This document shows, piece after piece, positions 1-64,000 of a stretch of 64,000 nucleotides of DNA. How positions within the stretch are numbered: the stretch's first letter is position 1; each line of letters begins with the position of its first letter. Position numbers and translations under genes: made by a program. The stretch spans positions 1,924,501 through 1,988,500 of the forward strand of contig NZ_CP111079.1 in assembly GCF_026278245.1 (NCBI RefSeq). Direction: 5' to 3'. This DNA is from Pontibacter kalidii (GTDB lineage Bacteria; Bacteroidota; Bacteroidia; Cytophagales; Hymenobacteraceae). The notes beneath the pieces were generated by a model, which was not told where the DNA came from, searched no databases, and saw only the letters and a list, made by a program, of their open reading frames with translations.

Positions 1-905
1 GGGAACTGAAGCGCATCCAAGGAATAAAAAAGGTGGAGATAATAGTAGGCAGCGCCTACCAACATCTACAAGAGCTGCAGACATGGCTGGAGCAGAATCC
101 AACGTATCGCCTGCACCAAAACCTCAGTGCGGAGGAGATGTGCCGGCTGATGCAGCGTTGTAGTGTAGCGGTCACTTCTGCCAGCGGCGTAGCGTACGAG
201 TATGCTTCGGTGGGCGGGTTGCTGTTTATACTTCAGACAGCGGATAACCAACAAGGGCTTTATACTTTCCTGACCCGAAACGTCCTGGCACAAAAGTATG
301 AGCAATTGCCCCAAAGTATAAATAATGAGTTTTCTAGTGCATTTGAGCAATTAGTTGCAACCCAGCGCCAGCATTTTGATGGAAAATCCGGAGAAAGGCT
401 ACGGGAAGTGTTCCGTAACTTGGCATTGGCGGCAAGCATATCCATGCGCGAAGCCACTGCCGACGACCTGCTGCTGCTCTTCGACTGGGCCAACGACCCT
501 GCGGTGCGCCGGCACTCCTTCAACCCGAATCCTATACTTTTAGAGAGCCACACCCGCTGGCTGCACACAAAGCTGGAAGATAAGCGAGCGATGCTTTATA
601 TTGCAGAAGCTGCAGGCCTGCCAGCGGCCCACATACGGTTCGAGCTGCAAGACGGCAAAGCGGTCATCAGTTATTTGATTGGCTCCAATTTTAGGGGGAA
701 AGGGCTTGGGCACGTGATCCTGCAGAAAGGCGTGGTAGCGTTGCTTCAACAAAACCCCGGGCTAGAACTGGTGGAGGGATTGGTACAAAAAGAGAATACG
801 GCTTCGGTCAGGGCCTTCGAGAAAGCTGGTTTCAGCTATGGCACACCCGATCCACAGTTTCCGCAAGCGCATCGGTTTGTGTTGCGCCCTCAACGAATAA
901 AGTAA
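1..905 (+). CDS. pseG: PseG-type UDP-sugar hydrolase fused to GNAT acetyltransferase (5' partial)
   Basis: The reading frame is open to the left edge of the window, so the start lies outside and only the last ~300 residues are seen. The first ~130 residues look like the C-terminal half of PseG (GT-B fold): a beta strand ending in VGSAY, then a CSVAVTSASGVAYEYAS stretch that matches the PseG nucleotide-binding loop. The last ~150 residues are a GNAT domain (start ISMREATADD, acetyl-CoA loop NFRGKGLG), as in PseH. Together these are two consecutive steps of pseudaminic acid synthesis: removal of UDP and N-acetylation at C4. The next gene is PseI, 8 bases on, which supports the pathway. Which acceptor the GNAT domain uses is inferred from context. 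Confidence 0.8.
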   Translation, partial: ELKRIQGIKKVEIIVGSAYQHLQELQTWLEQNPTYRLHQNLSAEEMCRLMQRCSVAVTSASGVAYEYASVGGLLFILQTADNQQGLYTFLTRNVLAQKYEQLPQSINNEFSSAFEQLVATQRQHFDGKSGERLREVFRNLALAASISMREATADDLLLLFDWANDPAVRRHSFNPNPILLESHTRWLHTKLEDKRAMLYIAEAAGLPAAHIRFELQDGKAVISYLIGSNFRGKGLGHVILQKGVVALLQQNPGLELVEGLVQKENTASVRAFEKAGFSYGTPDPQFPQAHRFVLRPQRIK

Positions 906-913
906 GTATAAAC

Positions 914-1957
914 ATGATTCAGGATATAACCATTGCGGGCCGTTTGGTTGGTCCAACACATAGGCCATTTATCATTGCAGAGATGTCGGGTAACCACAAC
1001 CACTCGCTGGAGCGGGCGCTGGCTATTGTGGATGCCGCCGCTGAGGCCGGTGCCGACGCTATCAAACTGCAAACCTATACCGCCGACACCATGACGCTGC
1101 CAGGTGCCTTTACCATTGAAGATGAAAATTCCCTCTGGAAAGGACGTGAGCTCTACGACCTCTACCAAGAAGCCTATACGCCCTGGGAATGGCACCAACC
1201 AATTTTTGAGCGAGCCAAACAACATGGCCTGATCGCCTTCTCCTCTCCTTTTGATGAGTCGGCTGTGGATTTCCTGGAAGAACTGGGGGCACCAGTGTAC
1301 AAGATCGCTTCTTTTGAAAACACGGACCATCCGCTTTTGCGTAAAGTAGCCGCTACAGGCAAACCGGTGATCATGAGCACAGGCGCCGCCACGCTGACCG
1401 AGTTGGACGAGGCTGTACGCGTATTGCGGGAGGCGGGCTGCGAGCAGTTTATACTTTTGAAATGCACCAGTACCTACCCTTCTACTCCGGCAAACACGAA
1501 CCTGGCTACTATTCCGCACATGCGTGCATTGTTTAACGTGCAGGTGGGGCTATCGGACCATACGATGGGTGTGGGAGCGGCTGTGGCTGCCGTAGCGTTG
1601 GGCGCAACGGTTATCGAAAAACACTTTACCTTGTTAAGAGCGGATGGTGGCGTAGATGCTGCTTTCTCGCTGGAGCCACAGGAACTGCAAGCGCTGGTGA
1701 TGGAGTCCGAAAGGGCGTGGCAGGCCCTGGGGCATGTACAGTATGGCGTGCAGCGCGCAGAAGAAAAAAGCCGCCTGTTCAAGCGATCGGTGTATGCAGC
1801 CAAAGACATCACTGCTGGTGAGGCACTTACCAAAGAGAACATCCGGGTGATACGGCCGGGCCTAGGCCTGGCACCCAAGCATTACGAGGAACTGCTGGGC
1901 AAGCCTGCCGCTGTAGCCATCAAAGCCGGCACGCCCCTTACCTGGGACATGGTGTAG
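914..1957 (+). CDS. pseI: Pseudaminic acid synthase PseI
   Basis: 347 residues, the usual length for the NeuB/PseI family. It condenses a 2,4-diacetamido-trideoxy-altrose with phosphoenolpyruvate to give pseudaminic acid in the cytoplasm. The N-terminal TIM barrel shows the family patterns FIIAEMSGNHNHS, ADAIKLQTY, FSSPFD and LLKCTSTYP, followed by GLSDHT and EKHFT. Residues ~285-347 form the C-terminal SAF (antifreeze-like) domain (ITAGEALTKENI, GKPAAVAIKAGTPL). The SGNHN form of the N-terminal motif and the PseG neighbour favour PseI over a sialic or legionaminic acid synthase. It follows pseG by 8 bases and precedes a glycosyltransferase-like gene by 3, so the three are probably one transcript. 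Confidence 0.9.
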   Translation: MIQDITIAGRLVGPTHRPFIIAEMSGNHNHSLERALAIVDAAAEAGADAIKLQTYTADTMTLPGAFTIEDENSLWKGRELYDLYQEAYTPWEWHQPIFERAKQHGLIAFSSPFDESAVDFLEELGAPVYKIASFENTDHPLLRKVAATGKPVIMSTGAATLTELDEAVRVLREAGCEQFILLKCTSTYPSTPANTNLATIPHMRALFNVQVGLSDHTMGVGAAVAAVALGATVIEKHFTLLRADGGVDAAFSLEPQELQALVMESERAWQALGHVQYGVQRAEEKSRLFKRSVYAAKDITAGEALTKENIRVIRPGLGLAPKHYEELLGKPAAVAIKAGTPLTWDMV

Positions 1958-1960
1958 CCC

Positions 1961-3238
1961 ATGGATAAGTGGTACGCCATCTACAGTAATATTCTTCACC
2001 TGCACTTCTCGGAAGGTTTTTATAAGCTTCCAGAAAGTGCCAAGGCAGCCGTTTCCCCTACCTCACCCGTAAAGCGCCTGCTTAAAATGGCAGGCTTTAC
2101 GTTGGTGCGCTTGATCGGGAATCTTTTTAAAAAGGTAGAGCGCCCGGAAAAGTTACACGGCAAAGTATGGCTCTACGTGGTCAGCCAGAACAATTACGAC
2201 AGCTTACACTTCCTGAAGGATGGTTTGCCGGATACGGTTTTCGTGGCGGGCCAGAGCAAGAACATTGGCACGTATAACCAGGCGGTGGAACGTATTTCGC
2301 TACGCCGCAAAATTTTATACTATCAAAAGTTTCTCCCGCTCTACTTTACATTCCTGAAGTATAAAAAACAGCGTACCCAACGCTTTGCAGATATACTTTA
2401 CGATGCCGTCGGCTTTTACGAAGTATACCTAACCAAGCTGCAGAAGTATAAACCGGCCGCCATCGTATTTGCCAATGATCACAACGCCGATGCGCGCGCG
2501 ATGCTGTTAGCAGCGAAAGCGCTGGGCATTAAAACAGTCTATATCCAGCATGCCAGCGTAAGTCCTATCTTCCCTCCGCTGGAGTATGACTTGAACCTGC
2601 TGGAGGGGCAGGATGCACTGGATAAGTATCAACTTTGCGGCCCCATAGCAGGGCGTGTTGCGTTGGTAGGCATGCCCAAAGCGGATGCTTTTGTACCATA
2701 CCGCAACCACAACCAAAGTATAGAACGCATTGGAATTGGCTGTAATTTGATGGATGACGTGACGGAGGTGGAGAAATTGGTAAAAGCCTTAGCCAAAAAG
2801 CTTCCGCAACTCAGCATCATCCTACGCCCCCACCCACGCGACAAGCGCAATTTCAGTAGATTAACAAGTATAAGTTCCAGCATCAGCCTCTCCGACAGCC
2901 GCACCATCCCCACGTTTGATTATCTGCGCCAGATAGATGTGCAGATCAGCGGTAACTCCGGCATCCACCTGGAGGCGGTGCTGCTGAATGTATGGTCTAT
3001 TTTTTACGACTTCAACCCGAAGCACAAGTTGGAAGATTATTACGGTTTTGTGCAGCACGGCCTGATAGAAACGGTGGAAGGTCCTGAAGAACTGATTCAG
3101 ATGCTGCAACAGTACTTGCTTGTTAAACCTGAGGTGTGTGATAGAGCGAGGTACTATAACGCGACTGTCGGAACAACTTACGATGGGCTTAGCGCTACAC
3201 TGGCTGTAAATTATATTGCCGATTTTCTTAAACATTAA
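1961..3238 (+). CDS. Putative GT-B type glycosyltransferase of surface glycan synthesis
   Basis: 425 residues starting three bases after the pseI stop, so translation is probably coupled. No signal peptide or clear membrane helix. Around residue 190 it has a Rossmann-type stretch, TVYIQHASVSPIFPP, resembling the nucleotide-sugar or CDP-polyol binding half of GT-B enzymes. Later comes IILRPHPRD, typical of capsule and teichoic-acid type GT-B transferases, then QISGNSGIHLEAVLL, the C-terminal donor-site helix region. Its place directly after pseI suggests it uses or attaches pseudaminic acid. This is inference; the acceptor is unknown. A UDP-GlcNAc 2-epimerase-like fold is an alternative. Confidence 0.6.
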   Translation: MDKWYAIYSNILHLHFSEGFYKLPESAKAAVSPTSPVKRLLKMAGFTLVRLIGNLFKKVERPEKLHGKVWLYVVSQNNYDSLHFLKDGLPDTVFVAGQSKNIGTYNQAVERISLRRKILYYQKFLPLYFTFLKYKKQRTQRFADILYDAVGFYEVYLTKLQKYKPAAIVFANDHNADARAMLLAAKALGIKTVYIQHASVSPIFPPLEYDLNLLEGQDALDKYQLCGPIAGRVALVGMPKADAFVPYRNHNQSIERIGIGCNLMDDVTEVEKLVKALAKKLPQLSIILRPHPRDKRNFSRLTSISSSISLSDSRTIPTFDYLRQIDVQISGNSGIHLEAVLLNVWSIFYDFNPKHKLEDYYGFVQHGLIETVEGPEELIQMLQQYLLVKPEVCDRARYYNATVGTTYDGLSATLAVNYIADFLKH

Positions 3239-3278
3239 TATATTGCTTTAGAATAATTTATATACCTGCCGCTCTGAA

Positions 3279-5072
3279 ATGCCTATGAACAAACTATTAC
3301 CATTTCTCCTCTCTTTCCTTCTAATCCTGCTAATTATTAACAATGCAAAAGCCCAAGGGCCAGGCAATTCGCTTAGTCTTGATGGCTACGATGGCTATGT
3401 ACTTAGTAGTACCTCAAACAGGGGCGTTACTAACCAGGTTACGGTAGAAGCTTGGGTCAAAACCACTGCGTATAAATACCAGTGGGTGGCAGGAAAGTAC
3501 GACAGGTATGGAGCTGAGCGGGGGTATCATCTGATTATAAAAGAAGGTAAAGCAGCATTTGCAGGACGAGACAACTCCGGTATATATAGAAACTCCGGTT
3601 ACTCTGCCGTAAATGTGAATGATGGGCAATGGCACCATCTTGCCGGAGTATGCGATGGCAAAAACTGGCTTATTTATGTAGATGGTATCCTCCAAAGCTC
3701 ACTTAAGACGGAGTATGCCAATACTAGTCTCGTGAACAATGCCCCCTTTGCCATTGGTAAATACTTTCTTGTTGATAATGAATACTACATAGGGCAAATA
3801 GACGAGGTAAGGGTTTGGAAAAAGGCACTGTCTGAAGAGGAAATAAGGCAAAATATGTGCTCCAAGTTGCCAGAGCCCCCTTCTGATCTGGTAGCCTATT
3901 TCAACTTTGATGATACAGGCACGAGAACTGTGAAAGACATCAGCAGCCTTCGATTAGATGGAGCGATACAAAACCAAAGTATCTCGGCTTCCTGGAAAAC
4001 CTCCGGTGCCCCGATAGGCGACAAAAGTGTTTACCGGTACCCCAAAAAATGGGATTCGTCTCTGGGGCTGGTTACCGACAAGGCTAATTTCTCTGTCGCA
4101 GGTGTTGACCCGGCAGTACAGGGTTTCCATTTGTATACGATCCAATCACCTCCTACCTCAACCAGCGGCATCAACTCCCCTGAGCAAGTAAAGGAGTACT
4201 ATGGCCTGTTTAAAGTAGGCGCGGCGGAGCAGAAGTATAAAGTACACTTCAGGCAGGCTGGCTCAGTTTGCGGCGGCGTTCTGTTCCGCCGTCAGGACAA
4301 CACCGCAGGCACCTGGAGCCAGGTAGCTGACACGGTAGCGTCTCCTCTTTTGCTTTATACCTCATCCGCTAACTACGGAGAGTTTGCCTTAACCCCTGTT
4401 ACCGCCTCCCCCATCTCCATCAGCGGCCCCGGCAGCGTATGTGCCGGATCTACAGCAACCCTCAGCGTTACAAACCCTGATCATGGGCAGATCGTGTGGA
4501 GCACCGGAGACAAGACTCCGGAGCTTACGGTCACAAAAAGCGGCACCTACTGGGCAGAGGTAACCATCCCCGACGGCTGTACTTCAAGAGATGAGCTAAC
4601 GGTTACGTTTGAAGAAGAACCTGGCATCCTGCTTCCAGGCGAGGCGTTTGTCTGTGATCGTGAACCCGTGCAGTTGGACGCCACCACAGAAGGCGCCACC
4701 TACAGCTGGAGCAACGGGCAGGAAACACCAAGTATAAGAGTTAGCGCACCAGGCATCTACACGGTTACTATTACGCGAGAGAACTGTGCCTATGTGAAAG
4801 ATATTGTCGTTTCCAGCGATGAATGCCCCATCATCCCCAACATCATCACGCCAAATGGCGATGGGAAAAATGATTCCTTTGTCGTAAACGGCGTGGTGGG
4901 GAATACACTGGAGTTGAAAATTTTTAACCGCTGGGGAAAATCTGTTTACCAATCCGACCGTTATGACAACAGCTGGTCGGCTGCCGAAGTACCGACTGGT
5001 GTATATTATTACCAGTTAACCAGCAGCCGCACCCAAAAAGTGTACAAAGGCTGGCTCGAAGTCATAAAATAA
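3279..5072 (+). CDS. Secreted LamG-domain protein with T9SS type B sorting domain
   Basis: 597 residues. An N-terminal signal peptide (basic start, hydrophobic run to ~24, cleavage after AKA) is followed by a LamG / concanavalin-like domain at ~30-200, with DGQWHHLAGVCDG and GQIDEVRVWKKALSEEE as in sugar-binding laminin G folds. Residues ~385-515 are two Ig-like repeats, each with a cysteine pair and an S-x-G-x-Y/T pattern. The last ~85 residues (PNIITPNGDGKNDSF, IFNRWGKSVY, PTGVYYYQL) are the gliding-motility-associated C-terminal domain used for export by the type IX system. It is probably a surface adhesin or glycan-binding protein. The start could also be the second ATG at 3285. Confidence 0.85.
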   Translation: MPMNKLLPFLLSFLLILLIINNAKAQGPGNSLSLDGYDGYVLSSTSNRGVTNQVTVEAWVKTTAYKYQWVAGKYDRYGAERGYHLIIKEGKAAFAGRDNSGIYRNSGYSAVNVNDGQWHHLAGVCDGKNWLIYVDGILQSSLKTEYANTSLVNNAPFAIGKYFLVDNEYYIGQIDEVRVWKKALSEEEIRQNMCSKLPEPPSDLVAYFNFDDTGTRTVKDISSLRLDGAIQNQSISASWKTSGAPIGDKSVYRYPKKWDSSLGLVTDKANFSVAGVDPAVQGFHLYTIQSPPTSTSGINSPEQVKEYYGLFKVGAAEQKYKVHFRQAGSVCGGVLFRRQDNTAGTWSQVADTVASPLLLYTSSANYGEFALTPVTASPISISGPGSVCAGSTATLSVTNPDHGQIVWSTGDKTPELTVTKSGTYWAEVTIPDGCTSRDELTVTFEEEPGILLPGEAFVCDREPVQLDATTEGATYSWSNGQETPSIRVSAPGIYTVTITRENCAYVKDIVVSSDECPIIPNIITPNGDGKNDSFVVNGVVGNTLELKIFNRWGKSVYQSDRYDNSWSAAEVPTGVYYYQLTSSRTQKVYKGWLEVIK

Positions 5073-5077
5073 CCATT

Positions 5078-6430
5078 TTGTACATCTACGATTATACCTT
5101 ACAACATTTCCACCTCCTCTACCCCAAGGCCACAGCGCTCAGCATTAACTATGGTATTGGCGGAGACTCCAAAATCAGCATAAAGAAATATGAGGGCAGC
5201 TTTTTTGAGAAGAAGCGCCCACGCCCGCAGCAGGTGTTCTGGAAGGAGTGGCGCGGCGAAAAGCTGCCTTTCTTTTTTGAGGAAGATGACCAGACCGAAC
5301 TGATCACCTACCACCCGGACGGCTCCGCAAGTATAAACTACGACATCATTGCCGGTGCTTTTTACCTGCTCAGTGGCTGGCAGGAGTACTATGGCCCGGA
5401 GCGCGACCGCTTTCACCGCTATACCTACAAGGCCAGCGTGCAGGCGAGGTATAACTTCATTACCAAACCGGTGGTAAACTATTATTTTGAGATGCTGCGC
5501 GAGGTGATGGAACGGGTGCACGGCGTGGACCTGCAGCACGACCACTGGGGCAACAACGGCATGGCCACCTGCCTTACCTGCGATGTGGACCGCCTGCACA
5601 GCGCCTGGCGCGTGGCGGGCAAACAGCTGCTGTTCCACGCCAAAGCCTTTGACCTGACGAAGCTATTGCTGCAGAAAGCCGTCGGCCGTGACGCCTGGGA
5701 CAACCTGCCGGAGGTGATGGCCACCGCCGAAAAGTATGGTGCCAGGGCTACATTCTTTTTCCTGTCCAGCAACCAGCGCTACAACGGCCACCCCAACGCG
5801 GACCATGACCTGACGAAACTCAGATACCAGCACCTGATGCAGAAGGTGTCTGACCGTGGGCATGAGGTGGCCCTGCACGGCAGCTTCGGCACGGCCAACG
5901 ACCTGGTGCAGCTGAAATCGGACCGCGGTAAGCTGGCGCAGCAGGCGCAGGGCAACCGCTTCCACTACCTCTGCTACCAGCCTGAAACCACGCCGCAGGT
6001 GCTGCAGCAAAGCAACCTCCACTACGACAGTACCCTGGGCTTCTCCGAGCACTTTGGCTTCCGCAATTCCTTCTGCCACCCTTTCTTTCCCTTCGATTTT
6101 CAGAACCGGCGGGCCCATACGTTCGTGGAACTGCCCCTGATGCTGATGGATGCCACGCTCTACGACATCAACTTTATGCACCTGGCCCCACGGGAAGCGC
6201 TGAAGAAAGTACAGCCGATGCTGCAGGAGGTTGATAAGTTCAGGGGACTGCTCACACTGCTTTGGCACAACGAGAACTACTCCAGGTATAACGAATACGC
6301 CGTGCCCAAGGGAGAACCCGGTTGGCGCGAGGTACTGGAAAAAATATTGCAGCAGCTGAAGGCTTCGGGCTCCGCTTTTTATACTTGTGCCGAGGCAGCC
6401 AATAGCGTCAAAGCCGGGTGCAACCAATAA
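5078..6430 (+). CDS. Polysaccharide deacetylase-like protein
   Basis: 450 residues, with a TTG start five bases after the previous stop; no in-frame ATG gives a full N-terminal domain. The first ~130 residues look like the small domain that often precedes deacetylase folds in Bacteroidota surface-glycan clusters. From ~165 the NodB-like barrel appears: CLTCDVDRLHS (metal-binding Asp-Asp motif in the form DVD), ARATFFFLSSN, then GHEVALHGSFGTAND (His motif), and a late LLTLLWHNENY with a conserved histidine. No signal peptide is seen, so it probably acts in the cytoplasm. Its place between a T9SS substrate and a flippase suggests a role in making or trimming the exported glycan. Substrate unknown. 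Confidence 0.7.
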   Translation: MYIYDYTLQHFHLLYPKATALSINYGIGGDSKISIKKYEGSFFEKKRPRPQQVFWKEWRGEKLPFFFEEDDQTELITYHPDGSASINYDIIAGAFYLLSGWQEYYGPERDRFHRYTYKASVQARYNFITKPVVNYYFEMLREVMERVHGVDLQHDHWGNNGMATCLTCDVDRLHSAWRVAGKQLLFHAKAFDLTKLLLQKAVGRDAWDNLPEVMATAEKYGARATFFFLSSNQRYNGHPNADHDLTKLRYQHLMQKVSDRGHEVALHGSFGTANDLVQLKSDRGKLAQQAQGNRFHYLCYQPETTPQVLQQSNLHYDSTLGFSEHFGFRNSFCHPFFPFDFQNRRAHTFVELPLMLMDATLYDINFMHLAPREALKKVQPMLQEVDKFRGLLTLLWHNENYSRYNEYAVPKGEPGWREVLEKILQQLKASGSAFYTCAEAANSVKAGCNQ

Positions 6431-6496
6431 CTAACAAGTAATAACCAACAACTAATACTCCGGATTTGCTATTTTTGCTGTTCACTCTTTAGCCCC

Positions 6497-7984
6497 ATGA
6501 GCAGAACCTTACAGCGCGAAGGAATCTGGAACACCACCATTTCGTATGCCGGCATCCTGATCGGGTATGTGAACACGGTGCTGCTCTTCCCCAACTTCAT
6601 GGATGAGGCGGAGGTGGGCCTCACGCGCCTGCTTTTGTCCATTTCGGTGATGTATGCACAGTTCTCGGCCCTGGGCTTCGTGAACATGAGCGTGCGCTAT
6701 TTCCCCTACTTCCGCGACCCGGAGAAGCAGCACAATGGCTTCCTGTTCCTGCTGCTGTCGGTGCCGATGCTCGGATTTATACTTTCCACGGCGCTTTTTC
6801 TGCTCTTTAGACCGTTGGTGGTCGAGTATTACCTCGAGAACTCACCGCTCATCATCGACTACTACTATTACCTGATCCCGCTGGCGCTGTTCACGCTGTT
6901 GTTCAATATGTTCACGGCCTACCTGCGCTCGCTCTACAAGACCATCGTCTCCTCCTTTGTGCAGGATTTTCTGCTGCGCATACTTACCACGGTGCTCATC
7001 AGCGTGTATGCCTTGGGAGTGATGGAGTTCCATACTTTTGTGCTGCTCTACATCATCATCAACTCCGTGGGAGCGCTGGTACTGGCGGGCTATACCATCT
7101 GGCTGAAGCAACTGCACCTGAAGCCATCGCTGGCAATACTAGGGATCGTTCCGATACGGGAGCTGTTTTATTACGGTTTTTTCACCTTATTGGGTAACAT
7201 CTCCACCACCATCATCACCACGGTGGATCAGGTGATGATTTCCTCCTACAGCCTTTCGGACAACGGCATTTACACCACAGCCTTTTTCATGACGAGCGCC
7301 ATCCTGGTGCCGGGCCGCTCCATACTTAAGATCGCCCACCCGCAGGTAGCGGATTTCTGGAAGGAGAAGGACATGCAAGGAATGGGCCACCTCTACCAGA
7401 ACGTGACGATGATCAATCTGATCGTAGGGCTGCTGCTCTTTATCGGCATCTGGGCCAATATCGATAACCTGTATGATTTCATGCCGGAGAGCTACCGCGC
7501 CGGAAAGTATGTGGTGCTATTCCTGGCGCTGGCCCGCCTCGTAGACTTGGCTACCAGCCTGAACGGCGCTATTCTGGCCACCTCCGAGAAGTATAAATGG
7601 GACCTAGGCTTTAACGTGGTGCTGGCAGGGCTGACGATCTGGACAAACTGGTACTTTATTCCGCGTTACGGCATTGAGGGGGCGGCCTTTGCCTCGATGC
7701 TTTCTTTGGTCACGATGAACCTGGCGCGCCTGCTTTTTGTGAAGTATATTTACCATATCCAGCCCTTCACCTGGAGCGCGCTAAGTATAACGGCCATTGC
7801 TGCCGCTACCTTAGGAGTTTCTTACCTCCTGCCCTACCTCGGTAACGCATTCCTTGATATCATTGTGCGCTCGCTGCTAATTACGGCTCTTTACCTGGGG
7901 CTGGCGCTCAGCCTGAACATCTACCCCGAAATGAACGCATGGTTGCGCAAGGTGATTTTCGGCATCACCGGCTGGAGGGTTTGA
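6497..7984 (+). CDS. Polysaccharide flippase (Wzx/MATE-like, MOP superfamily)
   Basis: 495 residues, strongly hydrophobic, with about 12-14 predicted membrane helices spread evenly, as in O-antigen/capsule flippases. The amphipathic start (REGIWNTTISYAGILIGYVNTVLLFP) is typical of the Bacteroidota lineage of this family. It would move lipid-linked oligosaccharide across the inner membrane. It follows the deacetylase after a 66-base gap and closes the plus-strand glycan gene series. The -7-like word TATTTTTG lies at 6470-6477, but no good -33 element is seen, so it may simply continue the upstream transcript. Confidence 0.8.
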   Translation: MSRTLQREGIWNTTISYAGILIGYVNTVLLFPNFMDEAEVGLTRLLLSISVMYAQFSALGFVNMSVRYFPYFRDPEKQHNGFLFLLLSVPMLGFILSTALFLLFRPLVVEYYLENSPLIIDYYYYLIPLALFTLLFNMFTAYLRSLYKTIVSSFVQDFLLRILTTVLISVYALGVMEFHTFVLLYIIINSVGALVLAGYTIWLKQLHLKPSLAILGIVPIRELFYYGFFTLLGNISTTIITTVDQVMISSYSLSDNGIYTTAFFMTSAILVPGRSILKIAHPQVADFWKEKDMQGMGHLYQNVTMINLIVGLLLFIGIWANIDNLYDFMPESYRAGKYVVLFLALARLVDLATSLNGAILATSEKYKWDLGFNVVLAGLTIWTNWYFIPRYGIEGAAFASMLSLVTMNLARLLFVKYIYHIQPFTWSALSITAIAAATLGVSYLLPYLGNAFLDIIVRSLLITALYLGLALSLNIYPEMNAWLRKVIFGITGWRV

Positions 7985-8307
7985 TTGCTGGTTGTTGATT
8001 GTTGGTTGTCTGAATCAGGATTTTCAGAATTAAATGATGTACAGGATTCGTTCATTCATTCAGAGTTCTTTAACTCCCGAGTTCTCAAATATTAAAATAA
8101 AATGGCTTACTCCTATTGACGCTCTCGCTCGCCTCTGGCGAGTGTGAACTATCAGGCGGCGTCCCGCCGCTAATAATACTGCATAGAGTATAAAGGGGCC
8201 GGAGGCCACTCTATTACGCACACTCGCCAGAGGCGAGCGAGGGCATAACTTTTTAACTTTCTAACTTTCTAACTCTCTACCTCCCAAACCCTCTAACTCC
8301 TTAACTC
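7985..8307. other. Convergent intergenic region with repeats
   Basis: This 323-base gap separates the flippase and the aminotransferase, which converge on it. It starts with TTGATTG/TTGGTTG words and a TGAATCAGGATTTTCAG phrase, then holds a strong structured inverted repeat (8121-8244), and ends with CTAACT-type low-complexity repeats (about 8248-8307). No gene is seen. Confidence 0.7.
8121..8244. repeat. Structured inverted repeat with 26-base arms
   Basis: The left arm at 8121-8146 and right arm at 8219-8244 are complementary at 25 of 26 positions. Between the arms are two further hairpins: GGCGGCGTCCCGCCGC-type (about 8155-8170) and ATAGAGT...ACTCTAT enclosing a GGCC pair (about 8184-8214). 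There is no obvious target duplication and no coding sequence. It may be a miniature mobile element, a transcription barrier between the convergent genes, or a structured RNA end. Confidence 0.75.
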
Positions 8308-9429
8308 TCACCTATTCTGCTTAACATAATCTATCACATGCTGACAAATATAGGCCAGCTGGTCCTCCTTCAGCTCGGAGTGCAAAGGCAGCGACAGAGC
8401 GCTTTGGCTCAGCAGCTCCGCCACCGGCAACTCACCGGGCAGGTATCCGGCCAAAGTATACTTCTCTAGCAGGTGCAGCGGCTGCGGGTAATAAACCACG
8501 CTCGGGATAAAGTTATCGCTCAGGTGCTGCTGCAGCCCGTCGCGTAAGGCTGGCGCTACTTTTATGGTATACTGGTGGTAAGTATGCGAGCTGTAAGTGG
8601 CCCGCTGCGGAGCCTGCACCAGCTTGGTTTCCGCGAAGGCATTGTCGTAGAAACGGGCAATTTCCTCCCGCGCCTCGTTGTATTCGTCCAGGTACCTGAT
8701 CTTCACATCCAGCATGGCCGCCTGCAGGTTTTGCAGCCTGGCGCTAAAGGTATACTTACCGCCCATTCCATCCCTGGCGATCTGCTGCATACGCTCCGCC
8801 AGCTCCGCATCGCCGGTAAACACGGCCCCACCCTCCCCGAAGTCAGCCGAAGGTTTGGTCGGGAAGAACGAAGTATAGCCCATGTGTCCAATGGCCCCCG
8901 CCCTCCACTCTTTTTCATCCTTGTCTACATAAACCGCTCCCAGCGCCTGTGCGACATCCTCCAGCAGCCACAGGTTATACTTTTGTGCCAGCTCCGTCAG
9001 CTCCTGCATCGGAGCACACTGTCCAAACAAATGCACTGGCACCATGGCTGCGGTTGCCGCTGTTATCATCCGTTCTGCAGCCGCCGGGGAAAGTGTAAAG
9101 GTGCGAGAATCCACATCCGCAAAAACAGGCTTTAAGTTCAGCTTCATGATAACCTCAGGCAAAGCCTCATAACAGAAGGCAGGAAGTATAACCTCGGCAC
9201 CGGCAGGCAGTTGTAGCGCCAGCAGGGCCAGCTCGAGGGCATCAGTACCACGTGCACAGGGTATAGCATGCTGCACCTGCTGGAAAGTTGCTATACTTCT
9301 GGCAAACTCCTGTTGCTGTGGCCCCTCCTCCATACTCATGCTGGCCATCACGGTGCTGAAGGCGGCATCCAGTTCGGGCTTCAACTTGGCATACTGGGCT
9401 TTGGTGGCAGTCATTTTGATATCTTCCAT
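8308..9429 (-). CDS. DegT/DnrJ/EryC1 family PLP-dependent sugar aminotransferase
   Basis: 373 residues from the chosen ATG at 9429; the frame opens further upstream, to 9495, but family members start near this methionine (MEDIKMTATKAQYAKLKPEL). It shows CARGTDALELAL, AEVILPAFCYEALPE, LLEDVAQALGA and SFFPTKP, where the lysine is the expected PLP Schiff base, followed by DFGEGGAVFT. These enzymes transfer an amino group from glutamate to a keto-sugar nucleotide. The style of the N-terminus resembles FdtB/WecE enzymes more than PseC, so I do not call it PseC. It lies on the opposite strand to the pseudaminic acid genes but close by, consistent with surface glycan synthesis. Confidence 0.85.
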   Translation of the reverse strand: MEDIKMTATKAQYAKLKPELDAAFSTVMASMSMEEGPQQQEFARSIATFQQVQHAIPCARGTDALELALLALQLPAGAEVILPAFCYEALPEVIMKLNLKPVFADVDSRTFTLSPAAAERMITAATAAMVPVHLFGQCAPMQELTELAQKYNLWLLEDVAQALGAVYVDKDEKEWRAGAIGHMGYTSFFPTKPSADFGEGGAVFTGDAELAERMQQIARDGMGGKYTFSARLQNLQAAMLDVKIRYLDEYNEAREEIARFYDNAFAETKLVQAPQRATYSSHTYHQYTIKVAPALRDGLQQHLSDNFIPSVVYYPQPLHLLEKYTLAGYLPGELPVAELLSQSALSLPLHSELKEDQLAYICQHVIDYVKQNR

Positions 9430-9588
9430 GGGCTGTTCTTCTTGGAGTGATGCTGGGCAAAGATAGGCATTGCGGCGGGCAATTCTGAGCTGCAACCCTA
9501 CAGACTATCGGCTGCCTACCGCGCTGCATGCCTGCAACCCCTTCTGGACCGAGGCCGTTTACCTTAGCAGTACCAAACCTATGTTGCT

Positions 9589-10254
9589 ATGTATAAATTC
9601 AAGTATATACTGCTTGCAAGCGCTTTGCTCCTCTACTCCTGCAACGGCGGGGATTCGGAAAAAGCCGCAGCCGGCGAACAGGCGCTCACGGACTACCGCG
9701 ACTACGTAACCACCTTTGAGCAGGACAGCCTCAGTGAAACCGAGCTGCGGGCACTGCAGCAGGCAGAGAACGACTCCATAGCCTGGGAGGAGGCCAAGGA
9801 AAACATGCAGGAAAAGTATGAGGCGAAACGCCAGCGCCTGGAAGACAACCGGGAGAACCTGAGCCCGGAGCAGCTTGCGGAAGCCGAGCAGTTGGACCAA
9901 AGATATAAAAATGCCCTTGAAACGCGCCAGCAACAGCAGCAGGACGCCAGCCACCGCTATAAACTGCGCCGCGAGCTCCTGGGCCTGGAGATAGAGGATG
10001 ACGACATGAGTGAGGTAACAGCCGCAAACATCGGCGAGACCTACTCCCGCTTTGTAAAGACCCTACAGGAAAACGCTGAGGAGTACCAGGGCCGCGACTG
10101 GCTGTTGATTGCAGGCTGGTGGAGCGCCCTCAACAGCCGCTACCGTGCGGTGGAGGGCCAGGTATCGGGCGAGGTGAAGAAAACGGTGCAACAGGCGCAG
10201 AACCAGTATAAGGAGCTTATGCCCGCTGAGGATACGGGCGAGCAGCAAACATAA
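9589..10254 (+). CDS. Predicted lipoprotein, helical, function unknown
   Basis: 221 residues. It has a short signal sequence with a lipobox ending LYSC (Cys at ~18), so it is probably anchored in the outer or inner membrane. The remainder is charged and rich in Glu, Gln and Ala, with long runs likely to form a coiled coil (~residues 45-150). I recognise no catalytic motif. It reads divergently from the aminotransferase (159 bases between starts) and is closed by a hairpin terminator at 10254-10290. Confidence 0.7.
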   Translation: MYKFKYILLASALLLYSCNGGDSEKAAAGEQALTDYRDYVTTFEQDSLSETELRALQQAENDSIAWEEAKENMQEKYEAKRQRLEDNRENLSPEQLAEAEQLDQRYKNALETRQQQQQDASHRYKLRRELLGLEIEDDDMSEVTAANIGETYSRFVKTLQENAEEYQGRDWLLIAGWWSALNSRYRAVEGQVSGEVKKTVQQAQNQYKELMPAEDTGEQQT

Positions 10255-10290
10255 AAACCTCAGCAGGGATGAAGTATGGCTGAGGCTTTT
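10254..10290. terminator. Hairpin terminator, probably bidirectional
   Basis: AAAACCTCAGC and GCTGAGGCTTTT form a stem with A and T tracts on both sides. It sits just after the lipoprotein stop and close to the 3' end of the convergent ftsE. Confidence 0.75.
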
Positions 10291-10328
10291 GGGGTTCGGG
10301 GTGTTATATAATTATAGCACTGCCAGGC

Positions 10329-11039
10329 TTAGTAGCCGTTCACCAGGTTAAATTCCTCTACCTTGGAGTCTAGTACACGGCCATCTACGCACTTGAGCAC
10401 GCGCTGCGGGTAGCGTTGGATGATCTCATAGTTGTGCGTGGCCATTAGAACGGCCGTACCATGTTTATTGATCTCCTGGAAAAGCTTCATGATACCGTCG
10501 GCCACCATTGGATCCAGATTTCCAGTTGGCTCGTCGGCGAAAAGTATAACCGGTTCATTTAGCAGGGCTCTTGCCACCACCACACGCTGCTGCTCCCCGC
10601 CGGAGAGCTGGTGCGGCATCTTGTTGGCGGCTGCATCCAGGCCCACGCGCATCAATACCTCCGAAATCCGCTGTTTGCGTTTCGATTTGTCGCTCCAGCC
10701 GGTTGCCCTGAGCACAAAGGCCAGGTTCTCCGCCACTGTCCGGTCCGAAAGTAGCTGGAAATCCTGGAAAATGATGCCCACCTTGCGGCGGAGGTACGGA
10801 ATCTGCTTGCGCCGCAGTTTGCCCAGCTGGAAGTCGGCCACCGCGGCGTTCCCTGTCTGTAGGGGCAAATCGGCGTAAAGCGTTTTCAGAAGCGAGCTTT
10901 TACCGCTTCCCGTGCGGCCCACCAGGTACACAAACTCACCTTTCTCCACATCAAAGCTTACGTTACTGAGAATGGTGTTCACGTCCTGGTAAATAGTGAC
11001 GTCGCGCAACGATACCACCGGTGAAGAGGAAAAACTCAT
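10329..11039 (-). CDS. ftsE: Cell division ABC transporter ATP-binding protein FtsE
   Basis: 236 residues, a stand-alone ABC ATPase. Walker A is GRTGSGKSS, the signature is LSGGEQQRV, Walker B is [10 protein letters not shown] and the switch histidine is in MATHNYE. The sequence [18 protein letters not shown] is the FtsE-type Q-loop region. FtsE works with the membrane protein FtsX in control of cell-wall hydrolases at division; ftsX is not in this window. The small conserved gene 11049-11252 lies 9 bases upstream and probably shares its transcript. Confidence 0.85.
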
Positions 11040-11048
11040 AGGTACTGC

Positions 11049-11252
11049 TTAAATGTCTAATTTCTGAAGTTTGCCGAACTCAAGCGACTCAATGAGTCCA
11101 GCCAGGGCTTCTTCTTTGCCCTCCAACCCATACCTGTCAAGGTTCTTGAGCGGACGGTCGGCCCTAAAGTAAGCAATCAGCACAAAATTTTCATCGCGGA
11201 GCTGAATATAGTCCGGAATTTTGGCCTTGCCTTTTACTTTAATGATATACAT
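11049..11252 (-). CDS. Small conserved hypothetical protein upstream of ftsE
   Basis: 67 residues without signal peptide or membrane helix. The pattern (IIKVKGKAKIPDYIQLRDEN, AYFRADRPLKNL, LIESLEFGKLQKLDI) looks like a single compact alpha/beta fold. I recall similar short proteins next to ftsE in Cytophagales but know no function. The spacing to ftsE (9 bases) supports co-translation. Confidence 0.65.
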   Translation of the reverse strand: MYIIKVKGKAKIPDYIQLRDENFVLIAYFRADRPLKNLDRYGLEGKEEALAGLIESLEFGKLQKLDI

Positions 11253-11275
11253 CTCTTTAAAGAATAATTAATAGT

Positions 11276-11318
11276 GACTAATGAGTAATAATGCCTTCTG
11301 TTCCATTACTCATTAGTC
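11276..11318. terminator. AT-rich hairpin
   Basis: GACTAATGAGTAAT and ATTACTCATTAGTC form a perfect 14-base stem with a 15-base loop. It lies between the end of the aldolase gene (11334) and the start of the small ftsE-linked gene (11252), so it may end aldolase transcription. The same ATTACTCATTA words recur at other gaps. Confidence 0.55.
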
Positions 11319-11333
11319 CTTACTCATTAATTA

Positions 11334-11990
11334 TTATTTATTTCCTTTAGCGTGATCCGCCAGGAATTTCTCCAGCCCAATGTCTGTAAGCGGGTGCTTC
11401 AGCAGACCGGTGATCACACTCAGCGGGCAGGTTACCACATCGGCACCCACCTCGGCACACTGCACCAGGTGCATAACGTGGCGCACGGATGCGGCCAGTA
11501 CCTGCGTCTGGTAACCATAGTTGCCGTAAATCTGCACGATCTGCTCAATAAGCTGCATACCGTCCGTTGACACATCATCCAGGCGACCGACAAAAGGAGA
11601 AACATACGTTGCGCCCGCCTTAGCAGCCAAAATGGCCTGTCCGGCAGAAAACACCAGCGTACAGTTGGTCTTGATGCCTTTCTCGCTGAAGTAACGGATA
11701 GCCTTCACGCCATCGCGGATCATCGGCACTTTCACCACAATGTTCGGGTGCAGCTCGGCCAGGAACTCTCCTTCGCGCACAATACCATCAAAATCTGTGG
11801 CTATTACCTCGGCACTGATGTCCCCATCCACGATTTCGCAGATTTGCTTGTAGTGGGCAATTACGTTATCATGGCCAAAGATGCCTTCTTTGGCCATCAG
11901 TGATGGGTTCGTGGTAACACCATCGAGCACGCCGAGGTCATGGGCTTCCTGAATCTCCTGCAGGTTGGCCGTATCGATAAAGAATTTCAT
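11334..11990 (-). CDS. fsa: Transaldolase-like fructose-6-phosphate aldolase
   Basis: 218 residues, the length of the short transaldolase / FSA (TalC, MipB) family. It begins [16 protein letters not shown] and has [18 protein letters not shown] with the Schiff-base lysine, [19 protein letters not shown] and SPFVGRLDD. Members cleave or form fructose 6-phosphate or transfer dihydroxyacetone; some in this group act as true transaldolases in the pentose phosphate pathway. Sequence alone does not separate the two. Cytoplasmic and monocistronic. Confidence 0.85.
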
Positions 11991-12102
11991 AGGTTCAGAT
12001 GCTTATAGTTCTACTTACAAAGCTAAAGCATTAATCCAGAAACCGGAAAGAAATATGGGAAATTTGCGGGCTGCGGGAGCCTTGGGGTAGGGGCAAAAAA
12101 AA

Positions 12103-12198
12103 GTGGCAAACCGAACATCGCGCCGCTACGACCATCTACCCTTGCTGCCTTCCGGCCCTGGGGGAGTTCGACGGGAGCTGGCCGTGCCGATTTGCCGT
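12103..12198 (-). ncRNA. ffs: Signal recognition particle RNA (4.5S-type)
   Basis: Read on the minus strand, the ~96-base segment has the diagnostic SRP core GGCCGGAAGGCAGCAA with a GGAA tetraloop. Its ends pair: GGCAAATCGG near the 5' end with TTCGGTTTGCC near the 3' end. The 3' end runs into a T tract (12094-12102 on the complementary strand), which acts as terminator. It binds Ffh to target membrane proteins. A near-perfect Bacteroidota promoter lies immediately upstream (12201-12231). Confidence 0.92.
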
Positions 12199-12200
12199 TA

Positions 12201-12231
12201 CAAAAGTACGAAGAATATCATCAAGTGCAAA
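12201..12231 (-). promoter_or_regulatory. Promoter of SRP RNA (Bacteroidota type)
   Basis: On the minus strand TTTG (12228-12231) is followed by 19 bases and TACTTTTG (12201-12208). This matches the Bacteroidota primary sigma consensus TTTG-N19-21-TAnnTTTG. The RNA 5' end inferred from folding lies about 3-5 bases after the -7 element. Confidence 0.8.
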
Positions 12232-12461
12232 TCGCAATTATAAAAAATATCTTTCCTAAGCTTGATTTCGAGCGAAACTTCTGAAGGAGAAAGAGTTAAT
12301 GTACAATGTTCTTAAATACAAGCAGCACCAGATCCAATCATCCCTCCTCTCCTTTTCTCGAGGGCCCTACCCCAAAACAGGAGAGGGAGTTTCCCATTAC
12401 CGTATCCAACCACCCCTGCCCCTCCTTGCCCAAGGAGGGGAGCCATACTTACTCCTTTCCC

Positions 12462-12565
12462 TGTCATCTCGAGCACTCTTGAGGCGGGAGCCGAAGAGAG
12501 CCAGCGTAGCTGTGAGAGATCTATCCGGAATTCTAAAGAGATCTCTCCCAGAGGTCGAGATGACA
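12462..12565. repeat. Palindromic MITE-like element, copy A
   Basis: The ends TGTCATCTCGA and TCGAGATGACA are exact inverted repeats. Inside, GAGAGATCT and AGATCTCTC flank a GGAATTC centre. The second copy (40481-40550) is shorter, lacking ~34 bases of the left half. Confidence 0.7.
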
Positions 12566-12605
12566 AATAGCAGCGGCTATCGAATCTGATCCCCGTCTTT
12601 CCGTT

Positions 12606-12750
12606 GAGCGCCTTGTAGATTTCCAGTGACGAACGTAAGTGAGGCAGCCCGAGGTACGAGGGCAGGAAATGTACACAGCGCAATGCGGGAAGACGAGCCC
12701 TCCCGGGCTTGAGAGCACCAAAGTGTGGAATGAAACAATTAAGGTTGTAA
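12606..12750 (+). ncRNA. Putative structured RNA in repeat copy A
   Basis: GAGCGCCT leads into an 11-base stem (left arm 12614-12624, right arm 12665-12675, one mismatch) followed by CAGCGC. A second hairpin, AGCCC-TCCC-GGGCT, and GAGAGCACCAAAG follow. The homologous stem in copy B differs at six positions, five of which are changed on both strands so that pairing is kept. Transcription is not shown; a DNA-level structure is also possible. Confidence 0.5.
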
Positions 12751-13176
12751 AGCCGTGGATCAGCAGCAGCTAGCAAGTATAGCCAGGTTCCAGTGGAAGG
12801 GAACATCGGCCAGGAAAGTATAACTCAAGTATAAAGTATGGCACTTCGAGCCAGTCGGGTTGCAAACCCGCACCAGCGAGAGGATGAAGTATAGCAGCAA
12901 GTAAAGCCACAAGCGGACGCTTGCGCCGGAAAGAACAAACAGCAAGTATCGCAAGGAGGCCTACTTGTGAAGGAGAAGCTGATACTGCTTGCCTAAAAGA
13001 TCCCTCCAGTACGTCATGGAAGGAAAGACTAGTGCTTTACCATATTTAGCAAGTATAAAGTACAAACCCGGCAAGTATAGCAGTATGGCTTCCGTAAGTA
13101 CAGCCCAAGTACAGAAAGGAAAGAACTACAACCACACCCCCTGCTTCTCTCCCAAACTGAGTTTACATCAAAATAA

Positions 13177-13209
13177 ATTGCCTTATACCCCCAAACTACC
13201 TTACCTTTG
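13177..13209 (+). promoter_or_regulatory. Promoter of guaA
   Basis: ATTG (13177-13180), 21 bases, then TACCTTTG (13202-13209), a full match to the -7 consensus. The start codon follows only three bases later, so the transcript would be leaderless or nearly so. Confidence 0.6.
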
Positions 13210-13212
13210 CAC

Positions 13213-14742
<1,530 letters not shown>

Positions 14743-14760
14743 TTTTAAAAAATGAATAAG

Positions 14761-14816
14761 AAGACAAAGGATAAAAGACTTTTAGGTAACAGCCGGCGTC
14801 TTTTGTCCTTTGTCTT
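14761..14816 (+). terminator. Long hairpin after guaA
   Basis: Arms 14761-14779 and 14798-14816 pair at 18 of 19 positions (AAGACAAAGG...CCTTTGTCTT), with a T-rich 3' side. Probable terminator of guaA. Confidence 0.75.
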
Positions 14817-14840
14817 TTGTACGTTAAGTATGATGATAGT

Positions 14841-16535
14841 ATGAACAGAAGCATCTGCAAGAAAATAGCAGGCATCGCGCTGCTGAGTGCCCTGGCCCTG
14901 CCTGCTCAGGCGCAGACACAAGACCCGGCCACCACGTACAGCAACGGCAAGGTGCTGCTACAGCAACAACGCTACGACCTGGCCATGGCAGAACTTTTGC
15001 CACTTTCCAGCCAGGACGGCGCCTATGCCCCGGAGGCTTCTTACCTGTACGCCCTGGCAGCCCTGAAGTCGGGCAAAACCGACGAGGCTTCTAAAATGCT
15101 GCAGCAGCTGCAGAACCAGCATCCCCGCTGGGGCGGCATGGCCGATGCGGATTATCTGCTGGCCAACGTACTCTTTGAGCAAAACGAGTACGAACGTGCC
15201 CTCAGCAAACTGCAGGAACTACAGGGTACCCCGCTGGCCAGCGATGCCGAGGGGCTGAAGCGATACTACCTGACCCGCCTGAACGACCGCCCGAAGTATG
15301 AGCAGCTGATGCGCCGCTTTGGCTCCGACAAGGTGGTAGCGCAGATCTACGCCGACAAACTGATTGGGGGCTGGTACCGCCCCGAGGACCGTCGGATGCT
15401 GGAGAGCCTGGTGCAGGAGTTTAAGCTGGACCGCAGCCGCTACCTGAGCAAGGAGGCCCTGAGCAACCAGGGCTACGACGTGGCACTGCTCCTCCCCTTC
15501 CAGCTAAACCAGAACTACGCCACCACAGCCCGCAAGAACCAGTTTATCACGGATATGTATGCCGGTATGAAACTGGCGCAGGACTCGCTGAAGCAGCTGG
15601 GTATTAACATCAACCTGTTTACTTACGATACAGGGGCGGATACCGTGGGAGTGAAACGTGTGCTGGATACGCCGGAGATGCAAAGCATGGACCTGATCAT
15701 CGGGCCAGTGTACAAAACAACGGCAAAGGTGGCTGCCCGTTATGCAGCGCAGAACAACATCAACGTCATCAACCCCCTGTCGCAGGATGTGGAGATGACG
15801 GCCGGCAACAGCAACGTGTTTCTCTTTGAGTCGTCGGTAGCCACGCAGGCGCGGCAGGCAGCCACGTATGCCTACCAGAACTTCTCGCCTAAAACGGCGA
15901 TCATACTTTACGAGAATACGAAAGCCGATACCGAGTTTGCCAACCATTACCGCCAGCAATTTCAGCAGTTGGGCGGCAAAGTGAGCGTCTACAAGAAGTT
16001 CAACCCTGCTGAGGCCGCCGTCACGGCCGCCGCTTTCAGGGAGCTGAAACTGGATGGGAACGGCCATTTGGCCGTTTTTTCCGATAAGATGATTGCAGCT
16101 ATGAACGCCACCAGCCTGCTGCAGAGCAAGGCGCCGCAGCTGCCACTGGTCACCTACCAGAGCTGGCTCGACATCAACCAGATCACGCTGCAGCAGCTTG
16201 ACTACCTGCAGGTATACTTTATCAGCCCAAAGTACGTGAACAAGCTGAGCCCTGCCAACAAGAGCTTCCGCGAGAAGTATACCGCAAAGTATCACCTGCC
16301 GCCGTCGCAGTATGCCTATGCCGGGTTCGAGATGCTGTTTTACTTCGGCCAGCTGCTGAAGCAGTACGGCCCCCAGTTTAACGGGCAGCTGGCTACGGCA
16401 GGCATCCGGCCGGGTGTGTTTTACAGCGGCATCGGCTACACCGACCTACAGCAGCACCTGCAGCCAGACAACCAGTACATACCCCTGCTCAAGCTGGAGA
16501 ACCTCGAGCTGACCGTGGTAAACCCTGTATTTTAA
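14841..16535 (+). CDS. Secreted TPR plus periplasmic-binding-fold protein
   Basis: 564 residues from the ATG at 14841; an in-frame TTG at 14817 would add eight residues before the signal peptide and is unlikely. A signal peptide ends near AQAQ (~27). Residues ~30-170 contain TPR-like helices (YLYALAALKSGKTDEA, NVLFEQNEYERALSKL). From ~215 (DVALLLPFQLNQN) the sequence looks like a type I periplasmic binding protein of the leucine-binding (Peripla_BP_6) kind: DLIIGPVYKTTAKVAARYA, NVINPLSQ, AIILYENTKAD, PLVTYQSWLD. The TPR plus binding-fold order recalls LpoA, the penicillin-binding protein activator. A role in cell-wall synthesis is inference only. Confidence 0.7.
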   Translation: MNRSICKKIAGIALLSALALPAQAQTQDPATTYSNGKVLLQQQRYDLAMAELLPLSSQDGAYAPEASYLYALAALKSGKTDEASKMLQQLQNQHPRWGGMADADYLLANVLFEQNEYERALSKLQELQGTPLASDAEGLKRYYLTRLNDRPKYEQLMRRFGSDKVVAQIYADKLIGGWYRPEDRRMLESLVQEFKLDRSRYLSKEALSNQGYDVALLLPFQLNQNYATTARKNQFITDMYAGMKLAQDSLKQLGININLFTYDTGADTVGVKRVLDTPEMQSMDLIIGPVYKTTAKVAARYAAQNNINVINPLSQDVEMTAGNSNVFLFESSVATQARQAATYAYQNFSPKTAIILYENTKADTEFANHYRQQFQQLGGKVSVYKKFNPAEAAVTAAAFRELKLDGNGHLAVFSDKMIAAMNATSLLQSKAPQLPLVTYQSWLDINQITLQQLDYLQVYFISPKYVNKLSPANKSFREKYTAKYHLPPSQYAYAGFEMLFYFGQLLKQYGPQFNGQLATAGIRPGVFYSGIGYTDLQQHLQPDNQYIPLLKLENLELTVVNPVF

Positions 16536-16567
16536 ACAAGAACACCATCTAAAGATTTTCTATACTT

Positions 16568-17866
16568 ATGATACAAGCACCCATAAGCGAAGAGCTGTTT
16601 CAGCGCGCGCAACATTCTATTCCGGGCGGAGTGAACTCCCCGGTTCGTGCTTTCAGAGCCGTAGGCGGTAACCCACGCTTCATGGTTTCGGCGAAGGGGC
16701 CATACATGTTCGATGAGGACGGCAACCGCTACATCGACCTGATCAACTCCTGGGGACCGATGATCTTGGGCCATGCAGCCGAAGTGGTAATTGAGGCGGT
16801 GGCGAAAGCCATTCCTAACTCCCTGTCGTTCGGTGCGCCAACCCGTAAGGAAGTGGAGATCGCGGAGCTGATCGTGAGCATGGTGCCAAGTATAGAGAAG
16901 GTGCGCATGGTGAATTCCGGCACGGAGGCAACCATGTCGGCCATTCGGGTGGCGCGTGGTTTCACCGGCCGAGACAAGATCATCAAGTTTGAGGGTTGCT
17001 ACCACGGCCACGGAGATTCTTTCCTGATCTCGGCAGGCAGCGGCGCCATCACACTGGGTGTGCCGGACAGCCCGGGCGTTACCAAAGGCACCGCCAACGA
17101 CACGCTCACTGCCCCTTTCAACAACCTGGCGGCTGTGCAGACGCTGGTCGACGCCAACAAGGGTCAGATCGCGGCTATTATCCTGGAGCCAGTGGCCGGT
17201 AACATGGGCCTGGTTACGCCAGCACAAGGCTTCCTGGAGGGTCTGCGCAGCATCTGCGACAAAGAAGGCATCGTGCTGATCTTTGATGAGGTAATGACCG
17301 GTTTCAGGCTTTCGGCGGGCGGAGCGCAGCAACTGTTCGGCGTAACGCCGGATATGAGCACGATGGGCAAGATCATTGGGGGCGGCATGCCGGTGGGCGC
17401 CTATGGCGGCAAAAAGGAGATCATGGACTTTGTGGCACCTGCCGGGCCGGTTTACCAGGCGGGTACCCTGTCGGGCAACCCGATTGCCATGGCGGCAGGT
17501 ATGGCCATGCTGACTTACCTGAAGGAGCATCCGGAAGTGTACACGCAACTCGAGCAAACCAGCGCCAGCATGGTAGCGGGCATGCAGCAGAACATGCAGA
17601 AACTAGGGCTGAACTATACCATCAACCGCGTAGGCTCCATGTTCAGTATCTTCTTTACCGACCAGCCCGTGTATGATTTCGACACGGCCAAAGCATCCGA
17701 CACTGCCTTGTTTGGCCGCTACTTTAACGCCATGCTGCAGCGCGGGGTGTACCTGGCGCCGTCGCAGTACGAGACATTGTTCGTATCCGCAGCCATAACC
17801 GATGAGTTGGTGGAGCAGTATGTGCAGGCGAACTTTGGGGCGCTTGAGGAAGCTGTTAACGGATAA
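16568..17866 (+). CDS. hemL: Glutamate-1-semialdehyde 2,1-aminomutase
   Basis: 432 residues. It converts glutamate-1-semialdehyde to 5-aminolevulinate, an early step of haem synthesis by the C5 pathway. Clear signatures: SIPGGVNSPVRAF, RMVNSGTEATMSAIRVARG, YHGHGDSFL, LIFDEVMTGFR and TMGKIIGGGMPVGAYGG, in which Lys268 should bind PLP. The end of the gene overlaps no other frame and it is followed by a strong bidirectional hairpin at 17881-17927. A 32-base gap separates it from the preceding binding-fold gene, so they may be co-transcribed. Confidence 0.96.
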   Translation: MIQAPISEELFQRAQHSIPGGVNSPVRAFRAVGGNPRFMVSAKGPYMFDEDGNRYIDLINSWGPMILGHAAEVVIEAVAKAIPNSLSFGAPTRKEVEIAELIVSMVPSIEKVRMVNSGTEATMSAIRVARGFTGRDKIIKFEGCYHGHGDSFLISAGSGAITLGVPDSPGVTKGTANDTLTAPFNNLAAVQTLVDANKGQIAAIILEPVAGNMGLVTPAQGFLEGLRSICDKEGIVLIFDEVMTGFRLSAGGAQQLFGVTPDMSTMGKIIGGGMPVGAYGGKKEIMDFVAPAGPVYQAGTLSGNPIAMAAGMAMLTYLKEHPEVYTQLEQTSASMVAGMQQNMQKLGLNYTINRVGSMFSIFFTDQPVYDFDTAKASDTALFGRYFNAMLQRGVYLAPSQYETLFVSAAITDELVEQYVQANFGALEEAVNG

Positions 17867-17880
17867 GCTGTTCATATATT

Positions 17881-17927
17881 AAAGCAAGAGCGGCAGTACT
17901 TGTAATAGGTACTGCCGCTTTTGCTTT
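17881..17927. terminator. Strong hairpin terminator after hemL
   Basis: AAAGCAAGAGCGGCAGTAC pairs with GTACTGCCGCTTTTGCTTT, with A tract before and T tract after. Confidence 0.85.
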
Positions 17928-17986
17928 AGAATGCTTGAAACATAGCACGCTTCTCCTTACTTTTACAATCCTAACTACCCACCAAC

Positions 17987-18523
17987 ATGATTTTATCAGA
18001 CAAGCAGATACTGGAGGAGATGGAGAAAGGCACCATACTGGTAGAGCCTTTTGACCGCGCCAGCCTTGGTACCAACTCTTACGACGTGCGCCTGGGCCGC
18101 TACCTAGCCTTGTACAAAGACGAGGTGCTGGATGCCCGCAAGCACAACGAGATAGAAACCTTCGAGATATCGGAGGAAGGCTACGTGCTGGAGCCGGGGA
18201 AGCTGTACCTGGGCGTAACCCTGGAATACACCGAAACGCACGCCCATGTACCGTTTTTGGAGGGCAAGTCAAGTGTAGGCCGCCTGGGCATCGATATCCA
18301 TGCCACTGCCGGCAAAGGCGACGTAGGCTTCTGCAATACCTGGACCCTGGAGATCTCCGTTTCGCAGAAAGTGCGCGTGTACTACGGTATGCCCATCGGG
18401 CAGCTGATCTATTTTGAGGTGAAAGGCGGCATCGAAAACTATTACAACAAGAAACAAAACGCCAAATATAACCGCCGCACTATCACGCCCGTAGAGTCTA
18501 TGATGTGGATGAACGAGTGGTAA
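17987..18523 (+). CDS. dcd: dCTP deaminase
   Basis: 178 residues. It deaminates dCTP to dUTP for dTMP synthesis. Family features: ILSDKQILEEM at the start, SYDVRLG, the catalytic-region motif FLEGKSSVGRLGI, HATAGKGDVGF and a tyrosine-rich C-terminus. It is monocistronic, bounded by hairpins before (17881) and after (18548). Whether it makes dUMP directly (bifunctional type) cannot be told from the sequence. Confidence 0.95.
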   Translation: MILSDKQILEEMEKGTILVEPFDRASLGTNSYDVRLGRYLALYKDEVLDARKHNEIETFEISEEGYVLEPGKLYLGVTLEYTETHAHVPFLEGKSSVGRLGIDIHATAGKGDVGFCNTWTLEISVSQKVRVYYGMPIGQLIYFEVKGGIENYYNKKQNAKYNRRTITPVESMMWMNEW

Positions 18524-18547
18524 GGTAAATAGCTGAAAAACAAGTAC

Positions 18548-18583
18548 AAAAGCCCGTTTAATTTAATTTAAACGGGCTTTTTG
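18548..18583 (+). terminator. Terminator after dcd
   Basis: AAAAGCCCGTTTAA and TTAAACGGGCTTTTT form a near-continuous palindrome ending in a T tract. Confidence 0.9.
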
Positions 18584-18710
18584 GCATGGTATCTGCACTA
18601 TATTAGGTAGAAAAATACTTGTAATAAGAGGAATTATTTACCCTTTCTACCTCGTTGTAAGTATAACTAACGCGAAAAATAAAACTAGGAAAAGAAAAAA
18701 CGATAAGATT

Positions 18711-19160
18711 ATGAAAAAGCTATTGGTAATGATTTGCATGATGTTCGGATGTGTGTTTGTAGCAAAAGCTACCGGAGGCAAGACTTCTAAGACAAAAGCA
18801 GTTGTAACAGCAAGAGCACAGCATCTTTCGGACCAGATGATTAAAGAACTGCGCCTGAATAACTATCAGTCCAAGAAGGTAAGAGAGATTAACCTGCAGG
18901 TAGCAGAGCAGGTAACTGCTATTGAGCAGCAGTTTGCCGGCAATCAGCAGAAAGTAGAGGAACTTTGCAAAAACGTGTACGCCGAGCGCGACTTGTTCCT
19001 TGAGAACGTACTGAGCACCGTGCAATACAATGATTATTTCGGTGATAGAAACGTATACCGTTCCGCTGACCAGAAATTTATGGGCTCGCTTAACGACCAG
19101 AACGCCGGTGGCATTGCCTCATCCGGGAATACTGGCGCTGCCAGCGTGAGCGTGAACTAA
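18711..19160 (+). CDS. Small secreted helical protein, function unknown
   Basis: 149 residues with a signal peptide (MKKLLVMICMMFGCVFVAKA). The mature part is predicted helical, with a LRLNNYQSKKVREINLQVAEQ segment and acidic/basic alternation that recalls Spy/CpxP-like or other small periplasmic helical proteins, but this likeness is weak. The C-terminus is low-complexity Gly/Ser/Asn. It is a single gene with a 187-base upstream region and a very stable terminator. Confidence 0.65.
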   Translation: MKKLLVMICMMFGCVFVAKATGGKTSKTKAVVTARAQHLSDQMIKELRLNNYQSKKVREINLQVAEQVTAIEQQFAGNQQKVEELCKNVYAERDLFLENVLSTVQYNDYFGDRNVYRSADQKFMGSLNDQNAGGIASSGNTGAASVSVN

Positions 19161-19191
19161 TTTTCCTGCAGGCTTTACCACTAGTATATGT

Positions 19192-19252
19192 ATAGTATAA
19201 AAACAGCGCTGCCGCCCCAAATACTGGGGCGGCAGCGCTGTTTTTATACTAT
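19192..19252. terminator. Very stable bidirectional terminator with paired AGTATAA ends
   Basis: A perfect stem of about 27 bases (ATAGTATAAAAACAGCGCTG... and its complement) with a seven-base loop. It separates the convergent secreted-protein gene and gldC. The stem base carries AGTATAA / TTATACT, part of the window-wide repeated word. Confidence 0.92.
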
Positions 19253-19262
19253 GCCGGTTTTT

Positions 19263-19616
19263 CTATTTCGCATCATTCGGATCGTTCTTTAAACGGTCCT
19301 GCTCCACGTGCTCGTTCAGCTCCTGGCACAGGGCGCGTATTTTCTGGGCCATCGCCTGGTCGTTGGTGGCAGTGGCGATGCTTTGCGCCATGGCACCCAT
19401 GGTATCGATGTAGAAATACTTCATCTCGTCCACGGGCATATCTTTCGTCCAGAGGTCTATCTTCATCGTGCCAGCCTCGTCACGGTCCCACAGGGAGATG
19501 TTGATGGCCTTGGCAAAGTGTATCTTATCACCAGCATCCGTAGCCCGCCAGCTGATGGCCTCCGGAATGCGGTTATCATCCAGGGCAATGCTAAAGTATA
19601 TTTCTGACTTCTTCAT
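19263..19616 (-). CDS. gldC: Gliding motility protein GldC
   Basis: 117 residues, matching GldC in length and pattern: MKKSEIYFSIALDDNRIPE at the start, then ISLWDRDEAGTMKIDLWTKDMPVDEMK and a helical C-terminus. GldC belongs to the gliding/T9SS gene set of Bacteroidota; its biochemical role is not known to me. It lacks a signal peptide. It is read alone, divergently from the lipoprotein at 19690, with a 73-base shared upstream region. Confidence 0.9.
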   Translation of the reverse strand: MKKSEIYFSIALDDNRIPEAISWRATDAGDKIHFAKAINISLWDRDEAGTMKIDLWTKDMPVDEMKYFYIDTMGAMAQSIATATNDQAMAQKIRALCQELNEHVEQDRLKNDPNDAK

Positions 19617-19689
19617 GAGCTCAATTTAAACTTTATTGTATAGTGTTCTCGTAATATGCTTATAAATTATGATAGCACAAAGTTACACG

Positions 19690-20736
19690 ATGCGCCACGG
19701 AATTAAAACCCTCTTTCTCTTTTTTACCATCCTCACCCTTACCGGATGTGCCAAACTGCCGATCACCTCTAAAAATGGGAAGTTACATACCATAGCCTTC
19801 TATAACACAGAGAAGCTTTTCGACACCAAAGATGACCCTAAAACCAATGATGATCCCTTTACCCCTGACGGGGAGATGCAGTGGACACAGGAACGCTATG
19901 CGCTAAAGCTAAACAACATTGCCACTGTGATTGCAGGAATCGGCGGCGGCAATGGTCCTGCCATCATAGGCCTGGGCGAGGTAGAGAACCGCCAGGTGCT
20001 CGACGACCTGCTGGCCTCTCCCCCTCTCCGCAAGCTCGGTTACAATGTCATCCACCAGGATATGGCTGATGAACAGGGCCTGGACATCGCGCTGCTTTAC
20101 AAGCCCCGCTTTTTTAAACCCTCCTCCACACAGTACATCAAGATTGACTTTAAAGAGAAGGGGTATACTTCCAGAGATATTCTGCAGGTGAAGGGGGAAC
20201 TGCAGGGAGAGCTGGTGACCATTTACGTGAACCACTGGCCTCCGCGCAGCCGCACACGGCGGGGAAGACAGGATGAAAGCCGCTTGCAGGCAGCCGCTGC
20301 CACCCTGCGCCAGGAGATTGATAAGCAGCAGAAGGCCGACCCTAACGCAAAGATCATCGTGATGGGAGACTTTGATGCGGAGCCGCGCTCCAGTGTACTA
20401 CAGCAGACGCTGAAAGCCACCGGCCGCCCTAACCCGGCCTACAGCGAGGAACTGTTTAACACCCACTACATCTCCTTTGTAAACGGCTTGGGCAGCTATG
20501 TCTACCGGGGCGACTTCCAGATGATGGACCAGGTGATGGTCTCCAAATCCTTTATTGACCCGAAGGAAGGCCTGGAATATGTGCGGGGCTCTGCCAAGAT
20601 CTATGACCCGGTGACGATCAAGTACACGTTGGGCAAGTTTAAGGAGGCCCCTAGAAGCACTTACAGCGGCACCGTATACTTAGGCGGCTACTCCGATCAC
20701 TTCCCGGTGTTCATTCAGGTTCGCCGGGTCAAGTAG
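19690..20736 (+). CDS. Lipoprotein of the endonuclease/exonuclease/phosphatase fold
   Basis: 348 residues from the ATG at 19690, which places a normal lipoprotein signal (LFFTILTLTGC, Cys ~18) at the front; an in-frame ATG seven codons upstream is the alternative. The body has the EEP fold order: FYNTEKLFDT (metal site), GLGEVENRQVLDDL with the catalytic glutamate, VNHWPPRS, IIVMGDFDAEP and a final YSDHFPVF containing the general-base histidine. Such enzymes cut DNA/RNA or dephosphorylate sugars and lipids. It is probably a surface or periplasmic phosphodiesterase or nuclease; the substrate is unknown. Confidence 0.8.
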   Translation: MRHGIKTLFLFFTILTLTGCAKLPITSKNGKLHTIAFYNTEKLFDTKDDPKTNDDPFTPDGEMQWTQERYALKLNNIATVIAGIGGGNGPAIIGLGEVENRQVLDDLLASPPLRKLGYNVIHQDMADEQGLDIALLYKPRFFKPSSTQYIKIDFKEKGYTSRDILQVKGELQGELVTIYVNHWPPRSRTRRGRQDESRLQAAAATLRQEIDKQQKADPNAKIIVMGDFDAEPRSSVLQQTLKATGRPNPAYSEELFNTHYISFVNGLGSYVYRGDFQMMDQVMVSKSFIDPKEGLEYVRGSAKIYDPVTIKYTLGKFKEAPRSTYSGTVYLGGYSDHFPVFIQVRRVK

Positions 20737-20774
20737 AACTTAAAGATGTAAGCCACAGGCATACTTCATCAGGG

Positions 20775-20841
20775 TATAGCCAAGTATAAACAAGAAAGGC
20801 GAGCCGCAGTGGCTCGCCTTTCTTGTTTATACTTGGCTATA
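20775..20841. terminator. 31-base perfect hairpin between convergent genes
   Basis: TATAGCCAAGTATAAACAAG...GGCGAGCC pairs perfectly with its complement across a GCAGT loop. It serves both the EEP lipoprotein (plus) and dnaN (minus). The stem contains a complete AAGTATAA/TTATACTT inverted pair. Confidence 0.93.
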
Positions 20842-20847
20842 CTTATA

Positions 20848-21972
20848 CTATACGTAGTTGTTCAGCATCACCGGCATCACCAGCATCAGCACATCCTCGG
20901 CCTCCTCATTCACGATCGGCATCAGCAGACCGGCACGGTTCGGGGTAGACAGCTCGAAAGTGATCTCATCAGAATCAATGTTGTTGAGCATCTCCATCAG
21001 GAACTTGGCGTTGAAACCGATCTCCATGTCCTCGCCATCATACTGGCAGGTCAGTCGCTCGCTTGCCTCGTTGGAGAAGTCCAGGTCCTCGGCTGATACC
21101 TGCAGCTCGGAGCCTGAAAGTTTCAAGCGTATCTGGTGCGTGGTTTTGTTTGAGTAGATGGAAATACGCTTCACAGAGCTCAGCAGATCCGCACGCTCAA
21201 TCACCAGTTTATTCGGATTCTGCACCGGAATCACATTCTCATAGTCCGGGTAACGCTCGTCGATCAGACGGCAGATCATGCGGATGTTGTCGAAGCTGAA
21301 GAAGGCGTTGGACTGGTTGAACTCCATACGCACGGCCGTGGCCTCAGAAGGCAGCGTAGACTTCAGCAGCGTGAAAGCCTTGCGCGGCACGATGATAGAA
21401 GCCTCCTGGGCAGTTCCTACGTCCGTACGGCGGTAACGCAGCAGGCGGTGACCGTCTGTGGCTACAAAGGTTACGTTCTCTGAGCGCAACTGCACGAAGA
21501 TACCCGTCATGGCCGGGCGAAGCTCATCGTTGCTTACCGCGAAGATGGTTTTATTGATGGCTCTTGCCAGCACGTTAGACGGAATCTCTATGGAGTTGCC
21601 GCCCTGCACGGAAGGTACCCGCGGGAAATCCGTAGCGTTCTCGCCCGACAGCTTGTATCGGCCATTGGCCGAGCTAATCTCGATGGTATACGTCTCCTCG
21701 TCTATCGTGAAGGTGACCGGCTGGTCCGGTAGGTTCTTCAGCGTCTCCAGCAGGATCTTAGCGGGAGCGGCGATACGGCCGTTCTCCTTCGCCTCCACCG
21801 GCAGTTCGGTAATCATGGATGTTTCCAGATCGCTGGCTGTGATGGTGAGCTTGCTGTTGTTGATCTCGAAGAGGAAATTCTCAAGGATAGGTACAACCGG
21901 ATTATTGGTTACCACACCATTTATGCTGGATAGCTGCTTCAAAAGAGCAGAGGAAGAGACGATGAATTTCAT
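20848..21972 (-). CDS. dnaN: DNA polymerase III beta sliding clamp
   Basis: 374 residues. It forms the ring clamp that tethers polymerase to DNA. Typical signatures are MKFIVSSSALLKQL, NFLFEI, ELPVEAKENGRIAAPAKILLETLKNLPD, FVATDGHRL and the C-terminal clamp end PNRAGLLMPI followed by VMLVMPVMLNNYV. It is not next to dnaA here. A -7-like TAACTTTG lies 27-34 bases upstream on the minus strand (21999-22006) without a clear -33 element. Confidence 0.97.
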   Translation of the reverse strand: MKFIVSSSALLKQLSSINGVVTNNPVVPILENFLFEINNSKLTITASDLETSMITELPVEAKENGRIAAPAKILLETLKNLPDQPVTFTIDEETYTIEISSANGRYKLSGENATDFPRVPSVQGGNSIEIPSNVLARAINKTIFAVSNDELRPAMTGIFVQLRSENVTFVATDGHRLLRYRRTDVGTAQEASIIVPRKAFTLLKSTLPSEATAVRMEFNQSNAFFSFDNIRMICRLIDERYPDYENVIPVQNPNKLVIERADLLSSVKRISIYSNKTTHQIRLKLSGSELQVSAEDLDFSNEASERLTCQYDGEDMEIGFNAKFLMEMLNNIDSDEITFELSTPNRAGLLMPIVNEEAEDVLMLVMPVMLNNYV

Positions 21973-21998
21973 TATGTATACCTATAATGTTATTTAGG

Positions 21999-22006
21999 CA
22001 AAGTTA
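21999..22006 (-). promoter_or_regulatory. Candidate -7 element of dnaN
   Basis: TAACTTTG on the minus strand matches TAnnTTTG. No TTTG is found 19-21 bases upstream, so confidence is limited. Confidence 0.4.
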
Positions 22007-22079
22007 AAAATATTTCGTTTTTCTCCTAAGCCTTTTACCACTCCTTTTTTGCGTCAGGCTATGTTATAGGCAGATAATT

Positions 22080-23777
22080 TTAAAAGCGTTCATACTTACG
22101 CTTGCGCAGGTAGTAACGTGCCACGCCAAACAGCCCCAGCAGCACGATCGGGGCCACCAGGTTCAGCAGCTGCCAATAGGTTTTCTCTTCCCGTACGCGC
22201 ACTTTATCCAGCGGCCGCAGGGCAATCTCCTTACTGCGCACATTTATCAGCCCTTCTGCATCCAGCAGGTAATGGATGGTGTTCAGGGCCAGTTCCTTGT
22301 TGGCAAAGGTCATGTTGTTAAACCTGTCGAAGCCCAGTTCATAGGCCTGACCGGTTCGCGGGTTCACATCGTTTCGTACCAGGTCGCCATCCGAGAAAAC
22401 AGCGATTTTGGTCTCCACGCCCTGCTCCTGCACCTTGGTATTGTCCACGCCCTCAGGTGCCCTGCGGTTTCGGAAAAGCGAGGTAAACTTGCCCTCCAAA
22501 AGATAGCCCACCGGCTGCTGCCCTGCCTGGTACTGCTGCGGGTTCACCTCCATACGGGCCTCTTCCAGCGTCAGGGGCACCGGTGCCTCCATGATGCGGG
22601 AATAGGTAGACGTATACACTAGCGGCGTTTTACGGATCCCATCTGCTTTCACGGTATCCATGGTGCTCACAAACTTGGAATAAACAGCATCCAGGTTACG
22701 CGTGATGGGGTGCTTGGCAAAATTGTTCAGCAGCGGAAAAAAGCGCCAGTTCACCATCTCCGTCTGCGGCTTGTCGCCCATGTAGCCCGTTACCAGCGGT
22801 ATAAAGCCTGAGTTCAGGTCCATGATCAGGTTTGGATTGAGGCGCACGCCGTAGCGGAACAGCAGGTCGTCGAGGTTCAGGTTATAGGGCAGTGCAAACA
22901 TTCCCCCTGCCCCCACGCTGTCCATGTTGGCATTCATCGGGTCCACGAAGAACACCGCTTTGCCGCCTTTCATGATGAACTGGTCGATTTTATACTTGTC
23001 CGCCTCCGAAAAAGCGCTTACCGGCTTGGCCACGATGATCAGATCAAGCTTCTCCAACGAGGCCATCGGTAACTGGGCCAGCTCGCCCCGGGCCACGCGG
23101 TAGAACTCCCCCAGTGATCCCACCAGATCTGCCACCTGCTGCTGCTCCAGCTCCCCATGCCCTTCGATATAGCCAATGATCTTGCCGCCCTGGAAAGCCA
23201 GCTTACGGATTGCCGTGGCCATTTCATACTCCACGCCCTCCACCGATTGGTTCAGGCGCTCATCCGAAGAGGCAGCCAGGTTACCCTTCAGCAGGTTCAC
23301 CGCCGTTTCTTTGCCGTTATACCTCACCACTGCCCCCGGGAACACCAGCCGCTCCACCTGCTTGCCATCCTCGGTAGCCCGCAGGTTGGTGGGCATGATG
23401 CCTTTTTGCGCCAGCGAAGTATAAAACTCATTCCGCTGCTGCTCGTCCGTAATCTCGGTCGGGTCAATGAAGTTGTAGCGCAGGTTACCGCCAGCGTAAA
23501 TGCGGAACTCGTCCAGCGTCTCGCGCACCGACTGCTGCAGCCGTTTAAAGCCCGCCGGGAAATCGCCCTCCAGGTATACATCCACCACTACCTCCTGCTG
23601 CAGGTTGCCCAGCATCTGCTTGGTAACCGGGGCAATGGTATAGCGTTTATCCTCCGTCAGGTCGAGGCGGAAAAAGTAATTTGCCGCCAGTATGTTCAGC
23701 AATATAATGCCCGCCACCGAGGCCAGGAAAACTAAAATATCGCTGCCGCGTTTGCTCTTGCTCTGCTCGGTTACCAT
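22080..23777 (-). CDS. gldG: Gliding motility ABC transporter auxiliary protein GldG
   Basis: 565 residues. One membrane helix near the N-terminus (ILVFLASVAGIILLNILAANYFF), a large extracytoplasmic part of the ABC_transp_aux type (IGYIEGHGELEQQQVADLV, GKAVFFVDPMNAN), and a second helix at the C-terminus (LVAPIVLLGLFGVARYYL) followed by a basic tail. This is the GldG architecture. With GldA and GldF it forms an ABC system required for gliding in Flavobacterium johnsoniae. The start overlaps the end of gldF by seven bases, so translation is coupled. Confidence 0.92.
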   Translation of the reverse strand: MVTEQSKSKRGSDILVFLASVAGIILLNILAANYFFRLDLTEDKRYTIAPVTKQMLGNLQQEVVVDVYLEGDFPAGFKRLQQSVRETLDEFRIYAGGNLRYNFIDPTEITDEQQRNEFYTSLAQKGIMPTNLRATEDGKQVERLVFPGAVVRYNGKETAVNLLKGNLAASSDERLNQSVEGVEYEMATAIRKLAFQGGKIIGYIEGHGELEQQQVADLVGSLGEFYRVARGELAQLPMASLEKLDLIIVAKPVSAFSEADKYKIDQFIMKGGKAVFFVDPMNANMDSVGAGGMFALPYNLNLDDLLFRYGVRLNPNLIMDLNSGFIPLVTGYMGDKPQTEMVNWRFFPLLNNFAKHPITRNLDAVYSKFVSTMDTVKADGIRKTPLVYTSTYSRIMEAPVPLTLEEARMEVNPQQYQAGQQPVGYLLEGKFTSLFRNRRAPEGVDNTKVQEQGVETKIAVFSDGDLVRNDVNPRTGQAYELGFDRFNNMTFANKELALNTIHYLLDAEGLINVRSKEIALRPLDKVRVREEKTYWQLLNLVAPIVLLGLFGVARYYLRKRKYERF

Positions 23778-24499
23778 TTTCTGCTCCTCAACACGAGTTT
23801 GGTGGCCAGTATCATGATAGCGATCACGCTCAGAAAGTACAACACATCCCGCGAATCGACCAATCCTTTGCTGATGGCCGTGTAGTGATACGAGATGCCG
23901 AGCTGGCTGATAAAGTAACTATAGCCGCCCCACACAGGTATGGAGGCGATCAAATCAAAGCCGGTGTAGATGATGTAACACAGAAAAACGGCTATCACAA
24001 ACGAAGTGATCTGGTTATCGGAAATGGACGAGGCAAACACTCCGATGGCGGCAAAAACACCGGCTAAAAAAATCAGGCCTAAGTAAGAGCCCACTACAGC
24101 GGCGGAATCTACGTTGCCTTGGGGACTGCCCAACTCGTATACCGAGTAATAGTAGAGCAGCGTAGGCAGCAGCGCGAAAAGTGCCAGCAGCAGCGCCGCA
24201 AAGTATTTGCCAAGGATAAGCTCCAGATCGGTGATGGGTTTGGTGAGCAGCAGCTCGATGGTTCCCTCCCGCTTCTCCTCAGCAAAGGTGCGCATGGTAA
24301 TGGCCGGGATCAGGAACAGGAACACAAAGGGTGCCATGTAAAAGAGCGTCTGCATGTCGGCAAAGCCGTACTCCAGCACGCTGCTCTCCGGAAACACCCA
24401 CATAAACATACCAATAGCCACCAGAAACACCGCTATCACAATATAGGCGATGAGCGAGTTAAGGAAGCCGTTGAACTCTTTCTTTAAGATTGCGAACAT
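23771..24499 (-). CDS. gldF: Gliding motility ABC transporter permease GldF
   Basis: 242 residues with six predicted membrane helices in ABC-2 permease style. MRTFAEEKREGTIELLLTKPITDLELILGKYFAAL is the conserved cytoplasmic loop of this family. It starts MFAILKKEFNGFLNSLIAYIV, the usual GldF N-terminus. Overlap with gldG and the gldA gene upstream (119-base gap) give the order gldA-gldF-gldG. Confidence 0.93.
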   Translation of the reverse strand: MFAILKKEFNGFLNSLIAYIVIAVFLVAIGMFMWVFPESSVLEYGFADMQTLFYMAPFVFLFLIPAITMRTFAEEKREGTIELLLTKPITDLELILGKYFAALLLALFALLPTLLYYYSVYELGSPQGNVDSAAVVGSYLGLIFLAGVFAAIGVFASSISDNQITSFVIAVFLCYIIYTGFDLIASIPVWGGYSYFISQLGISYHYTAISKGLVDSRDVLYFLSVIAIMILATKLVLRSRKW

Positions 24500-24617
24500 T
24501 AATACTAATTATTAATGGATAATGAGGAATGAACAATGGTTTTAACCTGATTTGAATGGGGCGTAATGTATAGTTTAAGAGAGAATCATACCTGGAATTA
24601 ACATTACTCATTAATTA

Positions 24618-25535
24618 TTATTCATTCTTTGTGAGTTGCTGGAATACCTGTTCCAGGGAGCTTTCCTCCTGCCTGAGCCCCACCAGTGGCCAGTTGCGCT
24701 CGGCAGCAAGGCGGAATACGTTGGAACGTACATCCGCCTCCTTGCTGGAAGTGATGCGGTAAGTATGATTATGCGCCAGTTCCACGCGCTCCACACCAGG
24801 TATACTTTGAAGCGCCTCCACCTCTACAGGAGCCTCAAACTCCACCAGCGTTACCTTCTCATTTTTACCGCCAGCCTGGAGACTTGCCACATCGCTGTTG
24901 GCCACCAATTTCCCCCTGTTGATGATCACCACGCGGTCGCAGATGGCGGTTACCTCCTGCATGATGTGGGTAGAGAAAATAACGGTTTTGTTCTGCCCGA
25001 TCTGCCGGATAAGGGCTCGTATTTCCACGATCTGGTTCGGATCGAGGCCGGTGGTGGGCTCATCCAGTATCAGCACCTGCGGGTCGTGCACCAGTGCCTG
25101 CGCCAGCCCCACCCGTTGGCGGTAGCCTTTGGATAAAGCGCCGATCTTCTTACCCTGCTCCAGTGTTAGCCCGCACAGCTCCACCATCTCCTGCACACGC
25201 GCTTTGCCATACTTTCCCTTCAGGCCATATACAGAAGCCACAAAAGCCAGGTACTCGTGCACATACATATCCAGGTAGAGCGGGTTGTGTTCGGGCAGGT
25301 AACCTACGTTGCGGCGAACGGCCATCGGGTCCTGCACGACGTCGTGGCCTGCTACTACCACCGTACCGACAGAAGGGGGTAAATAGCAGGTGGCGATTTT
25401 CATGGTCGTGGATTTGCCGGCGCCGTTCGGCCCCAGAAAACCCAGGATCTGCCCCTGCTCCACCGTAAAAGAAATGTCATCCACGGCTCGTTGCGGACCG
25501 AATATTTTTGTTAAGTTCTTTACTTCGACTGACAA
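24618..25535 (-). CDS. gldA: Gliding motility ABC transporter ATP-binding protein GldA
   Basis: 305 residues. ABC ATPase with Walker [10 protein letters not shown], signature LSKGYRQRV, Walker [14 protein letters not shown] and the switch histidine in FSTHIMQEV. The C-terminal ~75 residues are the regulatory-type tail of the GldA/CcmA subgroup. It powers the GldF/GldG complex. The gap to gldF (24500-24617) holds AT-rich inverted repeats of TAATGAG words that might tune read-through. Confidence 0.93.
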
Positions 25536-25539
25536 AGCT

Positions 25540-25600
25540 TGAAAGTTAGAAAGTTAGAAAGTTTAGGAGTTAGAAAGTCATTAAAACTCCTAAACGCATA
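25540..25600. repeat. GTTAGAAA / CTAACT low-complexity repeat with hairpin
   Basis: Three GTTAGAAA units are followed by GTTTAGGAGTT...AACTCCTAAAC, an 11-base stem. It lies after the 3' end of the minus-strand dehydrogenase and before gldA, so it may end transcription of the former. Related words occur at 8248-8307 and 26508-26549. Confidence 0.55.
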
Positions 25601-25649
25601 GCAAATAACGTACAACGAATCGCGAACAGCAAACGCATGCGTTACTTCT

Positions 25650-26357
25650 TTACCCCTTCTGTTGTTTTCCTTTCGGCATGAGTGGCCGCACCTCAATATC
25701 TACGTGGTGGTAGTTTGGGTGCGATTCGAGCGCGTGCATAATGGTAGAAGCAATATCCTCTGGCCGCATCATATTCTCCGTCACCGTTACGCTGTCGATG
25801 TTGTCGAAAAAGTTAGTCTGCACAGAGCCGGGGTAGATGCAGGTTACTTTCACGCCATAGTTACGCACCTCCTTATACAGCGAGTGCGAGATGCCGCGCA
25901 CCGCGTGCTTGGTACCGCAATAGCCCGCCATCTGCTCTATACCTGTAGTGCCGGCAATGGAGGATATGTTGATGATATGGCCTTCCTCCAGTTCCTTCAT
26001 GCCCGGCAGCACCAGGCGTGTGCAGTAGAAAATACCGTTCACATTCGTCTCAAACATCAGGTGCCAATCATCCAGGCTCATGTCCTCAAACAAGCCAGAC
26101 AGCCCCAGGCCGGCATTATTTATCAGTACCTGTACGTGTGTGCCCAAATGCGCGATGGTCTGGTCGAAAGCAGTCTGAACTGAATCGTTATAGCGCACAT
26201 CGCACTCAAAGAAATAAAAGTTAGCGTGCTGCAGCTCAGGAGCAGTGCGTCCCCAGCCCGCCACAATAGCGCCTTTATCGAGCAGCGACTTCACGGTAGC
26301 CAGACCAATGCCCTTGCTAACGCCGGTCACCACCGCTACTTTTCCCTCTAGATTCAT
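25650..26357 (-). CDS. Short-chain dehydrogenase/reductase (classical SDR) 1
   Basis: 235 residues. Cofactor loop TGVSKGIGLATV (TGxxxGIG), NNAGLGLSG, ISSIAGTTGIEQMAGYCGTKHAV with the catalytic Ser, Tyr (YCGTK, in the YxxxK position) and Lys. The wide YxxxK spacing is normal. Cytoplasmic oxidoreductase; the substrate cannot be told. It has a paralogue just upstream at 26547-27254 (same strand, same length), which suggests tandem duplication. Confidence 0.85.
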   Translation of the reverse strand: MNLEGKVAVVTGVSKGIGLATVKSLLDKGAIVAGWGRTAPELQHANFYFFECDVRYNDSVQTAFDQTIAHLGTHVQVLINNAGLGLSGLFEDMSLDDWHLMFETNVNGIFYCTRLVLPGMKELEEGHIINISSIAGTTGIEQMAGYCGTKHAVRGISHSLYKEVRNYGVKVTCIYPGSVQTNFFDNIDSVTVTENMMRPEDIASTIMHALESHPNYHHVDIEVRPLMPKGKQQKG

Positions 26358-26507
26358 AGTTTTATAGGTTTAATGGTGAATGAGTGCATGAGTAAATTTT
26401 GAATGAGTGAATGAGTGTATAAACCAGGAATTATAAGACAAAAAATGAATGGAAATTATATGAAAGTCAGCTGTATACTTTATAATTTTATTAACCCATT
26501 CAAAATT

Positions 26508-26549
26508 CTCTAACTCTCTAACTCTCTAACTCCTAAACTCTCTAACTCA
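26508..26549. repeat. TAACTCTC tandem words
   Basis: About five imperfect 8-base units of TAACTCTC overlap the stop end of the second dehydrogenase. Just beside it, 26370-26430 holds GAATGAGT words. Confidence 0.6.
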
Positions 26550-27254
26550 CAAGTCTCCCAGCTGCGGACGGATGAGCAGTTCTTCCACCACACTGTTTTC
26601 TGATAACGTATAAGCGCCCCAAACAGCCATCGCTACATCCTCCGGCTTCACGAAACGCTCGGGCGGCAGGTCCACTCCCTCCCAACTGGCGGTCAGCGTG
26701 GCTCCCGGAAGTATGGACGTGACACGTACATTGTGCTCCTTCAGCTCCTCGCGCAGCACCTTGCTCATGCCATACATGGCAAACTTAGAGATGCTGTAAG
26801 CCCCACCGTTGGTGTATGCCATTATACTTGCCGTGGAGCACATGTTAAAGATATGGCCGGCGCGGCGCGAGATCATATCCTGCACGAACGCTTTCGTGAT
26901 GTAATAGGCACTGTAAAGGTTGGTGTTGATCATGAACGGGAGCGCCTCATCGTCCTCCTCTGTTATTTTACCGGGTATAAAAAGGCCGCTGTTGTTCACC
27001 AGCACGTCTACCTGCACATTAAGGCCCTGCACATACTTGATAAAACGCTTCATGGCGTCGCGGTCGCTCAGGTCGGCCTCATGGTAAAACACCTTCGAGA
27101 ACGTGTAGTTCTGCTCTATCTCCAGCTTCAGCTTCTGAAGTTCCTTTTCGTTTCGTGAACAGGTGATGATGTGGAAGCCCTCTTTGGCGAATTGCTCAAT
27201 GATGGCTCTCCCGATGCCCTTTGTCCCCCCTGTTACCAAAATATATCGATGCAT
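26547..27254 (-). CDS. Short-chain dehydrogenase/reductase (classical SDR) 2
   Basis: 235 residues. Cofactor loop TGGTKGIGRAII, NNSGLFIPG, and catalytic SerTyr-Lys segment STASIMAYTNGGAYSISKFA with YSISK. Close in length and layout to the neighbouring SDR, with the same PGATLTASWEGV-type C-terminal region (PG motif). Likely cytoplasmic. Substrate unknown. Its upstream region (27255-27366) is shared with the divergent mlaE-type gene. Confidence 0.85.
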   Translation of the reverse strand: MHRYILVTGGTKGIGRAIIEQFAKEGFHIITCSRNEKELQKLKLEIEQNYTFSKVFYHEADLSDRDAMKRFIKYVQGLNVQVDVLVNNSGLFIPGKITEEDDEALPFMINTNLYSAYYITKAFVQDMISRRAGHIFNMCSTASIMAYTNGGAYSISKFAMYGMSKVLREELKEHNVRVTSILPGATLTASWEGVDLPPERFVKPEDVAMAVWGAYTLSENSVVEELLIRPQLGDL

Positions 27255-27366
27255 GCGCTTCTACGTTTTGTATGTTTTTCGATTTTATCCGTAATATAGG
27301 TATTTAACAGTATTTTTGCCTTAGAACGCTTAAATTACCCTGTTTTCAAACCCTGAGCACCGCAAA

Positions 27367-28098
27367 ATGTTGCAGAATTTCGGAAAGTACCTTCTGTTCC
27401 TGAAGAGCCTCGTCACCCGGGGAGAGCCGCTGAAGATCATATTTAAACGTACCATAGATGAGGCTATCCTCATCGGAATTAACTCTATCTTCATTGTGGC
27501 CCTGGTATCAACGTTTATAGGCGCGGTGTCTACGGTGCAGGTATCTTATAACATGGTAAATGCCCTGATCCCCCGCTCCACCATAGGCTTTATCGTGCGG
27601 GAGATGGTGATTCTGGAGCTGGCCCCCACCATTACCTCTATCGTGCTGGCCGGCAAGGTAGGCTCCAGTATAGCGGGCGGGCTCGGCACTATGAAGATAT
27701 CCGAGCAGGTGGACGCACTGGAGGTAATGGGGATTAACTCTACCTCCTACCTGGTACTGCCCAAAATTTTGGCGGCACTGCTCGTCTTCCCGATGCTGGT
27801 GATTATTGCCATGTTCCTGGGCCTGTTTGGAGGCTACATTGCCGGCACGGTTACCGGCGAACTCACCGCCCAGGAGTATATCTCCGGCATCCGCATTGAC
27901 TTTATACCTTATAACGTAGTATTTGCCCTGATTAAGTCCTTTATTTTCGCTTTCCTGATCTCCTCCATCTCCTCTTTTAAAGGGTATTATACCACGGGCG
28001 GAGCCCTGGAAGTAGGTGCGGCCGGCACCTCTGCCGTTACCAACAGCGTAATTGCCGTGCTCATAGCCGACTTTATCAGTGCCCAATTACTGCTTTGA
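27367..28098 (+). CDS. mlaE: MlaE-type ABC transporter permease
   Basis: 243 residues with five or six membrane helices. The conserved MlaE pattern is present: VSTFIGAVSTVQVSY, ELAPTITSIVLAGKVGSSIAGGLGTMKISEQVDALEVMGIN (the coupling loop) and a C-terminal GAAGTSAVTNSVIAVLI. It is the membrane part of a lipid transporter that maintains outer-membrane asymmetry. The ATPase follows after 68 bases. A -7-like TATTTTTG is at 27311-27318. Confidence 0.9.
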   Translation: MLQNFGKYLLFLKSLVTRGEPLKIIFKRTIDEAILIGINSIFIVALVSTFIGAVSTVQVSYNMVNALIPRSTIGFIVREMVILELAPTITSIVLAGKVGSSIAGGLGTMKISEQVDALEVMGINSTSYLVLPKILAALLVFPMLVIIAMFLGLFGGYIAGTVTGELTAQEYISGIRIDFIPYNVVFALIKSFIFAFLISSISSFKGYYTTGGALEVGAAGTSAVTNSVIAVLIADFISAQLLL

Positions 28099-28166
28099 TT
28101 CGTTTATACTTTACAGGAGCGCCTGCAACCTGGTAGGACATTTTTTTACGCATACGGTTTCCCTAC

Positions 28167-28946
28167 ATGATTGAGATACATAACATACATAAGAGCTTTG
28201 ATGGCAAAGTGGTGCTGGACGGCATTAACGGGGTTTTCGAAACCGGTAAAACCAACCTGCTGCTGGGCGCCAGCGGCACCGGTAAAAGCGTGCTGCTCAA
28301 GTGCATTGTGGGGCTGATTAAGCCGGATCTTGGCAGCGTAACGTTCGATGGCACCTACTTCACGAACAACAAGCTGGATATCCGCCAGGAAATACGGCGC
28401 AAGATCGGGATGCTGTTCCAGGGATCTGCCCTGTTCGATTCTATGAACGTGGAGGAGAACGTGGAATTCCCGCTGATGATGCTGACTGACATGAGCAGGA
28501 AAGAACGCATGGACCGCGTGAACTTTTGCCTGCAGCGGGTGGGCCTCGAAGGAACGAACAAAAAAATGCCGGCTGAGCTAAGCGGCGGCATGAAAAAGCG
28601 TGTGGGCATTGCCCGCGCCATCGCCCCGAACTGCACCTACCTCTTCTGCGACGAGCCGAACTCCGGCCTCGACCCGCTCACGGCCCTGAAGATAGACAGG
28701 CTGATCAAAGAGATTACTGAGGAGTATAACATCACGACCATAGTGGTAACTCACGACATGAACTCCGTGATTGAGATCGGCGATAATATTATGTTCCTCT
28801 ACGAAGGCAAAAAGCTGTGGGAAGGCACCAGCGACAACATACTGGATTCTGACGTGCCGGAGCTGAACGAGTTTATTTTTGCCAACCGCCTGATGCGCGA
28901 CGCGAAGAAAGTGGAAGAGGAAGAAGAACGGCAAAAGGCCCAATAG
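28167..28946 (+). CDS. mlaF: MlaF-type ABC transporter ATP-binding protein
   Basis: 259 residues. Walker A LGASGTGKS, signature LSGGMKKRVGIARA, Walker B YLFCDEPNSGLDP and VVTHDMNS. The start MIEIHNIHKSFDGKVVL is usual for the group. Pairs with the upstream MlaE. No MlaD (MCE-domain) or MlaB/C gene is in the window; in many Bacteroidota the MCE gene follows directly, here it does not. Confidence 0.9.
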   Translation: MIEIHNIHKSFDGKVVLDGINGVFETGKTNLLLGASGTGKSVLLKCIVGLIKPDLGSVTFDGTYFTNNKLDIRQEIRRKIGMLFQGSALFDSMNVEENVEFPLMMLTDMSRKERMDRVNFCLQRVGLEGTNKKMPAELSGGMKKRVGIARAIAPNCTYLFCDEPNSGLDPLTALKIDRLIKEITEEYNITTIVVTHDMNSVIEIGDNIMFLYEGKKLWEGTSDNILDSDVPELNEFIFANRLMRDAKKVEEEEERQKAQ

Positions 28947-28964
28947 CGCTTTAGAGCGACAGAT

Positions 28965-29016
28965 AAGTATAAAAAAGTCCTCCTGCGGTCTAGCGCAGGA
29001 GGACTTTTTTATACTT
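28965..29016. terminator. Perfect terminator with paired AAGTATAA ends
   Basis: AAGTATAAAAAAGTCCTCCTGCG pairs perfectly with its complement around a short loop. It sits between the convergent mlaF and nucleoside transporter genes. AAGTATAA and TTATACTT form the base of the stem. Confidence 0.93.
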
Positions 29017-29029
29017 TATGCTGCAGCCA

Positions 29030-30331
29030 TTAAAGCACATACAACATGCCAGCTACCGTCGCCGTCATCATGCAGGCAAGCGAGGCGCCCAGTAAGGCCA
29101 GGAAACCCATTTTGGACAGGTTGCCCTGCTGATTCGGGGCCATACTTCCAATGCCGCCAATCTGGATGGCGATAGAGCTGAAGTTAGAGAAACCCGCCAG
29201 TGCATAGGTAGACATCACCAGTGCCTTGTCGCTCAGGGTGCCGGCAGCCTTCATATTAGCCAGGTCCAGGTAAGCCACAAACTCGTTTATAGCAGTTTTT
29301 TGCCCTAAAAGGCTACCCACCTGCAGGGTATCCTGCCAGGGCACGCCCATAATAAAAGCGAAGATCCGGAAGATCTGTCCCAGGATATACTGGAAGGAGA
29401 AACCATTGAACTGGCCGTTGGTGGAGGACACGACAAACTCATTCAGGCCGGTTACGCCCCCTATCTTGATCAGGATGTAGTTCAGCAGCGCTATAACCGC
29501 GATAAAAGCAAGCAGCATACCGCCTACGTTGGCAGCCAGCCTCAGGCCATCCGCCGCGCCGCGGCTCAGGGCATCCACCAGGTTCACCCCTAGTTGCTCT
29601 TCATTCACCTCCAGCTCCGTGTTAATCTTTTCTGGCTCCGTTTCCGGCACCAGGATTTTGGCCAGCACGATACCGGCCGGTGCGTTCATGACAGAGGCAG
29701 TGAGCAAGTGGGCCGCAAAAACAGCCTGCTGGCCCGGGTCGCTGCCGCCCAGAAAGGCCACGTAGGCCGCCAGCACTCCGCCAGCCAGAGTTGCCATACC
29801 TCCGGTCATCAGACACATCAGCTCCGAACGGGTCATACGGGAAATGAACGGGCGCACCAGCAGCGGCGCCTCCGTCTGGCCCAGGAAGATATTACCCGCC
29901 GCAGACAGACTCTCTGCACCTGAGAGGCGCATACCCTTCGACATGATCCAGGCTATACCGAAAACGATCTTCTGGAGCACGCCCAGGTAGTATAAACCAG
30001 CTGATACGGTAGAGAAGAAAATAATGGTGGGCAGCACCGAAAAGGCAAATATAAAGCCAAGGCCACCATTTTCGGCCGGGTTAGCCAGGTTGCCGAAGAG
30101 GAACTCGGCACCGGACTGGGAGAAGCTGAGCAGCTTTACGAACAGCTTACTGACAAAGGCAAAGCCGTCTGCTACTAGGGGCACCTGCGTTACCAGCACA
30201 CCGAAGAAGATCTGGAGGAAGAGCCCGAAGCCTACCAGCCTCCAGTCAATGGCTTTTCTGTTTTTTGAGAAAAGAATAGCTATGCCTACTAAAACTAACA
30301 GGCCGCCGGCACCCCTAAGAATATCGAACAT
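29030..30331 (-). CDS. Concentrative nucleoside transporter (NupC/CNT family)
   Basis: 433 residues, multi-spanning. The family signatures are clear: GFIFAFSVLPTIIFFSTVSAGLYYLG, GLSAAGN-type SLSAAGNIFLGQTEAPLLVRPF and LMTGGMATLAGGVLAAYVAFLG, GQKTAINEFVAY, and STYALAGFSNFSSIAIQIGGIG near the C-terminus. It imports nucleosides with Na+ or H+. Closed by the shared terminator at 28965-29016 and separated from the upstream gene by a terminator at 30391-30420. Confidence 0.92.
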   Translation of the reverse strand: MFDILRGAGGLLVLVGIAILFSKNRKAIDWRLVGFGLFLQIFFGVLVTQVPLVADGFAFVSKLFVKLLSFSQSGAEFLFGNLANPAENGGLGFIFAFSVLPTIIFFSTVSAGLYYLGVLQKIVFGIAWIMSKGMRLSGAESLSAAGNIFLGQTEAPLLVRPFISRMTRSELMCLMTGGMATLAGGVLAAYVAFLGGSDPGQQAVFAAHLLTASVMNAPAGIVLAKILVPETEPEKINTELEVNEEQLGVNLVDALSRGAADGLRLAANVGGMLLAFIAVIALLNYILIKIGGVTGLNEFVVSSTNGQFNGFSFQYILGQIFRIFAFIMGVPWQDTLQVGSLLGQKTAINEFVAYLDLANMKAAGTLSDKALVMSTYALAGFSNFSSIAIQIGGIGSMAPNQQGNLSKMGFLALLGASLACMMTATVAGMLYVL

Positions 30332-30390
30332 TTATACTTGGTTGAAAGAGAAAATCGGCCAAAATTAAGCCGAATATCTTATAAAACAAA

Positions 30391-30420
30391 AAGGTTCGGC
30401 ACCACCGGGCACCGAACCTT
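30391..30420 (-). terminator. Terminator after the bifunctional nuclease gene
   Basis: On the minus strand AAGGTTCGG...CCGAACCTT forms a stem followed by TTTTGTTTT. Confidence 0.8.
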
Positions 30421-30443
30421 CCGAATTTTATACTTCAGGTAAA

Positions 30444-31049
30444 TCAGTTACGCTTATTCAGCTCGTCTCGTATTTTGGCGGCCTTTTCGTAGTCCTCTTT
30501 CTCAAGGGCATCGTTCAGCATTTTGTTCAGCTCATCCACAGAGGTTTGGCTCAGCGACTCTTTGGAAGTGCCAGAGCCGGCAGCCGGGGAAGTGCTCTTG
30601 ACAGCCATTTCCTCGCTATCCTCATCCTCCTCTTCCAGGTCGCTAAGTATGATGCCAGCCTCCGACAGCACGCTCTCCACCGTATAGATAGGCACACCGA
30701 AGCGCAAGCCTATGGCAATGGCGTCAGAAGGGCGGGCATCCAGCTCAAACTCCTTCTTGCCGTTCGAACATACAATCTTTGAGTAGAACACCCCTTCCTT
30801 CAGGTCTGAGATCATGATCTCTGTTACGCGCACATCCAACTCCTCGGCAAACGACTTGAATAAATCGTGCGTGAGCGGACGGTTAGGGTTAATCTTCTCT
30901 ATCTGAATGGCGATGGACTGCGCCTCAAACATGCCAATGATGATCGGCAGCCTCCTATTTCCCTCTTTCTCGCCCAAAACCAATGCAAACGATCCCGTCT
31001 GCGACTGGCTGGAGGAAAGGCCGAGTATCTCTAACTGAATTTTATCCAC
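30444..31049 (-). CDS. Bifunctional nuclease family protein (BFN/DUF151) with C-terminal UVR motif
   Basis: 201 residues. Residues ~1-135 are the BFN/DUF151 domain (LVLGEKEGNRRLPIIIGMFEA, ELDARPSDAIAIGLRFGVPIY). An acidic linker of ~20 residues (LEEEDEDSEEM) leads to a Ser-rich stretch, and the last ~35 residues (LNKMLNDALEKEDYEKAAKIRDELNKR) form a UVR motif as in UvrB/UvrC. Family members have been linked to nuclease activity, but function in bacteria is poorly defined. Just downstream of etfA with a 19-base gap, so probably co-transcribed with the ETF genes. Confidence 0.85.
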   Translation of the reverse strand: MDKIQLEILGLSSSQSQTGSFALVLGEKEGNRRLPIIIGMFEAQSIAIQIEKINPNRPLTHDLFKSFAEELDVRVTEIMISDLKEGVFYSKIVCSNGKKEFELDARPSDAIAIGLRFGVPIYTVESVLSEAGIILSDLEEEDEDSEEMAVKSTSPAAGSGTSKESLSQTSVDELNKMLNDALEKEDYEKAAKIRDELNKRN

Positions 31050-31068
31050 AGTATCTTTCTTCTAAAGT

Positions 31069-32049
31069 CTATTTGTCTAAGGCTTTGGCAGCCTCAATTA
31101 GTTTAGGAACAATCTCAAAAGCGTCGCCCACGATGCCGTAATCTGCGGCTTTGAAGAACGGCGCCTCCGGATCCTTATTAATAACGACAATCACTTTAGA
31201 AGAGTTAACCCCGGCCAGGTGCTGAATGGCCCCGGAAATGCCGATGGCAATGTACAGGTTGGGGCTAACAGTAATACCAGTTTGGCCAACGTGTTCGTGG
31301 TGCGGCCTCCAGTCCATGTCAGATACCGGCTTGGAGCAGGCAGTGGCGGCGCCAAGGGCCTTGGCCAGGTCCTCCACCAGGTGCCAGTTCTCAGGCCCTT
31401 TCAGACCACGGCCACCCGACACGACGATCTCCGCCTCCGGCAGCAACACACCGCCATCGGTTTCCTGCATCACCGTCTCCTTCGGGGCGGCGGCAAAGTC
31501 GGCATCGGTCAAGTCGGCAGACAGCTTCTCGATGGTGGCTGTGCTGCCGGCATTGTGCGCCGCCTCATAAGTGTTCTTTTTAACAGCGATGATCTTCACG
31601 TCAGACGTCAGGGCTACATCGGCAAAAGCTTTGCCGGAGAACACACCGCGTGTTACTGTGAAAGAACCGCCGTCCGTTTTAGGCAGCGACGTTACGTTGG
31701 TAGCCAGCGAGCCATTCAGGCGAACAGCCAGCTTAGATCCCACGGCAGCACCGATATTGGAGTTGGAGAACACCAGTACTTTGGCGCTTTCCTGCTGTGC
31801 AGCCTTGGCAATTACCTTTACATAAGCATCGGCCACAAACTGCTTCAGCCGCTCGTCGGCGTCATACAACACTTTGCCGATGCCCTGCTCGCCTAGTTTG
31901 GCAAGCGCTTCTTCGTGCACCTCGCCAATGGCTACGGCCGTGGCCGTGGTGCCCAGTTGCTGCGCTACCTGGCTTCCGTAGGATGCAGCCTCTAGTGAGG
32001 ACTTTTTGATCTCTCCGTTAAGACCTTCTACAAATACTAATACAGACAT
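31069..32049 (-). CDS. etfA: Electron transfer flavoprotein alpha subunit
   Basis: 326 residues. The C-terminal FAD domain is clear: VVSGGRGLKGPENW, DWRPHHEHVGQTG, SPNLYIAIGISGAIQHLAG and VVINKDPEAPFFKAADYGIVGD. With EtfB it carries electrons from acyl-CoA and other dehydrogenases to the quinone pool via ETF-QO. It starts two bases after etfB ends. Confidence 0.96.
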   Translation of the reverse strand: MSVLVFVEGLNGEIKKSSLEAASYGSQVAQQLGTTATAVAIGEVHEEALAKLGEQGIGKVLYDADERLKQFVADAYVKVIAKAAQQESAKVLVFSNSNIGAAVGSKLAVRLNGSLATNVTSLPKTDGGSFTVTRGVFSGKAFADVALTSDVKIIAVKKNTYEAAHNAGSTATIEKLSADLTDADFAAAPKETVMQETDGGVLLPEAEIVVSGGRGLKGPENWHLVEDLAKALGAATACSKPVSDMDWRPHHEHVGQTGITVSPNLYIAIGISGAIQHLAGVNSSKVIVVINKDPEAPFFKAADYGIVGDAFEIVPKLIEAAKALDK

Positions 32050-32051
32050 GG

Positions 32052-32792
32052 TTATAGTACTTTAGCTTCGTTTCTCAATAATGTTATCAGTTCTCCGGCG
32101 TTCTCCGGGTCGATCATCTTCACCCCGCTTTTCTTCTCAGGTTTGCTGAAGTTCACGTACTCGGCCTTGGCCTCGGCGCCTACCGGCTCCTTCACGGCGA
32201 GAGGTTTGGTACGGGCCGTCATGATGCCGCGCATGTTGGGGATGCGGGGCTCAGACATGGGCTGCTGTGCGCTGGCCACGAACGGCAGCTTCACCTCTAC
32301 CACTTCCTTGCCACCTTCAATCTCGCGCTCCAGGCGGGCAGTGCTGTCGTCTACCATGTCCAGCTTAAAGGCCGGAACAACCGACGGAATGCCCAGCAGT
32401 TCGCCTACCATGCCATGCACCTGCGAGCCGTTGAAGTCAATCGACTCCTTGCCCATCAGGATCATGTCGTAGCTGTTTTCCTTGGCAACGGCCGCAATCT
32501 GCTGCGCCACAAAGAAAGCATCTGTTGGTTTTGCGTTTACGCGGATGGCATCGTCAGCGCCTATGGCAAGTGCCTTGCGGATGTTTGGCTCGGCATCGGC
32601 CTCGCCTACGTTTAATACAGTTACGGTACCGCCCTTGGCCTCTTTGAGTTCAATGGCGCGGGTCAGGGCGTACTCATCCCAGGGGTTGATGACGAACTGC
32701 ACACCGTTTTTGTCAAATTCCTTGTTATCAGCCGTAAAGTTTATCTTGGATGTGGTATCCGGTACGTTACTGATGCAAACTAATATTTTCAT
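32052..32792 (-). CDS. etfB: Electron transfer flavoprotein beta subunit
   Basis: 246 residues. MKILVCISNVPDTTSKI start, NPWDEYALTRAIELKEA, AIGADDAIRV, LMGKESIDFNGSQV and LGIPSV are the ETF-beta pattern including the AMP-binding half. First gene of the etfB-etfA(-bfn) unit. The TPR gene at 32859 is divergent, with 66 bases between the starts. Confidence 0.96.
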   Translation of the reverse strand: MKILVCISNVPDTTSKINFTADNKEFDKNGVQFVINPWDEYALTRAIELKEAKGGTVTVLNVGEADAEPNIRKALAIGADDAIRVNAKPTDAFFVAQQIAAVAKENSYDMILMGKESIDFNGSQVHGMVGELLGIPSVVPAFKLDMVDDSTARLEREIEGGKEVVEVKLPFVASAQQPMSEPRIPNMRGIMTARTKPLAVKEPVGAEAKAEYVNFSKPEKKSGVKMIDPENAGELITLLRNEAKVL

Positions 32793-32858
32793 GGTTAGAA
32801 ATGTTAGCTTATTAAATTTAGATTTGTGCGAAGTTAATTAAAATATAGCCAATTCGAA

Positions 32859-33191
32859 ATGAACGAAAGCAGATTAGCCCAGCTCTTCAAGTTTCTGGAA
32901 GACGACCCGAACGACGCATTTACACTATACGCCATAGCCACCGAATATCGTAAGGAAAACCCGCAAAAAGCGCTGGAATACTACGAGAAGCTGCTGAACG
33001 AACACGAGAATTACGTGGGTACTTACTATCACGCTGCCAAACTATACGAGGAGCTGGGCCAAAACGATGTTGCCGAGCAAACTTATAAGAAAGGGATGCT
33101 GATCAGCCGCCGCGAGGGCAACATGCACGCTTTCTCGGAACTGCAGCAGGCCTACAACAAAATGATGGGCCTGGATTACGAGGATGATTAA
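32859..33191 (+). CDS. Small TPR protein
   Basis: 110 residues forming about three tetratricopeptide repeats: DDPNDAFTLYAIATEYRKEN, KALEYYEKLLNEHENYVGTY, AAKLYEELGQNDVAEQTYKKG. TPRs mediate protein-protein contacts; the partner is unknown. No signal peptide. A -7-like TAGATTTG lies at 32819-32826. The 3' side has an extended nested inverted repeat. Confidence 0.8.
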   Translation: MNESRLAQLFKFLEDDPNDAFTLYAIATEYRKENPQKALEYYEKLLNEHENYVGTYYHAAKLYEELGQNDVAEQTYKKGMLISRREGNMHAFSELQQAYNKMMGLDYEDD

Positions 33192-33199
33192 CCGGCTGC

Positions 33200-33328
33200 C
33201 AACCTCCCCGAACCGCATGTGTCAAAAATAGTATGCATGCAGCATATTTGCAAGTATACTTTATACTAGCCACAACGGTTACGTTTAAATTAGTAACAGC
33301 CGTTGTATGCTTTGGTTTGGGGAGGTTG
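33200..33328. repeat. Nested inverted repeat after the TPR gene
   Basis: Outer arms CAACCTCCCCGAACC (33200-33214) and GGTTTGGGGAGGTTG (33314-33328); inner arms ACAACGGTTAC and GTAAC-A-GCCGTTGT (33272-33306). A copy of AAGTATACTTTATACT lies inside. It may be a terminator, but the 99-base interior suggests more structure. No small ORF seen. Confidence 0.65.
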
Positions 33329-33415
33329 CGAACGCAGCTTTAAGACGGGCAATTTGTGACCAGCAAAAGCTGTGAGAAGTATACTAACAAGAAGTAGCCG
33401 GGGCCAAACATCGGA

Positions 33416-33712
33416 TTACTCGCCTACCAGCTCAAAAAAGCGCACCTTCGTTTTGCCTGGCACCAGCTTCACTCCCTGCGGTATCCCGGCATGCGACTCC
33501 TTCATGTGGTTTTTATACCACACCAGGTAACTTTCCTCTGCATCCCAGTAGGTCAGAAGCCAGATCTCGTTGGGGTTATCCTGCGGCACCATCACGTTCA
33601 GCTTTATAAAGCCGGGGGCATTGTCTACCAGGTGCGGGCGGTTGATAAAGGCTTCTCTTACTTCGGGGGCCATGTCGTTGGCAATGGTAAAGGTACTCGA
33701 TGCTATAAACAT
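33416..33712 (-). CDS. Antibiotic biosynthesis monooxygenase (ABM) domain protein
   Basis: 98 residues from the ATG at 33712 (MFIASSTFTIANDM); an in-frame ATG six codons earlier is less likely. Single ABM/HmoA-like ferredoxin fold: RPHLVDNAPGFIKLNVMVPQDNPNEIWLLTYWDAEESYLVWYKN. Some relatives degrade haem, others are quinol monooxygenases. I cannot separate these. Single gene. Confidence 0.8.
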   Translation of the reverse strand: MFIASSTFTIANDMAPEVREAFINRPHLVDNAPGFIKLNVMVPQDNPNEIWLLTYWDAEESYLVWYKNHMKESHAGIPQGVKLVPGKTKVRFFELVGE

Positions 33713-33777
33713 ATGGTATGATGTTGGCAAAGACTCTGTACTTGCCCCTGCTGTAGTTTACTGTTAGTTTTATACTT

Positions 33778-36012
33778 TTATATTTGGAGACACACTTTAA
33801 AGGTGGCCCCCTCGCCAGGCGTGCTGTCTACACTGATGCCGCCTCCAAGCGCCTCAGCCTGTATTTTGGTCAGGTACAGGCCAAGGCCTTTGGCGTCCCT
33901 GTTCTTGTGGAAGGTGCTGTAAAGGTGAAAGATCTTGTGTCCGAACCGCTCAAGGTTTATACCCAGGCCGTTATCGGAAACGGAAAGGCACACCTGCCCC
34001 TCCTCCTGCCAAGATTTGATGCGGATATGCGGCCGCCGCTCCGGCGACCTATACTTCAGCGCATTGGAAATAAGGTTATGGGCCATACTCTCCAGGTATA
34101 TCTTGGGTGCTCTAACGGTGGTAACCTGCAGGTCCAGTTCTACCTGTGCGTTGGTTTCAAGCAGGATGGCCTGCAGGTTCTGTAGCTCCTTCTCCACCAC
34201 CTCCGGCAGGTGTACTTCCTGCACCTCGAGTTGCTCGCTCAGCTCGCTCTGCAGGATCAGGTTAAGATCGTCGAGCGTGGCGGCCATGTTCCGGACCACC
34301 TTATCCATCAGCTCCATCACCTGACCGCAGGTTTCCGCTGTCGGCTGATTATGGTAGAGGCTCATCAGCCCTCTCATGTTACTGAGCGGCGAACGCAGGT
34401 TATGCGCTATGATCTGAGCAAAATCCTCCAGGCGACTTTTTTGGGTCTGCAGCCTTGCGGTAGAATTACGTAACTCATCGTTGAGCAGCTGCAGGTGCTC
34501 CTTTTGGTTCCGCAGCACCACGGCGATCAGGTCTTTCACCAAAACCTGGGCAATCTCGATCTCGCTCAGGCTCCACGGCAGCGATTTTCCCTTTATCACC
34601 TGCACCCACCTGGCAAACGACTTGCGCGGGTGTATTCGCCTCGAACTCTCCTCTGTCTCCTTATCCGGCTTGCCAGCCCAGATGCGTGTCTCAGAAATCT
34701 CCGGCTTAAAGTATAAAAGGTACTCTTTGTTGAGTTTGGATATCTCCAGCGCCAGCAACCCACTGGCCTGCTGCCGCATGTCTGCGGCGGCAGGGTATAC
34801 TTTCGAAAGGTGCCGCGTGTGGAAGGTGCTGCTGTCTACGTTTTCTGCGAGCCAGCCGGCAAGCTCCTGCAGGGCAGCCTTATCCGGCGTGATGCCGCAC
34901 GTATAGCTGTTGTCTCCCAGCAGCAGGGCCACCCCTGCTGCCTCCGTGAGCGCAAGTATGGCGGGGCTCTGTTCCTGCAGCTGTACCTGCAAGTGCTGGC
35001 TGCTCATCAGCTGGCGCATCAACGCTTCCTCCTGCTGCTTCAGCTCCTCCATCCGCCGCAGGTCGCGCTGCTCCTGGTGTGCCAGCACGCCATTGGCAAA
35101 AGCCTGCGCCACATTCAAGCAAAGCTGGCGTTTCCAGTAATTTATAAAAAGCGGGGATTTATGCTGGCAGGCGATAATGCCCCACAGCTTGCCGTTCACA
35201 ATGATCGAAACAGACAGGGTAGCCTGCACGCCCATGTTCTGCAGGTACTCCAGGTGAATTTCGGAAGGGTTGCGCAGCTCCGACAGGATGATGTTGGAGG
35301 GCTGCCCGGAGGCCGGGTTAACGTATGGCGTGATGTTTACGGCCGTGCCCGATACGTGGGGGATCTGCCTGACCGGCTTCTTGAGCAACAGCGCGCGGGC
35401 CTGCGCCGGAATATCCGAGGCCGGGAAATGATGGTGCAGGTACGAGTGCAGTCCGGGTTTTATTTTCTCCGCGATCACCTCGCCGTGCCAGTCTTCATCG
35501 AAACGGTAGAGCATTACCTGGTCGTAGGCGATGGCCTGCTGCACGAACTCCGTCGTTACCTGGGCTTGCGCCTCCAGCGTGTCCTGCTGGTCCAGCTTTT
35601 CCAGAAACTTGGTGTACGCACCGGTTAGCTCCAGCATTTCCTGCCCCCCTGCCGGCTGCTCATAGCGTTCGCACTCCAGCACCAAACTGCCCTGCGACTC
35701 GTGGAGGAACGCGAAGAACTGCTTGCCCTGCAGCTGCACCAGCCTAAGGTTTATACTTTGCTCGCTTTGCTGCACCAGCTTTTCCAGTTGGGCATACTCC
35801 TCTCCCGAGCAAATAGCATCCAGCGCTTTCCCCAAAAGTACGTCCGGTTCGGCCTGCAGAAACTGTCCGATATTCTCGCTCACCTGCTCCACCGCCAGGG
35901 TATGTTTGTTCAGGATAAGCAGGAAGCCGTGCGGCTGTATTCTCCCGATAATATGTATGGGTTCTTTATCGCAATTCGAGAGGTCAACTTTGTAGTTCTG
36001 ATAATTCTGCAT
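33778..36012 (-). CDS. Bacteriophytochrome sensor histidine kinase
   Basis: 744 residues. N-terminal PAS (CDKEPIHIIGRIQPHG) with Cys14 in the position that binds biliverdin in bacteriophytochromes. GAF domain ~130-300 (VMLYRFDEDWHGEVIAE, FPASDIPAQARALL, a variant of the DIP motif). PHY domain ~305-500 begins GKLWGIIACQHKSP; its tongue is RKSFARWVQVIKGKSLPW. HisKA with phosphoacceptor His537 in AHNLRSPL, then HATPase with N-box NLISNALKY and G-box DNGLGI, GLGLYL. It senses red/far-red light. No response regulator lies beside it. Confidence 0.93.
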   Translation of the reverse strand: MQNYQNYKVDLSNCDKEPIHIIGRIQPHGFLLILNKHTLAVEQVSENIGQFLQAEPDVLLGKALDAICSGEEYAQLEKLVQQSEQSINLRLVQLQGKQFFAFLHESQGSLVLECERYEQPAGGQEMLELTGAYTKFLEKLDQQDTLEAQAQVTTEFVQQAIAYDQVMLYRFDEDWHGEVIAEKIKPGLHSYLHHHFPASDIPAQARALLLKKPVRQIPHVSGTAVNITPYVNPASGQPSNIILSELRNPSEIHLEYLQNMGVQATLSVSIIVNGKLWGIIACQHKSPLFINYWKRQLCLNVAQAFANGVLAHQEQRDLRRMEELKQQEEALMRQLMSSQHLQVQLQEQSPAILALTEAAGVALLLGDNSYTCGITPDKAALQELAGWLAENVDSSTFHTRHLSKVYPAAADMRQQASGLLALEISKLNKEYLLYFKPEISETRIWAGKPDKETEESSRRIHPRKSFARWVQVIKGKSLPWSLSEIEIAQVLVKDLIAVVLRNQKEHLQLLNDELRNSTARLQTQKSRLEDFAQIIAHNLRSPLSNMRGLMSLYHNQPTAETCGQVMELMDKVVRNMAATLDDLNLILQSELSEQLEVQEVHLPEVVEKELQNLQAILLETNAQVELDLQVTTVRAPKIYLESMAHNLISNALKYRSPERRPHIRIKSWQEEGQVCLSVSDNGLGINLERFGHKIFHLYSTFHKNRDAKGLGLYLTKIQAEALGGGISVDSTPGEGATFKVCLQI

Positions 36013-36152
36013 CAGGTGTTCAGGTGCTGCTTTCAGGTTTTTTGAGCGTGTAAGTTAGCTAAATTGTATTGGAATACAGCATTGTAGGGCGAGAGGCTTA
36101 TCCTTTATGCAGATTATAACAGTGCCATACGTTATACTTTGCAGTTACAACA

Positions 36153-36186
36153 ACAAAGCCAACCCCTATACGGGAGCTGGCTTTGT
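36153..36186 (-). terminator. Probable terminator after pyc
   Basis: ACAAAGCCA...TGGCTTTGT arms with an inner CCC/GGG stem, followed on the minus strand by TGTTGTTG. Located 29 bases after the pyruvate carboxylase stop. Confidence 0.65.
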
Positions 36187-36214
36187 AAGGATAGCATTCT
36201 TAATGCTATAGTTT

Positions 36215-39200
36215 CTACGCCAATGTCAGCACCAGGTCGTCGGTATTCACCATTTCCCCCTCCGAGAGCGTTATACTTGCTACCTCGGTATCTGCCGAAG
36301 CGGTAATGGTGGTTTCCATCTTCATGGCCTCTATCACAAAGAGCGGCGTATTCTTTTTAACCTTCTGCTCTTTCTCCACCAGTATCTTCGACAGCATTCC
36401 CTGCAGCGGTGCCCCAATCTGTTTCGGGTTATTTTTGTCTACTTTCTGGTGCTCCACACGCTCCACTTTCACAGAGCGGTCGCGCACATCGATGTTACGG
36501 CTCTGCCCATTCAGCTTAAAGAACACGGTGCGCATGCCGTCCTCGTTCACGTGGCCCATTGATTGGAATTTGACCACGATGGACTTGCCGCGCGCAATGT
36601 CGATGATGGCCTCCTCGCCGGGCTGCAGGCCATAGAAAAAGAGACGGGTCGGGATTTTGGAAACATCGCCGTACTGCTCCAAGTGTTTATGATAGGCCTC
36701 GTATACCTTGGGGTAAAGCTGATAACTCAGAAAGTCTGTAAACTTCGTCTCTTTCCCGAATTTCTCCTGAAAGGCGGCAAACTCCTTTTCAAAATCCACC
36801 GGTTCCAGGTGCTCGTTCGGCCGGTCTGTAAACGGCTTTTCTTCTTTCAGGATGATGTCCTGCAGCTTTTTGGGGAAACCTCCGGCCGGCTGCCCCAGCT
36901 CGCCTTTAAAGAACGACTGCACCGACTCCGGAAACGAGATCTCCTCGCCCCGCTCCAGCACATCCACGGTCGTCAGCCCGTTTGAAACCAGGTATAGAGC
37001 CATGTCGCCCACAACTTTGGAGCTCGGCGTCACCTTCACCACATCCCCGAACAGCTGGTTCACCTCGGCATACGTCTCTTTTATGTTCTCCCACTTATCG
37101 CCCAGCCCCAGCGCGTTGGCCTGCGGGCGCAGGTTCGAGTACTGCCCGCCCGGAATCTCGTGGCGGTATACTTCAGCCGTGCCCGCCTTCAGACCAGCCT
37201 CAAACGGGTAATAGTACTCGCGCACCGTCTCCCAATAATTAGAATGCTGGTTCAGGCTCATCTGGTCGAACTCGCGGTGGCGCTCCTGGAAGCGCATCAC
37301 CTCCACCATGGCATTGAAGTTCGGCTGCGAAGTTAGCCCCGACATGGCTCCCAGCGCCACGTCCACCACATCCACACCGGCTTCAATCGCCTTCAGGTAC
37401 GTGGCAGATTGTACAGAAGATGTATCGTGGGTATGCAGGTGGATCGGGAGTTTCACCGTTTCACGCAGGGCGGTAATTAACTCTGTCGCGGCATAGGGTT
37501 TCAGCAGGCCGGCCATGTCTTTTACGGCCAGTATATGCGCGCCGGCATCCTCCAGTTGCCGGGCCAGCTGCAGGTAATAGTTCAGGTTATACTTTGTCTT
37601 CTTCGGGTTCAGGATATCGCCGGTGTAACAGATGGTGCCCTCGGCCAGGCCTTGCGTACGCTTGCGCACGAAGTTGATGCACGGCTCCATACTTTTCATC
37701 CAGTTGAGCGAGTCAAAGATGCGGAAAATATCCACGCCCGTCTCCCACGACTTCTCCACGAAGGCTTCGATCAGGTTGTCCGGGTAGGCCTTGTACCTCA
37801 CTCCATTGGAGCCCCGGATGAGCATCTGCAACAGGATGTTCGGCACCGCTTTCCTGATTTCGGCCAGTCTGTCCCAGGGGTCCTCGTGCAGGAAGCGCAG
37901 GCACACATCAAAGGTAGCGCCGCCCCATACTTCCATGCTAAAGGTCTGCGGGTGGTCCTTGGCATAGGCCTCGGCAATCTTGAGCATGTCAAAGGAGCGC
38001 ATCCGCGTAGCCAGCAGCGACTGGTGCGCGTCGCGGAAAGTGGTATCGGTGTAGTGTATGAGCGGGTCGTTGCGCAGCCACTTGGAAAACTCCTCCGGCC
38101 CCAGCTCCGTTAGCAGGTCTTTGGTGCCCTTCTCATAGGGTTTGCCTGTATTAAAGCTATGGAAGTCGGGCTTTCGCAGCACCTTGTCCGGGTCGACTTT
38201 CTTCACGTCCGGGTTGCCGTTCACCATCACATCGGCCAGGTAAGCAAGCATTTTGGTCGCTCTGTCCTTGCGTGGCTTAAACACAAACAGCTCAGGATGG
38301 TTCTTCACAAAGTCTACCGTGGCATCACCGGAAATAAAGGTGGGGTGCCCAATGATGTTCTGCAGGAAGGGGATGTTGTGCTTCACGCCCCGGATGCGGA
38401 ACTCATCCAGCGTGCGGGCCATTTTGGTGGCCGCATGAGCCAGTGTTGGCGCGTGCGTGGATACTTTTACCAGCAGCGAGTCAAAGAAAGGGCTGATCTT
38501 GGCGCCCGTGTACACGCTGCCCTGGTCCAGGCGGATGCCGAAGCCACCCGCGCTGCGATAAGCGATGATGGTACCGTAGTCGGGTTTAAAATCGTTTTCC
38601 GGGTCCTCGGTGGTAAGGCGGCATTGGATGGCCACGCCATTGGCGCGCACCACGTGTTGCGGCCCCAGCAGCACCTCTTCATCGTCCAGCCTGTAGCCAT
38701 CTGCAATGTAAAGCTGCGTCTTGATCAGGTCGATGCCGGTGATCATCTCCGTAACGGTGTGCTCCACCTGGATACGCGGGTTCACCTCTATAAAGAAGAT
38801 GTTGTTTGTATGGGGCTCCACCAGGAACTCTACCGTACCCACGTTATTGTAGTTCACGGCCTTGCAGATGCGGATGGCGTAGTCGTAGAGTTTGTGTCGC
38901 GTTTCCTCGTTCAGACTGATGGCCGGCGCTACCTCCACCACTTTCTGGAAACGGCGCTGCACCGAACAGTCGCGCTCGAACAGGTGCGTGATATTTCCAT
39001 ACGCGTCGGCCACGATCTGCACCTCGATATGCTTGGGATTCTCCACGTACTTCTCCAGGAAAACCGTGTCGTCGCCAAAGGCTTTCAGGGCCTCGTTCTT
39101 GGCCTCAAAAAAGCCTTTCTCCAGTTGCTCGTCATCCCGGATCACGCGCATGCCGCGCCCACCGCCACCTGCGGCAGCTTTTAGCATGAGCGGATAGCCG

Positions 39201-39658
39201 ATACGGTGCGCTTCCTCCAGCGCGGTTTCAAAGGTATTCAGGTCCAGGTCATTGCTCTGAATCACGGGCACCTCGCAGCTTACGGCTACTTTCTTAGCCG
39301 CGATCTTATCCCCGAGCGAGGCCATAACCTGCGGTTTAGGGCCGATGAAAATAATGCCGTTTCCGGCGCACTTCTGTGAGAAATGCTGGTTCTCGGATAA
39401 AAAGCCGTAGCCCGGGTGTATGGCGTCCACGTTGTTTTCTCGCGCTATCCGGATAATGCCGTCGATGTCGAGGTAAGGTTGCAGCGGCTGGTTGTCTTTG
39501 CCGATCTGGTAGGCTTCGTCGGCCTTGTAGCGGTGCAGGGAATAACGGTCTTCATACGTATAGATGGCTACCGTTTCTATGTTGAGCTCCGTGCACGCAC
39601 GCAGCACCCGGATAGCGATTTCGCCACGGTTGGCCACAAGTACTTTTTTAATTTTCAT
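36215..39658 (-). CDS. pyc: Pyruvate carboxylase
   Basis: 1147 residues, the full length of the single-chain enzyme. Biotin carboxylase domain ~1-455 (VLVANRGEIAIRVLRA, AAGGGGRGMRV, EVNPRIQVEHTVTE), carboxyltransferase ~525-800 (DTTFRDAHQSLLATRM, NLLEAFV, HDTSSVQSA), PYC allosteric region, and C-terminal biotinyl domain with FVIEAMKMET, biotin on Lys1113. It makes oxaloacetate from pyruvate, feeding the TCA cycle and gluconeogenesis. Single gene with a 1.2 kb repeat-rich upstream region. Confidence 0.97.
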   Translation of the reverse strand: MKIKKVLVANRGEIAIRVLRACTELNIETVAIYTYEDRYSLHRYKADEAYQIGKDNQPLQPYLDIDGIIRIARENNVDAIHPGYGFLSENQHFSQKCAGNGIIFIGPKPQVMASLGDKIAAKKVAVSCEVPVIQSNDLDLNTFETALEEAHRIGYPLMLKAAAGGGGRGMRVIRDDEQLEKGFFEAKNEALKAFGDDTVFLEKYVENPKHIEVQIVADAYGNITHLFERDCSVQRRFQKVVEVAPAISLNEETRHKLYDYAIRICKAVNYNNVGTVEFLVEPHTNNIFFIEVNPRIQVEHTVTEMITGIDLIKTQLYIADGYRLDDEEVLLGPQHVVRANGVAIQCRLTTEDPENDFKPDYGTIIAYRSAGGFGIRLDQGSVYTGAKISPFFDSLLVKVSTHAPTLAHAATKMARTLDEFRIRGVKHNIPFLQNIIGHPTFISGDATVDFVKNHPELFVFKPRKDRATKMLAYLADVMVNGNPDVKKVDPDKVLRKPDFHSFNTGKPYEKGTKDLLTELGPEEFSKWLRNDPLIHYTDTTFRDAHQSLLATRMRSFDMLKIAEAYAKDHPQTFSMEVWGGATFDVCLRFLHEDPWDRLAEIRKAVPNILLQMLIRGSNGVRYKAYPDNLIEAFVEKSWETGVDIFRIFDSLNWMKSMEPCINFVRKRTQGLAEGTICYTGDILNPKKTKYNLNYYLQLARQLEDAGAHILAVKDMAGLLKPYAATELITALRETVKLPIHLHTHDTSSVQSATYLKAIEAGVDVVDVALGAMSGLTSQPNFNAMVEVMRFQERHREFDQMSLNQHSNYWETVREYYYPFEAGLKAGTAEVYRHEIPGGQYSNLRPQANALGLGDKWENIKETYAEVNQLFGDVVKVTPSSKVVGDMALYLVSNGLTTVDVLERGEEISFPESVQSFFKGELGQPAGGFPKKLQDIILKEEKPFTDRPNEHLEPVDFEKEFAAFQEKFGKETKFTDFLSYQLYPKVYEAYHKHLEQYGDVSKIPTRLFFYGLQPGEEAIIDIARGKSIVVKFQSMGHVNEDGMRTVFFKLNGQSRNIDVRDRSVKVERVEHQKVDKNNPKQIGAPLQGMLSKILVEKEQKVKKNTPLFVIEAMKMETTITASADTEVASITLSEGEMVNTDDLVLTLA

Positions 39659-40321
39659 GGAAGGTGAGATGTGTAAAGGTTTAGTTTAGTAATCCAGGTG
39701 TATTGGGAGATTTGCACAACCAAGGCTGATTTCGATGTTCTGCTTTCAATTGTACAAAATAAGGCTTGTGTAATACTAATTTTCAGATATTTCTAATACA
39801 TACTTTTTCAGAAGAAGGTTATTATGTTGATATTCAACCGCTTACCAAAACAAACTCCTTGATTGGTAAAAATTTTAGCGTGACTTATACTTTAGGATAG
39901 GTCGTGGGAAAAGTCACGGGGTGATCCTTTCCGCGCATGTCTGCCGCCGTTCTTCGCTTCCGGGAGGTGAGCGGAAAGGAACTTATACTTGCGTTATATT
40001 CTATACTTTATACTTTCTCTGGGGCAACTCTCCTGACTTAAGTCCTTTTTATGATATCGAGTTTGTAACTTGATTGGCTTCTAAAGCCATACTTTATACT
40101 TGGGTTATACTTGCTGGTTTATACTTCATACCGATCGCTGGCGCGGGTTTGCAACCCGTGCCTTCTTTAATGTCGGGTTTGTAACCCGACTGGCTCACAG
40201 AGCCATACTTCATACTTGGGCTATACTTGAATTGCTTCCGCTTCCCGCAACTGGAACTTAGCTATCCTTACTAGCCTCTGTTCATCCACGGCTTTACAAC
40301 TAGCTCTTTTAACCTCCGACT

Positions 40322-40440
40322 TTGGTGCTCTCCAGCCCGAGAGGGCTCGTCCTTTGGCATCGCGCTGTCTATTGAAGCTGCTCCTCGCTGGCGCTCCGGG
40401 CTGCTGAGCAAGCTCAGCACCGCATCAATAGAAGGCGCTC
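40322..40440 (-). ncRNA. Putative structured RNA in repeat copy B
   Basis: Read on the minus strand: GAGCGCCT, stem arm TCTATTGATGC (40432-40422), an inner GCTGAG-CTTG-CTCAGC hairpin, arm GCTTCAATAGA (40378-40368), CAGCGC, then AGCCC-TCTC-GGGCT and GAGAGCACCAAA. Ten of eleven stem positions pair, as in copy A, with mostly different bases. Confidence 0.5.
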
Positions 40441-40480
40441 AACCCAAGGACTGGAAACAGATTCGATAACACCGGCTTTT

Positions 40481-40550
40481 TGTCATCTCGACCAACGGGA
40501 GAGATCTCTTTAGAATTCCGGATAGATCTCTCGCCCTGCTCAAGATGACA
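40481..40550. repeat. Palindromic MITE-like element, copy B
   Basis: 70 bases with ends TGTCATCTCGA and CAAGATGACA and the centre AGATCTCTTTAGAATTCCGG shared with 12462-12565. Confidence 0.7.
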
Positions 40551-40908
40551 GGAAAAGGAGCAAGTATAAACTCCCTCTCCTGTTTTTAGGAGAGGGCTGG
40601 GGAGAGGAGAAATCCCCTCCTCGGAGGGGCTGGGGTGGGTTTATACTTTGGGGAGCAAGTCATGAATACCAGCAGCAACGAAACTTATACTTCAGCAGCA
40701 GCAAATACAGACTCCCCTCCTTGAACTCCGAGAACGCGAATTCGAAGATAGCGAGCGTAGCGCTAAGAGCTAGGGGTGCTTGGATCCGGCAGCGCAAGTA
40801 TAACTGAGGAGGTCAATCAGATGTGTTTATTATCATGGTCGTACTTTCAAACAACCAAAAGCTAATATGATTAGTATTTCTAATTATATTAGCACATATT
40901 TGTAAGCG

Positions 40909-41973
40909 ATGATAAAGGCAGAAGATTTCCTGAAAGGCCGCGGCGCCCAATACAACCCCAACAACCCCTACCTGAGGCAGGAGTACGTGGCCGAGCACGT
41001 GGAGGGACTGGACGAGCCGATGCTGGGCAATTCTAAAACGGAGTTCCTGCCCGAGTTCCCTAAAAAAGTGGTCAATAAGGTGGAGAGTCCGGATGTGGGG
41101 CTCGGCTACTCGCTGAACCCTTACCAGGGCTGTGAGCACGGCTGCGTGTACTGCTACGCGCGCAACTCGCACCAGTACTGGGGCTACGGTGCCGGCCTCG
41201 ACTTTGAGCGCAAGATCATCATCAAGGAAAATGCCCCGGAGGTACTGGCCCGGCAACTGGAGAGCCCCAACTGGCAGATAATGCCCATCATGCTGGCTGG
41301 CAACACCGACTGCTACCAGCCCATAGAGGCCAAAAAGCAACTCACCCGCCGCATTTTAGAAGTACTGCTGCAATACCGACACCCGGTCAGCATCATCACC
41401 AAAAATGCCCTTATACTGCGTGACCTGGACCTGCTGCAGGAGCTAAACAAGTATGACCTGGTGCATGTGAGCATCAGCATCACCACTCTGGACGAGAAGC
41501 TGCGGCAGAAGCTGGAGCCGCGCACCGCCTCGGCGGCCAAGCGGCTGGAGGTCGTGCGGCGGTTAAGCTCCACGGGCATCCCTGTAAACGTGATGACCGC
41601 CCCCATCATCCCCGGCCTGAACGACTCTGAGATTCCGGCACTGGTGAAGGCAGCCGCAGAGGCCGGCGCAAGTAATGCGGCTTATACCTTGGTGCGGCTT
41701 AACGGCAGTATCGGGCCAATTTTCGAGGATTGGATTCAGCAAGCGTTTCCGGACAAGGCGCAGAAGGTGCTTAGCCAGATCGCTGACAGCCACGGCGGCC
41801 AGCTGAACGACAGCCGCTTCGGGGTGCGCATGCGCGGAGAGGGAAAGTTTGCGGAACTCATCAGCAGGCTCTTCCGGGTAAGTAGGCAGAAGTACATGGC
41901 CGGGCGAAGTATGAAACCCTACAACTATGACCACTTTTGCCAGCGGAAGGGAAAGCAGCTGGGTTTGTTTTAA
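40909..41973 (+). CDS. Radical SAM protein (PA0069/SplB-like)
   Basis: 354 residues. The cluster motif is GCEHGCVYCYARN, giving Cys75, Cys79 and Cys82 (CxxxCxxC with a tyrosine before the last), as in the PA0069 group related to spore photoproduct lyase. Further: MLAGNTDCYQPIE, ITKNALILRDLDLL, VHVSISITTLDEKL, APIIPGLND. It would bind a 4Fe-4S cluster and S-adenosylmethionine. The reaction of this subgroup is not established to my knowledge. The stop is 70 bases before the next start. Confidence 0.88.
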   Translation: MIKAEDFLKGRGAQYNPNNPYLRQEYVAEHVEGLDEPMLGNSKTEFLPEFPKKVVNKVESPDVGLGYSLNPYQGCEHGCVYCYARNSHQYWGYGAGLDFERKIIIKENAPEVLARQLESPNWQIMPIMLAGNTDCYQPIEAKKQLTRRILEVLLQYRHPVSIITKNALILRDLDLLQELNKYDLVHVSISITTLDEKLRQKLEPRTASAAKRLEVVRRLSSTGIPVNVMTAPIIPGLNDSEIPALVKAAAEAGASNAAYTLVRLNGSIGPIFEDWIQQAFPDKAQKVLSQIADSHGGQLNDSRFGVRMRGEGKFAELISRLFRVSRQKYMAGRSMKPYNYDHFCQRKGKQLGLF

Positions 41974-42043
41974 GCAGACCAGGCATCAATTGGAGGGAAA
42001 TTACTATATTTCCATAGCTGATAAAGTACTTTACCGCCATCCT

Positions 42044-42889
42044 ATGCTCAAACATACGATTTATACGGTCGCACTTGCCACCGCCATACTTTCACTTTCC
42101 GGCTGCCAATCCGGCCACAGCGAGGAGGCGGCGACCACAACGCAGGAGCAGCCCGGGAAACACCCGCTCTCCTTCCGCTCCCAAACCGTGACCCGCAAAT
42201 CCAGCTATTGTGGCCAGGGCCCCAGTGCCTGCGCCGAGGCCACCATCACCTATGTAGAGGCAATGGGCGGCCCCGAAACACTCAGGCAAAGTATAAACCG
42301 TTTCATCCAAAGGCGCATCCTAAGCCTGCAACTGGATATGAACCCCGAGGCGGACACCACGGCAACAAACGCCAACGCGGCCGAAAGAGTAGCAGCCGCA
42401 TTCGTAAAGCAGCAGGAAGATTTTATCATCGAGATGCAGGAGATACCGGCTTCCGCTGCCTGGGAGCTGCAGGTGGAGATGGCCCCTGTTTACCAGGCAC
42501 CCACGGTTACCACCCTGGCCATGACAAGCTATACTTACGCCGGAGGGGCGCACCCCAATTCCTTCCTTGGCCTGCAAAGCTTCGATAGCGAGGGCAGGCA
42601 ACTGCGTATAGCTGATATGGTGGCTGACACGGCGCAATTACAACGCTTGGTAGAAAAAGAGTTCAGGCGCGCACGCAGCACCGTGGGCGATAAACCTTTT
42701 GCAGAGGCAGGATTATTTATTGAGGGAGATGCGCTTCCGCTGCCACAGCAGGCCGGATTAACCCCACAGGGTCTGAGGCTATATTACAACGCCTATGAGA
42801 TTGGTCCTTATGCTTTTGGGCCTACTGATTTGCTGCTGACGTACCAGCAACTGGGCGACCTGCTGCGAGACAAGTATAAGCCAAGATAA
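42044..42889 (+). CDS. Lipoprotein with RsiV-like (DUF3298/DUF4163) domain
   Basis: 281 residues from the ATG at 42044, which gives a normal lipobox (ILSLSGC, Cys ~20); the longer frame overlaps the radical SAM gene and is not used. Mature part: TYVEAMGGPETLRQSINRFI, TSYTYAGGAHPNSFLGLQSFD (typical of the DUF3298 half, where GGAH is conserved), and a C-terminal YYNAYEIGPYAFGPTDLLLTYQQL. In RsiV such a domain binds lysozyme, but here no anti-sigma domain is present. Function unknown. Confidence 0.8.
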   Translation: MLKHTIYTVALATAILSLSGCQSGHSEEAATTTQEQPGKHPLSFRSQTVTRKSSYCGQGPSACAEATITYVEAMGGPETLRQSINRFIQRRILSLQLDMNPEADTTATNANAAERVAAAFVKQQEDFIIEMQEIPASAAWELQVEMAPVYQAPTVTTLAMTSYTYAGGAHPNSFLGLQSFDSEGRQLRIADMVADTAQLQRLVEKEFRRARSTVGDKPFAEAGLFIEGDALPLPQQAGLTPQGLRLYYNAYEIGPYAFGPTDLLLTYQQLGDLLRDKYKPR

Positions 42890-42979
42890 GTATGGCAGTG
42901 CACCGAACACCGCCGCCGCTGCAACCTACAGCCGCCTGCACAGTATGAAAAACGAGCAAAAAATCATCCGCTACAGCCT

Positions 42980-43771
42980 ATGCAACACGGACAAGACATT
43001 ATAGTAAACAGCTGGGCTGAGCTTCAGGCGGCCCTCTTCGACCACACCTGGGACGATACGATCAACCGCTTCCGCTCCTCTTTTGTGTACCGGGGCGCCT
43101 GGAGCAAGTCCTTCGACCTGCGCACGAGCATCATGCGCATCGGGCCAAAGTATGAGGAACTGGAGCCGCACCTGCTGCGCAACTTCCGCAAGTATGCCTA
43201 CAGCAACTCCGCCCCCGGCGACTCTATCTGGAACTGGCTGGCGGTGGCCCAGCACCACGGTTTGCCCACCCGCCTCCTCGACTGGACTTACTCCCCCTAC
43301 GTGGCCCTGCACTTCGCCACCGCCAACCTCGACCACTACGACCAGGACGGGTGCGTGTGGTGTATGAATTATGTAAAGTCGAGCGAACACCTGCCGCCCA
43401 CCCTCCGCAACACGCTCAAGGAAGAAGGCTCCAACGTGTTTACCCCAGAGATGCTGGAGCCTGCGGCGCCCTCGTTCAAAGCCCTCAAAAGCTTTCAGGA
43501 TGAGGATTACGTGGTGTTCCTGGAGCCGCCCTCCCTCGACGCCCGCATCGTGCACCAGTACGCGCTGTTCTCAATGATGTCGGATGTGAAGGCCGAACTC
43601 AGCCGCTGGCTTCAACAGCACCCCGATTTATACTTCCGCGTCATCATCCCCAAGGAACTGAAGTGGGAAGTGCGGGATAAACTGGACCAGGCCAACATCA
43701 CGGAGCGCGTACTCATGCCGGGCCTCTCGGGGCTGAGCCAATGGCTGAAGCGCCATTATACCCACTCCTGA
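42980..43771 (+). CDS. FRG domain protein
   Basis: 263 residues. The FRG domain (named for its Phe-Arg-Gly motif) is seen as FVYRGAWSKSFDLRTSIMR, AQHHGLPTRLLDWTYSPYVALHFA and, near the C-terminus, RVIIPKELKWEVRDKLDQANI. No signal peptide or membrane helix. FRG domains occur in proteins of unclear function, some found near mobile or defence genes. Here the neighbours are ordinary lipoprotein genes. Single gene between two lipoproteins, 90 bases on each side. Confidence 0.85.
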   Translation: MQHGQDIIVNSWAELQAALFDHTWDDTINRFRSSFVYRGAWSKSFDLRTSIMRIGPKYEELEPHLLRNFRKYAYSNSAPGDSIWNWLAVAQHHGLPTRLLDWTYSPYVALHFATANLDHYDQDGCVWCMNYVKSSEHLPPTLRNTLKEEGSNVFTPEMLEPAAPSFKALKSFQDEDYVVFLEPPSLDARIVHQYALFSMMSDVKAELSRWLQQHPDLYFRVIIPKELKWEVRDKLDQANITERVLMPGLSGLSQWLKRHYTHS

Positions 43772-43861
43772 TCTTTTAACTAAAATTTGTAACCCAGGGA
43801 AGTATAAGTACACAGGAAATGTATAACTTAAGGCACGCTTACACTTTTAATACACGAGTTG

Positions 43862-44974
43862 ATGAATCTGTGCCGAAAGATGCGTGTGAACCCCTTCTCA
43901 CGTCCTGCTGAATCCCGAAGACCTGACAAAATTCTTACCACTTCACCTTTTAATCGTTATACTTCCGGGGCCGCCGTCCTTTGCGCACTGCTCCTGAACA
44001 CCTCCTGCCTGCAAGAGCAGGAGATTAGCGCCGCTGCACAGCCTGCCGCACCGCTAGCCGCACCGCTAGCCGCAGTGAACGGCTCAGTTGCCACTACACC
44101 GGTTACACCCCTGGCAGTAACACCGCCCCCCGCTGCGCCTACCCCGGTGGAACCCGCCGAGTGGAACTATCCCGGCCCGCGGCCACTGCCCGGCGCCATA
44201 CTTCCCGGCAAGCGTATCATCGCCTTCTACGGCAACCTGCTCTCCACGCGCATGGGTATCTTGGGCGAACTTCCGCCAGAGGAAATGCTGGCTAAGCTGG
44301 ATGAGGAGGTAGCCAACTGGACCAAAGCCGACTCGCTGACACCGGTGCAGCCCGCCCTGCATGTGATCGTGGTAACCGCGCAGGGGCACCCGAGCGCCGG
44401 CGGAAAGTACAGGCTGCGCATGAAGCACAAGATGATAGACGATGTGCTGGAGCTGGCCCGACAGCGCGATGCCATTGTTTTTCTGGATGTGCAGGTAGGA
44501 CACAGCACCCTGCAGGAAGAGTTGCCGCAACTAGAGAAATACCTGCGGCTGCCTAACGTGCACCTGGGCATTGATGCGGAGTTCTCGATGAAGAACGGCA
44601 ACGTGCCCGGTCGCAGCATTGGCACCTTCGATGCAGCGGACATCAACTATGCCACCGGCTACCTGGCCGGCCTTGTTAAAGCCCACCAGATCCCCCCTAA
44701 ACTGCTTATTGTGCACCGCTTTACGCAGCGCATGATCACCAACTATGAGAACATCGCTCTAAGGCCTGAAACGCAGGTGGTCATGCATATGGATGGCTGG
44801 GGCTCCCCTGCCCTTAAAAAAGACACCTACCGCCGTTTCATCGTCAAAGAGCCGGTGCAGTTCACGGGCTTTAAACTTTTCTACAAAAACGACCTGCGTG
44901 ACAGTCCGCGTATGATGGCCCCGGAGGAAATCATTACGCTTGAGCCTAGCCCGATGTACATTCAGTACCAGTAG
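43862..44974 (+). CDS. Large predicted lipoprotein with TIM-barrel-like body
   Basis: 370 residues from the ATG at 43862. An unusually long N-terminal tail (~40 residues) precedes the hydrophobic segment and lipobox LLLNTSC; a start nearer the signal is possible but I see no in-frame ATG closer than residue 9. A Pro/Ala linker follows, with a doubled 12-base unit that gives APLAAPLAA. The body (RIIAFYGNLLSTRMGILGE, VFLDVQVGHSTLQEELPQLEKYL, VHLGIDAEFSM, LLIVHRFTQRMI) has the strand-helix rhythm of a TIM barrel, perhaps a glycosidase relative. No catalytic pair is certain. Confidence 0.65.
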   Translation: MNLCRKMRVNPFSRPAESRRPDKILTTSPFNRYTSGAAVLCALLLNTSCLQEQEISAAAQPAAPLAAPLAAVNGSVATTPVTPLAVTPPPAAPTPVEPAEWNYPGPRPLPGAILPGKRIIAFYGNLLSTRMGILGELPPEEMLAKLDEEVANWTKADSLTPVQPALHVIVVTAQGHPSAGGKYRLRMKHKMIDDVLELARQRDAIVFLDVQVGHSTLQEELPQLEKYLRLPNVHLGIDAEFSMKNGNVPGRSIGTFDAADINYATGYLAGLVKAHQIPPKLLIVHRFTQRMITNYENIALRPETQVVMHMDGWGSPALKKDTYRRFIVKEPVQFTGFKLFYKNDLRDSPRMMAPEEIITLEPSPMYIQYQ

Positions 44975-45277
44975 CACTGGCAATATCCCAAGCACATGAT
45001 ATTGGTCATATTTTATAAAAAAGCAGCTGGCTATCTTTGCCTATAGTAAAGCATAGCGGGATACCAATAAAGTATAAATCACTGATTAGCAGATGCTTTA
45101 ATATCAAATTAAAGTATATTTCAGATACAGGGAAAGAGACCGCGAAAAAAAGGCAAAAATTTAAGCTTCGGAGGGAGTAAAAGGCCTGGAATTTGCGTTA
45201 GGTCAGTAGAGAGTATAAAGTGTAATCCTACTAAACTACTCTTTTCCCGAAGCACCCAACCTTTAAAAAGGATAAAC
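44975..45277. other. Intergenic region before the transglutaminase-like gene
   Basis: 303 bases, AT-rich. The -7-like TATCTTTG lies at 45032-45039 with no convincing -33 element, and two AAGTATA words lie at about 45070 and 45113. No gene seen. Confidence 0.5.
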
Positions 45278-46168
45278 ATGACGCACTTCCTACACCGCAA
45301 CCTTCTGAACTTTGTAGTGCGGTTCATTCAGATCATCATTGTGTTTCCGATGGCCGTGCTGCTCAGCTTCTACATCGAACCCTTTGGCACCATGAATTAC
45401 GAACTGCACTTTATGCTCTGCCTGATGGTGGCTGCTGCGGTTTCTGTGCTGGTTACAAAGTATAGCCGTAAGCTCATCGTGCTGATGTTCATTGGAATAC
45501 TTGGTATGTTCGCGTTCAACAGCACCTTTAAGGCCCAGACCTTTGAGGGCATCTACGATGATTACAACGCCATGCTGGTGAACATGACGAGCAACCCGCA
45601 CAAAGTATCCTACTTCAAGCCGGTGCGCGGCACCTACTTCCAGAATCAGCGGGTGAAAAGTTCGATGCAGCCAACGCACCCGAAGGTGAGGGCCTTTGCA
45701 GTGGAGAACTCTACCCGTTACTTCCATGACGAGTATTATCGCAAATTCGGGAAGATGACACGCTATTTCTCGCTTTTCAAACATATCCGTCAGAACTGGC
45801 GCTACGTGAACGACCCGCTCGGCATGGATTACTACTCACCGCCAACCGAAAGCATGCAACTACTGGCTGGCGACTGCGATGACTACTCTATCCTGATGGC
45901 TTCGTCTGTGATGGCTATTGGCGGGGAGGCCCGTATCGTTATTACTCAAAACCACATGTATACCGAGGTAAAGATGGGCCACGTGGATGATCTGGATAAA
46001 ATAAGCTATGCCGTGCGCACGCTCTTCCCGGATGAGGTGGCCGACGGTAAGATCCATTTCCACGAAACCGGGGAAGACCTTTGGATCAACTTCGATTATA
46101 CAGCCGAGCATCCGGGCGGTCCGTTCCTAGAGCCTGAGCTATACAGCGTGATCTCTTTTGAGAAATAA
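45278..46168 (+). CDS. Membrane protein with transglutaminase-like domain
   Basis: 296 residues. Three hydrophobic segments in the first ~85 residues (two or three membrane helices), then an extracytoplasmic domain. The transglutaminase-like core has GDCDDYSILMASSVMAIGG with the catalytic Cys at ~200, a His in QNHMYTEVKM, and an Asp in WINFDYTAEHPGG. Cys-His-Asp order is complete. Such proteins are cysteine peptidases or crosslinkers at the envelope; the substrate is unknown. The N-terminus is closest to similar Cytophagales proteins in my memory. Confidence 0.75.
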   Translation: MTHFLHRNLLNFVVRFIQIIIVFPMAVLLSFYIEPFGTMNYELHFMLCLMVAAAVSVLVTKYSRKLIVLMFIGILGMFAFNSTFKAQTFEGIYDDYNAMLVNMTSNPHKVSYFKPVRGTYFQNQRVKSSMQPTHPKVRAFAVENSTRYFHDEYYRKFGKMTRYFSLFKHIRQNWRYVNDPLGMDYYSPPTESMQLLAGDCDDYSILMASSVMAIGGEARIVITQNHMYTEVKMGHVDDLDKISYAVRTLFPDEVADGKIHFHETGEDLWINFDYTAEHPGGPFLEPELYSVISFEK

Positions 46169-46229
46169 AAAATATTGTGCTGTAAGCCAGCGGTTTTATC
46201 CCGGAGAACAACTTTTTTACAGCTGCCCT

Positions 46230-46260
46230 ATTGCGGAACAAAAAACACCCGCTATATTTG
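46230..46260 (+). promoter_or_regulatory. Promoter of tRNA-Glu
   Basis: ATTG (46230-46233), 19 bases, TATATTTG (46253-46260), matching the Bacteroidota promoter pattern. The mature tRNA starts 20 bases after the -7 element. Confidence 0.65.
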
Positions 46261-46279
46261 CACCACAATCAGACAGAAA

Positions 46280-46351
46280 GGCCCGTTCGTCTAGGGGTTA
46301 GGACGCCAGATTTTCATTCTGGTAACAGGGGTTCGATTCCCCTACGGGCTA
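46280..46351 (+). tRNA. tRNA-Glu (anticodon TTC)
   Basis: All four arms fold. The acceptor stem is GGCCCGT with ACGGGCT (one G-U pair at the end) and A as discriminator; anticodon stem CCAGA/TCTGG around TTTTCAT gives anticodon TTC; T arm AGGGG-TTCGATT-CCCCT. No CCA is encoded. It is followed by a terminator. Confidence 0.96.
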
Positions 46352-46355
46352 CACG

Positions 46356-46389
46356 AAAGGCCTCCAGTTAATACTGGAGGCCTTTTTTT
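46356..46389 (+). terminator. Terminator after tRNA-Glu
   Basis: AAGGCCTCCAGT and ACTGGAGGCCTT form a perfect stem followed by seven Ts. Confidence 0.92.
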
Positions 46390-46869
46390 ATGGGCTTCAC
46401 CGACTAGAATTTATCAACCGGTTAAATTGATTAATTCTAACAGTTCATGGCCCTTTGTTTTGGCGGGCTTAGCGCTTCCCCAAATGCGTGTCAACGCGCA
46501 GCATACCTACACGTTTAACTGAAGGCACTCCATTACATTGAAAGTTAATAGTTGCCTTGAAGAAAAGAGCTTAGTCGATATTAATTTATTTATACTTGAA
46601 GGAGCTGGAACCGGTAACTGACAGAAGAGGCAATTGTATGTACACCTAGGGTAACACTACTACTCCTTAAAACAATTAATTTCCCCCGATGAGGCAGGAT
46701 TCATACTTTAACCCACCTTTTACAACCAAGATTAACTCTTAGGTATTTCGTGTGGGCTCTAACGAGTAGCACCCAGGAAGTTCGCATTGGCCCTTTCTTA
46801 AGGTATTAAGTCCATTTAACAAACATGCGGAAAGCCAGCGTGTCGTATCTTTATGGCACCCCTTCCTGC
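46390..46869. other. Intergenic region without recognised features
   Basis: 480 bases between the tRNA terminator and the broken FGE gene. One TTATACTT word lies at about 46590. I see no gene, promoter or strong hairpin. Confidence 0.5.
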
Positions 46870-47997
46870 TTACCGGGAAGTAACGCACCGGAAGCCGGTA
46901 TTCTCCAACCCGGAATCAGGAGAAGATTTCATCCGTGCCGATACCCTATACCCCCTGCAGTAGGAAGCATTACACATAAAAGAGCCGCCCCGCATCACCT
47001 TCTTTGGTACAGTAGGCTCTGCCGGGTCATGGCTACGAGCTGGCCCCTTCGGGTTAGGGGCTACTTATCCTTCCAGGCTGCTGTAGTAGGCTCCGTCATA
47101 CCAGTCAGCACACCACTCCCATACATTGCCTGCCATGTCGTATAACCCGTAGGTGTTCGGGGCAAACGAACTGACCGGAGCTACGCCGGTATACTTGTCC
47201 CAGCCGTTGTTCTGGTTAGGGAACTGCCCCTGCCAGGTATTGGCTTTCGGCTTTCCTGTCTCTAACGGCTCTGCTCCCCAAGGGTATGGCTGGTCATCGG
47301 CTCCTCCCCGTGCGGCGAACTCCCATTCGGCCTCAGTGGGCAGCCGCTTCCCGGCCCAGGCAGCATACGCCACAGCATCGTCCCACGACACATGCACCAC
47401 AGGACGGTGCCCTTTGCCCTCCAGGCTGCTGCCCGGCCCCTGCGGGTGCCGCCAACTGGCTCCTTTCTTCCAGGACCACCATTGCCGTGCATCCTGTAGC
47501 GCTACCCCATGCGCGGGTGGTGTGAACACAAGCGAGGCTGCTACCAGGACACTGTCAGGAGGCTTGGGCGTGCCGGGTGGTAGCTGCTGCTTTAACTCCT
47601 CCCAATCCGGCGCTCTTTCCGCAGTGGTCACATAGCCTGTCTCCTGCACAAACCTGGCAAACTGGGCATTGGTCACCTCGGTGGCGTCCATCCAAAAGCC
47701 ATCCACTTCCACCGGATGCAAAGGATATTCGTCCTGATTTCCTTCTGTATCGGCAGCACCCATGCGGAACGCTCCCCCCTTGATCCACACCATGCCTTCG
47801 TGCGATACTTCACCGACCTTTACAGGGGCTATCGGGCCGGGGCCTGCAAACCGGGATGGCAGGCTTTCGTGGCACGAAGCCGGTTCCCCGTCCACCACAG
47901 CAACCTTTTCTTCCTGCGCGTTTTCCTGTTGGCAGGAGACAGCAAGGCAGAGCACACTGTATAAAAAGAGCGAAGCCGGTATTGCAGAGGTTAACAT
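46870..47997 (-). pseudogene. Formylglycine-generating enzyme family lipoprotein, interrupted by an in-frame TAA
   Basis: Reading from 47997, a lipoprotein signal (LCLAVSC) precedes an FGE/sulfatase-modifying-factor domain (MVWIKGGAFRMGAADTEG, VHVSWDDAVAYAAWAGKRL, YDMAGNVWEW). At 47065-47067 the frame meets TAA. Without any frame change the next 65 codons continue the family perfectly: KKVMRGGSFMCNASYCRGYR with both catalytic cysteines, then GFRCVTSR and a natural stop at 46870-46872. So one base change (or sequencing error) removes the catalytic end. It would activate the neighbouring sulfatase by turning its active-site Cys into formylglycine. Confidence 0.85.
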
Positions 47998-48212
47998 GTG
48001 ATGGTTATTTTTTTATATAGTGAGCTCTTTGCAATTTGCCCTGTTGCTGCAGCACCTTATCCCATAGCAGTCCGGCACAGCCGGTTTGAACCTGCTCCTG
48101 AAAGGCAGTGAATTATACTTTGGTAGCCTGGTAGTTGCACAGGCTCTATATTTCCTGGCAAGCTAAAGCGGCGTTGAAAACAGGCGCTGCAACTTACAGA
48201 GGATCTTGAATC

Positions 48213-50003
48213 CTACTCCCCACCACGCACCATTTCCAGGGCAGCTTTTCCCAGCAGAGCCCTATTCGTGGAGTCCAGTTCTGATTCAAAGAAATTCTCT
48301 GGCCCCAGCACTTCATAGGCTCTGCCCCCGTGAAAAGGGATATAGCCCACTGCCTCGGTGTATCTCATCCAGCCGCTTAGCATTTCATGGAACTTTTCCG
48401 GTTCTTGCTTGGCAAGGTCACGTTGCTCTCTGGGGTCCTCCTTCAAGTTAAACAGTTGCCAGTTTCTTCCTTCCCCGAAAGGCGGCATCAGGAAACGGAT
48501 TTTCCAGTCGCCCTAGAGGTAGGCCTTGTTCTCCAGGCTTTCAATTCCAAAGCCGGTTTTCTCATCCCGCACGATACTTCCTTTGTTGCTTAACATCTCA
48601 TTAAAAGAAGTTCCGGTCATGGGGGCTAGCTTGTTGTTTTTGAAAGTATCCGGCCGCTTAATCCCGGTGATATCGAGCAGCGTAGGCATAATGTCGGTGC
48701 CTAAAATTTTGTTCGTGGCATCCACCCCTTTCAGGGTAACGCCTGATCCGGAGATAATGAATGGTACCCGGACACCTCCCTCGCCCGTGGTGGTTTTGAA
48801 ATAAGAATAAGGCGTAGCGGCCACCTCTGCCCACGCTCCTTCCAGTGACACAAAGGAGTCCGGATTGCCCATGTTCTCCAAGCTGTTATCGAACGGATCC
48901 AGGTCCTTCCCATAGAAAGAAGGGTCTTTGGGGTTGGAGCCGTTATCACCGATAAGGATGACGAGCGTATTATCCAGTTTGCCCTCTTTTTGCAGGGCCT
49001 CCAGCACGCGGCCAATGTTCAGGTCCATTATTTCAATCAAGGCAGCATAAAGTTCCATCCTACGAGCTTCCACCTTTTTCTCATGCGCTGAAAGCTCATT
49101 CCACTTTTTAAATTCACCTGAACCCGGGTTCATCGGAAGATCTTTGGCAATCAGGCCCAGCTTTTTCATGTTGTCCATCCTTACCTTGCGGATGTGGTCG
49201 TACCCCTTGTCGTATACGCCCTTGTACTTGTCCTGCCATTCAGTTGGCACATGCAGCGGGTCGTGGGGCGCCGTGAAAGCCAGGTAGCCGAAGAAAGGCG
49301 CATCGTCCTGCTGCTCGGTGATGTACTGGATCATTCTGTCGGCATAGTAGTCTGAAGAGTAAAAATCATCTGGCAGTTCTTCCACCACCACGCTGTCATC
49401 GTAGTACACGGTATGTATTTTTTCGGCAGGACCTAAGGCGAAAATATTGCTGAAGTGGCTCGTCCCCCCGCCCAGAAAGGAGAAACTGCGCTCAAAGCCT
49501 TCCTCAAAAGGCCGCCTGCCATCTTCGAACCCCAGGTGCCACTTGCCACTCATGTAGGTATGGTAGCCGTTTTCCCGCAACGTTTCGGGCAGGGTCATAA
49601 CCCTGTCGTTAAGATACCCCTCATAACCGGGCTGCATGTATTGGCTAGACGCCTGATAAGGAGACATGGTGCCAATGCCGCTGATGTGGTTGTCCATACC
49701 GGACATAAACATGGCCCGGGAGGGAGCGCAGAGCGGTGTGGTATAGCAATGCTGCACAATCAACCCGTTATCGGCCAGGCGCTGGATGTTAGGAGTTCGA
49801 ATCTCCCCGCCGAAGGGCGACAGGTCCGAGTAGCCCAGGTCGTCTATCACAATAAAAAGAATGTTTGGCCTGTTCTGGTTAGCAGATGTATTGGTATTTG
49901 TTTTGGCTTCGTTCTCGTCTTCATTTTTACTGTTTCCACAGGAACTAGTAGTGAAGAGAAATCCTATACAAAACAGGTAAAGCAGAAGGTATGCATTTTT
50001 CAT
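48213..50003 (-). pseudogene. Arylsulfatase lipoprotein, interrupted by an in-frame TAG
   Basis: Reading from the ATG at 50003 there is a lipoprotein signal (LFTTSSC). The sulfatase core follows: RPNILFIVIDDLGYSDL (metal site), TPLCAPSRAMF with the formylglycine cysteine at ~92, SGKWHLGF, FTAPHDPLH and ILIGDNGSNP. At 48513-48515 a TAG stops the frame after ENKAYL. The same frame then continues GDWKIRFLMPPFGEGRNWQLFNLKEDP..., the usual sulfatase C-terminus, to a stop at 48213. About 99 residues are lost. A CAG to TAG change is a likely cause. Confidence 0.85.
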
Positions 50004-50567
50004 TCCTGTTCCGGTTTGTTTTATCGACTGCTCGGCTCGGCAACATGACACGAAACAAAATGTCCATCAAGCGCAACTGAGGACAACTTGCTTTCTGGGG
50101 TAGCGAAGAGGAATAATTTCTACATTACGGCTTCATCTTTACAAGGAAGATACCGCTGAAGAACATGTGTTATTCACTGCCTGAAGCAACTTATGGAAAC
50201 AGACAGATCAGTTACAAAAAACGTCTTTCAACGTGCGTGACAGATATTTATTTACGGTCTAAAAGTCGCAACGATCATCCAGATCAAAAAAAAGATGCGG
50301 TTATACAGCCATAGCAGACAAAGCCCTGGCACTTTGACAGGATGAATATTCACCTATGATGACTTTGTTAGGATTGATAAAGTTATACATTAAGAAGAGT
50401 TCAGTTAGCGAAAAGTGGCGTGATAACCTATCAAGAGGAAGCTGCAGCCGTAGACATGGCCATCTTGTGCAATATTGATAACCGGCCTCAGCCTTATAAT
50501 AGCAGTGCGCCTAAATATCAATATAAAGCCCAAGTTTCGATCAATAAAAGAACTGAAAGTCTTAAGC

Positions 50568-50640
50568 CCCCTACTCCTCCTAAGAGGGGTATCACGTGTT
50601 TTGTTCAAAATTCCCCTCCTAGGAGGGGGAGGGTTGGGTT
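50568..50640. repeat. CT-rich hairpin module, third copy
   Basis: CCCCTCCTAGGAGGGG followed by GAGGGTTGGGTT; compare the modules at about 12410-12440 and 40610-40645 with the same stem and a GGGGTGGGTT flank. Confidence 0.65.
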
Positions 50641-50896
50641 AATCGCGACTAGAGTTATAAAGTGGAAAGAGTGTGCCCAGTCTTCAGGCCATACCCAACA
50701 TCAGCAAGATGCAAAGTTTGTTTGTGATGAACTACATCAATGGTCGTCTGCACTACACTTCTATATTTATACTTTGTCGAGACACCCATTCAGCAGAGAA
50801 CTCTATCCCAAATCACCCCTTCTTCTAAAAAGTATACTACGGTTTTTAGCTCAATGTGGAGAAAGTTCGATAGTTCTGCTCCTTCGAACTAGCCAA

Positions 50897-50930
50897 AACC
50901 CGCTTCAGATAAAGCAGGAGCGGGTTCTTT
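50897..50930. terminator. Terminator-like hairpin
   Basis: AACCCGCT...AGCGGGTT arms followed by CTTTATTTT. No gene that it would serve is clear. Confidence 0.6.
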
Positions 50931-51143
50931 ATTTTATCGGCTAATGGTTAAGCCAGTTCACTCAAGGCAGGCCTGGCTTATCTACTGGTCTATTCCTACT
51001 TACAGGCTTCAGAAATCAAGCAGACCTACTTCAACCTAATTTTATACGTTGGGTTTGGGTGGTTGATCTTAAATTTCGGGCGGGGCGGGTAGCCTGCTTT
51101 CGGCTCGGGAGCTTTTGCCTATAGCGCTACACCTGTAGTGCTG

Positions 51144-52085
51144 CTATGAGTGCTGACGCTGTTTCGCTACACCCGTTTTCCTGCTGACAAAGCGGCGGAT
51201 AGCGTTTCCTTTCATCCCTAAGACTATAAAAGTAACATAGGCGGCCAAAGTTAGGGAGGTGACATTAAGGCCAAAGGTTAATAAATGCTCCACCCACTTA
51301 TCCCCCATATCAAACCCAAAGACAAGCTTGAGCCCGAACCAAGCCGGAAAGACTGAAATGTGGGCCGTGGCAGCCAGGCCAATAAGCTCCCTGCGCCCTG
51401 CGTCGTCCATGGCGCCCAAAGCGGCGGCAATACCAATGACAAAGGCAAGCACAACTCCGGATAAAGGTGTTCCAAATTCTTCAAACCCGATAGGAGGCTT
51501 CGTAAAGAGCGCCACACAGGCTCCCGCTGCCACTATCAGGATCGTAGTAACCAACAGTGCCAGAATCCCCTGCCGGAGAAAGCGCCACTCCCGGAGCGTC
51601 GCCCCCAGGCCTATCCCGAGCATGTGATGATGGTATGGCAAAAACAGGAGGCCGGCGATAATGAGCGGAAGCATGTCCTCCACCATCCCATAGGCAAGTA
51701 AAACCGCAGAAAGGAAAACTCTCCCTATAAGACTTTTGGTGACACGCGTAAACTGCCAGAGCTCTTCATATACGTCAGTAGTAGGCCTTACTATCGGAAA
51801 GGTCTCCTCCTTCGGCGGCTCCTCCCCGAATAGAGACTCCGGGTGCCGCACCGTGAACGTAAAAGTGTCAGGGTCATAGATAGCGGAATCCATCAGGCTC
51901 TCCAGGAACCGCTTGGCCTTAGGTGTGGCAGTTTCTACCTCCACCACGTCCAGGTCTGTTTCCCTGTGGTCCGAGTTATACTTGCGTGCCTGTCGGATGG
52001 ACACGTGCGCAATTCCGGCAGCAAAGGCTATCTCAGCTATCTCCTTTCCTTGCCCGGAGGGGGCCTTGATGGTAACTAAGCGCAT
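51144..52085 (-). CDS. DUF389-type membrane protein
   Basis: 313 residues. A cytoplasmic ~130-residue N-terminal domain (MRLVTIKAPSGQGKEIAEIAF, TDLDVVEVETATPKAKRFLESL) precedes about six membrane helices from ~145 on. The layout resembles DUF389/TIGR00341 proteins. Function unknown. It lies between the broken and intact sulfatase loci on the minus strand; the intact FGE gene starts 225 bases from it in the opposite direction. Confidence 0.7.
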   Translation of the reverse strand: MRLVTIKAPSGQGKEIAEIAFAAGIAHVSIRQARKYNSDHRETDLDVVEVETATPKAKRFLESLMDSAIYDPDTFTFTVRHPESLFGEEPPKEETFPIVRPTTDVYEELWQFTRVTKSLIGRVFLSAVLLAYGMVEDMLPLIIAGLLFLPYHHHMLGIGLGATLREWRFLRQGILALLVTTILIVAAGACVALFTKPPIGFEEFGTPLSGVVLAFVIGIAAALGAMDDAGRRELIGLAATAHISVFPAWFGLKLVFGFDMGDKWVEHLLTFGLNVTSLTLAAYVTFIVLGMKGNAIRRFVSRKTGVAKQRQHS

Positions 52086-52310
52086 GTAGTTCTATCTTTT
52101 CTGTGTTATGCCTACGGAATATCCTATTTGTAGAAAAGTATGAAAGTATACTATACTGAGCACAAAGAGTTGTCATGCCGCCAGCCTCAGCCCTCTAGCC
52201 TTCGGGTCTCCTGTTAGCAGAAGTTTCCCAAAATTCATATTCAGGCTGTGGTTCTTTCAACTCGTCGCACACCTGTACGTTTACCTAAAAACACTCTATC
52301 CCGACAAAGT

Positions 52311-53291
52311 ATGCTGAAACTACTGGTAACAAACGAAAAACCGGCCCTTGAACAGATGGCCTGGATCCCCGGAGGAACGTTTGAGATGGGCTCCAACGAC
52401 TTCTATCCAGAGGAAAGGCCGGTGCACCGGGTGGCGGTAGATGGCTTCTGGATAGATAAGTACCCGGTGACGAATAGCGAATTCAGCGTTTTTGTAAAAG
52501 CAACTGGGTATCAGACCGTGGCAGAACGTTTCCCGAACCCTGCAGATTATCCCGAGGTTGACCCGGCCTTGCTGGTGCCGGGCTCTTTGGTCTTCCGAAA
52601 ACCGACCCATAGGGTTAGTTTGAGAGACCACCTTTCCTGGTGGACCTATGTGCCCGGCGCCTGCTGGAAAAACCCGGAAGGCCCGGACAGCAACCTGGAG
52701 GACCGGGAAGACCATCCGGTGGTCCATGTCACGTTCGAGGATGCAGTAGCCTATTGCGCATGGGCGGGAAAAAGTCTGCCGACGGAGGCCGAATGGGAAT
52801 TTGCCGCCCGCGGAGGTTTGGAGGGGGCTATCTATACCTGGGGAAACGAATTTGCCCCGGACGGGCGGCGGCTCGCTAATACCTGGCAGGGAGCGTTTCC
52901 CTGGCAGAACCTGAAATCTGATGGCTACGAAGGCACCTCTCCGGTAGGCGCTTTTCCGGCAAACGGGTATGGCCTGTACGACATGGCGGGTAATGTATGG
53001 GAATGGACCGATGACTTCTTCCGGCCAAGGCACTCGGAAAACGCAGCCAAAGCCTGTTGTGTACCTCGGAATCCTAAGGTTAGTGCAGCCGAAGCGAGCT
53101 TTGCCCAAGACCGGCCGGGCGGCAGTATCCCACAAAAAGTACTGAAAGGAGGCTCCTACTTGTGTGCCCCCAACTATTGCCAGCGCTACCGACCGGCAGC
53201 CCGCCAGGGCGAGGCAATTGAATCCTCCGCCAGCCACATCGGCTTCCGCTGTATCGTCAGAAAGCCCGACACATCTTCAGGCAAACTATAA
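52311..53291 (+). CDS. Formylglycine-generating enzyme family protein (cytosolic)
   Basis: 326 residues from the ATG at 52311; upstream codons in frame belong to the leader. No signal peptide. Full FGE fold: MAWIPGGTFEMGSNDFYPEERP, VDGFWIDKYPVTNSEF, HPVVHVTFEDAVAYCAWAGKSLPTEAEWEFAARGG, YDMAGNVWEWTDDFF and KVLKGGSYLCAPNYCQRYRP, with Cys285 and Cys290 spaced as the two catalytic copper-binding cysteines, then GFRCI. It oxidises the sulfatase active-site cysteine to formylglycine. First gene of a four-gene operon with a BASS transporter, a sulfatase and a SulP permease. Confidence 0.92.
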   Translation: MLKLLVTNEKPALEQMAWIPGGTFEMGSNDFYPEERPVHRVAVDGFWIDKYPVTNSEFSVFVKATGYQTVAERFPNPADYPEVDPALLVPGSLVFRKPTHRVSLRDHLSWWTYVPGACWKNPEGPDSNLEDREDHPVVHVTFEDAVAYCAWAGKSLPTEAEWEFAARGGLEGAIYTWGNEFAPDGRRLANTWQGAFPWQNLKSDGYEGTSPVGAFPANGYGLYDMAGNVWEWTDDFFRPRHSENAAKACCVPRNPKVSAAEASFAQDRPGGSIPQKVLKGGSYLCAPNYCQRYRPAARQGEAIESSASHIGFRCIVRKPDTSSGKL

Positions 53292-53308
53292 TACTAACCT
53301 TAATCAGC

Positions 53309-54181
53309 ATGGAGGATTTTCTGCCAACGTTTCTCAACATCATTGTGCCGCTATTCTCGGTCCTCAGCATGCTTTCTGCCGGGTTGGCCTATACCCTTCA
53401 TGAAATCATCGAACCCCTCCAAAACAAAAAAGGCGTTATACTGATGCTAGCAGCCAACTTCATGCTGGTTCCGGCCCTGACAATCCTCATCATAAAAGTT
53501 TTCTCCCTGCACCCAACGCTGGAAGCCGGATTGGTTTTGGTAGCTTGTGGGGCAGGGGCACCTTTCCTGATAAAATTAGCCACCATGGCAAAGGTAGATG
53601 TAGCGTTGGCGGCCTCCTGCCTGATACTACTTTTGCCCGCCACGGTGATTTTCATGCCGCTGGTGGTGCCTCTGGCTATACCTGAAGCGGAGGTAAGTAC
53701 CCGGAGCATCATGGTGCCGCTTCTCCTGACAATGCTCCTGCCGCTGGCGGCTGGCCTGCTGCTTAAGCGGAGCTTACCGGATTGGGCGAAGCAGTTACAG
53801 CCCTGGGCGGCGAAGCTCTCCACTATAACCCTAGTCCTGCTGTTTTTGGCAACCCTGCTGCTCTACTTCGGAACAGTATTATCCTTATTCGGGACCGGGG
53901 CGATTCTGGCAGCAATCGTTTTTGTGGTCGGTTGCTATGTGATCGGATACCTGATCGGATGGTTTTCCGATGCGCGTGAACTGATTGGCTTTGCAACAGC
54001 CCAACGAAACATTGCGGCAGCCACCGTAGTCGCCACCCTCAGTTTTGAGACCAGAGGCCCCCTTGTCATGGTCATCATCCTGTCGCTCATCAGCATGCTC
54101 ATCCTGTTCCCGTTTGCCTGGTGGCACGGAAAAAGAAAACAAGAAGAAATCACCAAACTCAACATCAGCTATGGAAAATAA
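53309..54181 (+). CDS. BASS-type transporter
   Basis: 290 residues with about nine membrane helices. VLVACGAGAPFLIKLATMAKVDVALA and LIGFATAQRNIAAATVVATLSF match the two helix-crossover regions of the bile acid:sodium symporter (BASS) superfamily. These carry organic anions. It starts 17 bases after the FGE stop and its end overlaps the sulfatase start by 11 bases. Inference: it imports the organosulfate that the sulfatase then cleaves in the cytosol. Confidence 0.8.
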   Translation: MEDFLPTFLNIIVPLFSVLSMLSAGLAYTLHEIIEPLQNKKGVILMLAANFMLVPALTILIIKVFSLHPTLEAGLVLVACGAGAPFLIKLATMAKVDVALAASCLILLLPATVIFMPLVVPLAIPEAEVSTRSIMVPLLLTMLLPLAAGLLLKRSLPDWAKQLQPWAAKLSTITLVLLFLATLLLYFGTVLSLFGTGAILAAIVFVVGCYVIGYLIGWFSDARELIGFATAQRNIAAATVVATLSFETRGPLVMVIILSLISMLILFPFAWWHGKRKQEEITKLNISYGK

Positions 54182-55823
54182 ACAAGGTATTAGCAAAAAG
54201 AATATCCTGATTCTGTGCATGGATCAGTGGCAGACGCACATGCAGTTACCCGAAGGGGTCACCTTCCCGGCCATGGAAAGACTGGAGTCACAAGGCGTTA
54301 CCTTCGAAAGGCAATACTGTACCGTACCCATCTGCACGCCCTCGCGGGCAACGATGTGGACGGGCGTACATGCCAAGAATACAGGCCTCTGGGACAATAC
54401 CAACTTCGCCTGGATACACGAGTTAAGCCATGATTTTCCCACCATCGGGCATATGATGCGGGAACAGGGCTACTATACCGCCTTCAAGGGGAAGTGGCAC
54501 CTCTCGGAAGTCCCACTCGGCGAGGATGCACTGGAGCGCTATGGCTTCTCGGACTTCCAGCAATGGGGGGATATGTTCGGCAGTCCCCTGGAAGGGGCTA
54601 AGGTGGATGGCACGGCCGTATTCGAAACCGTCGATTGGCTGGAACACAAATCCCCTCAACTGGACCAGCCCTGGCTCCTGCTCTGCAACCTCATCAATCC
54701 GCACGACATCATGTTTTACCAGAGCGACCCGATTGAAGAGCCCGTTCCGAATGGCGCTATAGCCGGCATGAAAACGCCTGCACAGCGCTTGAGCTGGTTT
54801 GAGAAGGAATGGCCGGTTGAGCTGCCCGAAAACTTCGAGGATGATTTGAAATACCAGCCATTCGGAGTGCAGCATTACAAAGACTTTATAGACAAAAACT
54901 ATGGGAAAGTACCCGAGAACCGGCCGGAACTCTGGCGCAAAAGACGGAACTACCTCATCAATGCCATGCGGCTGGTGGACTATGAATTCAGTAAGATTAT
55001 TGAAACCCTGGACAGACTCGACCTCTGGAAAGATACGATCGTCATTTTTACTAGCGACCACGGCGAAATGAACGGCGCGCATAAGATGAGCCAGAAGGGA
55101 GGCATTCATTACGATGAAGCGGCCATTGTCAACCTGACGTTTTGCGTGCCGGATGGCCCGAAAGGTGCACGCACTTCCGCTGTAGGATCGCACCTGGACC
55201 TGGCCCCTACCCTACTGGAATTCGCCGGACTCCAGGAACAGGAAATCAAATCTCGGTACCCGCACCTGAAAGGCAACAGCCTGAAATCAGCCATCCTAAA
55301 CCCAACCTCAGAAGGCCCACGTGGCAGCCAGGATATTCCGGGGAAGGGGGCGCTTTACTGTTGGGATGGCCTGCACATGCTGGACGAAAAGTGGACCTTA
55401 TCGGGTGCCCTCCAGGAACTGACCGGCCTGTCCGAAACAGAAGACATGCAGGAGCAGATGCGGATTGTCGGGGAAAAATACGGTGCGCCTGATTTCAACA
55501 ACCGGACCTTCTACCGGACCGTGGTGGACGGACAGTATAAGCTGGTGCGCTGGTTCAGCCCAAGTAATTACGGAAATCCCAGCACGCTGGAGGAACTCTA
55601 TGCCCAAAGCGACGTAACCCTGCACGACCTGGTAAACGACCCGCTGGAACTGGAAAACCTGGCGCACCCCGACCACCCAAAACATGATCCGAAAATGGTC
55701 GAACGAATGCTTCAAAAGCTCCATCACCTGATTGTGGAGGAGATTGGCGAGGACCAGGCGCCCTTTGACCTTAACCTGTTCGGAACCCAAACAACAAACG
55801 ACGAGACTAAAAACCAGACTTAA
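54171..55823 (+). CDS. Sulfatase (formylglycine type), predicted cytosolic
   Basis: 550 residues from the ATG at 54171, which overlaps the previous gene by 11 bases; no signal peptide. KKNILILCMDQWQTH (metal site), TVPICTPSRATMW with formylglycine residue Cys55, FKGKWHLSE, HDIMFY, FTSDHGEMNGAH and YDEAAIVNLTFCVPDG are sulfatase hallmarks. The C-terminal part (QYKLVRWFSPS, DVTLHDLVNDPLELENLA) is standard. It hydrolyses a sulfate ester; the substrate is unknown. The cytosolic site fits the cytosolic FGE and the import gene beside it. Confidence 0.92.
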   Translation: MENKQGISKKNILILCMDQWQTHMQLPEGVTFPAMERLESQGVTFERQYCTVPICTPSRATMWTGVHAKNTGLWDNTNFAWIHELSHDFPTIGHMMREQGYYTAFKGKWHLSEVPLGEDALERYGFSDFQQWGDMFGSPLEGAKVDGTAVFETVDWLEHKSPQLDQPWLLLCNLINPHDIMFYQSDPIEEPVPNGAIAGMKTPAQRLSWFEKEWPVELPENFEDDLKYQPFGVQHYKDFIDKNYGKVPENRPELWRKRRNYLINAMRLVDYEFSKIIETLDRLDLWKDTIVIFTSDHGEMNGAHKMSQKGGIHYDEAAIVNLTFCVPDGPKGARTSAVGSHLDLAPTLLEFAGLQEQEIKSRYPHLKGNSLKSAILNPTSEGPRGSQDIPGKGALYCWDGLHMLDEKWTLSGALQELTGLSETEDMQEQMRIVGEKYGAPDFNNRTFYRTVVDGQYKLVRWFSPSNYGNPSTLEELYAQSDVTLHDLVNDPLELENLAHPDHPKHDPKMVERMLQKLHHLIVEEIGEDQAPFDLNLFGTQTTNDETKNQT

Positions 55824-55826
55824 TCC

Positions 55827-57602
55827 ATGCGAGAAGCTACATCTGAGGAGAAGGCAACGTCGCCAGACGATGAGTTTCACCTGCCCGGGCTCTCTACCTT
55901 GCGCGATGCGGTGCAAAATGCTTCCAGGAAAGTACCGCCACGCAACAAACTCCAGCAGGATGGCATAGCCGGGTTGACTACCGCCGTCAGCAGTCTGCCC
56001 GATGGCATGGCGAATGGCCTGCTGGCCGGTGTTAACCCCATCTATGGGCTTTATGCCTGTATAGCAGGGCCCGTGGTAGGGGGGCTTCTTTCGAGCTCCC
56101 AAGTGATGATGATAACCGCTACGAGCGCTTCGGCCATCATGGCGGGCCAGACCATGAGCACCTTGCCAGCGGAAGAGCGGTCGCAGGTATTTTTTCTGCT
56201 GGTGGTGCTCATTGGGGTTTTTCAGGCTGTGATGGGGCTGCTAGGTATGGGACGTTTAACCCGGTTTGTTTCCTTTTCCGTCATGACTGGTTTCCTAACC
56301 GGAATTTCGGTGCTATTGGTCATGAGCCAACTCCCGACTGCCACCGGTTACGAAGCGGAAGGGAGCAACAAAATTGTCCAGACATTTAATTTGCTTAGAA
56401 ATATCACGGAAGTGCATTTGCCATCCACAGCGATGGCTGTATCAACCATTCTGCTCGCCATTATCCTGCAAAAAACACCGCTTAAAAAATTCTTTGCCTT
56501 GATTGCCATCGCCATCCCGTCGCTGATCGTTTTCATAGCAGGGTTGGAGGGTGTAAAAGTAGTGCAGGATGTGGGGGACATTACCGGCGGCTTCCCCAGC
56601 CCTGTCGTGCCACCTTTTTCATCTATCAGTATTGATATCATCACCGGGGCCTTGGCGGTAGCCATCGTCATTCTCATTCAAGGGGCCGGCGTAAGCCAGA
56701 ACGTGCCAAACAAGAACGGGGGGAGCCCAAGCACCTCCCGGGATTTTATAGCGCAGGGGGCGGCCAATATTGCCAGCGGCTTCTTCCAGGGGCTGCCGGT
56801 AGGTGGGTCGCTGGGCACCACGGCCGTTAATGTGCTGGCCAGGGCACAAACCAGGTGGTCCGTTATTTTTTCTGGCCTGGCGATGACCTTGATCGTTGTG
56901 GTCTTTTTAGGCATAGTGGCGCATACGATCATGCCTTCCCTGGGGGCCATGCTCATACTGGCTGGTATCCGGAGCATCAAGCTTTCCGACATTGTTTCTA
57001 CTTGGAACTCCGGCTGGAAGTCATGGCCATCGCTGCTGGCAGGGGGCGTTACCTTTGGGGCGACACTGATATTGCCTATCCCAACTGCGGTAGGCATTGG
57101 CGTGCTCCTTTCCGCTTTCCTGTTTGTGACACGCTCCTCCACTGAAATAACGCTGGTGGAGCTTAGAAAGCGGGAGGATGGAAAGATAGAGGAACACAAG
57201 CCACCGAAGACGTTAAAAGGGAATCAAGTAACGGTACTCAATGTGTACGGCAACCTGTTCTTTGCAGGCGCCAAAACATTTGAGCGTTTGCTACCGAAAC
57301 CCGGAGATATCGAAAACCCCGTGGTGGTTCTGCGCCTTAGAGGCCGAACACATTTGGGAGCCACCCTTGTATCTGTTCTGGCAGACTACTCTTCCTTGTT
57401 GAAAGACGTAAACGGCAAGCTGTACCTGACGGGGGTGAGCGATCAGGTGTACAGGGAAGTGGAAAATTCTCACAAACTGCGCATAAACGGGCCGGTGAAA
57501 GCTTTTAAGGTTAAACCTGAACTCGGCCTCTCCACGCATCATGCGGTGGTGGATGCGGAAGCCTGGCTCCTAGAGGACGAAGCGGAACCTGCCAGGCAGT
57601 GA
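55827..57602 (+). CDS. SulP-family anion permease with STAS domain
   Basis: 591 residues. After a ~45-residue cytosolic start, about 10-14 membrane helices with the SulP patterns DGIAGLTTAVSSLPDGMANGLLAGVNPIYGLYA and GSLGTTAVNVLARAQTRWS. The last ~120 residues (VTVLNVYGNLFFAGAKTFERLL, VVVLRLRGRTHLGATLVSVLADY) form the cytosolic STAS domain. Members carry sulfate, bicarbonate or other anions. Three bases after the sulfatase stop. It may export or import the sulfate released, but the direction is not known. Confidence 0.9.
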   Translation: MREATSEEKATSPDDEFHLPGLSTLRDAVQNASRKVPPRNKLQQDGIAGLTTAVSSLPDGMANGLLAGVNPIYGLYACIAGPVVGGLLSSSQVMMITATSASAIMAGQTMSTLPAEERSQVFFLLVVLIGVFQAVMGLLGMGRLTRFVSFSVMTGFLTGISVLLVMSQLPTATGYEAEGSNKIVQTFNLLRNITEVHLPSTAMAVSTILLAIILQKTPLKKFFALIAIAIPSLIVFIAGLEGVKVVQDVGDITGGFPSPVVPPFSSISIDIITGALAVAIVILIQGAGVSQNVPNKNGGSPSTSRDFIAQGAANIASGFFQGLPVGGSLGTTAVNVLARAQTRWSVIFSGLAMTLIVVVFLGIVAHTIMPSLGAMLILAGIRSIKLSDIVSTWNSGWKSWPSLLAGGVTFGATLILPIPTAVGIGVLLSAFLFVTRSSTEITLVELRKREDGKIEEHKPPKTLKGNQVTVLNVYGNLFFAGAKTFERLLPKPGDIENPVVVLRLRGRTHLGATLVSVLADYSSLLKDVNGKLYLTGVSDQVYREVENSHKLRINGPVKAFKVKPELGLSTHHAVVDAEAWLLEDEAEPARQ

Positions 57603-58042
57603 TTACCCTCGCCAGGATTAAACATAAATAAAACATTAGATAATTTATATTTATCACACCTAGGCACTCTTGCAAGGTCCACTTGATTTTACTGGTGCTC
57701 CTTATGCTAAAAACAACACGCAGGCTTCCAGGCTTGCCTTCAGCAACTAACAGCTTCTGCTGATGCAAGGGGCTAATTTGGGGCTCTTACGTAGGATTAT
57801 ACAAAAATCATCCTCATATTTGAGCCATAATTTTAAACATGAAACCACTTCTCTATAACATCTCTCCTCCGCGCCTTATTTTACCTGCACAGTAGCCTGA
57901 ATCGCTACGTCTAGCTGTTTCTCTCTTGGCAAAAACTTCTTTTCTCCCTTTTGAGCGGCTAGTCCTGTTGCTCAGGTTGTTGTGCCTGTTCATCAAGCGG
58001 GGCTCCACCTTGAATTCTGTGGTAGTAAGAACATCCGAAATA
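57603..58042. other. Intergenic region without recognised features
   Basis: 440 bases between the SulP gene and the EamA gene. Low-GC stretches at 57630-57660 and 57800-57860. An open frame from 57926 extends the EamA gene upstream but lacks family sequence. No terminator hairpin is obvious. Confidence 0.5.
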
Positions 58043-58900
58043 ATGCATCATCTTTCAAATAGAAAATTCATCATTCCTGCCATACCGGCGGTCCTGTTGG
58101 CAATGATTAGTGTGCAGGGCGGGGCTTCCATTGCCAAGCACCTTTTCCCTGTGTTAGGCGCAAGTGGCACGGCCTCGCTGCGGATCTGCTTTGCAGCCCT
58201 CATCTTACTGGTCGTCTTCCGGCCCAATCTGCGTGCGCTAAACACGAAGCAATGGCTATACAGCCTGGCGTACGGCACCTGCCTGGGAGCCATGAACTTG
58301 GTGTTCTACTTTGCCATCAAGCGTATACCGCTTGGCCTGGGCGTCACGCTTGAATTCACCGGCCCCCTTGTCTTAGCGCTGCTGGGCTCCAGAAGGCTGC
58401 TTGATCTGCTTTGGGTGCTGCTGGCCTGTTTGGGAATAGTATTGATTGCCCCCTGGCAGAATAACAATGTAGACCTGCTGGGTACCGCGCTGGCAGTAGG
58501 GGCGGGAGCCTTGTGGGCAGGCTACATCGTGTTGGGCGGAAAGCTATCCAGGATTATGAAAGGCGGCGATGCGGTAGCTGTAGGAATGCTTTTTGCCGCT
58601 GCCTTTGTCGTGCCATTCGGGGCTTTGAGCGGTGATCTGGCGGCAGTAAATGGTCCCCTGCTGTTAATAGGGGTTGCCGTAGCCCTCCTAACAAGTGCCC
58701 TTCCGTATACCCTAGAGATGGGTGCCTTACGGCAACTTTCCCCCAAACACTTCGGCATTCTGATGAGCCTGCACCCAGCCTTTGCCGCACTCTCTGGTTT
58801 GCTCTTCCTGGAGGAGTACCTAAGCCTGACACAATGGGTTTCGGTCTTCTGCGTGATCACGGCAAGTGCGGGAGCTACTTATTTTACCAAGAAGGCCTGA
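58043..58900 (+). CDS. EamA-family exporter (RhtA-like)
   Basis: 285 residues from the ATG at 58043, which starts at the first membrane helix (KFIIPAIPAVLLAMISVQGG). About ten helices. ATSLRICFAAL-type motif GTASLRICFAALILLVVF, VFYFAIKRIPLGLGVTLEFTGPLVLALL and HPAFAALSGLLFLEE are typical of EamA/RhtA transporters of threonine and homoserine. The substrate is inferred only from family. Confidence 0.82.
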   Translation: MHHLSNRKFIIPAIPAVLLAMISVQGGASIAKHLFPVLGASGTASLRICFAALILLVVFRPNLRALNTKQWLYSLAYGTCLGAMNLVFYFAIKRIPLGLGVTLEFTGPLVLALLGSRRLLDLLWVLLACLGIVLIAPWQNNNVDLLGTALAVGAGALWAGYIVLGGKLSRIMKGGDAVAVGMLFAAAFVVPFGALSGDLAAVNGPLLLIGVAVALLTSALPYTLEMGALRQLSPKHFGILMSLHPAFAALSGLLFLEEYLSLTQWVSVFCVITASAGATYFTKKA

Positions 58901-59144
58901 TAAACGGAGCCTGGCCGGCTCTTGCTGATTATTCCGGAAGTATCCATCCTTATAGATGGAGGATTCCCATCCTGTTGGGCAGCAAGTATAACTGAAACCA
59001 AGAGGCTCAAAAGGCTGTAGGATTAGCGGCTGCTTACAGGCATAGCCAGGTTAAAATTGCAGGAGGCACGGCTAAGGAAGTATGTGTATCAAGAAATTCG
59101 CAGGAGGAAAATTCCGGAAAGGGGTGTCCGATACGACAGGCATG

Positions 59145-59501
59145 TTACCCTTCGGCTTTCTCTATACGTATCTGATCGGTATCCACTTGCACATGCAGCA
59201 GAAGCTGTCCCGGCTGTGTTGCCTCAATCCTGATGCCATAGAGTGACAAAGGTACAAAGGCCCTGATCTTAGCCTCCTGCGCAGCCAGTTCTTTAAGTAG
59301 TGCCTGCGACTCTGCAGTGTTTCTGTCGGCGCTTTCTTTGTTCTCAGCAAAGCGCCTCAGCGAATCAAAGTCCGCCTGCTGCTCCTCAGCCTGGGTAGCC
59401 TCCAGAGCCTGCGCCTTTCTGCGGATGTCATAAGTTGCTTTTATCCTCTCCCTAAGCTCTAAAACTCTGCTAAGGCAATAATAAAACTGCTCCTGTGTCA
59501 T
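59145..59501 (-). CDS. Hypothetical protein with coiled coil
   Basis: 118 residues. A helical, charged N-terminal ~80 residues (LELRERIKATYDIRRKAQALEATQAEEQQ) and a short beta C-terminus (GIRIEATQPGQLLLHVQV). No family recognised. The codon use is normal and it is followed by no clear terminator. It sits beside the frameshifted 59513-59934 gene, 11 bases away, on the same strand. Confidence 0.5.
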   Translation of the reverse strand: MTQEQFYYCLSRVLELRERIKATYDIRRKAQALEATQAEEQQADFDSLRRFAENKESADRNTAESQALLKELAAQEAKIRAFVPLSLYGIRIEATQPGQLLLHVQVDTDQIRIEKAEG

Positions 59502-59512
59502 TGGTAGAAAAA

Positions 59513-59934
59513 TTAAGGTAAGTTATACATGATGGGGCTGTAATGGTGAACCAGGTCCTCAAAGGTGATCAGCCACACGCGCTGCACCAGTGTGGTTCTT
59601 ATTTCACCCACTACAACCGAGGCAACCAGGGACCAGGTAATGCTTTTCCACTGCTTCCTCTTTCTCGAATATAGCAGAGTAGAAACGGCACCCTCCCTCC
59701 CTCTTGGCTGTGCAGTTGTATGGAGCTGCCACAAATAACCCCGTCATTCGGCAACTGCCTGGCTGTGCTGCTAGAGAAGGAGATCCGGTAAATGTCATTC
59801 TGCGGTGATCGCCTCTTAATCAGCACCAGATCCTCATTGCTTTTGAACTCATTCCATTCCGCTGGGCTGTGCTCCCCCCTAAAAGCTGTGTATGGTAAAC
59901 TGAACAGTCGCTGTAGGTATTTGTCATTTTTCAT
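59513..59934 (-). pseudogene. Short gene with apparent frameshifts at a GGGA repeat
   Basis: The frame starting at 59934 (MKNDKYLQRLFSLPYTAFRG) is coding-like up to LHSQEGG, near 59700. There a GGGA unit is repeated about three times. With one unit fewer, the frame would continue CRFYSAIFEKEEAVEKHYLVPG in register, and a further shift at about 59630 would reach the third frame, EIRTTLVQRVWLITFEDL to a stop at 59513. It could be a decayed gene, a phase-variable gene, or two sequencing errors. The protein family is not known to me. Confidence 0.4.
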
Positions 59935-60250
59935 GGTCGAAGTTTAACAGCGGGGGCAGACAGCTCTGGCTGGGCGGTTTAGGTCATTGGGCTGGCTATG
60001 GGTTTGTGTAGCCCTATAACAAAGCACGAGCAGTGTTAGTTTAGATATCCACGGGTTCATTACAGAAAGCAGGAGAATATGTCCCTACCCTGCTCCAAAT
60101 AGGAAAGAAATGCGGCCACAGGATGTGCCTTGGGACAGGCAGGCAGGCCCTTTTCAATTATAAACATCTTATTATCAACCATTTCTAGCTAACACGCTTG
60201 TGTAGCCGTATACCTAAGAAGGATAATAGAATACACCTTTTCCTGCCACT
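59935..60250. other. Intergenic region before the small secreted gene
   Basis: 316 bases. No strong hairpin, repeat or promoter match is seen; only AT-rich sequence near 60150-60240. Confidence 0.4.
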
Positions 60251-60622
60251 ATGAAGACCAGAACCTTATTACTCACGCTGCTTACCGGACTGCTGACTAT
60301 AGCCTCCACTTTTACCTTCGCCCAGACGACACAAGCCACTCAGGAAAACAAAACCGAGAAGCAGGAAGCAAAAGAGCAGGAAAAAGCAGCTAAACAGCGC
60401 CTGGATGACACCTCAGACTTAAGAAAAAAAACTAAAGCTGATGCCCGGGTTGCCAAGTCAAATGCAAAGGAAGCGAAACGCATTGACAAGGAAGCTGCCT
60501 ATGCGGCTAAACAAGCGAAACGCGCCGACAGAATGGAAGCAAAGGCACAACGGAACCGTGCGGAAGCCGACAAGCAGGCTAAGAAAGCAGCCAAGGCAAC
60601 ACGCAAGGCAGACAACAACTAA
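60251..60622 (+). CDS. Small secreted Lys/Ala-rich coiled-coil protein
   Basis: 123 residues. A signal peptide (MKTRTLLLTLLTGLLTIASTFTFA) precedes a mature part of almost pure Ala, Lys, Glu, Arg and Asp in heptad-like order (KADARVAKSNAKEAKRIDKEAA). Strongly basic and helical. Possibly a DNA- or envelope-associated protein; function unknown. The next small gene starts 24 bases later. Confidence 0.65.
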   Translation: MKTRTLLLTLLTGLLTIASTFTFAQTTQATQENKTEKQEAKEQEKAAKQRLDDTSDLRKKTKADARVAKSNAKEAKRIDKEAAYAAKQAKRADRMEAKAQRNRAEADKQAKKAAKATRKADNN

Positions 60623-60645
60623 TGCACGCTTATTCCAACTCTGCA

Positions 60646-60828
60646 ATGAAAAATAAATATCCCGTGGGATCTATCGTGTATGCCAAAGTTAACCCTGGCC
60701 TTAGGCTGGCGGTGAGGCGCTACGTAAAGCGCGTCTATTACTGCACCAACCTGGCGCATCCCCTGGAAAAGGAGCTTGTATACTTCGAGCGTGAGCTTAT
60801 GGACGACAGGGCTGCAGCAGGCTGTTAA
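60646..60828 (+). CDS. Small conserved Bacteroidota protein
   Basis: 60 residues from the ATG at 60646. Compact, with YPVGSIVYAKVNPGLRLAVRRYVKRVYYC and KELVYFERELMD, which I recall as a short protein found widely in Hymenobacteraceae but without known role. No signal peptide. A perfect 15-base hairpin follows at 60958. Confidence 0.65.
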   Translation: MKNKYPVGSIVYAKVNPGLRLAVRRYVKRVYYCTNLAHPLEKELVYFERELMDDRAAAGC

Positions 60829-61220
60829 CTAAACAAGTATAACCCGCTTTTAAAACAAGAGTGTATCTGATTGCGTTCTAGTGCGCTGATTTATAATCAT
60901 TACCCAGTAGCTTCGGGAAGAACAGCATAATTTATAAACCAGATAATTGTAATTGGCAGCGTGCGATCATTCTTTTGAAAAGGAATGATCGCACGCTATC
61001 TATATACACCTGCCATTTCACCAGAAGGGCTAACCAGAATCAAGAGAAGTCCAATCCCATTCCTAAAGTTGCGCTAGTTAAGCGTTCATCCCAGGGACTT
61101 ACATGACCATAGTCCTACTAATAGGTAGAATTCATACTTGTAGGCCAGGAAGCTCTCTGCCCTGCAACTTCATCTTCCGTCTCACACATTCCAAAGGACG
61201 CGGCAGAGTCCTGCTTGTTT
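60829..61220. other. Intergenic region with terminator
   Basis: 392 bases. An AAGTATAA word at about 60835, the terminator at 60958-60997, and otherwise no clear signal. Confidence 0.5.
60958..60997 (+). terminator. Perfect 15-base hairpin terminator
   Basis: AGCGTGCGATCATTC and GAATGATCGCACGCT with a 10-base loop, 129 bases after the small gene stop. Confidence 0.75.
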
Positions 61221-61727
61221 TTAATGCGTCTCCAGGTATGCTGAAGTATAGGGATGTTCCTTGGCAACACCTTCACTCATGATGTGCAGAACCGTCCATC
61301 CCCTCTCCTTTAAATAATCTGAGATGATGGCGCGATGGCACCGCCACCACACCGCCTCGGAGCACATGTAAGCCGCTCGCTGCTGACTGGCCAGCGCCGT
61401 CAGTTTCGCTATCCCGTCCGCGAACTCCATCGTTTCCGAGTAGTCGGCATAGCCCCGGAAAGACGCGCTTCTCCAGGCCATATTGGCGGAGTCTGGCCTC
61501 GGCTTTCTGCGGCCGCCTAACTCCACCGCCGGCACATACCTGATGCCCGCCTCCGGCAGGTATACTTCCAGCGCCTCTGCACTGAAGTGAGGGTACTTTC
61601 TGGAGCCGGGATACCGACGCACATCTACCAGCACCTCTATCCGGAAGGATTGCAGCGCCGCCACAAATTCCTCCGCGCTTCGGGTAGAGTGGCCAAAGGT
61701 CCAGATGGTGTTTTTAGCTTGCGTCAT
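61221..61727 (-). CDS. DUF488 domain protein
   Basis: 168 residues. TFGHSTRSAEEFVAAL, VDVRRYPGSRKYPHFS and AAYMCSEAVWWRCHRAIISDYL are DUF488 hallmarks, including the conserved Cys and CHR motif. Family members are of unknown function; some occur near nucleotide or stress genes. Cytoplasmic. Single gene. Confidence 0.88.
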   Translation of the reverse strand: MTQAKNTIWTFGHSTRSAEEFVAALQSFRIEVLVDVRRYPGSRKYPHFSAEALEVYLPEAGIRYVPAVELGGRRKPRPDSANMAWRSASFRGYADYSETMEFADGIAKLTALASQQRAAYMCSEAVWWRCHRAIISDYLKERGWTVLHIMSEGVAKEHPYTSAYLETH

Positions 61728-61898
61728 TCTTGTTACCTATCCGGCTGTGGCTGCTTTTAGTGGTGTAAATAGGAAAGGGTAGCCTCTTGTGAAGTGCCAA
61801 GTGTAGCCTGCCTCCGAGCCCTTCGAAGTATGATCACCGGCTTTGAATTCATACTATACAGGTGCGTTAGATTACCTCTAAAACGTAGGCCATAGGCT

Positions 61899-62633
61899 TT
61901 ACCGGGCAGGTTTAGAGACAGCGAGCGTGAGCAGGAAGACAGACTCCTCGAGGGCAAACACGCTGTGCGGAATGCCCGCATGAAGTGCCAGCATCTGGCC
62001 CTCTCCTATCTCAACCGTCTGCTGCTCCGTCGCAAACCGAATCCTCCCCTCCAGCACCTGCACAGTAATGATGCCGGGAGCGGTATGGGTCTTCATCTCC
62101 GCACCCTGGTGCAGGCCAACTAACACGAGGCGCATGCCATTCGTCTTGAAGATCGTAATAGCATTGCGGTCGCTGTTCTGCCAGGCCTGCTCCTCCTTAA
62201 TCTGCCTCCTGAACGAAGTGAGGTCCATATCTACCAGCGGCGCGTCCAGCGGGCGATCCCCTTCCGGGCGTTGCGGCGTGGCCTCATTCGACTTCTCCAC
62301 TGGCAGGGCAGTATCTGTGGAGCCTGAAGCCGCTTTTTGCTGCAGCGCCTGTATCAGTTCACTGGTTGCCCCTTCGCTGTAGATCCCGTACCCGTCCACC
62401 AGCGTGCCCTTCACGTTATGTTTTGTGGAAGAGATGGCATACACCACGGCTTCATCACCCGGGTCCGATATACCCTCGAAGCGAAAGTGCCTGTCTACCA
62501 CAAACTCATGGGGGAAGATCCGAAGGGAGTTGCCGTTACAGACCAGGCAGTTAGCTTCCAGGTTGAAATCTACGGTATAGCCTTCCTGCTTGAGCTTGCT
62601 CAAAACTTCTGATACGGTGGTCATGGTGTCCAT
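61899..62633 (-). CDS. Fusion of PRPP-synthetase-like small domain and cupin
   Basis: 244 residues; a start at 62624 (MTTVSEVL) is equally possible. Residues ~4-100 resemble a small Bacteroidota protein often annotated as phosphoribosylpyrophosphate synthetase-like (VSEVLSKLKQEGYTVDFNL, RIFPHEFVVDRHFRFEGISDPGDEAVVYAISS). A ~40-residue linker follows. Residues ~150-240 are a cupin: HTAPGIITVQVLEGRIRF, EIGEGQMLALHAGIPHSVFALEES, with His residues where a metal is usually bound. The N-terminal annotation is doubtful as a function; the fusion is what the sequence shows. Confidence 0.75.
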   Translation of the reverse strand: MDTMTTVSEVLSKLKQEGYTVDFNLEANCLVCNGNSLRIFPHEFVVDRHFRFEGISDPGDEAVVYAISSTKHNVKGTLVDGYGIYSEGATSELIQALQQKAASGSTDTALPVEKSNEATPQRPEGDRPLDAPLVDMDLTSFRRQIKEEQAWQNSDRNAITIFKTNGMRLVLVGLHQGAEMKTHTAPGIITVQVLEGRIRFATEQQTVEIGEGQMLALHAGIPHSVFALEESVFLLTLAVSKPAR

Positions 62634-62915
62634 AGGTGCTGCATTATGTGGTTGTTATTCGCAATAATATAACTCAGTACTCCTTACGTGTAGCGCTCTA
62701 CTCCATGTATATGCTAAACGCTGGCCTAAGGTTATTTTCGGTGATTTATACTTGCCGTAAGCTTGCCGCTTATACTTTTCCTATGCCACTTCACAACCCA
62801 CCCCGGCGCCTGGAGGAGCATCGTCTGTTATACTTATTACCTTTGGATCGGGCTATACTTTTACAGCATTTATGAATCGCGCCCTGGATTTTACTTACTG
62901 TCTGAGAGTCGAATC
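62634..62915. other. Short intergenic region with clustered TATACTT words
   Basis: 282 bases. Four TATACTT words lie between about 62748 and 62860. The open frame on the plus strand here is not convincing. Confidence 0.5.
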
Positions 62916-63815
62916 TTACTCCGCCGTAGGCGCAGGTTTTACAGGCGGGTTTTGCTTGTTTTTCAGTTCTATACCGCTAAGGACACGGCTTACGTGGTTT
63001 GCCCTGGAAATCATATCATAGGTTTCCGTCACCATTCCCTGATCGATCGCCTCTTTAAAGCGCAGCAGTTGTTGAATATAGGCATCGAGTGCTTCGGATA
63101 CATGGCCGGCGTTTTGCCTGAAGATGGGGGCCCACATGGCCGGCGAGCTCTTTGCAAGCCTTACGGTGGAGGCAAATCCGCTCCCTGCCAGGTTAAAGAT
63201 GCTTTTCTCGTCTTTTTCTATCTCCAGTACCGTAAGCCCCAAGGCAAAGGAAGTAATATGGGAAAGGTGCGAGACGAAGGCGAGGTGCCGGTCGTGCGCA
63301 CGTGCGTCCATATGAACGGTTTCCATCTTTAGGCAGGCAAACAACTCTTCTGCTGTTTCTACAGCATGGGCATCGCTGTCTGCGGCGTTGCAGATGATAT
63401 TGACCTTATTATCGAAGAGCCCGTGGTGCGCCGCGCCGGGGCCGGTATTCTCCGTACCTGCAATGGGGTGGCAGGCTACAAACTGCTTCCGGCGGGGATG
63501 TTTCTCCACTGCCTGGCAGATATGTTCCTTCGTGGACCCAACATCCAGTATGATTGTCTTATCGCTGGCAAGTTCTAAAAGACTTAAAAGAATGGCGGGA
63601 GCTACATCCACCGGCGTGGCCAGGATGATCAGGTCACATCCCCGGGCCAGGTCTGACAAACTGCCTTCTTCCTGTAAGATGCCTGCCTGTTTTGCAACCC
63701 GAACATGCTCCGGATTGCTGTCTGTGCCTATTACGCTGCTAGCAAAGCCCCTTTGCCTCAGGTCCAATGCCACGGAGCCTCCAATGAGCCCCAATCCTAC
63801 GATTCCGATTTTCAT
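62916..63815 (-). CDS. tyrA: Prephenate dehydrogenase
   Basis: 299 residues. NAD-binding IGIVGLGLIGGSVAL, GTDSNPEHV, ILATPVDVAP, VGSTKEHI, ACHPIAGTENTG with the catalytic His, and HLAFVSHLSHITSFAL are typical TyrA. It oxidatively decarboxylates prephenate to 4-hydroxyphenylpyruvate for tyrosine. A Pro-rich tail (QNPPVKPAPTAE) follows. No aromatic neighbours are in view. Confidence 0.94.
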   Translation of the reverse strand: MKIGIVGLGLIGGSVALDLRQRGFASSVIGTDSNPEHVRVAKQAGILQEEGSLSDLARGCDLIILATPVDVAPAILLSLLELASDKTIILDVGSTKEHICQAVEKHPRRKQFVACHPIAGTENTGPGAAHHGLFDNKVNIICNAADSDAHAVETAEELFACLKMETVHMDARAHDRHLAFVSHLSHITSFALGLTVLEIEKDEKSIFNLAGSGFASTVRLAKSSPAMWAPIFRQNAGHVSEALDAYIQQLLRFKEAIDQGMVTETYDMISRANHVSRVLSGIELKNKQNPPVKPAPTAE

Positions 63816-63961
63816 TTCTTTTCTGTTTTGATGTTCTATAATGATTTATTCAGCTTAATGCTATAACAACCCTTAGTCAGTGCGCAGGAAGCCGTTATAC
63901 TTTAACTCAGGTGTTCTCTGTTCCTGCTTTTCCTGCTCTTTTTCAATCCTGTTGCTAAACA

Positions 63962-63990
63962 AAAAAGAGTCCGCCGGTTGGGGACTCTTT
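63962..63990 (-). terminator. Terminator of a minus-strand gene beyond the right edge
   Basis: AAAGAGTCC and GGGACTCTTT form the stem; on the minus strand a TTTTTTG tract follows. Its gene starts outside the window. Confidence 0.75.
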
Positions 63991-64000
63991 CTAGGTAATG

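What the first reader, a model, noticed from the sequence alone, without database searches (positions are those of the whole stretch)
1..64000. Octamer AAGTATAA / TTATACTT is massively over-represented across the window
By eye I counted about 100 copies of AAGTATA or its complement against about eight expected for any heptamer on two strands, and about 60 full AAGTATAA/TTATACTT against about two expected. Copies occur in genes of every type, in spacers and in terminators, on both strands (about 45 and 59 for the heptamer). Inside genes it forces use of the ATA isoleucine codon (as AGT ATA or TTT ATA CTT), which argues that the DNA word is selected, not the protein. Known parallels are DNA uptake signals (Neisseria, Pasteurellaceae), HIP1 in cyanobacteria and Chi or KOPS-type oriented words. 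The role here is open.
Basis: partly seen in the sequence, partly recalled or inferred. Interest (0 to 1): 0.85.

Follow-up and report, generated by a model that had tools for sequence, protein, structure and literature searches.

The report
Clade-specific DNA signal words in Pontibacter
The chromosome of this Pontibacter bacterium is sprinkled with thousands of copies of one short DNA word, and sister species use different spellings of it, much like the self-recognition tags that some other bacteria use when they take up DNA, but here in another phylum and with no sign of the pili that carry those known systems.

Summary
AAGTATAA occurs 64 times in the window (1.45 expected) and 5,271 times in the 5.05-Mb genome, against 112 for the reversed word. 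The host is a Pontibacter. Of 50 Pontibacter genomes I word-bearing, with clade-specific spellings: AAGTATAA (20), AGGTATAG (12), AACTATAG (4), two spellings together (3); 11 have little or none. Sampled other genera of the order show no comparable excess. AAGTATAA sites are conserved 2-4 times above background in genomes with that spelling, but below background in 22 of 27 others; AAGTATAA and AGGTATAG replace each other in place. Words are sparser on second contigs, densest between genes, without consistent orientation, and often fused into palindromes. Word-poor genomes are about 1.1 Mb larger. This matches DNA-uptake-sequence dialects of Neisseriaceae, but no convincing pilus/secretion ATPase was found. 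Best reading: an uptake-type self-recognition signal spread by biased uptake and recombination through a pilus-free route. Uptake and the receptor remain unshown; two receptor candidates failed.

The parts
226..267 (-). two AAGTATAA copies (226, 260)
314..321 (+). AAGTATAA
904..911 (+). AAGTATAA
1449..1456 (-). AAGTATAA
2357..2364 (+). AAGTATAA
2444..2451 (+). AAGTATAA
2866..2873 (+). AAGTATAA
4233..4240 (+). AAGTATAA
4730..4737 (+). AAGTATAA
5329..5336 (+). AAGTATAA
6379..6386 (-). AAGTATAA
6777..6784 (-). AAGTATAA
7589..7596 (+). AAGTATAA
7783..7790 (+). AAGTATAA
8454..8463 (.). full palindrome AAGTATACTT (two overlapping heptamers)
8975..8982 (-). AAGTATAA
9184..9191 (+). AAGTATAA
10542..10549 (+). 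AAGTATAA
12816..12834 (+). two AAGTATAA copies 11 bases apart (12816, 12827)
13051..13058 (+). AAGTATAA
18659..18666 (+). AAGTATAA
20782..20789 (+). AAGTATAA, inverted pair with 20827
20827..20834 (-). AAGTATAA, inverted pair with 20782
22990..22997 (-). AAGTATAA
23417..23424 (+). AAGTATAA
26822..26829 (-). AAGTATAA
28104..28111 (-). AAGTATAA
28965..28972 (+). AAGTATAA, inverted pair with 29009
29009..29016 (-). AAGTATAA, inverted pair with 28965
30332..30339 (-). AAGTATAA
30428..30435 (-). AAGTATAA
33252..33261 (.). full palindrome AAGTATACTT
33770..33777 (-). AAGTATAA
34709..34716 (+). AAGTATAA
35751..35758 (-). AAGTATAA
36132..36139 (-). AAGTATAA
36271..36278 (-). AAGTATAA
37587..37594 (-). 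AAGTATAA
39885..39892 (-). AAGTATAA
39983..40015 (-). two AAGTATAA copies (39983, 40008)
40094..40126 (-). cluster of three AAGTATAA copies (40094, 40105, 40119)
40562..40569 (+). AAGTATAA
40641..40648 (-). AAGTATAA
40685..40692 (-). AAGTATAA
40796..40803 (+). AAGTATAA
42289..42296 (+). AAGTATAA
42872..42879 (+). AAGTATAA
43628..43635 (-). AAGTATAA
43800..43807 (+). AAGTATAA
43957..43964 (-). AAGTATAA
45070..45077 (+). AAGTATAA
46590..46597 (-). AAGTATAA
48113..48120 (-). AAGTATAA
50767..50774 (-). AAGTATAA
51976..51983 (-). AAGTATAA; next copy is 7 kb away
58984..58991 (+). AAGTATAA
60835..60842 (+). AAGTATAA
62746..62777 (-). two AAGTATAA copies (62746, 62770)
62828..62835 (-). AAGTATAA
63895..63902 (-). 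AAGTATAA

Best explanation
The word is a self-recognition signal of the DNA-uptake-sequence type. A DNA-binding receptor of Pontibacter prefers DNA that carries the word. DNA of close kin is therefore taken up and recombined more often, and every copy that arises by mutation in tolerant sequence tends to spread into other cells (biased uptake plus recombination, a molecular drive). Because no single copy is needed by the cell, the receptor can change specificity: the words are then re-spelled in place or fade, which gives clade dialects, two-dialect genomes and loss. The route is not a type IV pilus; it may resemble the pilus-free competence described in Riemerella (outer-membrane proteins, periplasmic helix-hairpin-helix protein, ComEC). 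Shown here: abundance, dialects, site conservation that depends on the dialect, in-place re-spelling between two spellings, sparseness on second contigs, lack of consistent orientation, dyad-symmetric overlaps, absence of convincing pilus ATPases, presence of ComEC and a helix-hairpin-helix protein. Inferred: that uptake is the process, that the spread is a drive, and that a dimeric or two-sided receptor reads the palindromes.
For: Abundance: 0.45-1.47 octamers per kb in the 20 AAGTATAA genomes; Neisseriaceae uptake words are reported at 943 to nearly 6,000 per genome (PMC3630211, section 11). Dialects follow a nine-protein tree. AAGTATAA sites are kept 2.0-4.0 times more often than AT-rich background in all 20 AAGTATAA genomes and 2.2-3.8 times in the three mixed ones; in the other 27 genomes the ratio is 0-0.96 in 22 and 1.07-1.86 in five. 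In 20 same-spelling pairs, covering all three spellings, words are kept more often than background in 20 of 20, by factors of about 1.07 to 3.9. AAGTATAA sites read AGGTATAA or AGGTATAG in 534 of 3,152 aligned site-by-genome cells of AGGTATAG genomes, 426 being gapped; 69 of 321 unique sites read AGGTATA in at least one such genome. Exact copies exceed a word-masked Markov model 42-fold in G000, one-mismatch copies 3.4-fold. Second contigs are poorer: 0.97 against 0.054 per kb, 0.52 against 0.16, 0.80 against 0.05. Intergenic 2.61 against coding 0.59 per kb. Overlapping dyad pairs occur in all three dialects, as in Simonsiella muelleri (PMC3630211). ComEC in 50 of 50; a 304-346 aa helix-hairpin-helix protein in 49 of 50. 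Each of five word-poor lineages has larger genomes than its word-bearing sister group, as expected if self-directed transformation removes foreign DNA. G020, the one genome where that helix-hairpin-helix gene looks broken and where ComEC carries a stop, has the second-lowest density of its dialect and is the largest word-bearing genome.
Against: No uptake or transformation was tested, and the searches gave no report of competence in Pontibacter. No receptor was found: DUF5689 proteins (22 of 50, not in G000) and a barrel-lipoprotein pair (15 of 50, not in G000, G016 or G011) do not track the word. ComEC and the helix-hairpin-helix gene are open in all 11 word-poor genomes, so they do not explain presence or loss. 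ComEC also looks split in G038, which is very dense in its word, and carries a stop in G040. G001 has open ComEC and helix-hairpin-helix frames and yet the lowest density of its dialect. The second contig of G001 still holds 26 copies in 160 kb against 2 of a control word. Rare genes carry the word more densely than core genes (1.8 against 1.3 per kb, only 32 kb of rare genes), so age of residence alone does not set density. The two closest AACTATAG genomes keep words barely above background (0.52 against 0.49). In-place re-spelling between AAGTATAA and AACTATAG is weak (26 of 1,091 cells). Genome-size differences can have other causes, and only five lineages are independent.
Confidence: 0.6

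Rival explanations
1. Chromosome-binding signal: thousands of sites for a nucleoid-type or chromosome-maintenance protein whose specificity drifted between clades.
For: Chromosome rich and second contigs poor; palindromic 10-mers favoured, which suits a dimeric binder; conserved single sites.
Against: Changing or losing a specificity with thousands of working sites should be costly, yet there are three spellings and five word-poor lineages. Counts are overdispersed rather than regular (variance to mean 1.48 in 2-kb bins). Density is highest where sequence is least constrained, which suits passive accumulation.
Confidence: 0.15
2. Repair- or conversion-based drive inside the cell: an enzyme acting at near-matches (as very-short-patch repair acts at some methylation sites; recalled) keeps converting them into the word, and clades carry enzymes of different specificity.
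For: One-mismatch copies are in excess, above all at the last two positions; orthologous sites often differ by single substitutions; related clades differ sharply.
Against: Such an enzyme should act on plasmids too, and the second contigs are poorer in the word in 3 of 3 genomes looked at, though in G001 not free of it. No methylase was looked for, and I know of no repair system that makes an eight-base word (recalled).
Confidence: 0.12
3. Recombination or segregation word of the Chi or KOPS type.
For: Very abundant octamer on the chromosome; Chi words differ between bacterial species (stated in PMC3630211, section 11). AGGTATAG shows a modest bias to the G-rich strand (183 against 133, p = 0.006).
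Against: Orientation relative to GC skew is weak and goes both ways: 560 against 634, 183 against 133, 145 against 163 for the three spellings; a first count in G000 alone gave 250 against 206. Loss in 11 of 50 congeners is hard to square with a housekeeping role.
Confidence: 0.04
4. Packaging signal: a gene-transfer agent or similar particle packages DNA near the word, giving the same drive without uptake of naked DNA.
For: Would explain drive, dialects and sparse plasmids without pili (reasoning only).
Against: No such particle was searched for, and I know of none in Pontibacter (recalled); sites as dense as one per kb would give little packaging choice.
Confidence: 0.04
5. Mobile repeat or compositional artefact.
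For: Some copies sit in tandem clusters.
Against: Flanks of the 64 copies show almost no shared sequence beyond one base on either side; 47-fold over the reversed word in the whole genome; aligned orthologous sites in same-spelling pairs differ by substitutions far more often than by gaps.
Confidence: 0.01

Closest known systems
DNA uptake sequence (DUS) dialects of Neisseriaceae (PMC3630211: abstract, passages and section 11 seen)
   Same: Thousands of copies of a short word per chromosome, clade-specific spellings that follow the species tree, a genome with two spellings, one-mismatch copies beside exact ones (excess here), overlapping dyad pairs, a short core common to all spellings, and preference for permissive and intergenic sequence. 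Low density in acquired islands is reported for Neisseriaceae (PMC7371117, passages).
   Different: Different phylum; unrelated word of 7-8 bases (10 as palindrome) instead of 10-12; no convincing type IV pilus ATPase in 50 genomes, hence no evident place for a ComP-type pilin receptor; uptake not demonstrated.
Uptake signal sequences of Pasteurellaceae (recalled; PMC12616744 seen only in a search listing)
   Same: Genome-wide short word linked to self-DNA preference.
   Different: Longer extended motif (recalled), pilus-based uptake; here dialects lie within one genus and no pilus machinery was found.
Pilus-free competence of Riemerella anatipestifer (PMC8459023: abstract, passages, sections 19 and 21 seen)
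   Same: Same phylum, no pilus homologs reported, ComEC and a helix-hairpin-helix protein required; Pontibacter has genes of both kinds.
   Different: The parts that I saw describe no uptake word. The outer-membrane pair is not a conserved part of Pontibacter: only a distant relative in 15 of 50 genomes.
HIP1 of cyanobacteria (recalled)
   Same: Very abundant octamer in and between genes.
   Different: HIP1 keeps one spelling across a wide group (recalled); here the spelling changes within a genus.
Chi and KOPS words (recalled)
   Same: Over-represented octamers.
   Different: Those are oriented; this one is not consistently.

Membership tests
DNA uptake sequence (DUS/USS) | Word far above expectation, spread over the whole chromosome, both strands, genes and spacers | tested here: met
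DNA uptake sequence (DUS/USS) | Clade-specific dialects consistent with the species tree | tested here: met
DNA uptake sequence (DUS/USS) | Rare on foreign or secondary DNA | tested here: met
   3 of 3 second contigs poorer (74 of 74, 160 of 204 and 60 of 116 kb read); the one of G001 is only about threefold poorer
DNA uptake sequence (DUS/USS) | DNA with the word is taken up or transformed preferentially | not testable with these tools
   needs an uptake assay
DNA uptake sequence (DUS/USS) | Type IV pilus machinery with a word-binding minor pilin, as in Neisseriaceae | tested here: not met
   T2SSE ATPase family: weak matches at E <= 0.001 in 50 of 50, over the cut-off in 3 of 50 by at most one bit, about 60 of 370 positions in ORFs near 650 aa; pilins and secretins not searched
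DNA uptake sequence (DUS/USS) | Core competence genes present | tested here: inconclusive
   ComEC matches 50 of 50, 304-346 aa helix-hairpin-helix protein 49 of 50, both also in the 11 word-poor genomes; DprA and ComF not searched
Chi / KOPS | Orientation bias along replication | tested here: not met
   560:634, 183:133, 145:163 by GC skew; GC skew used as stand-in for replichore
HIP1 | One invariant palindromic octamer (recalled) | tested here: not met
   three spellings within one genus
Mobile repeat (REP, MITE) | Shared sequence beyond the word, copies inserted as units | tested here: not met
   flanks nearly uninformative; sites in same-spelling pairs differ mainly by substitutions
Restriction-modification site | Methylated by a resident enzyme | not testable with these tools
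   no methylome; enzymes not searched

The most novel reading that the evidence does not exclude
A self-versus-foreign DNA recognition system new to Bacteroidota as far as I know: a pilus-free uptake receptor, still unidentified, that reads a 7-8-base word or its 10-base palindrome, has changed its specificity at least twice within one genus, exists in two versions in some species, and whose loss goes with genomes about 1 Mb larger, so that the word records the history of bacterial sex and of genome cleaning in the group.
Probability: 0.5. Interest if true: 0.92.

Novelty: new variant of a known kind. Interest (0 to 1): 0.87.

Why it matters
Uptake words are known to me (recalled) only from Neisseriaceae and Pasteurellaceae, where they ride on type IV pili. 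A parallel system in Bacteroidota, without a convincing pilus ATPase, would be an independent origin of self-recognition in DNA uptake and would point to an unknown sequence-specific receptor. The genus offers about 50 sequenced species with three spellings, mixed genomes and several losses: a natural experiment on whether directed DNA uptake keeps genomes small and isolates species. It also gives a word that could be tried at once in transformation tests.

Tried and rejected
Receptor hunt. (1) DUF5689 (family of a Riemerella competence protein): 22 of 50 genomes; a short form (frames of 413-450 aa) in 12, all word-bearing, but only 1 of the 20 AAGTATAA genomes, and not G000; of four upstream neighbours scanned three are SusD-like: rejected. 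(2) Outer-membrane barrel profile from five flavobacterial loci (A1): a barrel-plus-lipoprotein pair in 15 of 50 genomes, the same 15 with a Pontibacter profile: 13 word-bearing and two word-poor, not found in G000, G016 or G011: rejected. In one search only 18 or 19 candidates per genome were scored. (3) comEC neighbourhoods (20 kb) of 20 genomes: no gene seen that separates word-bearing from word-poor.

Another uptake-like word in a Chitinophagales contig (L108, CACCATTC) proved to be mostly a local 7-base tandem repeat. The TATATATA excess of G035 weakens under a third-order model and I do not count it as a dialect. Regular spacing: not found. Orientation: the weak bias in G000 (250:206) was not upheld in the larger set.

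Literature: nine searches. The listings shown hold no paper on an uptake word in Bacteroidota or on this word in Pontibacter; for only 20 of 44, 15 of 27 and 20 of 805 papers were listed, and subscription journals and preprints are mostly not held, so this is not proof of absence. The one paper naming both Pontibacter and natural transformation (PMC8565304, passages) is about SOS regulators.

Not tested: DprA, ComF, pilins, secretins, methylases, AddAB/RecBCD, gene-transfer-agent genes (genome search exhausted).
Full report
Observation. AAGTATAA occurs 64 times in the window against 1.45 in shuffles; AAGTATA 107 times against 8.3 by a second-order model. It, or for k = 9 its extension, is the top word at k = 7 to 9. 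Around the 64 copies only the base after the word (A in 37, C in 17) and, weakly, the base before it are informative; further flanks are not shared. In the whole genome (two contigs, 4.98 Mb and 74 kb) there are 2,681 + 2,590 copies, against 51 + 61 for the word read backwards.

Organism. GMP synthase of the window (13207-14742) is 98% identical to that of Pontibacter flavimaris, and the next best hits are Pontibacter.

Dialects. AAGTATAA counts in 50 genomes of the genus run from 204 to 7,030, with reversed-word controls of 80 to 336. I fetched the guaA region (about 20 kb; 13 kb for G029) from all 49 other genomes and looked for the leading words in each. Twenty genomes, counting G000, use AAGTATAA; twelve use AGGTATAG; four use AACTATAG; three (G013, G015, G045) carry AAGTATA and AACTATA together. 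G049, counted as AAGTATAA, also shows some AACTATA. Eleven show little (G036, G017, G047, G027, G014, G035, G041, G033, G008, G029, G037). Of these G017 keeps a 4.8-fold excess of AAGTATAA over its control, G041 a weak related word (CTATACC), and several others a two- to four-fold excess. A tree of nine concatenated proteins puts the twelve AGGTATAG genomes in one clade and the seven AACTATAG and mixed genomes in another. Whole-genome counts agree: ARSTATAG 8,431-10,474 in the four AACTATAG genomes, 3,373-5,733 in the twelve AGGTATAG genomes, 513-2,208 in the eleven word-poor ones (controls 388 to 787 over all 50). The sets were defined together.

Range. ARSTATAR in a sample of 390 genomes of the order: 17 word-bearing Pontibacter genomes reach 4.9 to 15.8 times the reversed pattern and three word-poor ones 1.1 to 2.0. 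The 64 genomes of other genera of the family stay at or below about 1.25, and the other 306 at or below about 2.4 (highest in a 1.2-Mb genome, G087). The Rufibacter outgroup locus has no excess. This survey can only see these spellings. A free word search of 60 single loci outside Pontibacter, some only 5 kb long, found only simple, codon-like or local repeats and one modest 9-mer (L053) that I did not follow.

Anatomy. In 21 stretches of the chromosome (464 kb) 222 octamers lie in predicted genes (0.59 per kb), 222 between genes (2.61 per kb) and 12 on boundaries; 117 run with and 105 against the gene. Gene calls come from a simple scorer of my own. In the guaA regions of the 39 word-bearing genomes the seven-letter word has 1.26 copies per kb in genes found at 40 or more of the 50 loci, 2.7 in variable genes, 1.8 in rare ones (32 kb) and 5.0 between genes. 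So the words collect where constraint is weak. Exact words exceed a word-masked second-order model 456 to 10.9 in G000, and the 24 one-mismatch forms together 876 to 256, mostly through the last two positions. A1, T4, A5, T6 and A7 are common to the three spellings. Orientation by GC skew is weak and inconsistent between spellings. Counts in 2-kb bins are overdispersed. Overlaps that make a perfect 10-base palindrome are frequent in every spelling: AAGTATACTT 45, AGGTATACCT 34, AACTATAGTT 50 in the sets examined, which contain orthologous loci. The completing triplet is 2.8, 6.3 and 12 times its base rate; it is the most favoured triplet for AGGTATA and AACTATA, whereas after AAGTATA the triplets AAN are favoured more. 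Overlapping dyad pairs of uptake words are reported in Simonsiella muelleri and were taken there to hint at dimeric recognition (PMC3630211, section 11).

Replicons. AAGTATAA per kb on the main contig and on the second contig: G000 0.97 and 0.054 (whole second contig), G001 0.52 and 0.16 (160 of 204 kb; uneven, and still 26 against 2 for a control word), G002 0.80 and 0.05 (60 of 116 kb). That the second contigs are plasmids is inferred from size and separateness. A purely mutational bias would hardly spare them.

Evolution of single sites. In aligned guaA regions, AAGTATAA sites of AAGTATAA genomes are kept in other such genomes 2.0 to 4.0 times more often than AT-rich control 8-mers; in the mixed genomes 2.2 to 3.8 times. 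In the remaining 27 genomes the ratio is 1.07 to 1.86 in five (G031 1.86, G017 1.36, G029 1.19, G030 1.12, G039 1.07) and 0 to 0.96 in 22. The sequence is thus not conserved for its own sake; it is kept where the matching spelling is in force. In 20 same-spelling pairs (12 AAGTATAA, 5 AGGTATAG, 3 AACTATAG) words are kept above background in every pair, by 1.07 to 3.9, least in the closest pairs; one pair rests on 3 sites. In AGGTATAG genomes the aligned AAGTATAA sites read AGGTATAA in 384 and AGGTATAG in 150 of 3,152 site-by-genome cells, AAGTATAA in 184, with a gap in 426; in the other direction 150 of 1,994 read AAGTATAA. Cells are not independent; by unique site 69 of 321 show AGGTATA in at least one AGGTATAG genome, and 65 show AAGTATA. 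Re-spelling between AAGTATAA and AACTATAG is much weaker (26 of 1,091 cells as AACTATAA).

Machinery. ComEC matches in 50 of 50 genomes. The secretion/pilus ATPase family gives weak matches in 50 of 50 and passes its cut-off in 3 of 50, by at most one bit, over about 60 of 370 positions in ORFs near 650 aa, which I read as unrelated nucleotide-binding proteins; so no pilus of the kind that carries known uptake-word receptors is evident. The helix-hairpin-helix family matches in 50 of 50, its best hits lying in 750-816 aa ORFs; beside those, 49 of 50 genomes show an open frame of 304-346 aa with such repeats, with a hydrophobic N-terminal stretch in those printed, like the periplasmic competence protein of Riemerella (PMC8459023, section 19). 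In G020 that gene shows only frames of 87 and 75 aa and ComEC carries a stop. G020 has 0.46 octamers per kb, second lowest of its spelling after G001 (0.45, whose two genes are open), and at 5.5 Mb is the largest word-bearing genome. ComEC also looks split in the word-rich G038 and carries a stop in G040; draft errors are possible. Two receptor candidates suggested by the Riemerella work do not track the word.

Genome size. Word-poor genomes average 5.7 Mb (n = 11) and word-bearing ones 4.6 Mb (n = 39; Mann-Whitney p = 3.5e-6, not corrected for descent); each of five word-poor lineages is larger than its word-bearing sister group, by only 0.1 Mb in the case of G017. Sizes are the rounded ones of the tool. 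Within the AAGTATAA genomes density falls with size only as a trend (Spearman -0.42, p = 0.06).

Judgement. The pattern fits DNA-uptake-sequence dialects in nearly every respect that I could test, in a phylum and in genomes without evidence of the usual pilus. I take an uptake-type self-recognition signal as most likely (0.6), with a chromosome-binding signal and a repair-type drive as main rivals. Uptake preference, receptor and competence itself are not shown.

Noticed in passing
window 47000-59000: Only 4 of the 64 octamers in 12 kb, with a 7-kb gap (51984-58983) over genes for a sulfatase, an FGE-type sulfatase-modifying factor, a sulfate permease and transporters; GC is the same as elsewhere. 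Possibly recently acquired DNA.
   Followed up: partly
genus-wide (G000-G049): The 11 word-poor genomes are about 1.1 Mb larger on average than the 39 word-bearing ones, in the same direction in all five lineages.
   Followed up: partly
L292 and L232 (G020): A helix-hairpin-helix competence-like gene and comEC both look broken in the same genome.
   Followed up: partly
L160 (second contig of G000): Its own repeated words, ACTTATTA 21 and AATTAATA 20 copies in 20 kb.
   Followed up: no
L135, L162, L220 (G035): Excess of TATATATA/CTATATA, weaker under a third-order model; may be another spelling or plain AT tracts.
   Followed up: partly
AGGTATAG genomes, guaA region: Same-strand words spaced by multiples of six bases, that is tandem arrays.
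   Followed up: no
L261-L275: A patchy pair of an outer-membrane barrel (about 860 aa) and a lipoprotein-like protein of about 380 aa, distantly like a flavobacterial competence pair, in 15 of 50 genomes.
   Followed up: partly
L108: Local array of a 7-base repeat (CACCATT-type) in a Chitinophagales contig.
   Followed up: yes
window 33-9495: Surface-sugar gene cluster with an acetyltransferase, NeuB, a flippase and an aminotransferase, plus a lectin-like protein with a type IX secretion signal domain at 3279-5072.
   Followed up: no
window 33778-36012: Phytochrome-type histidine kinase.
   Followed up: no
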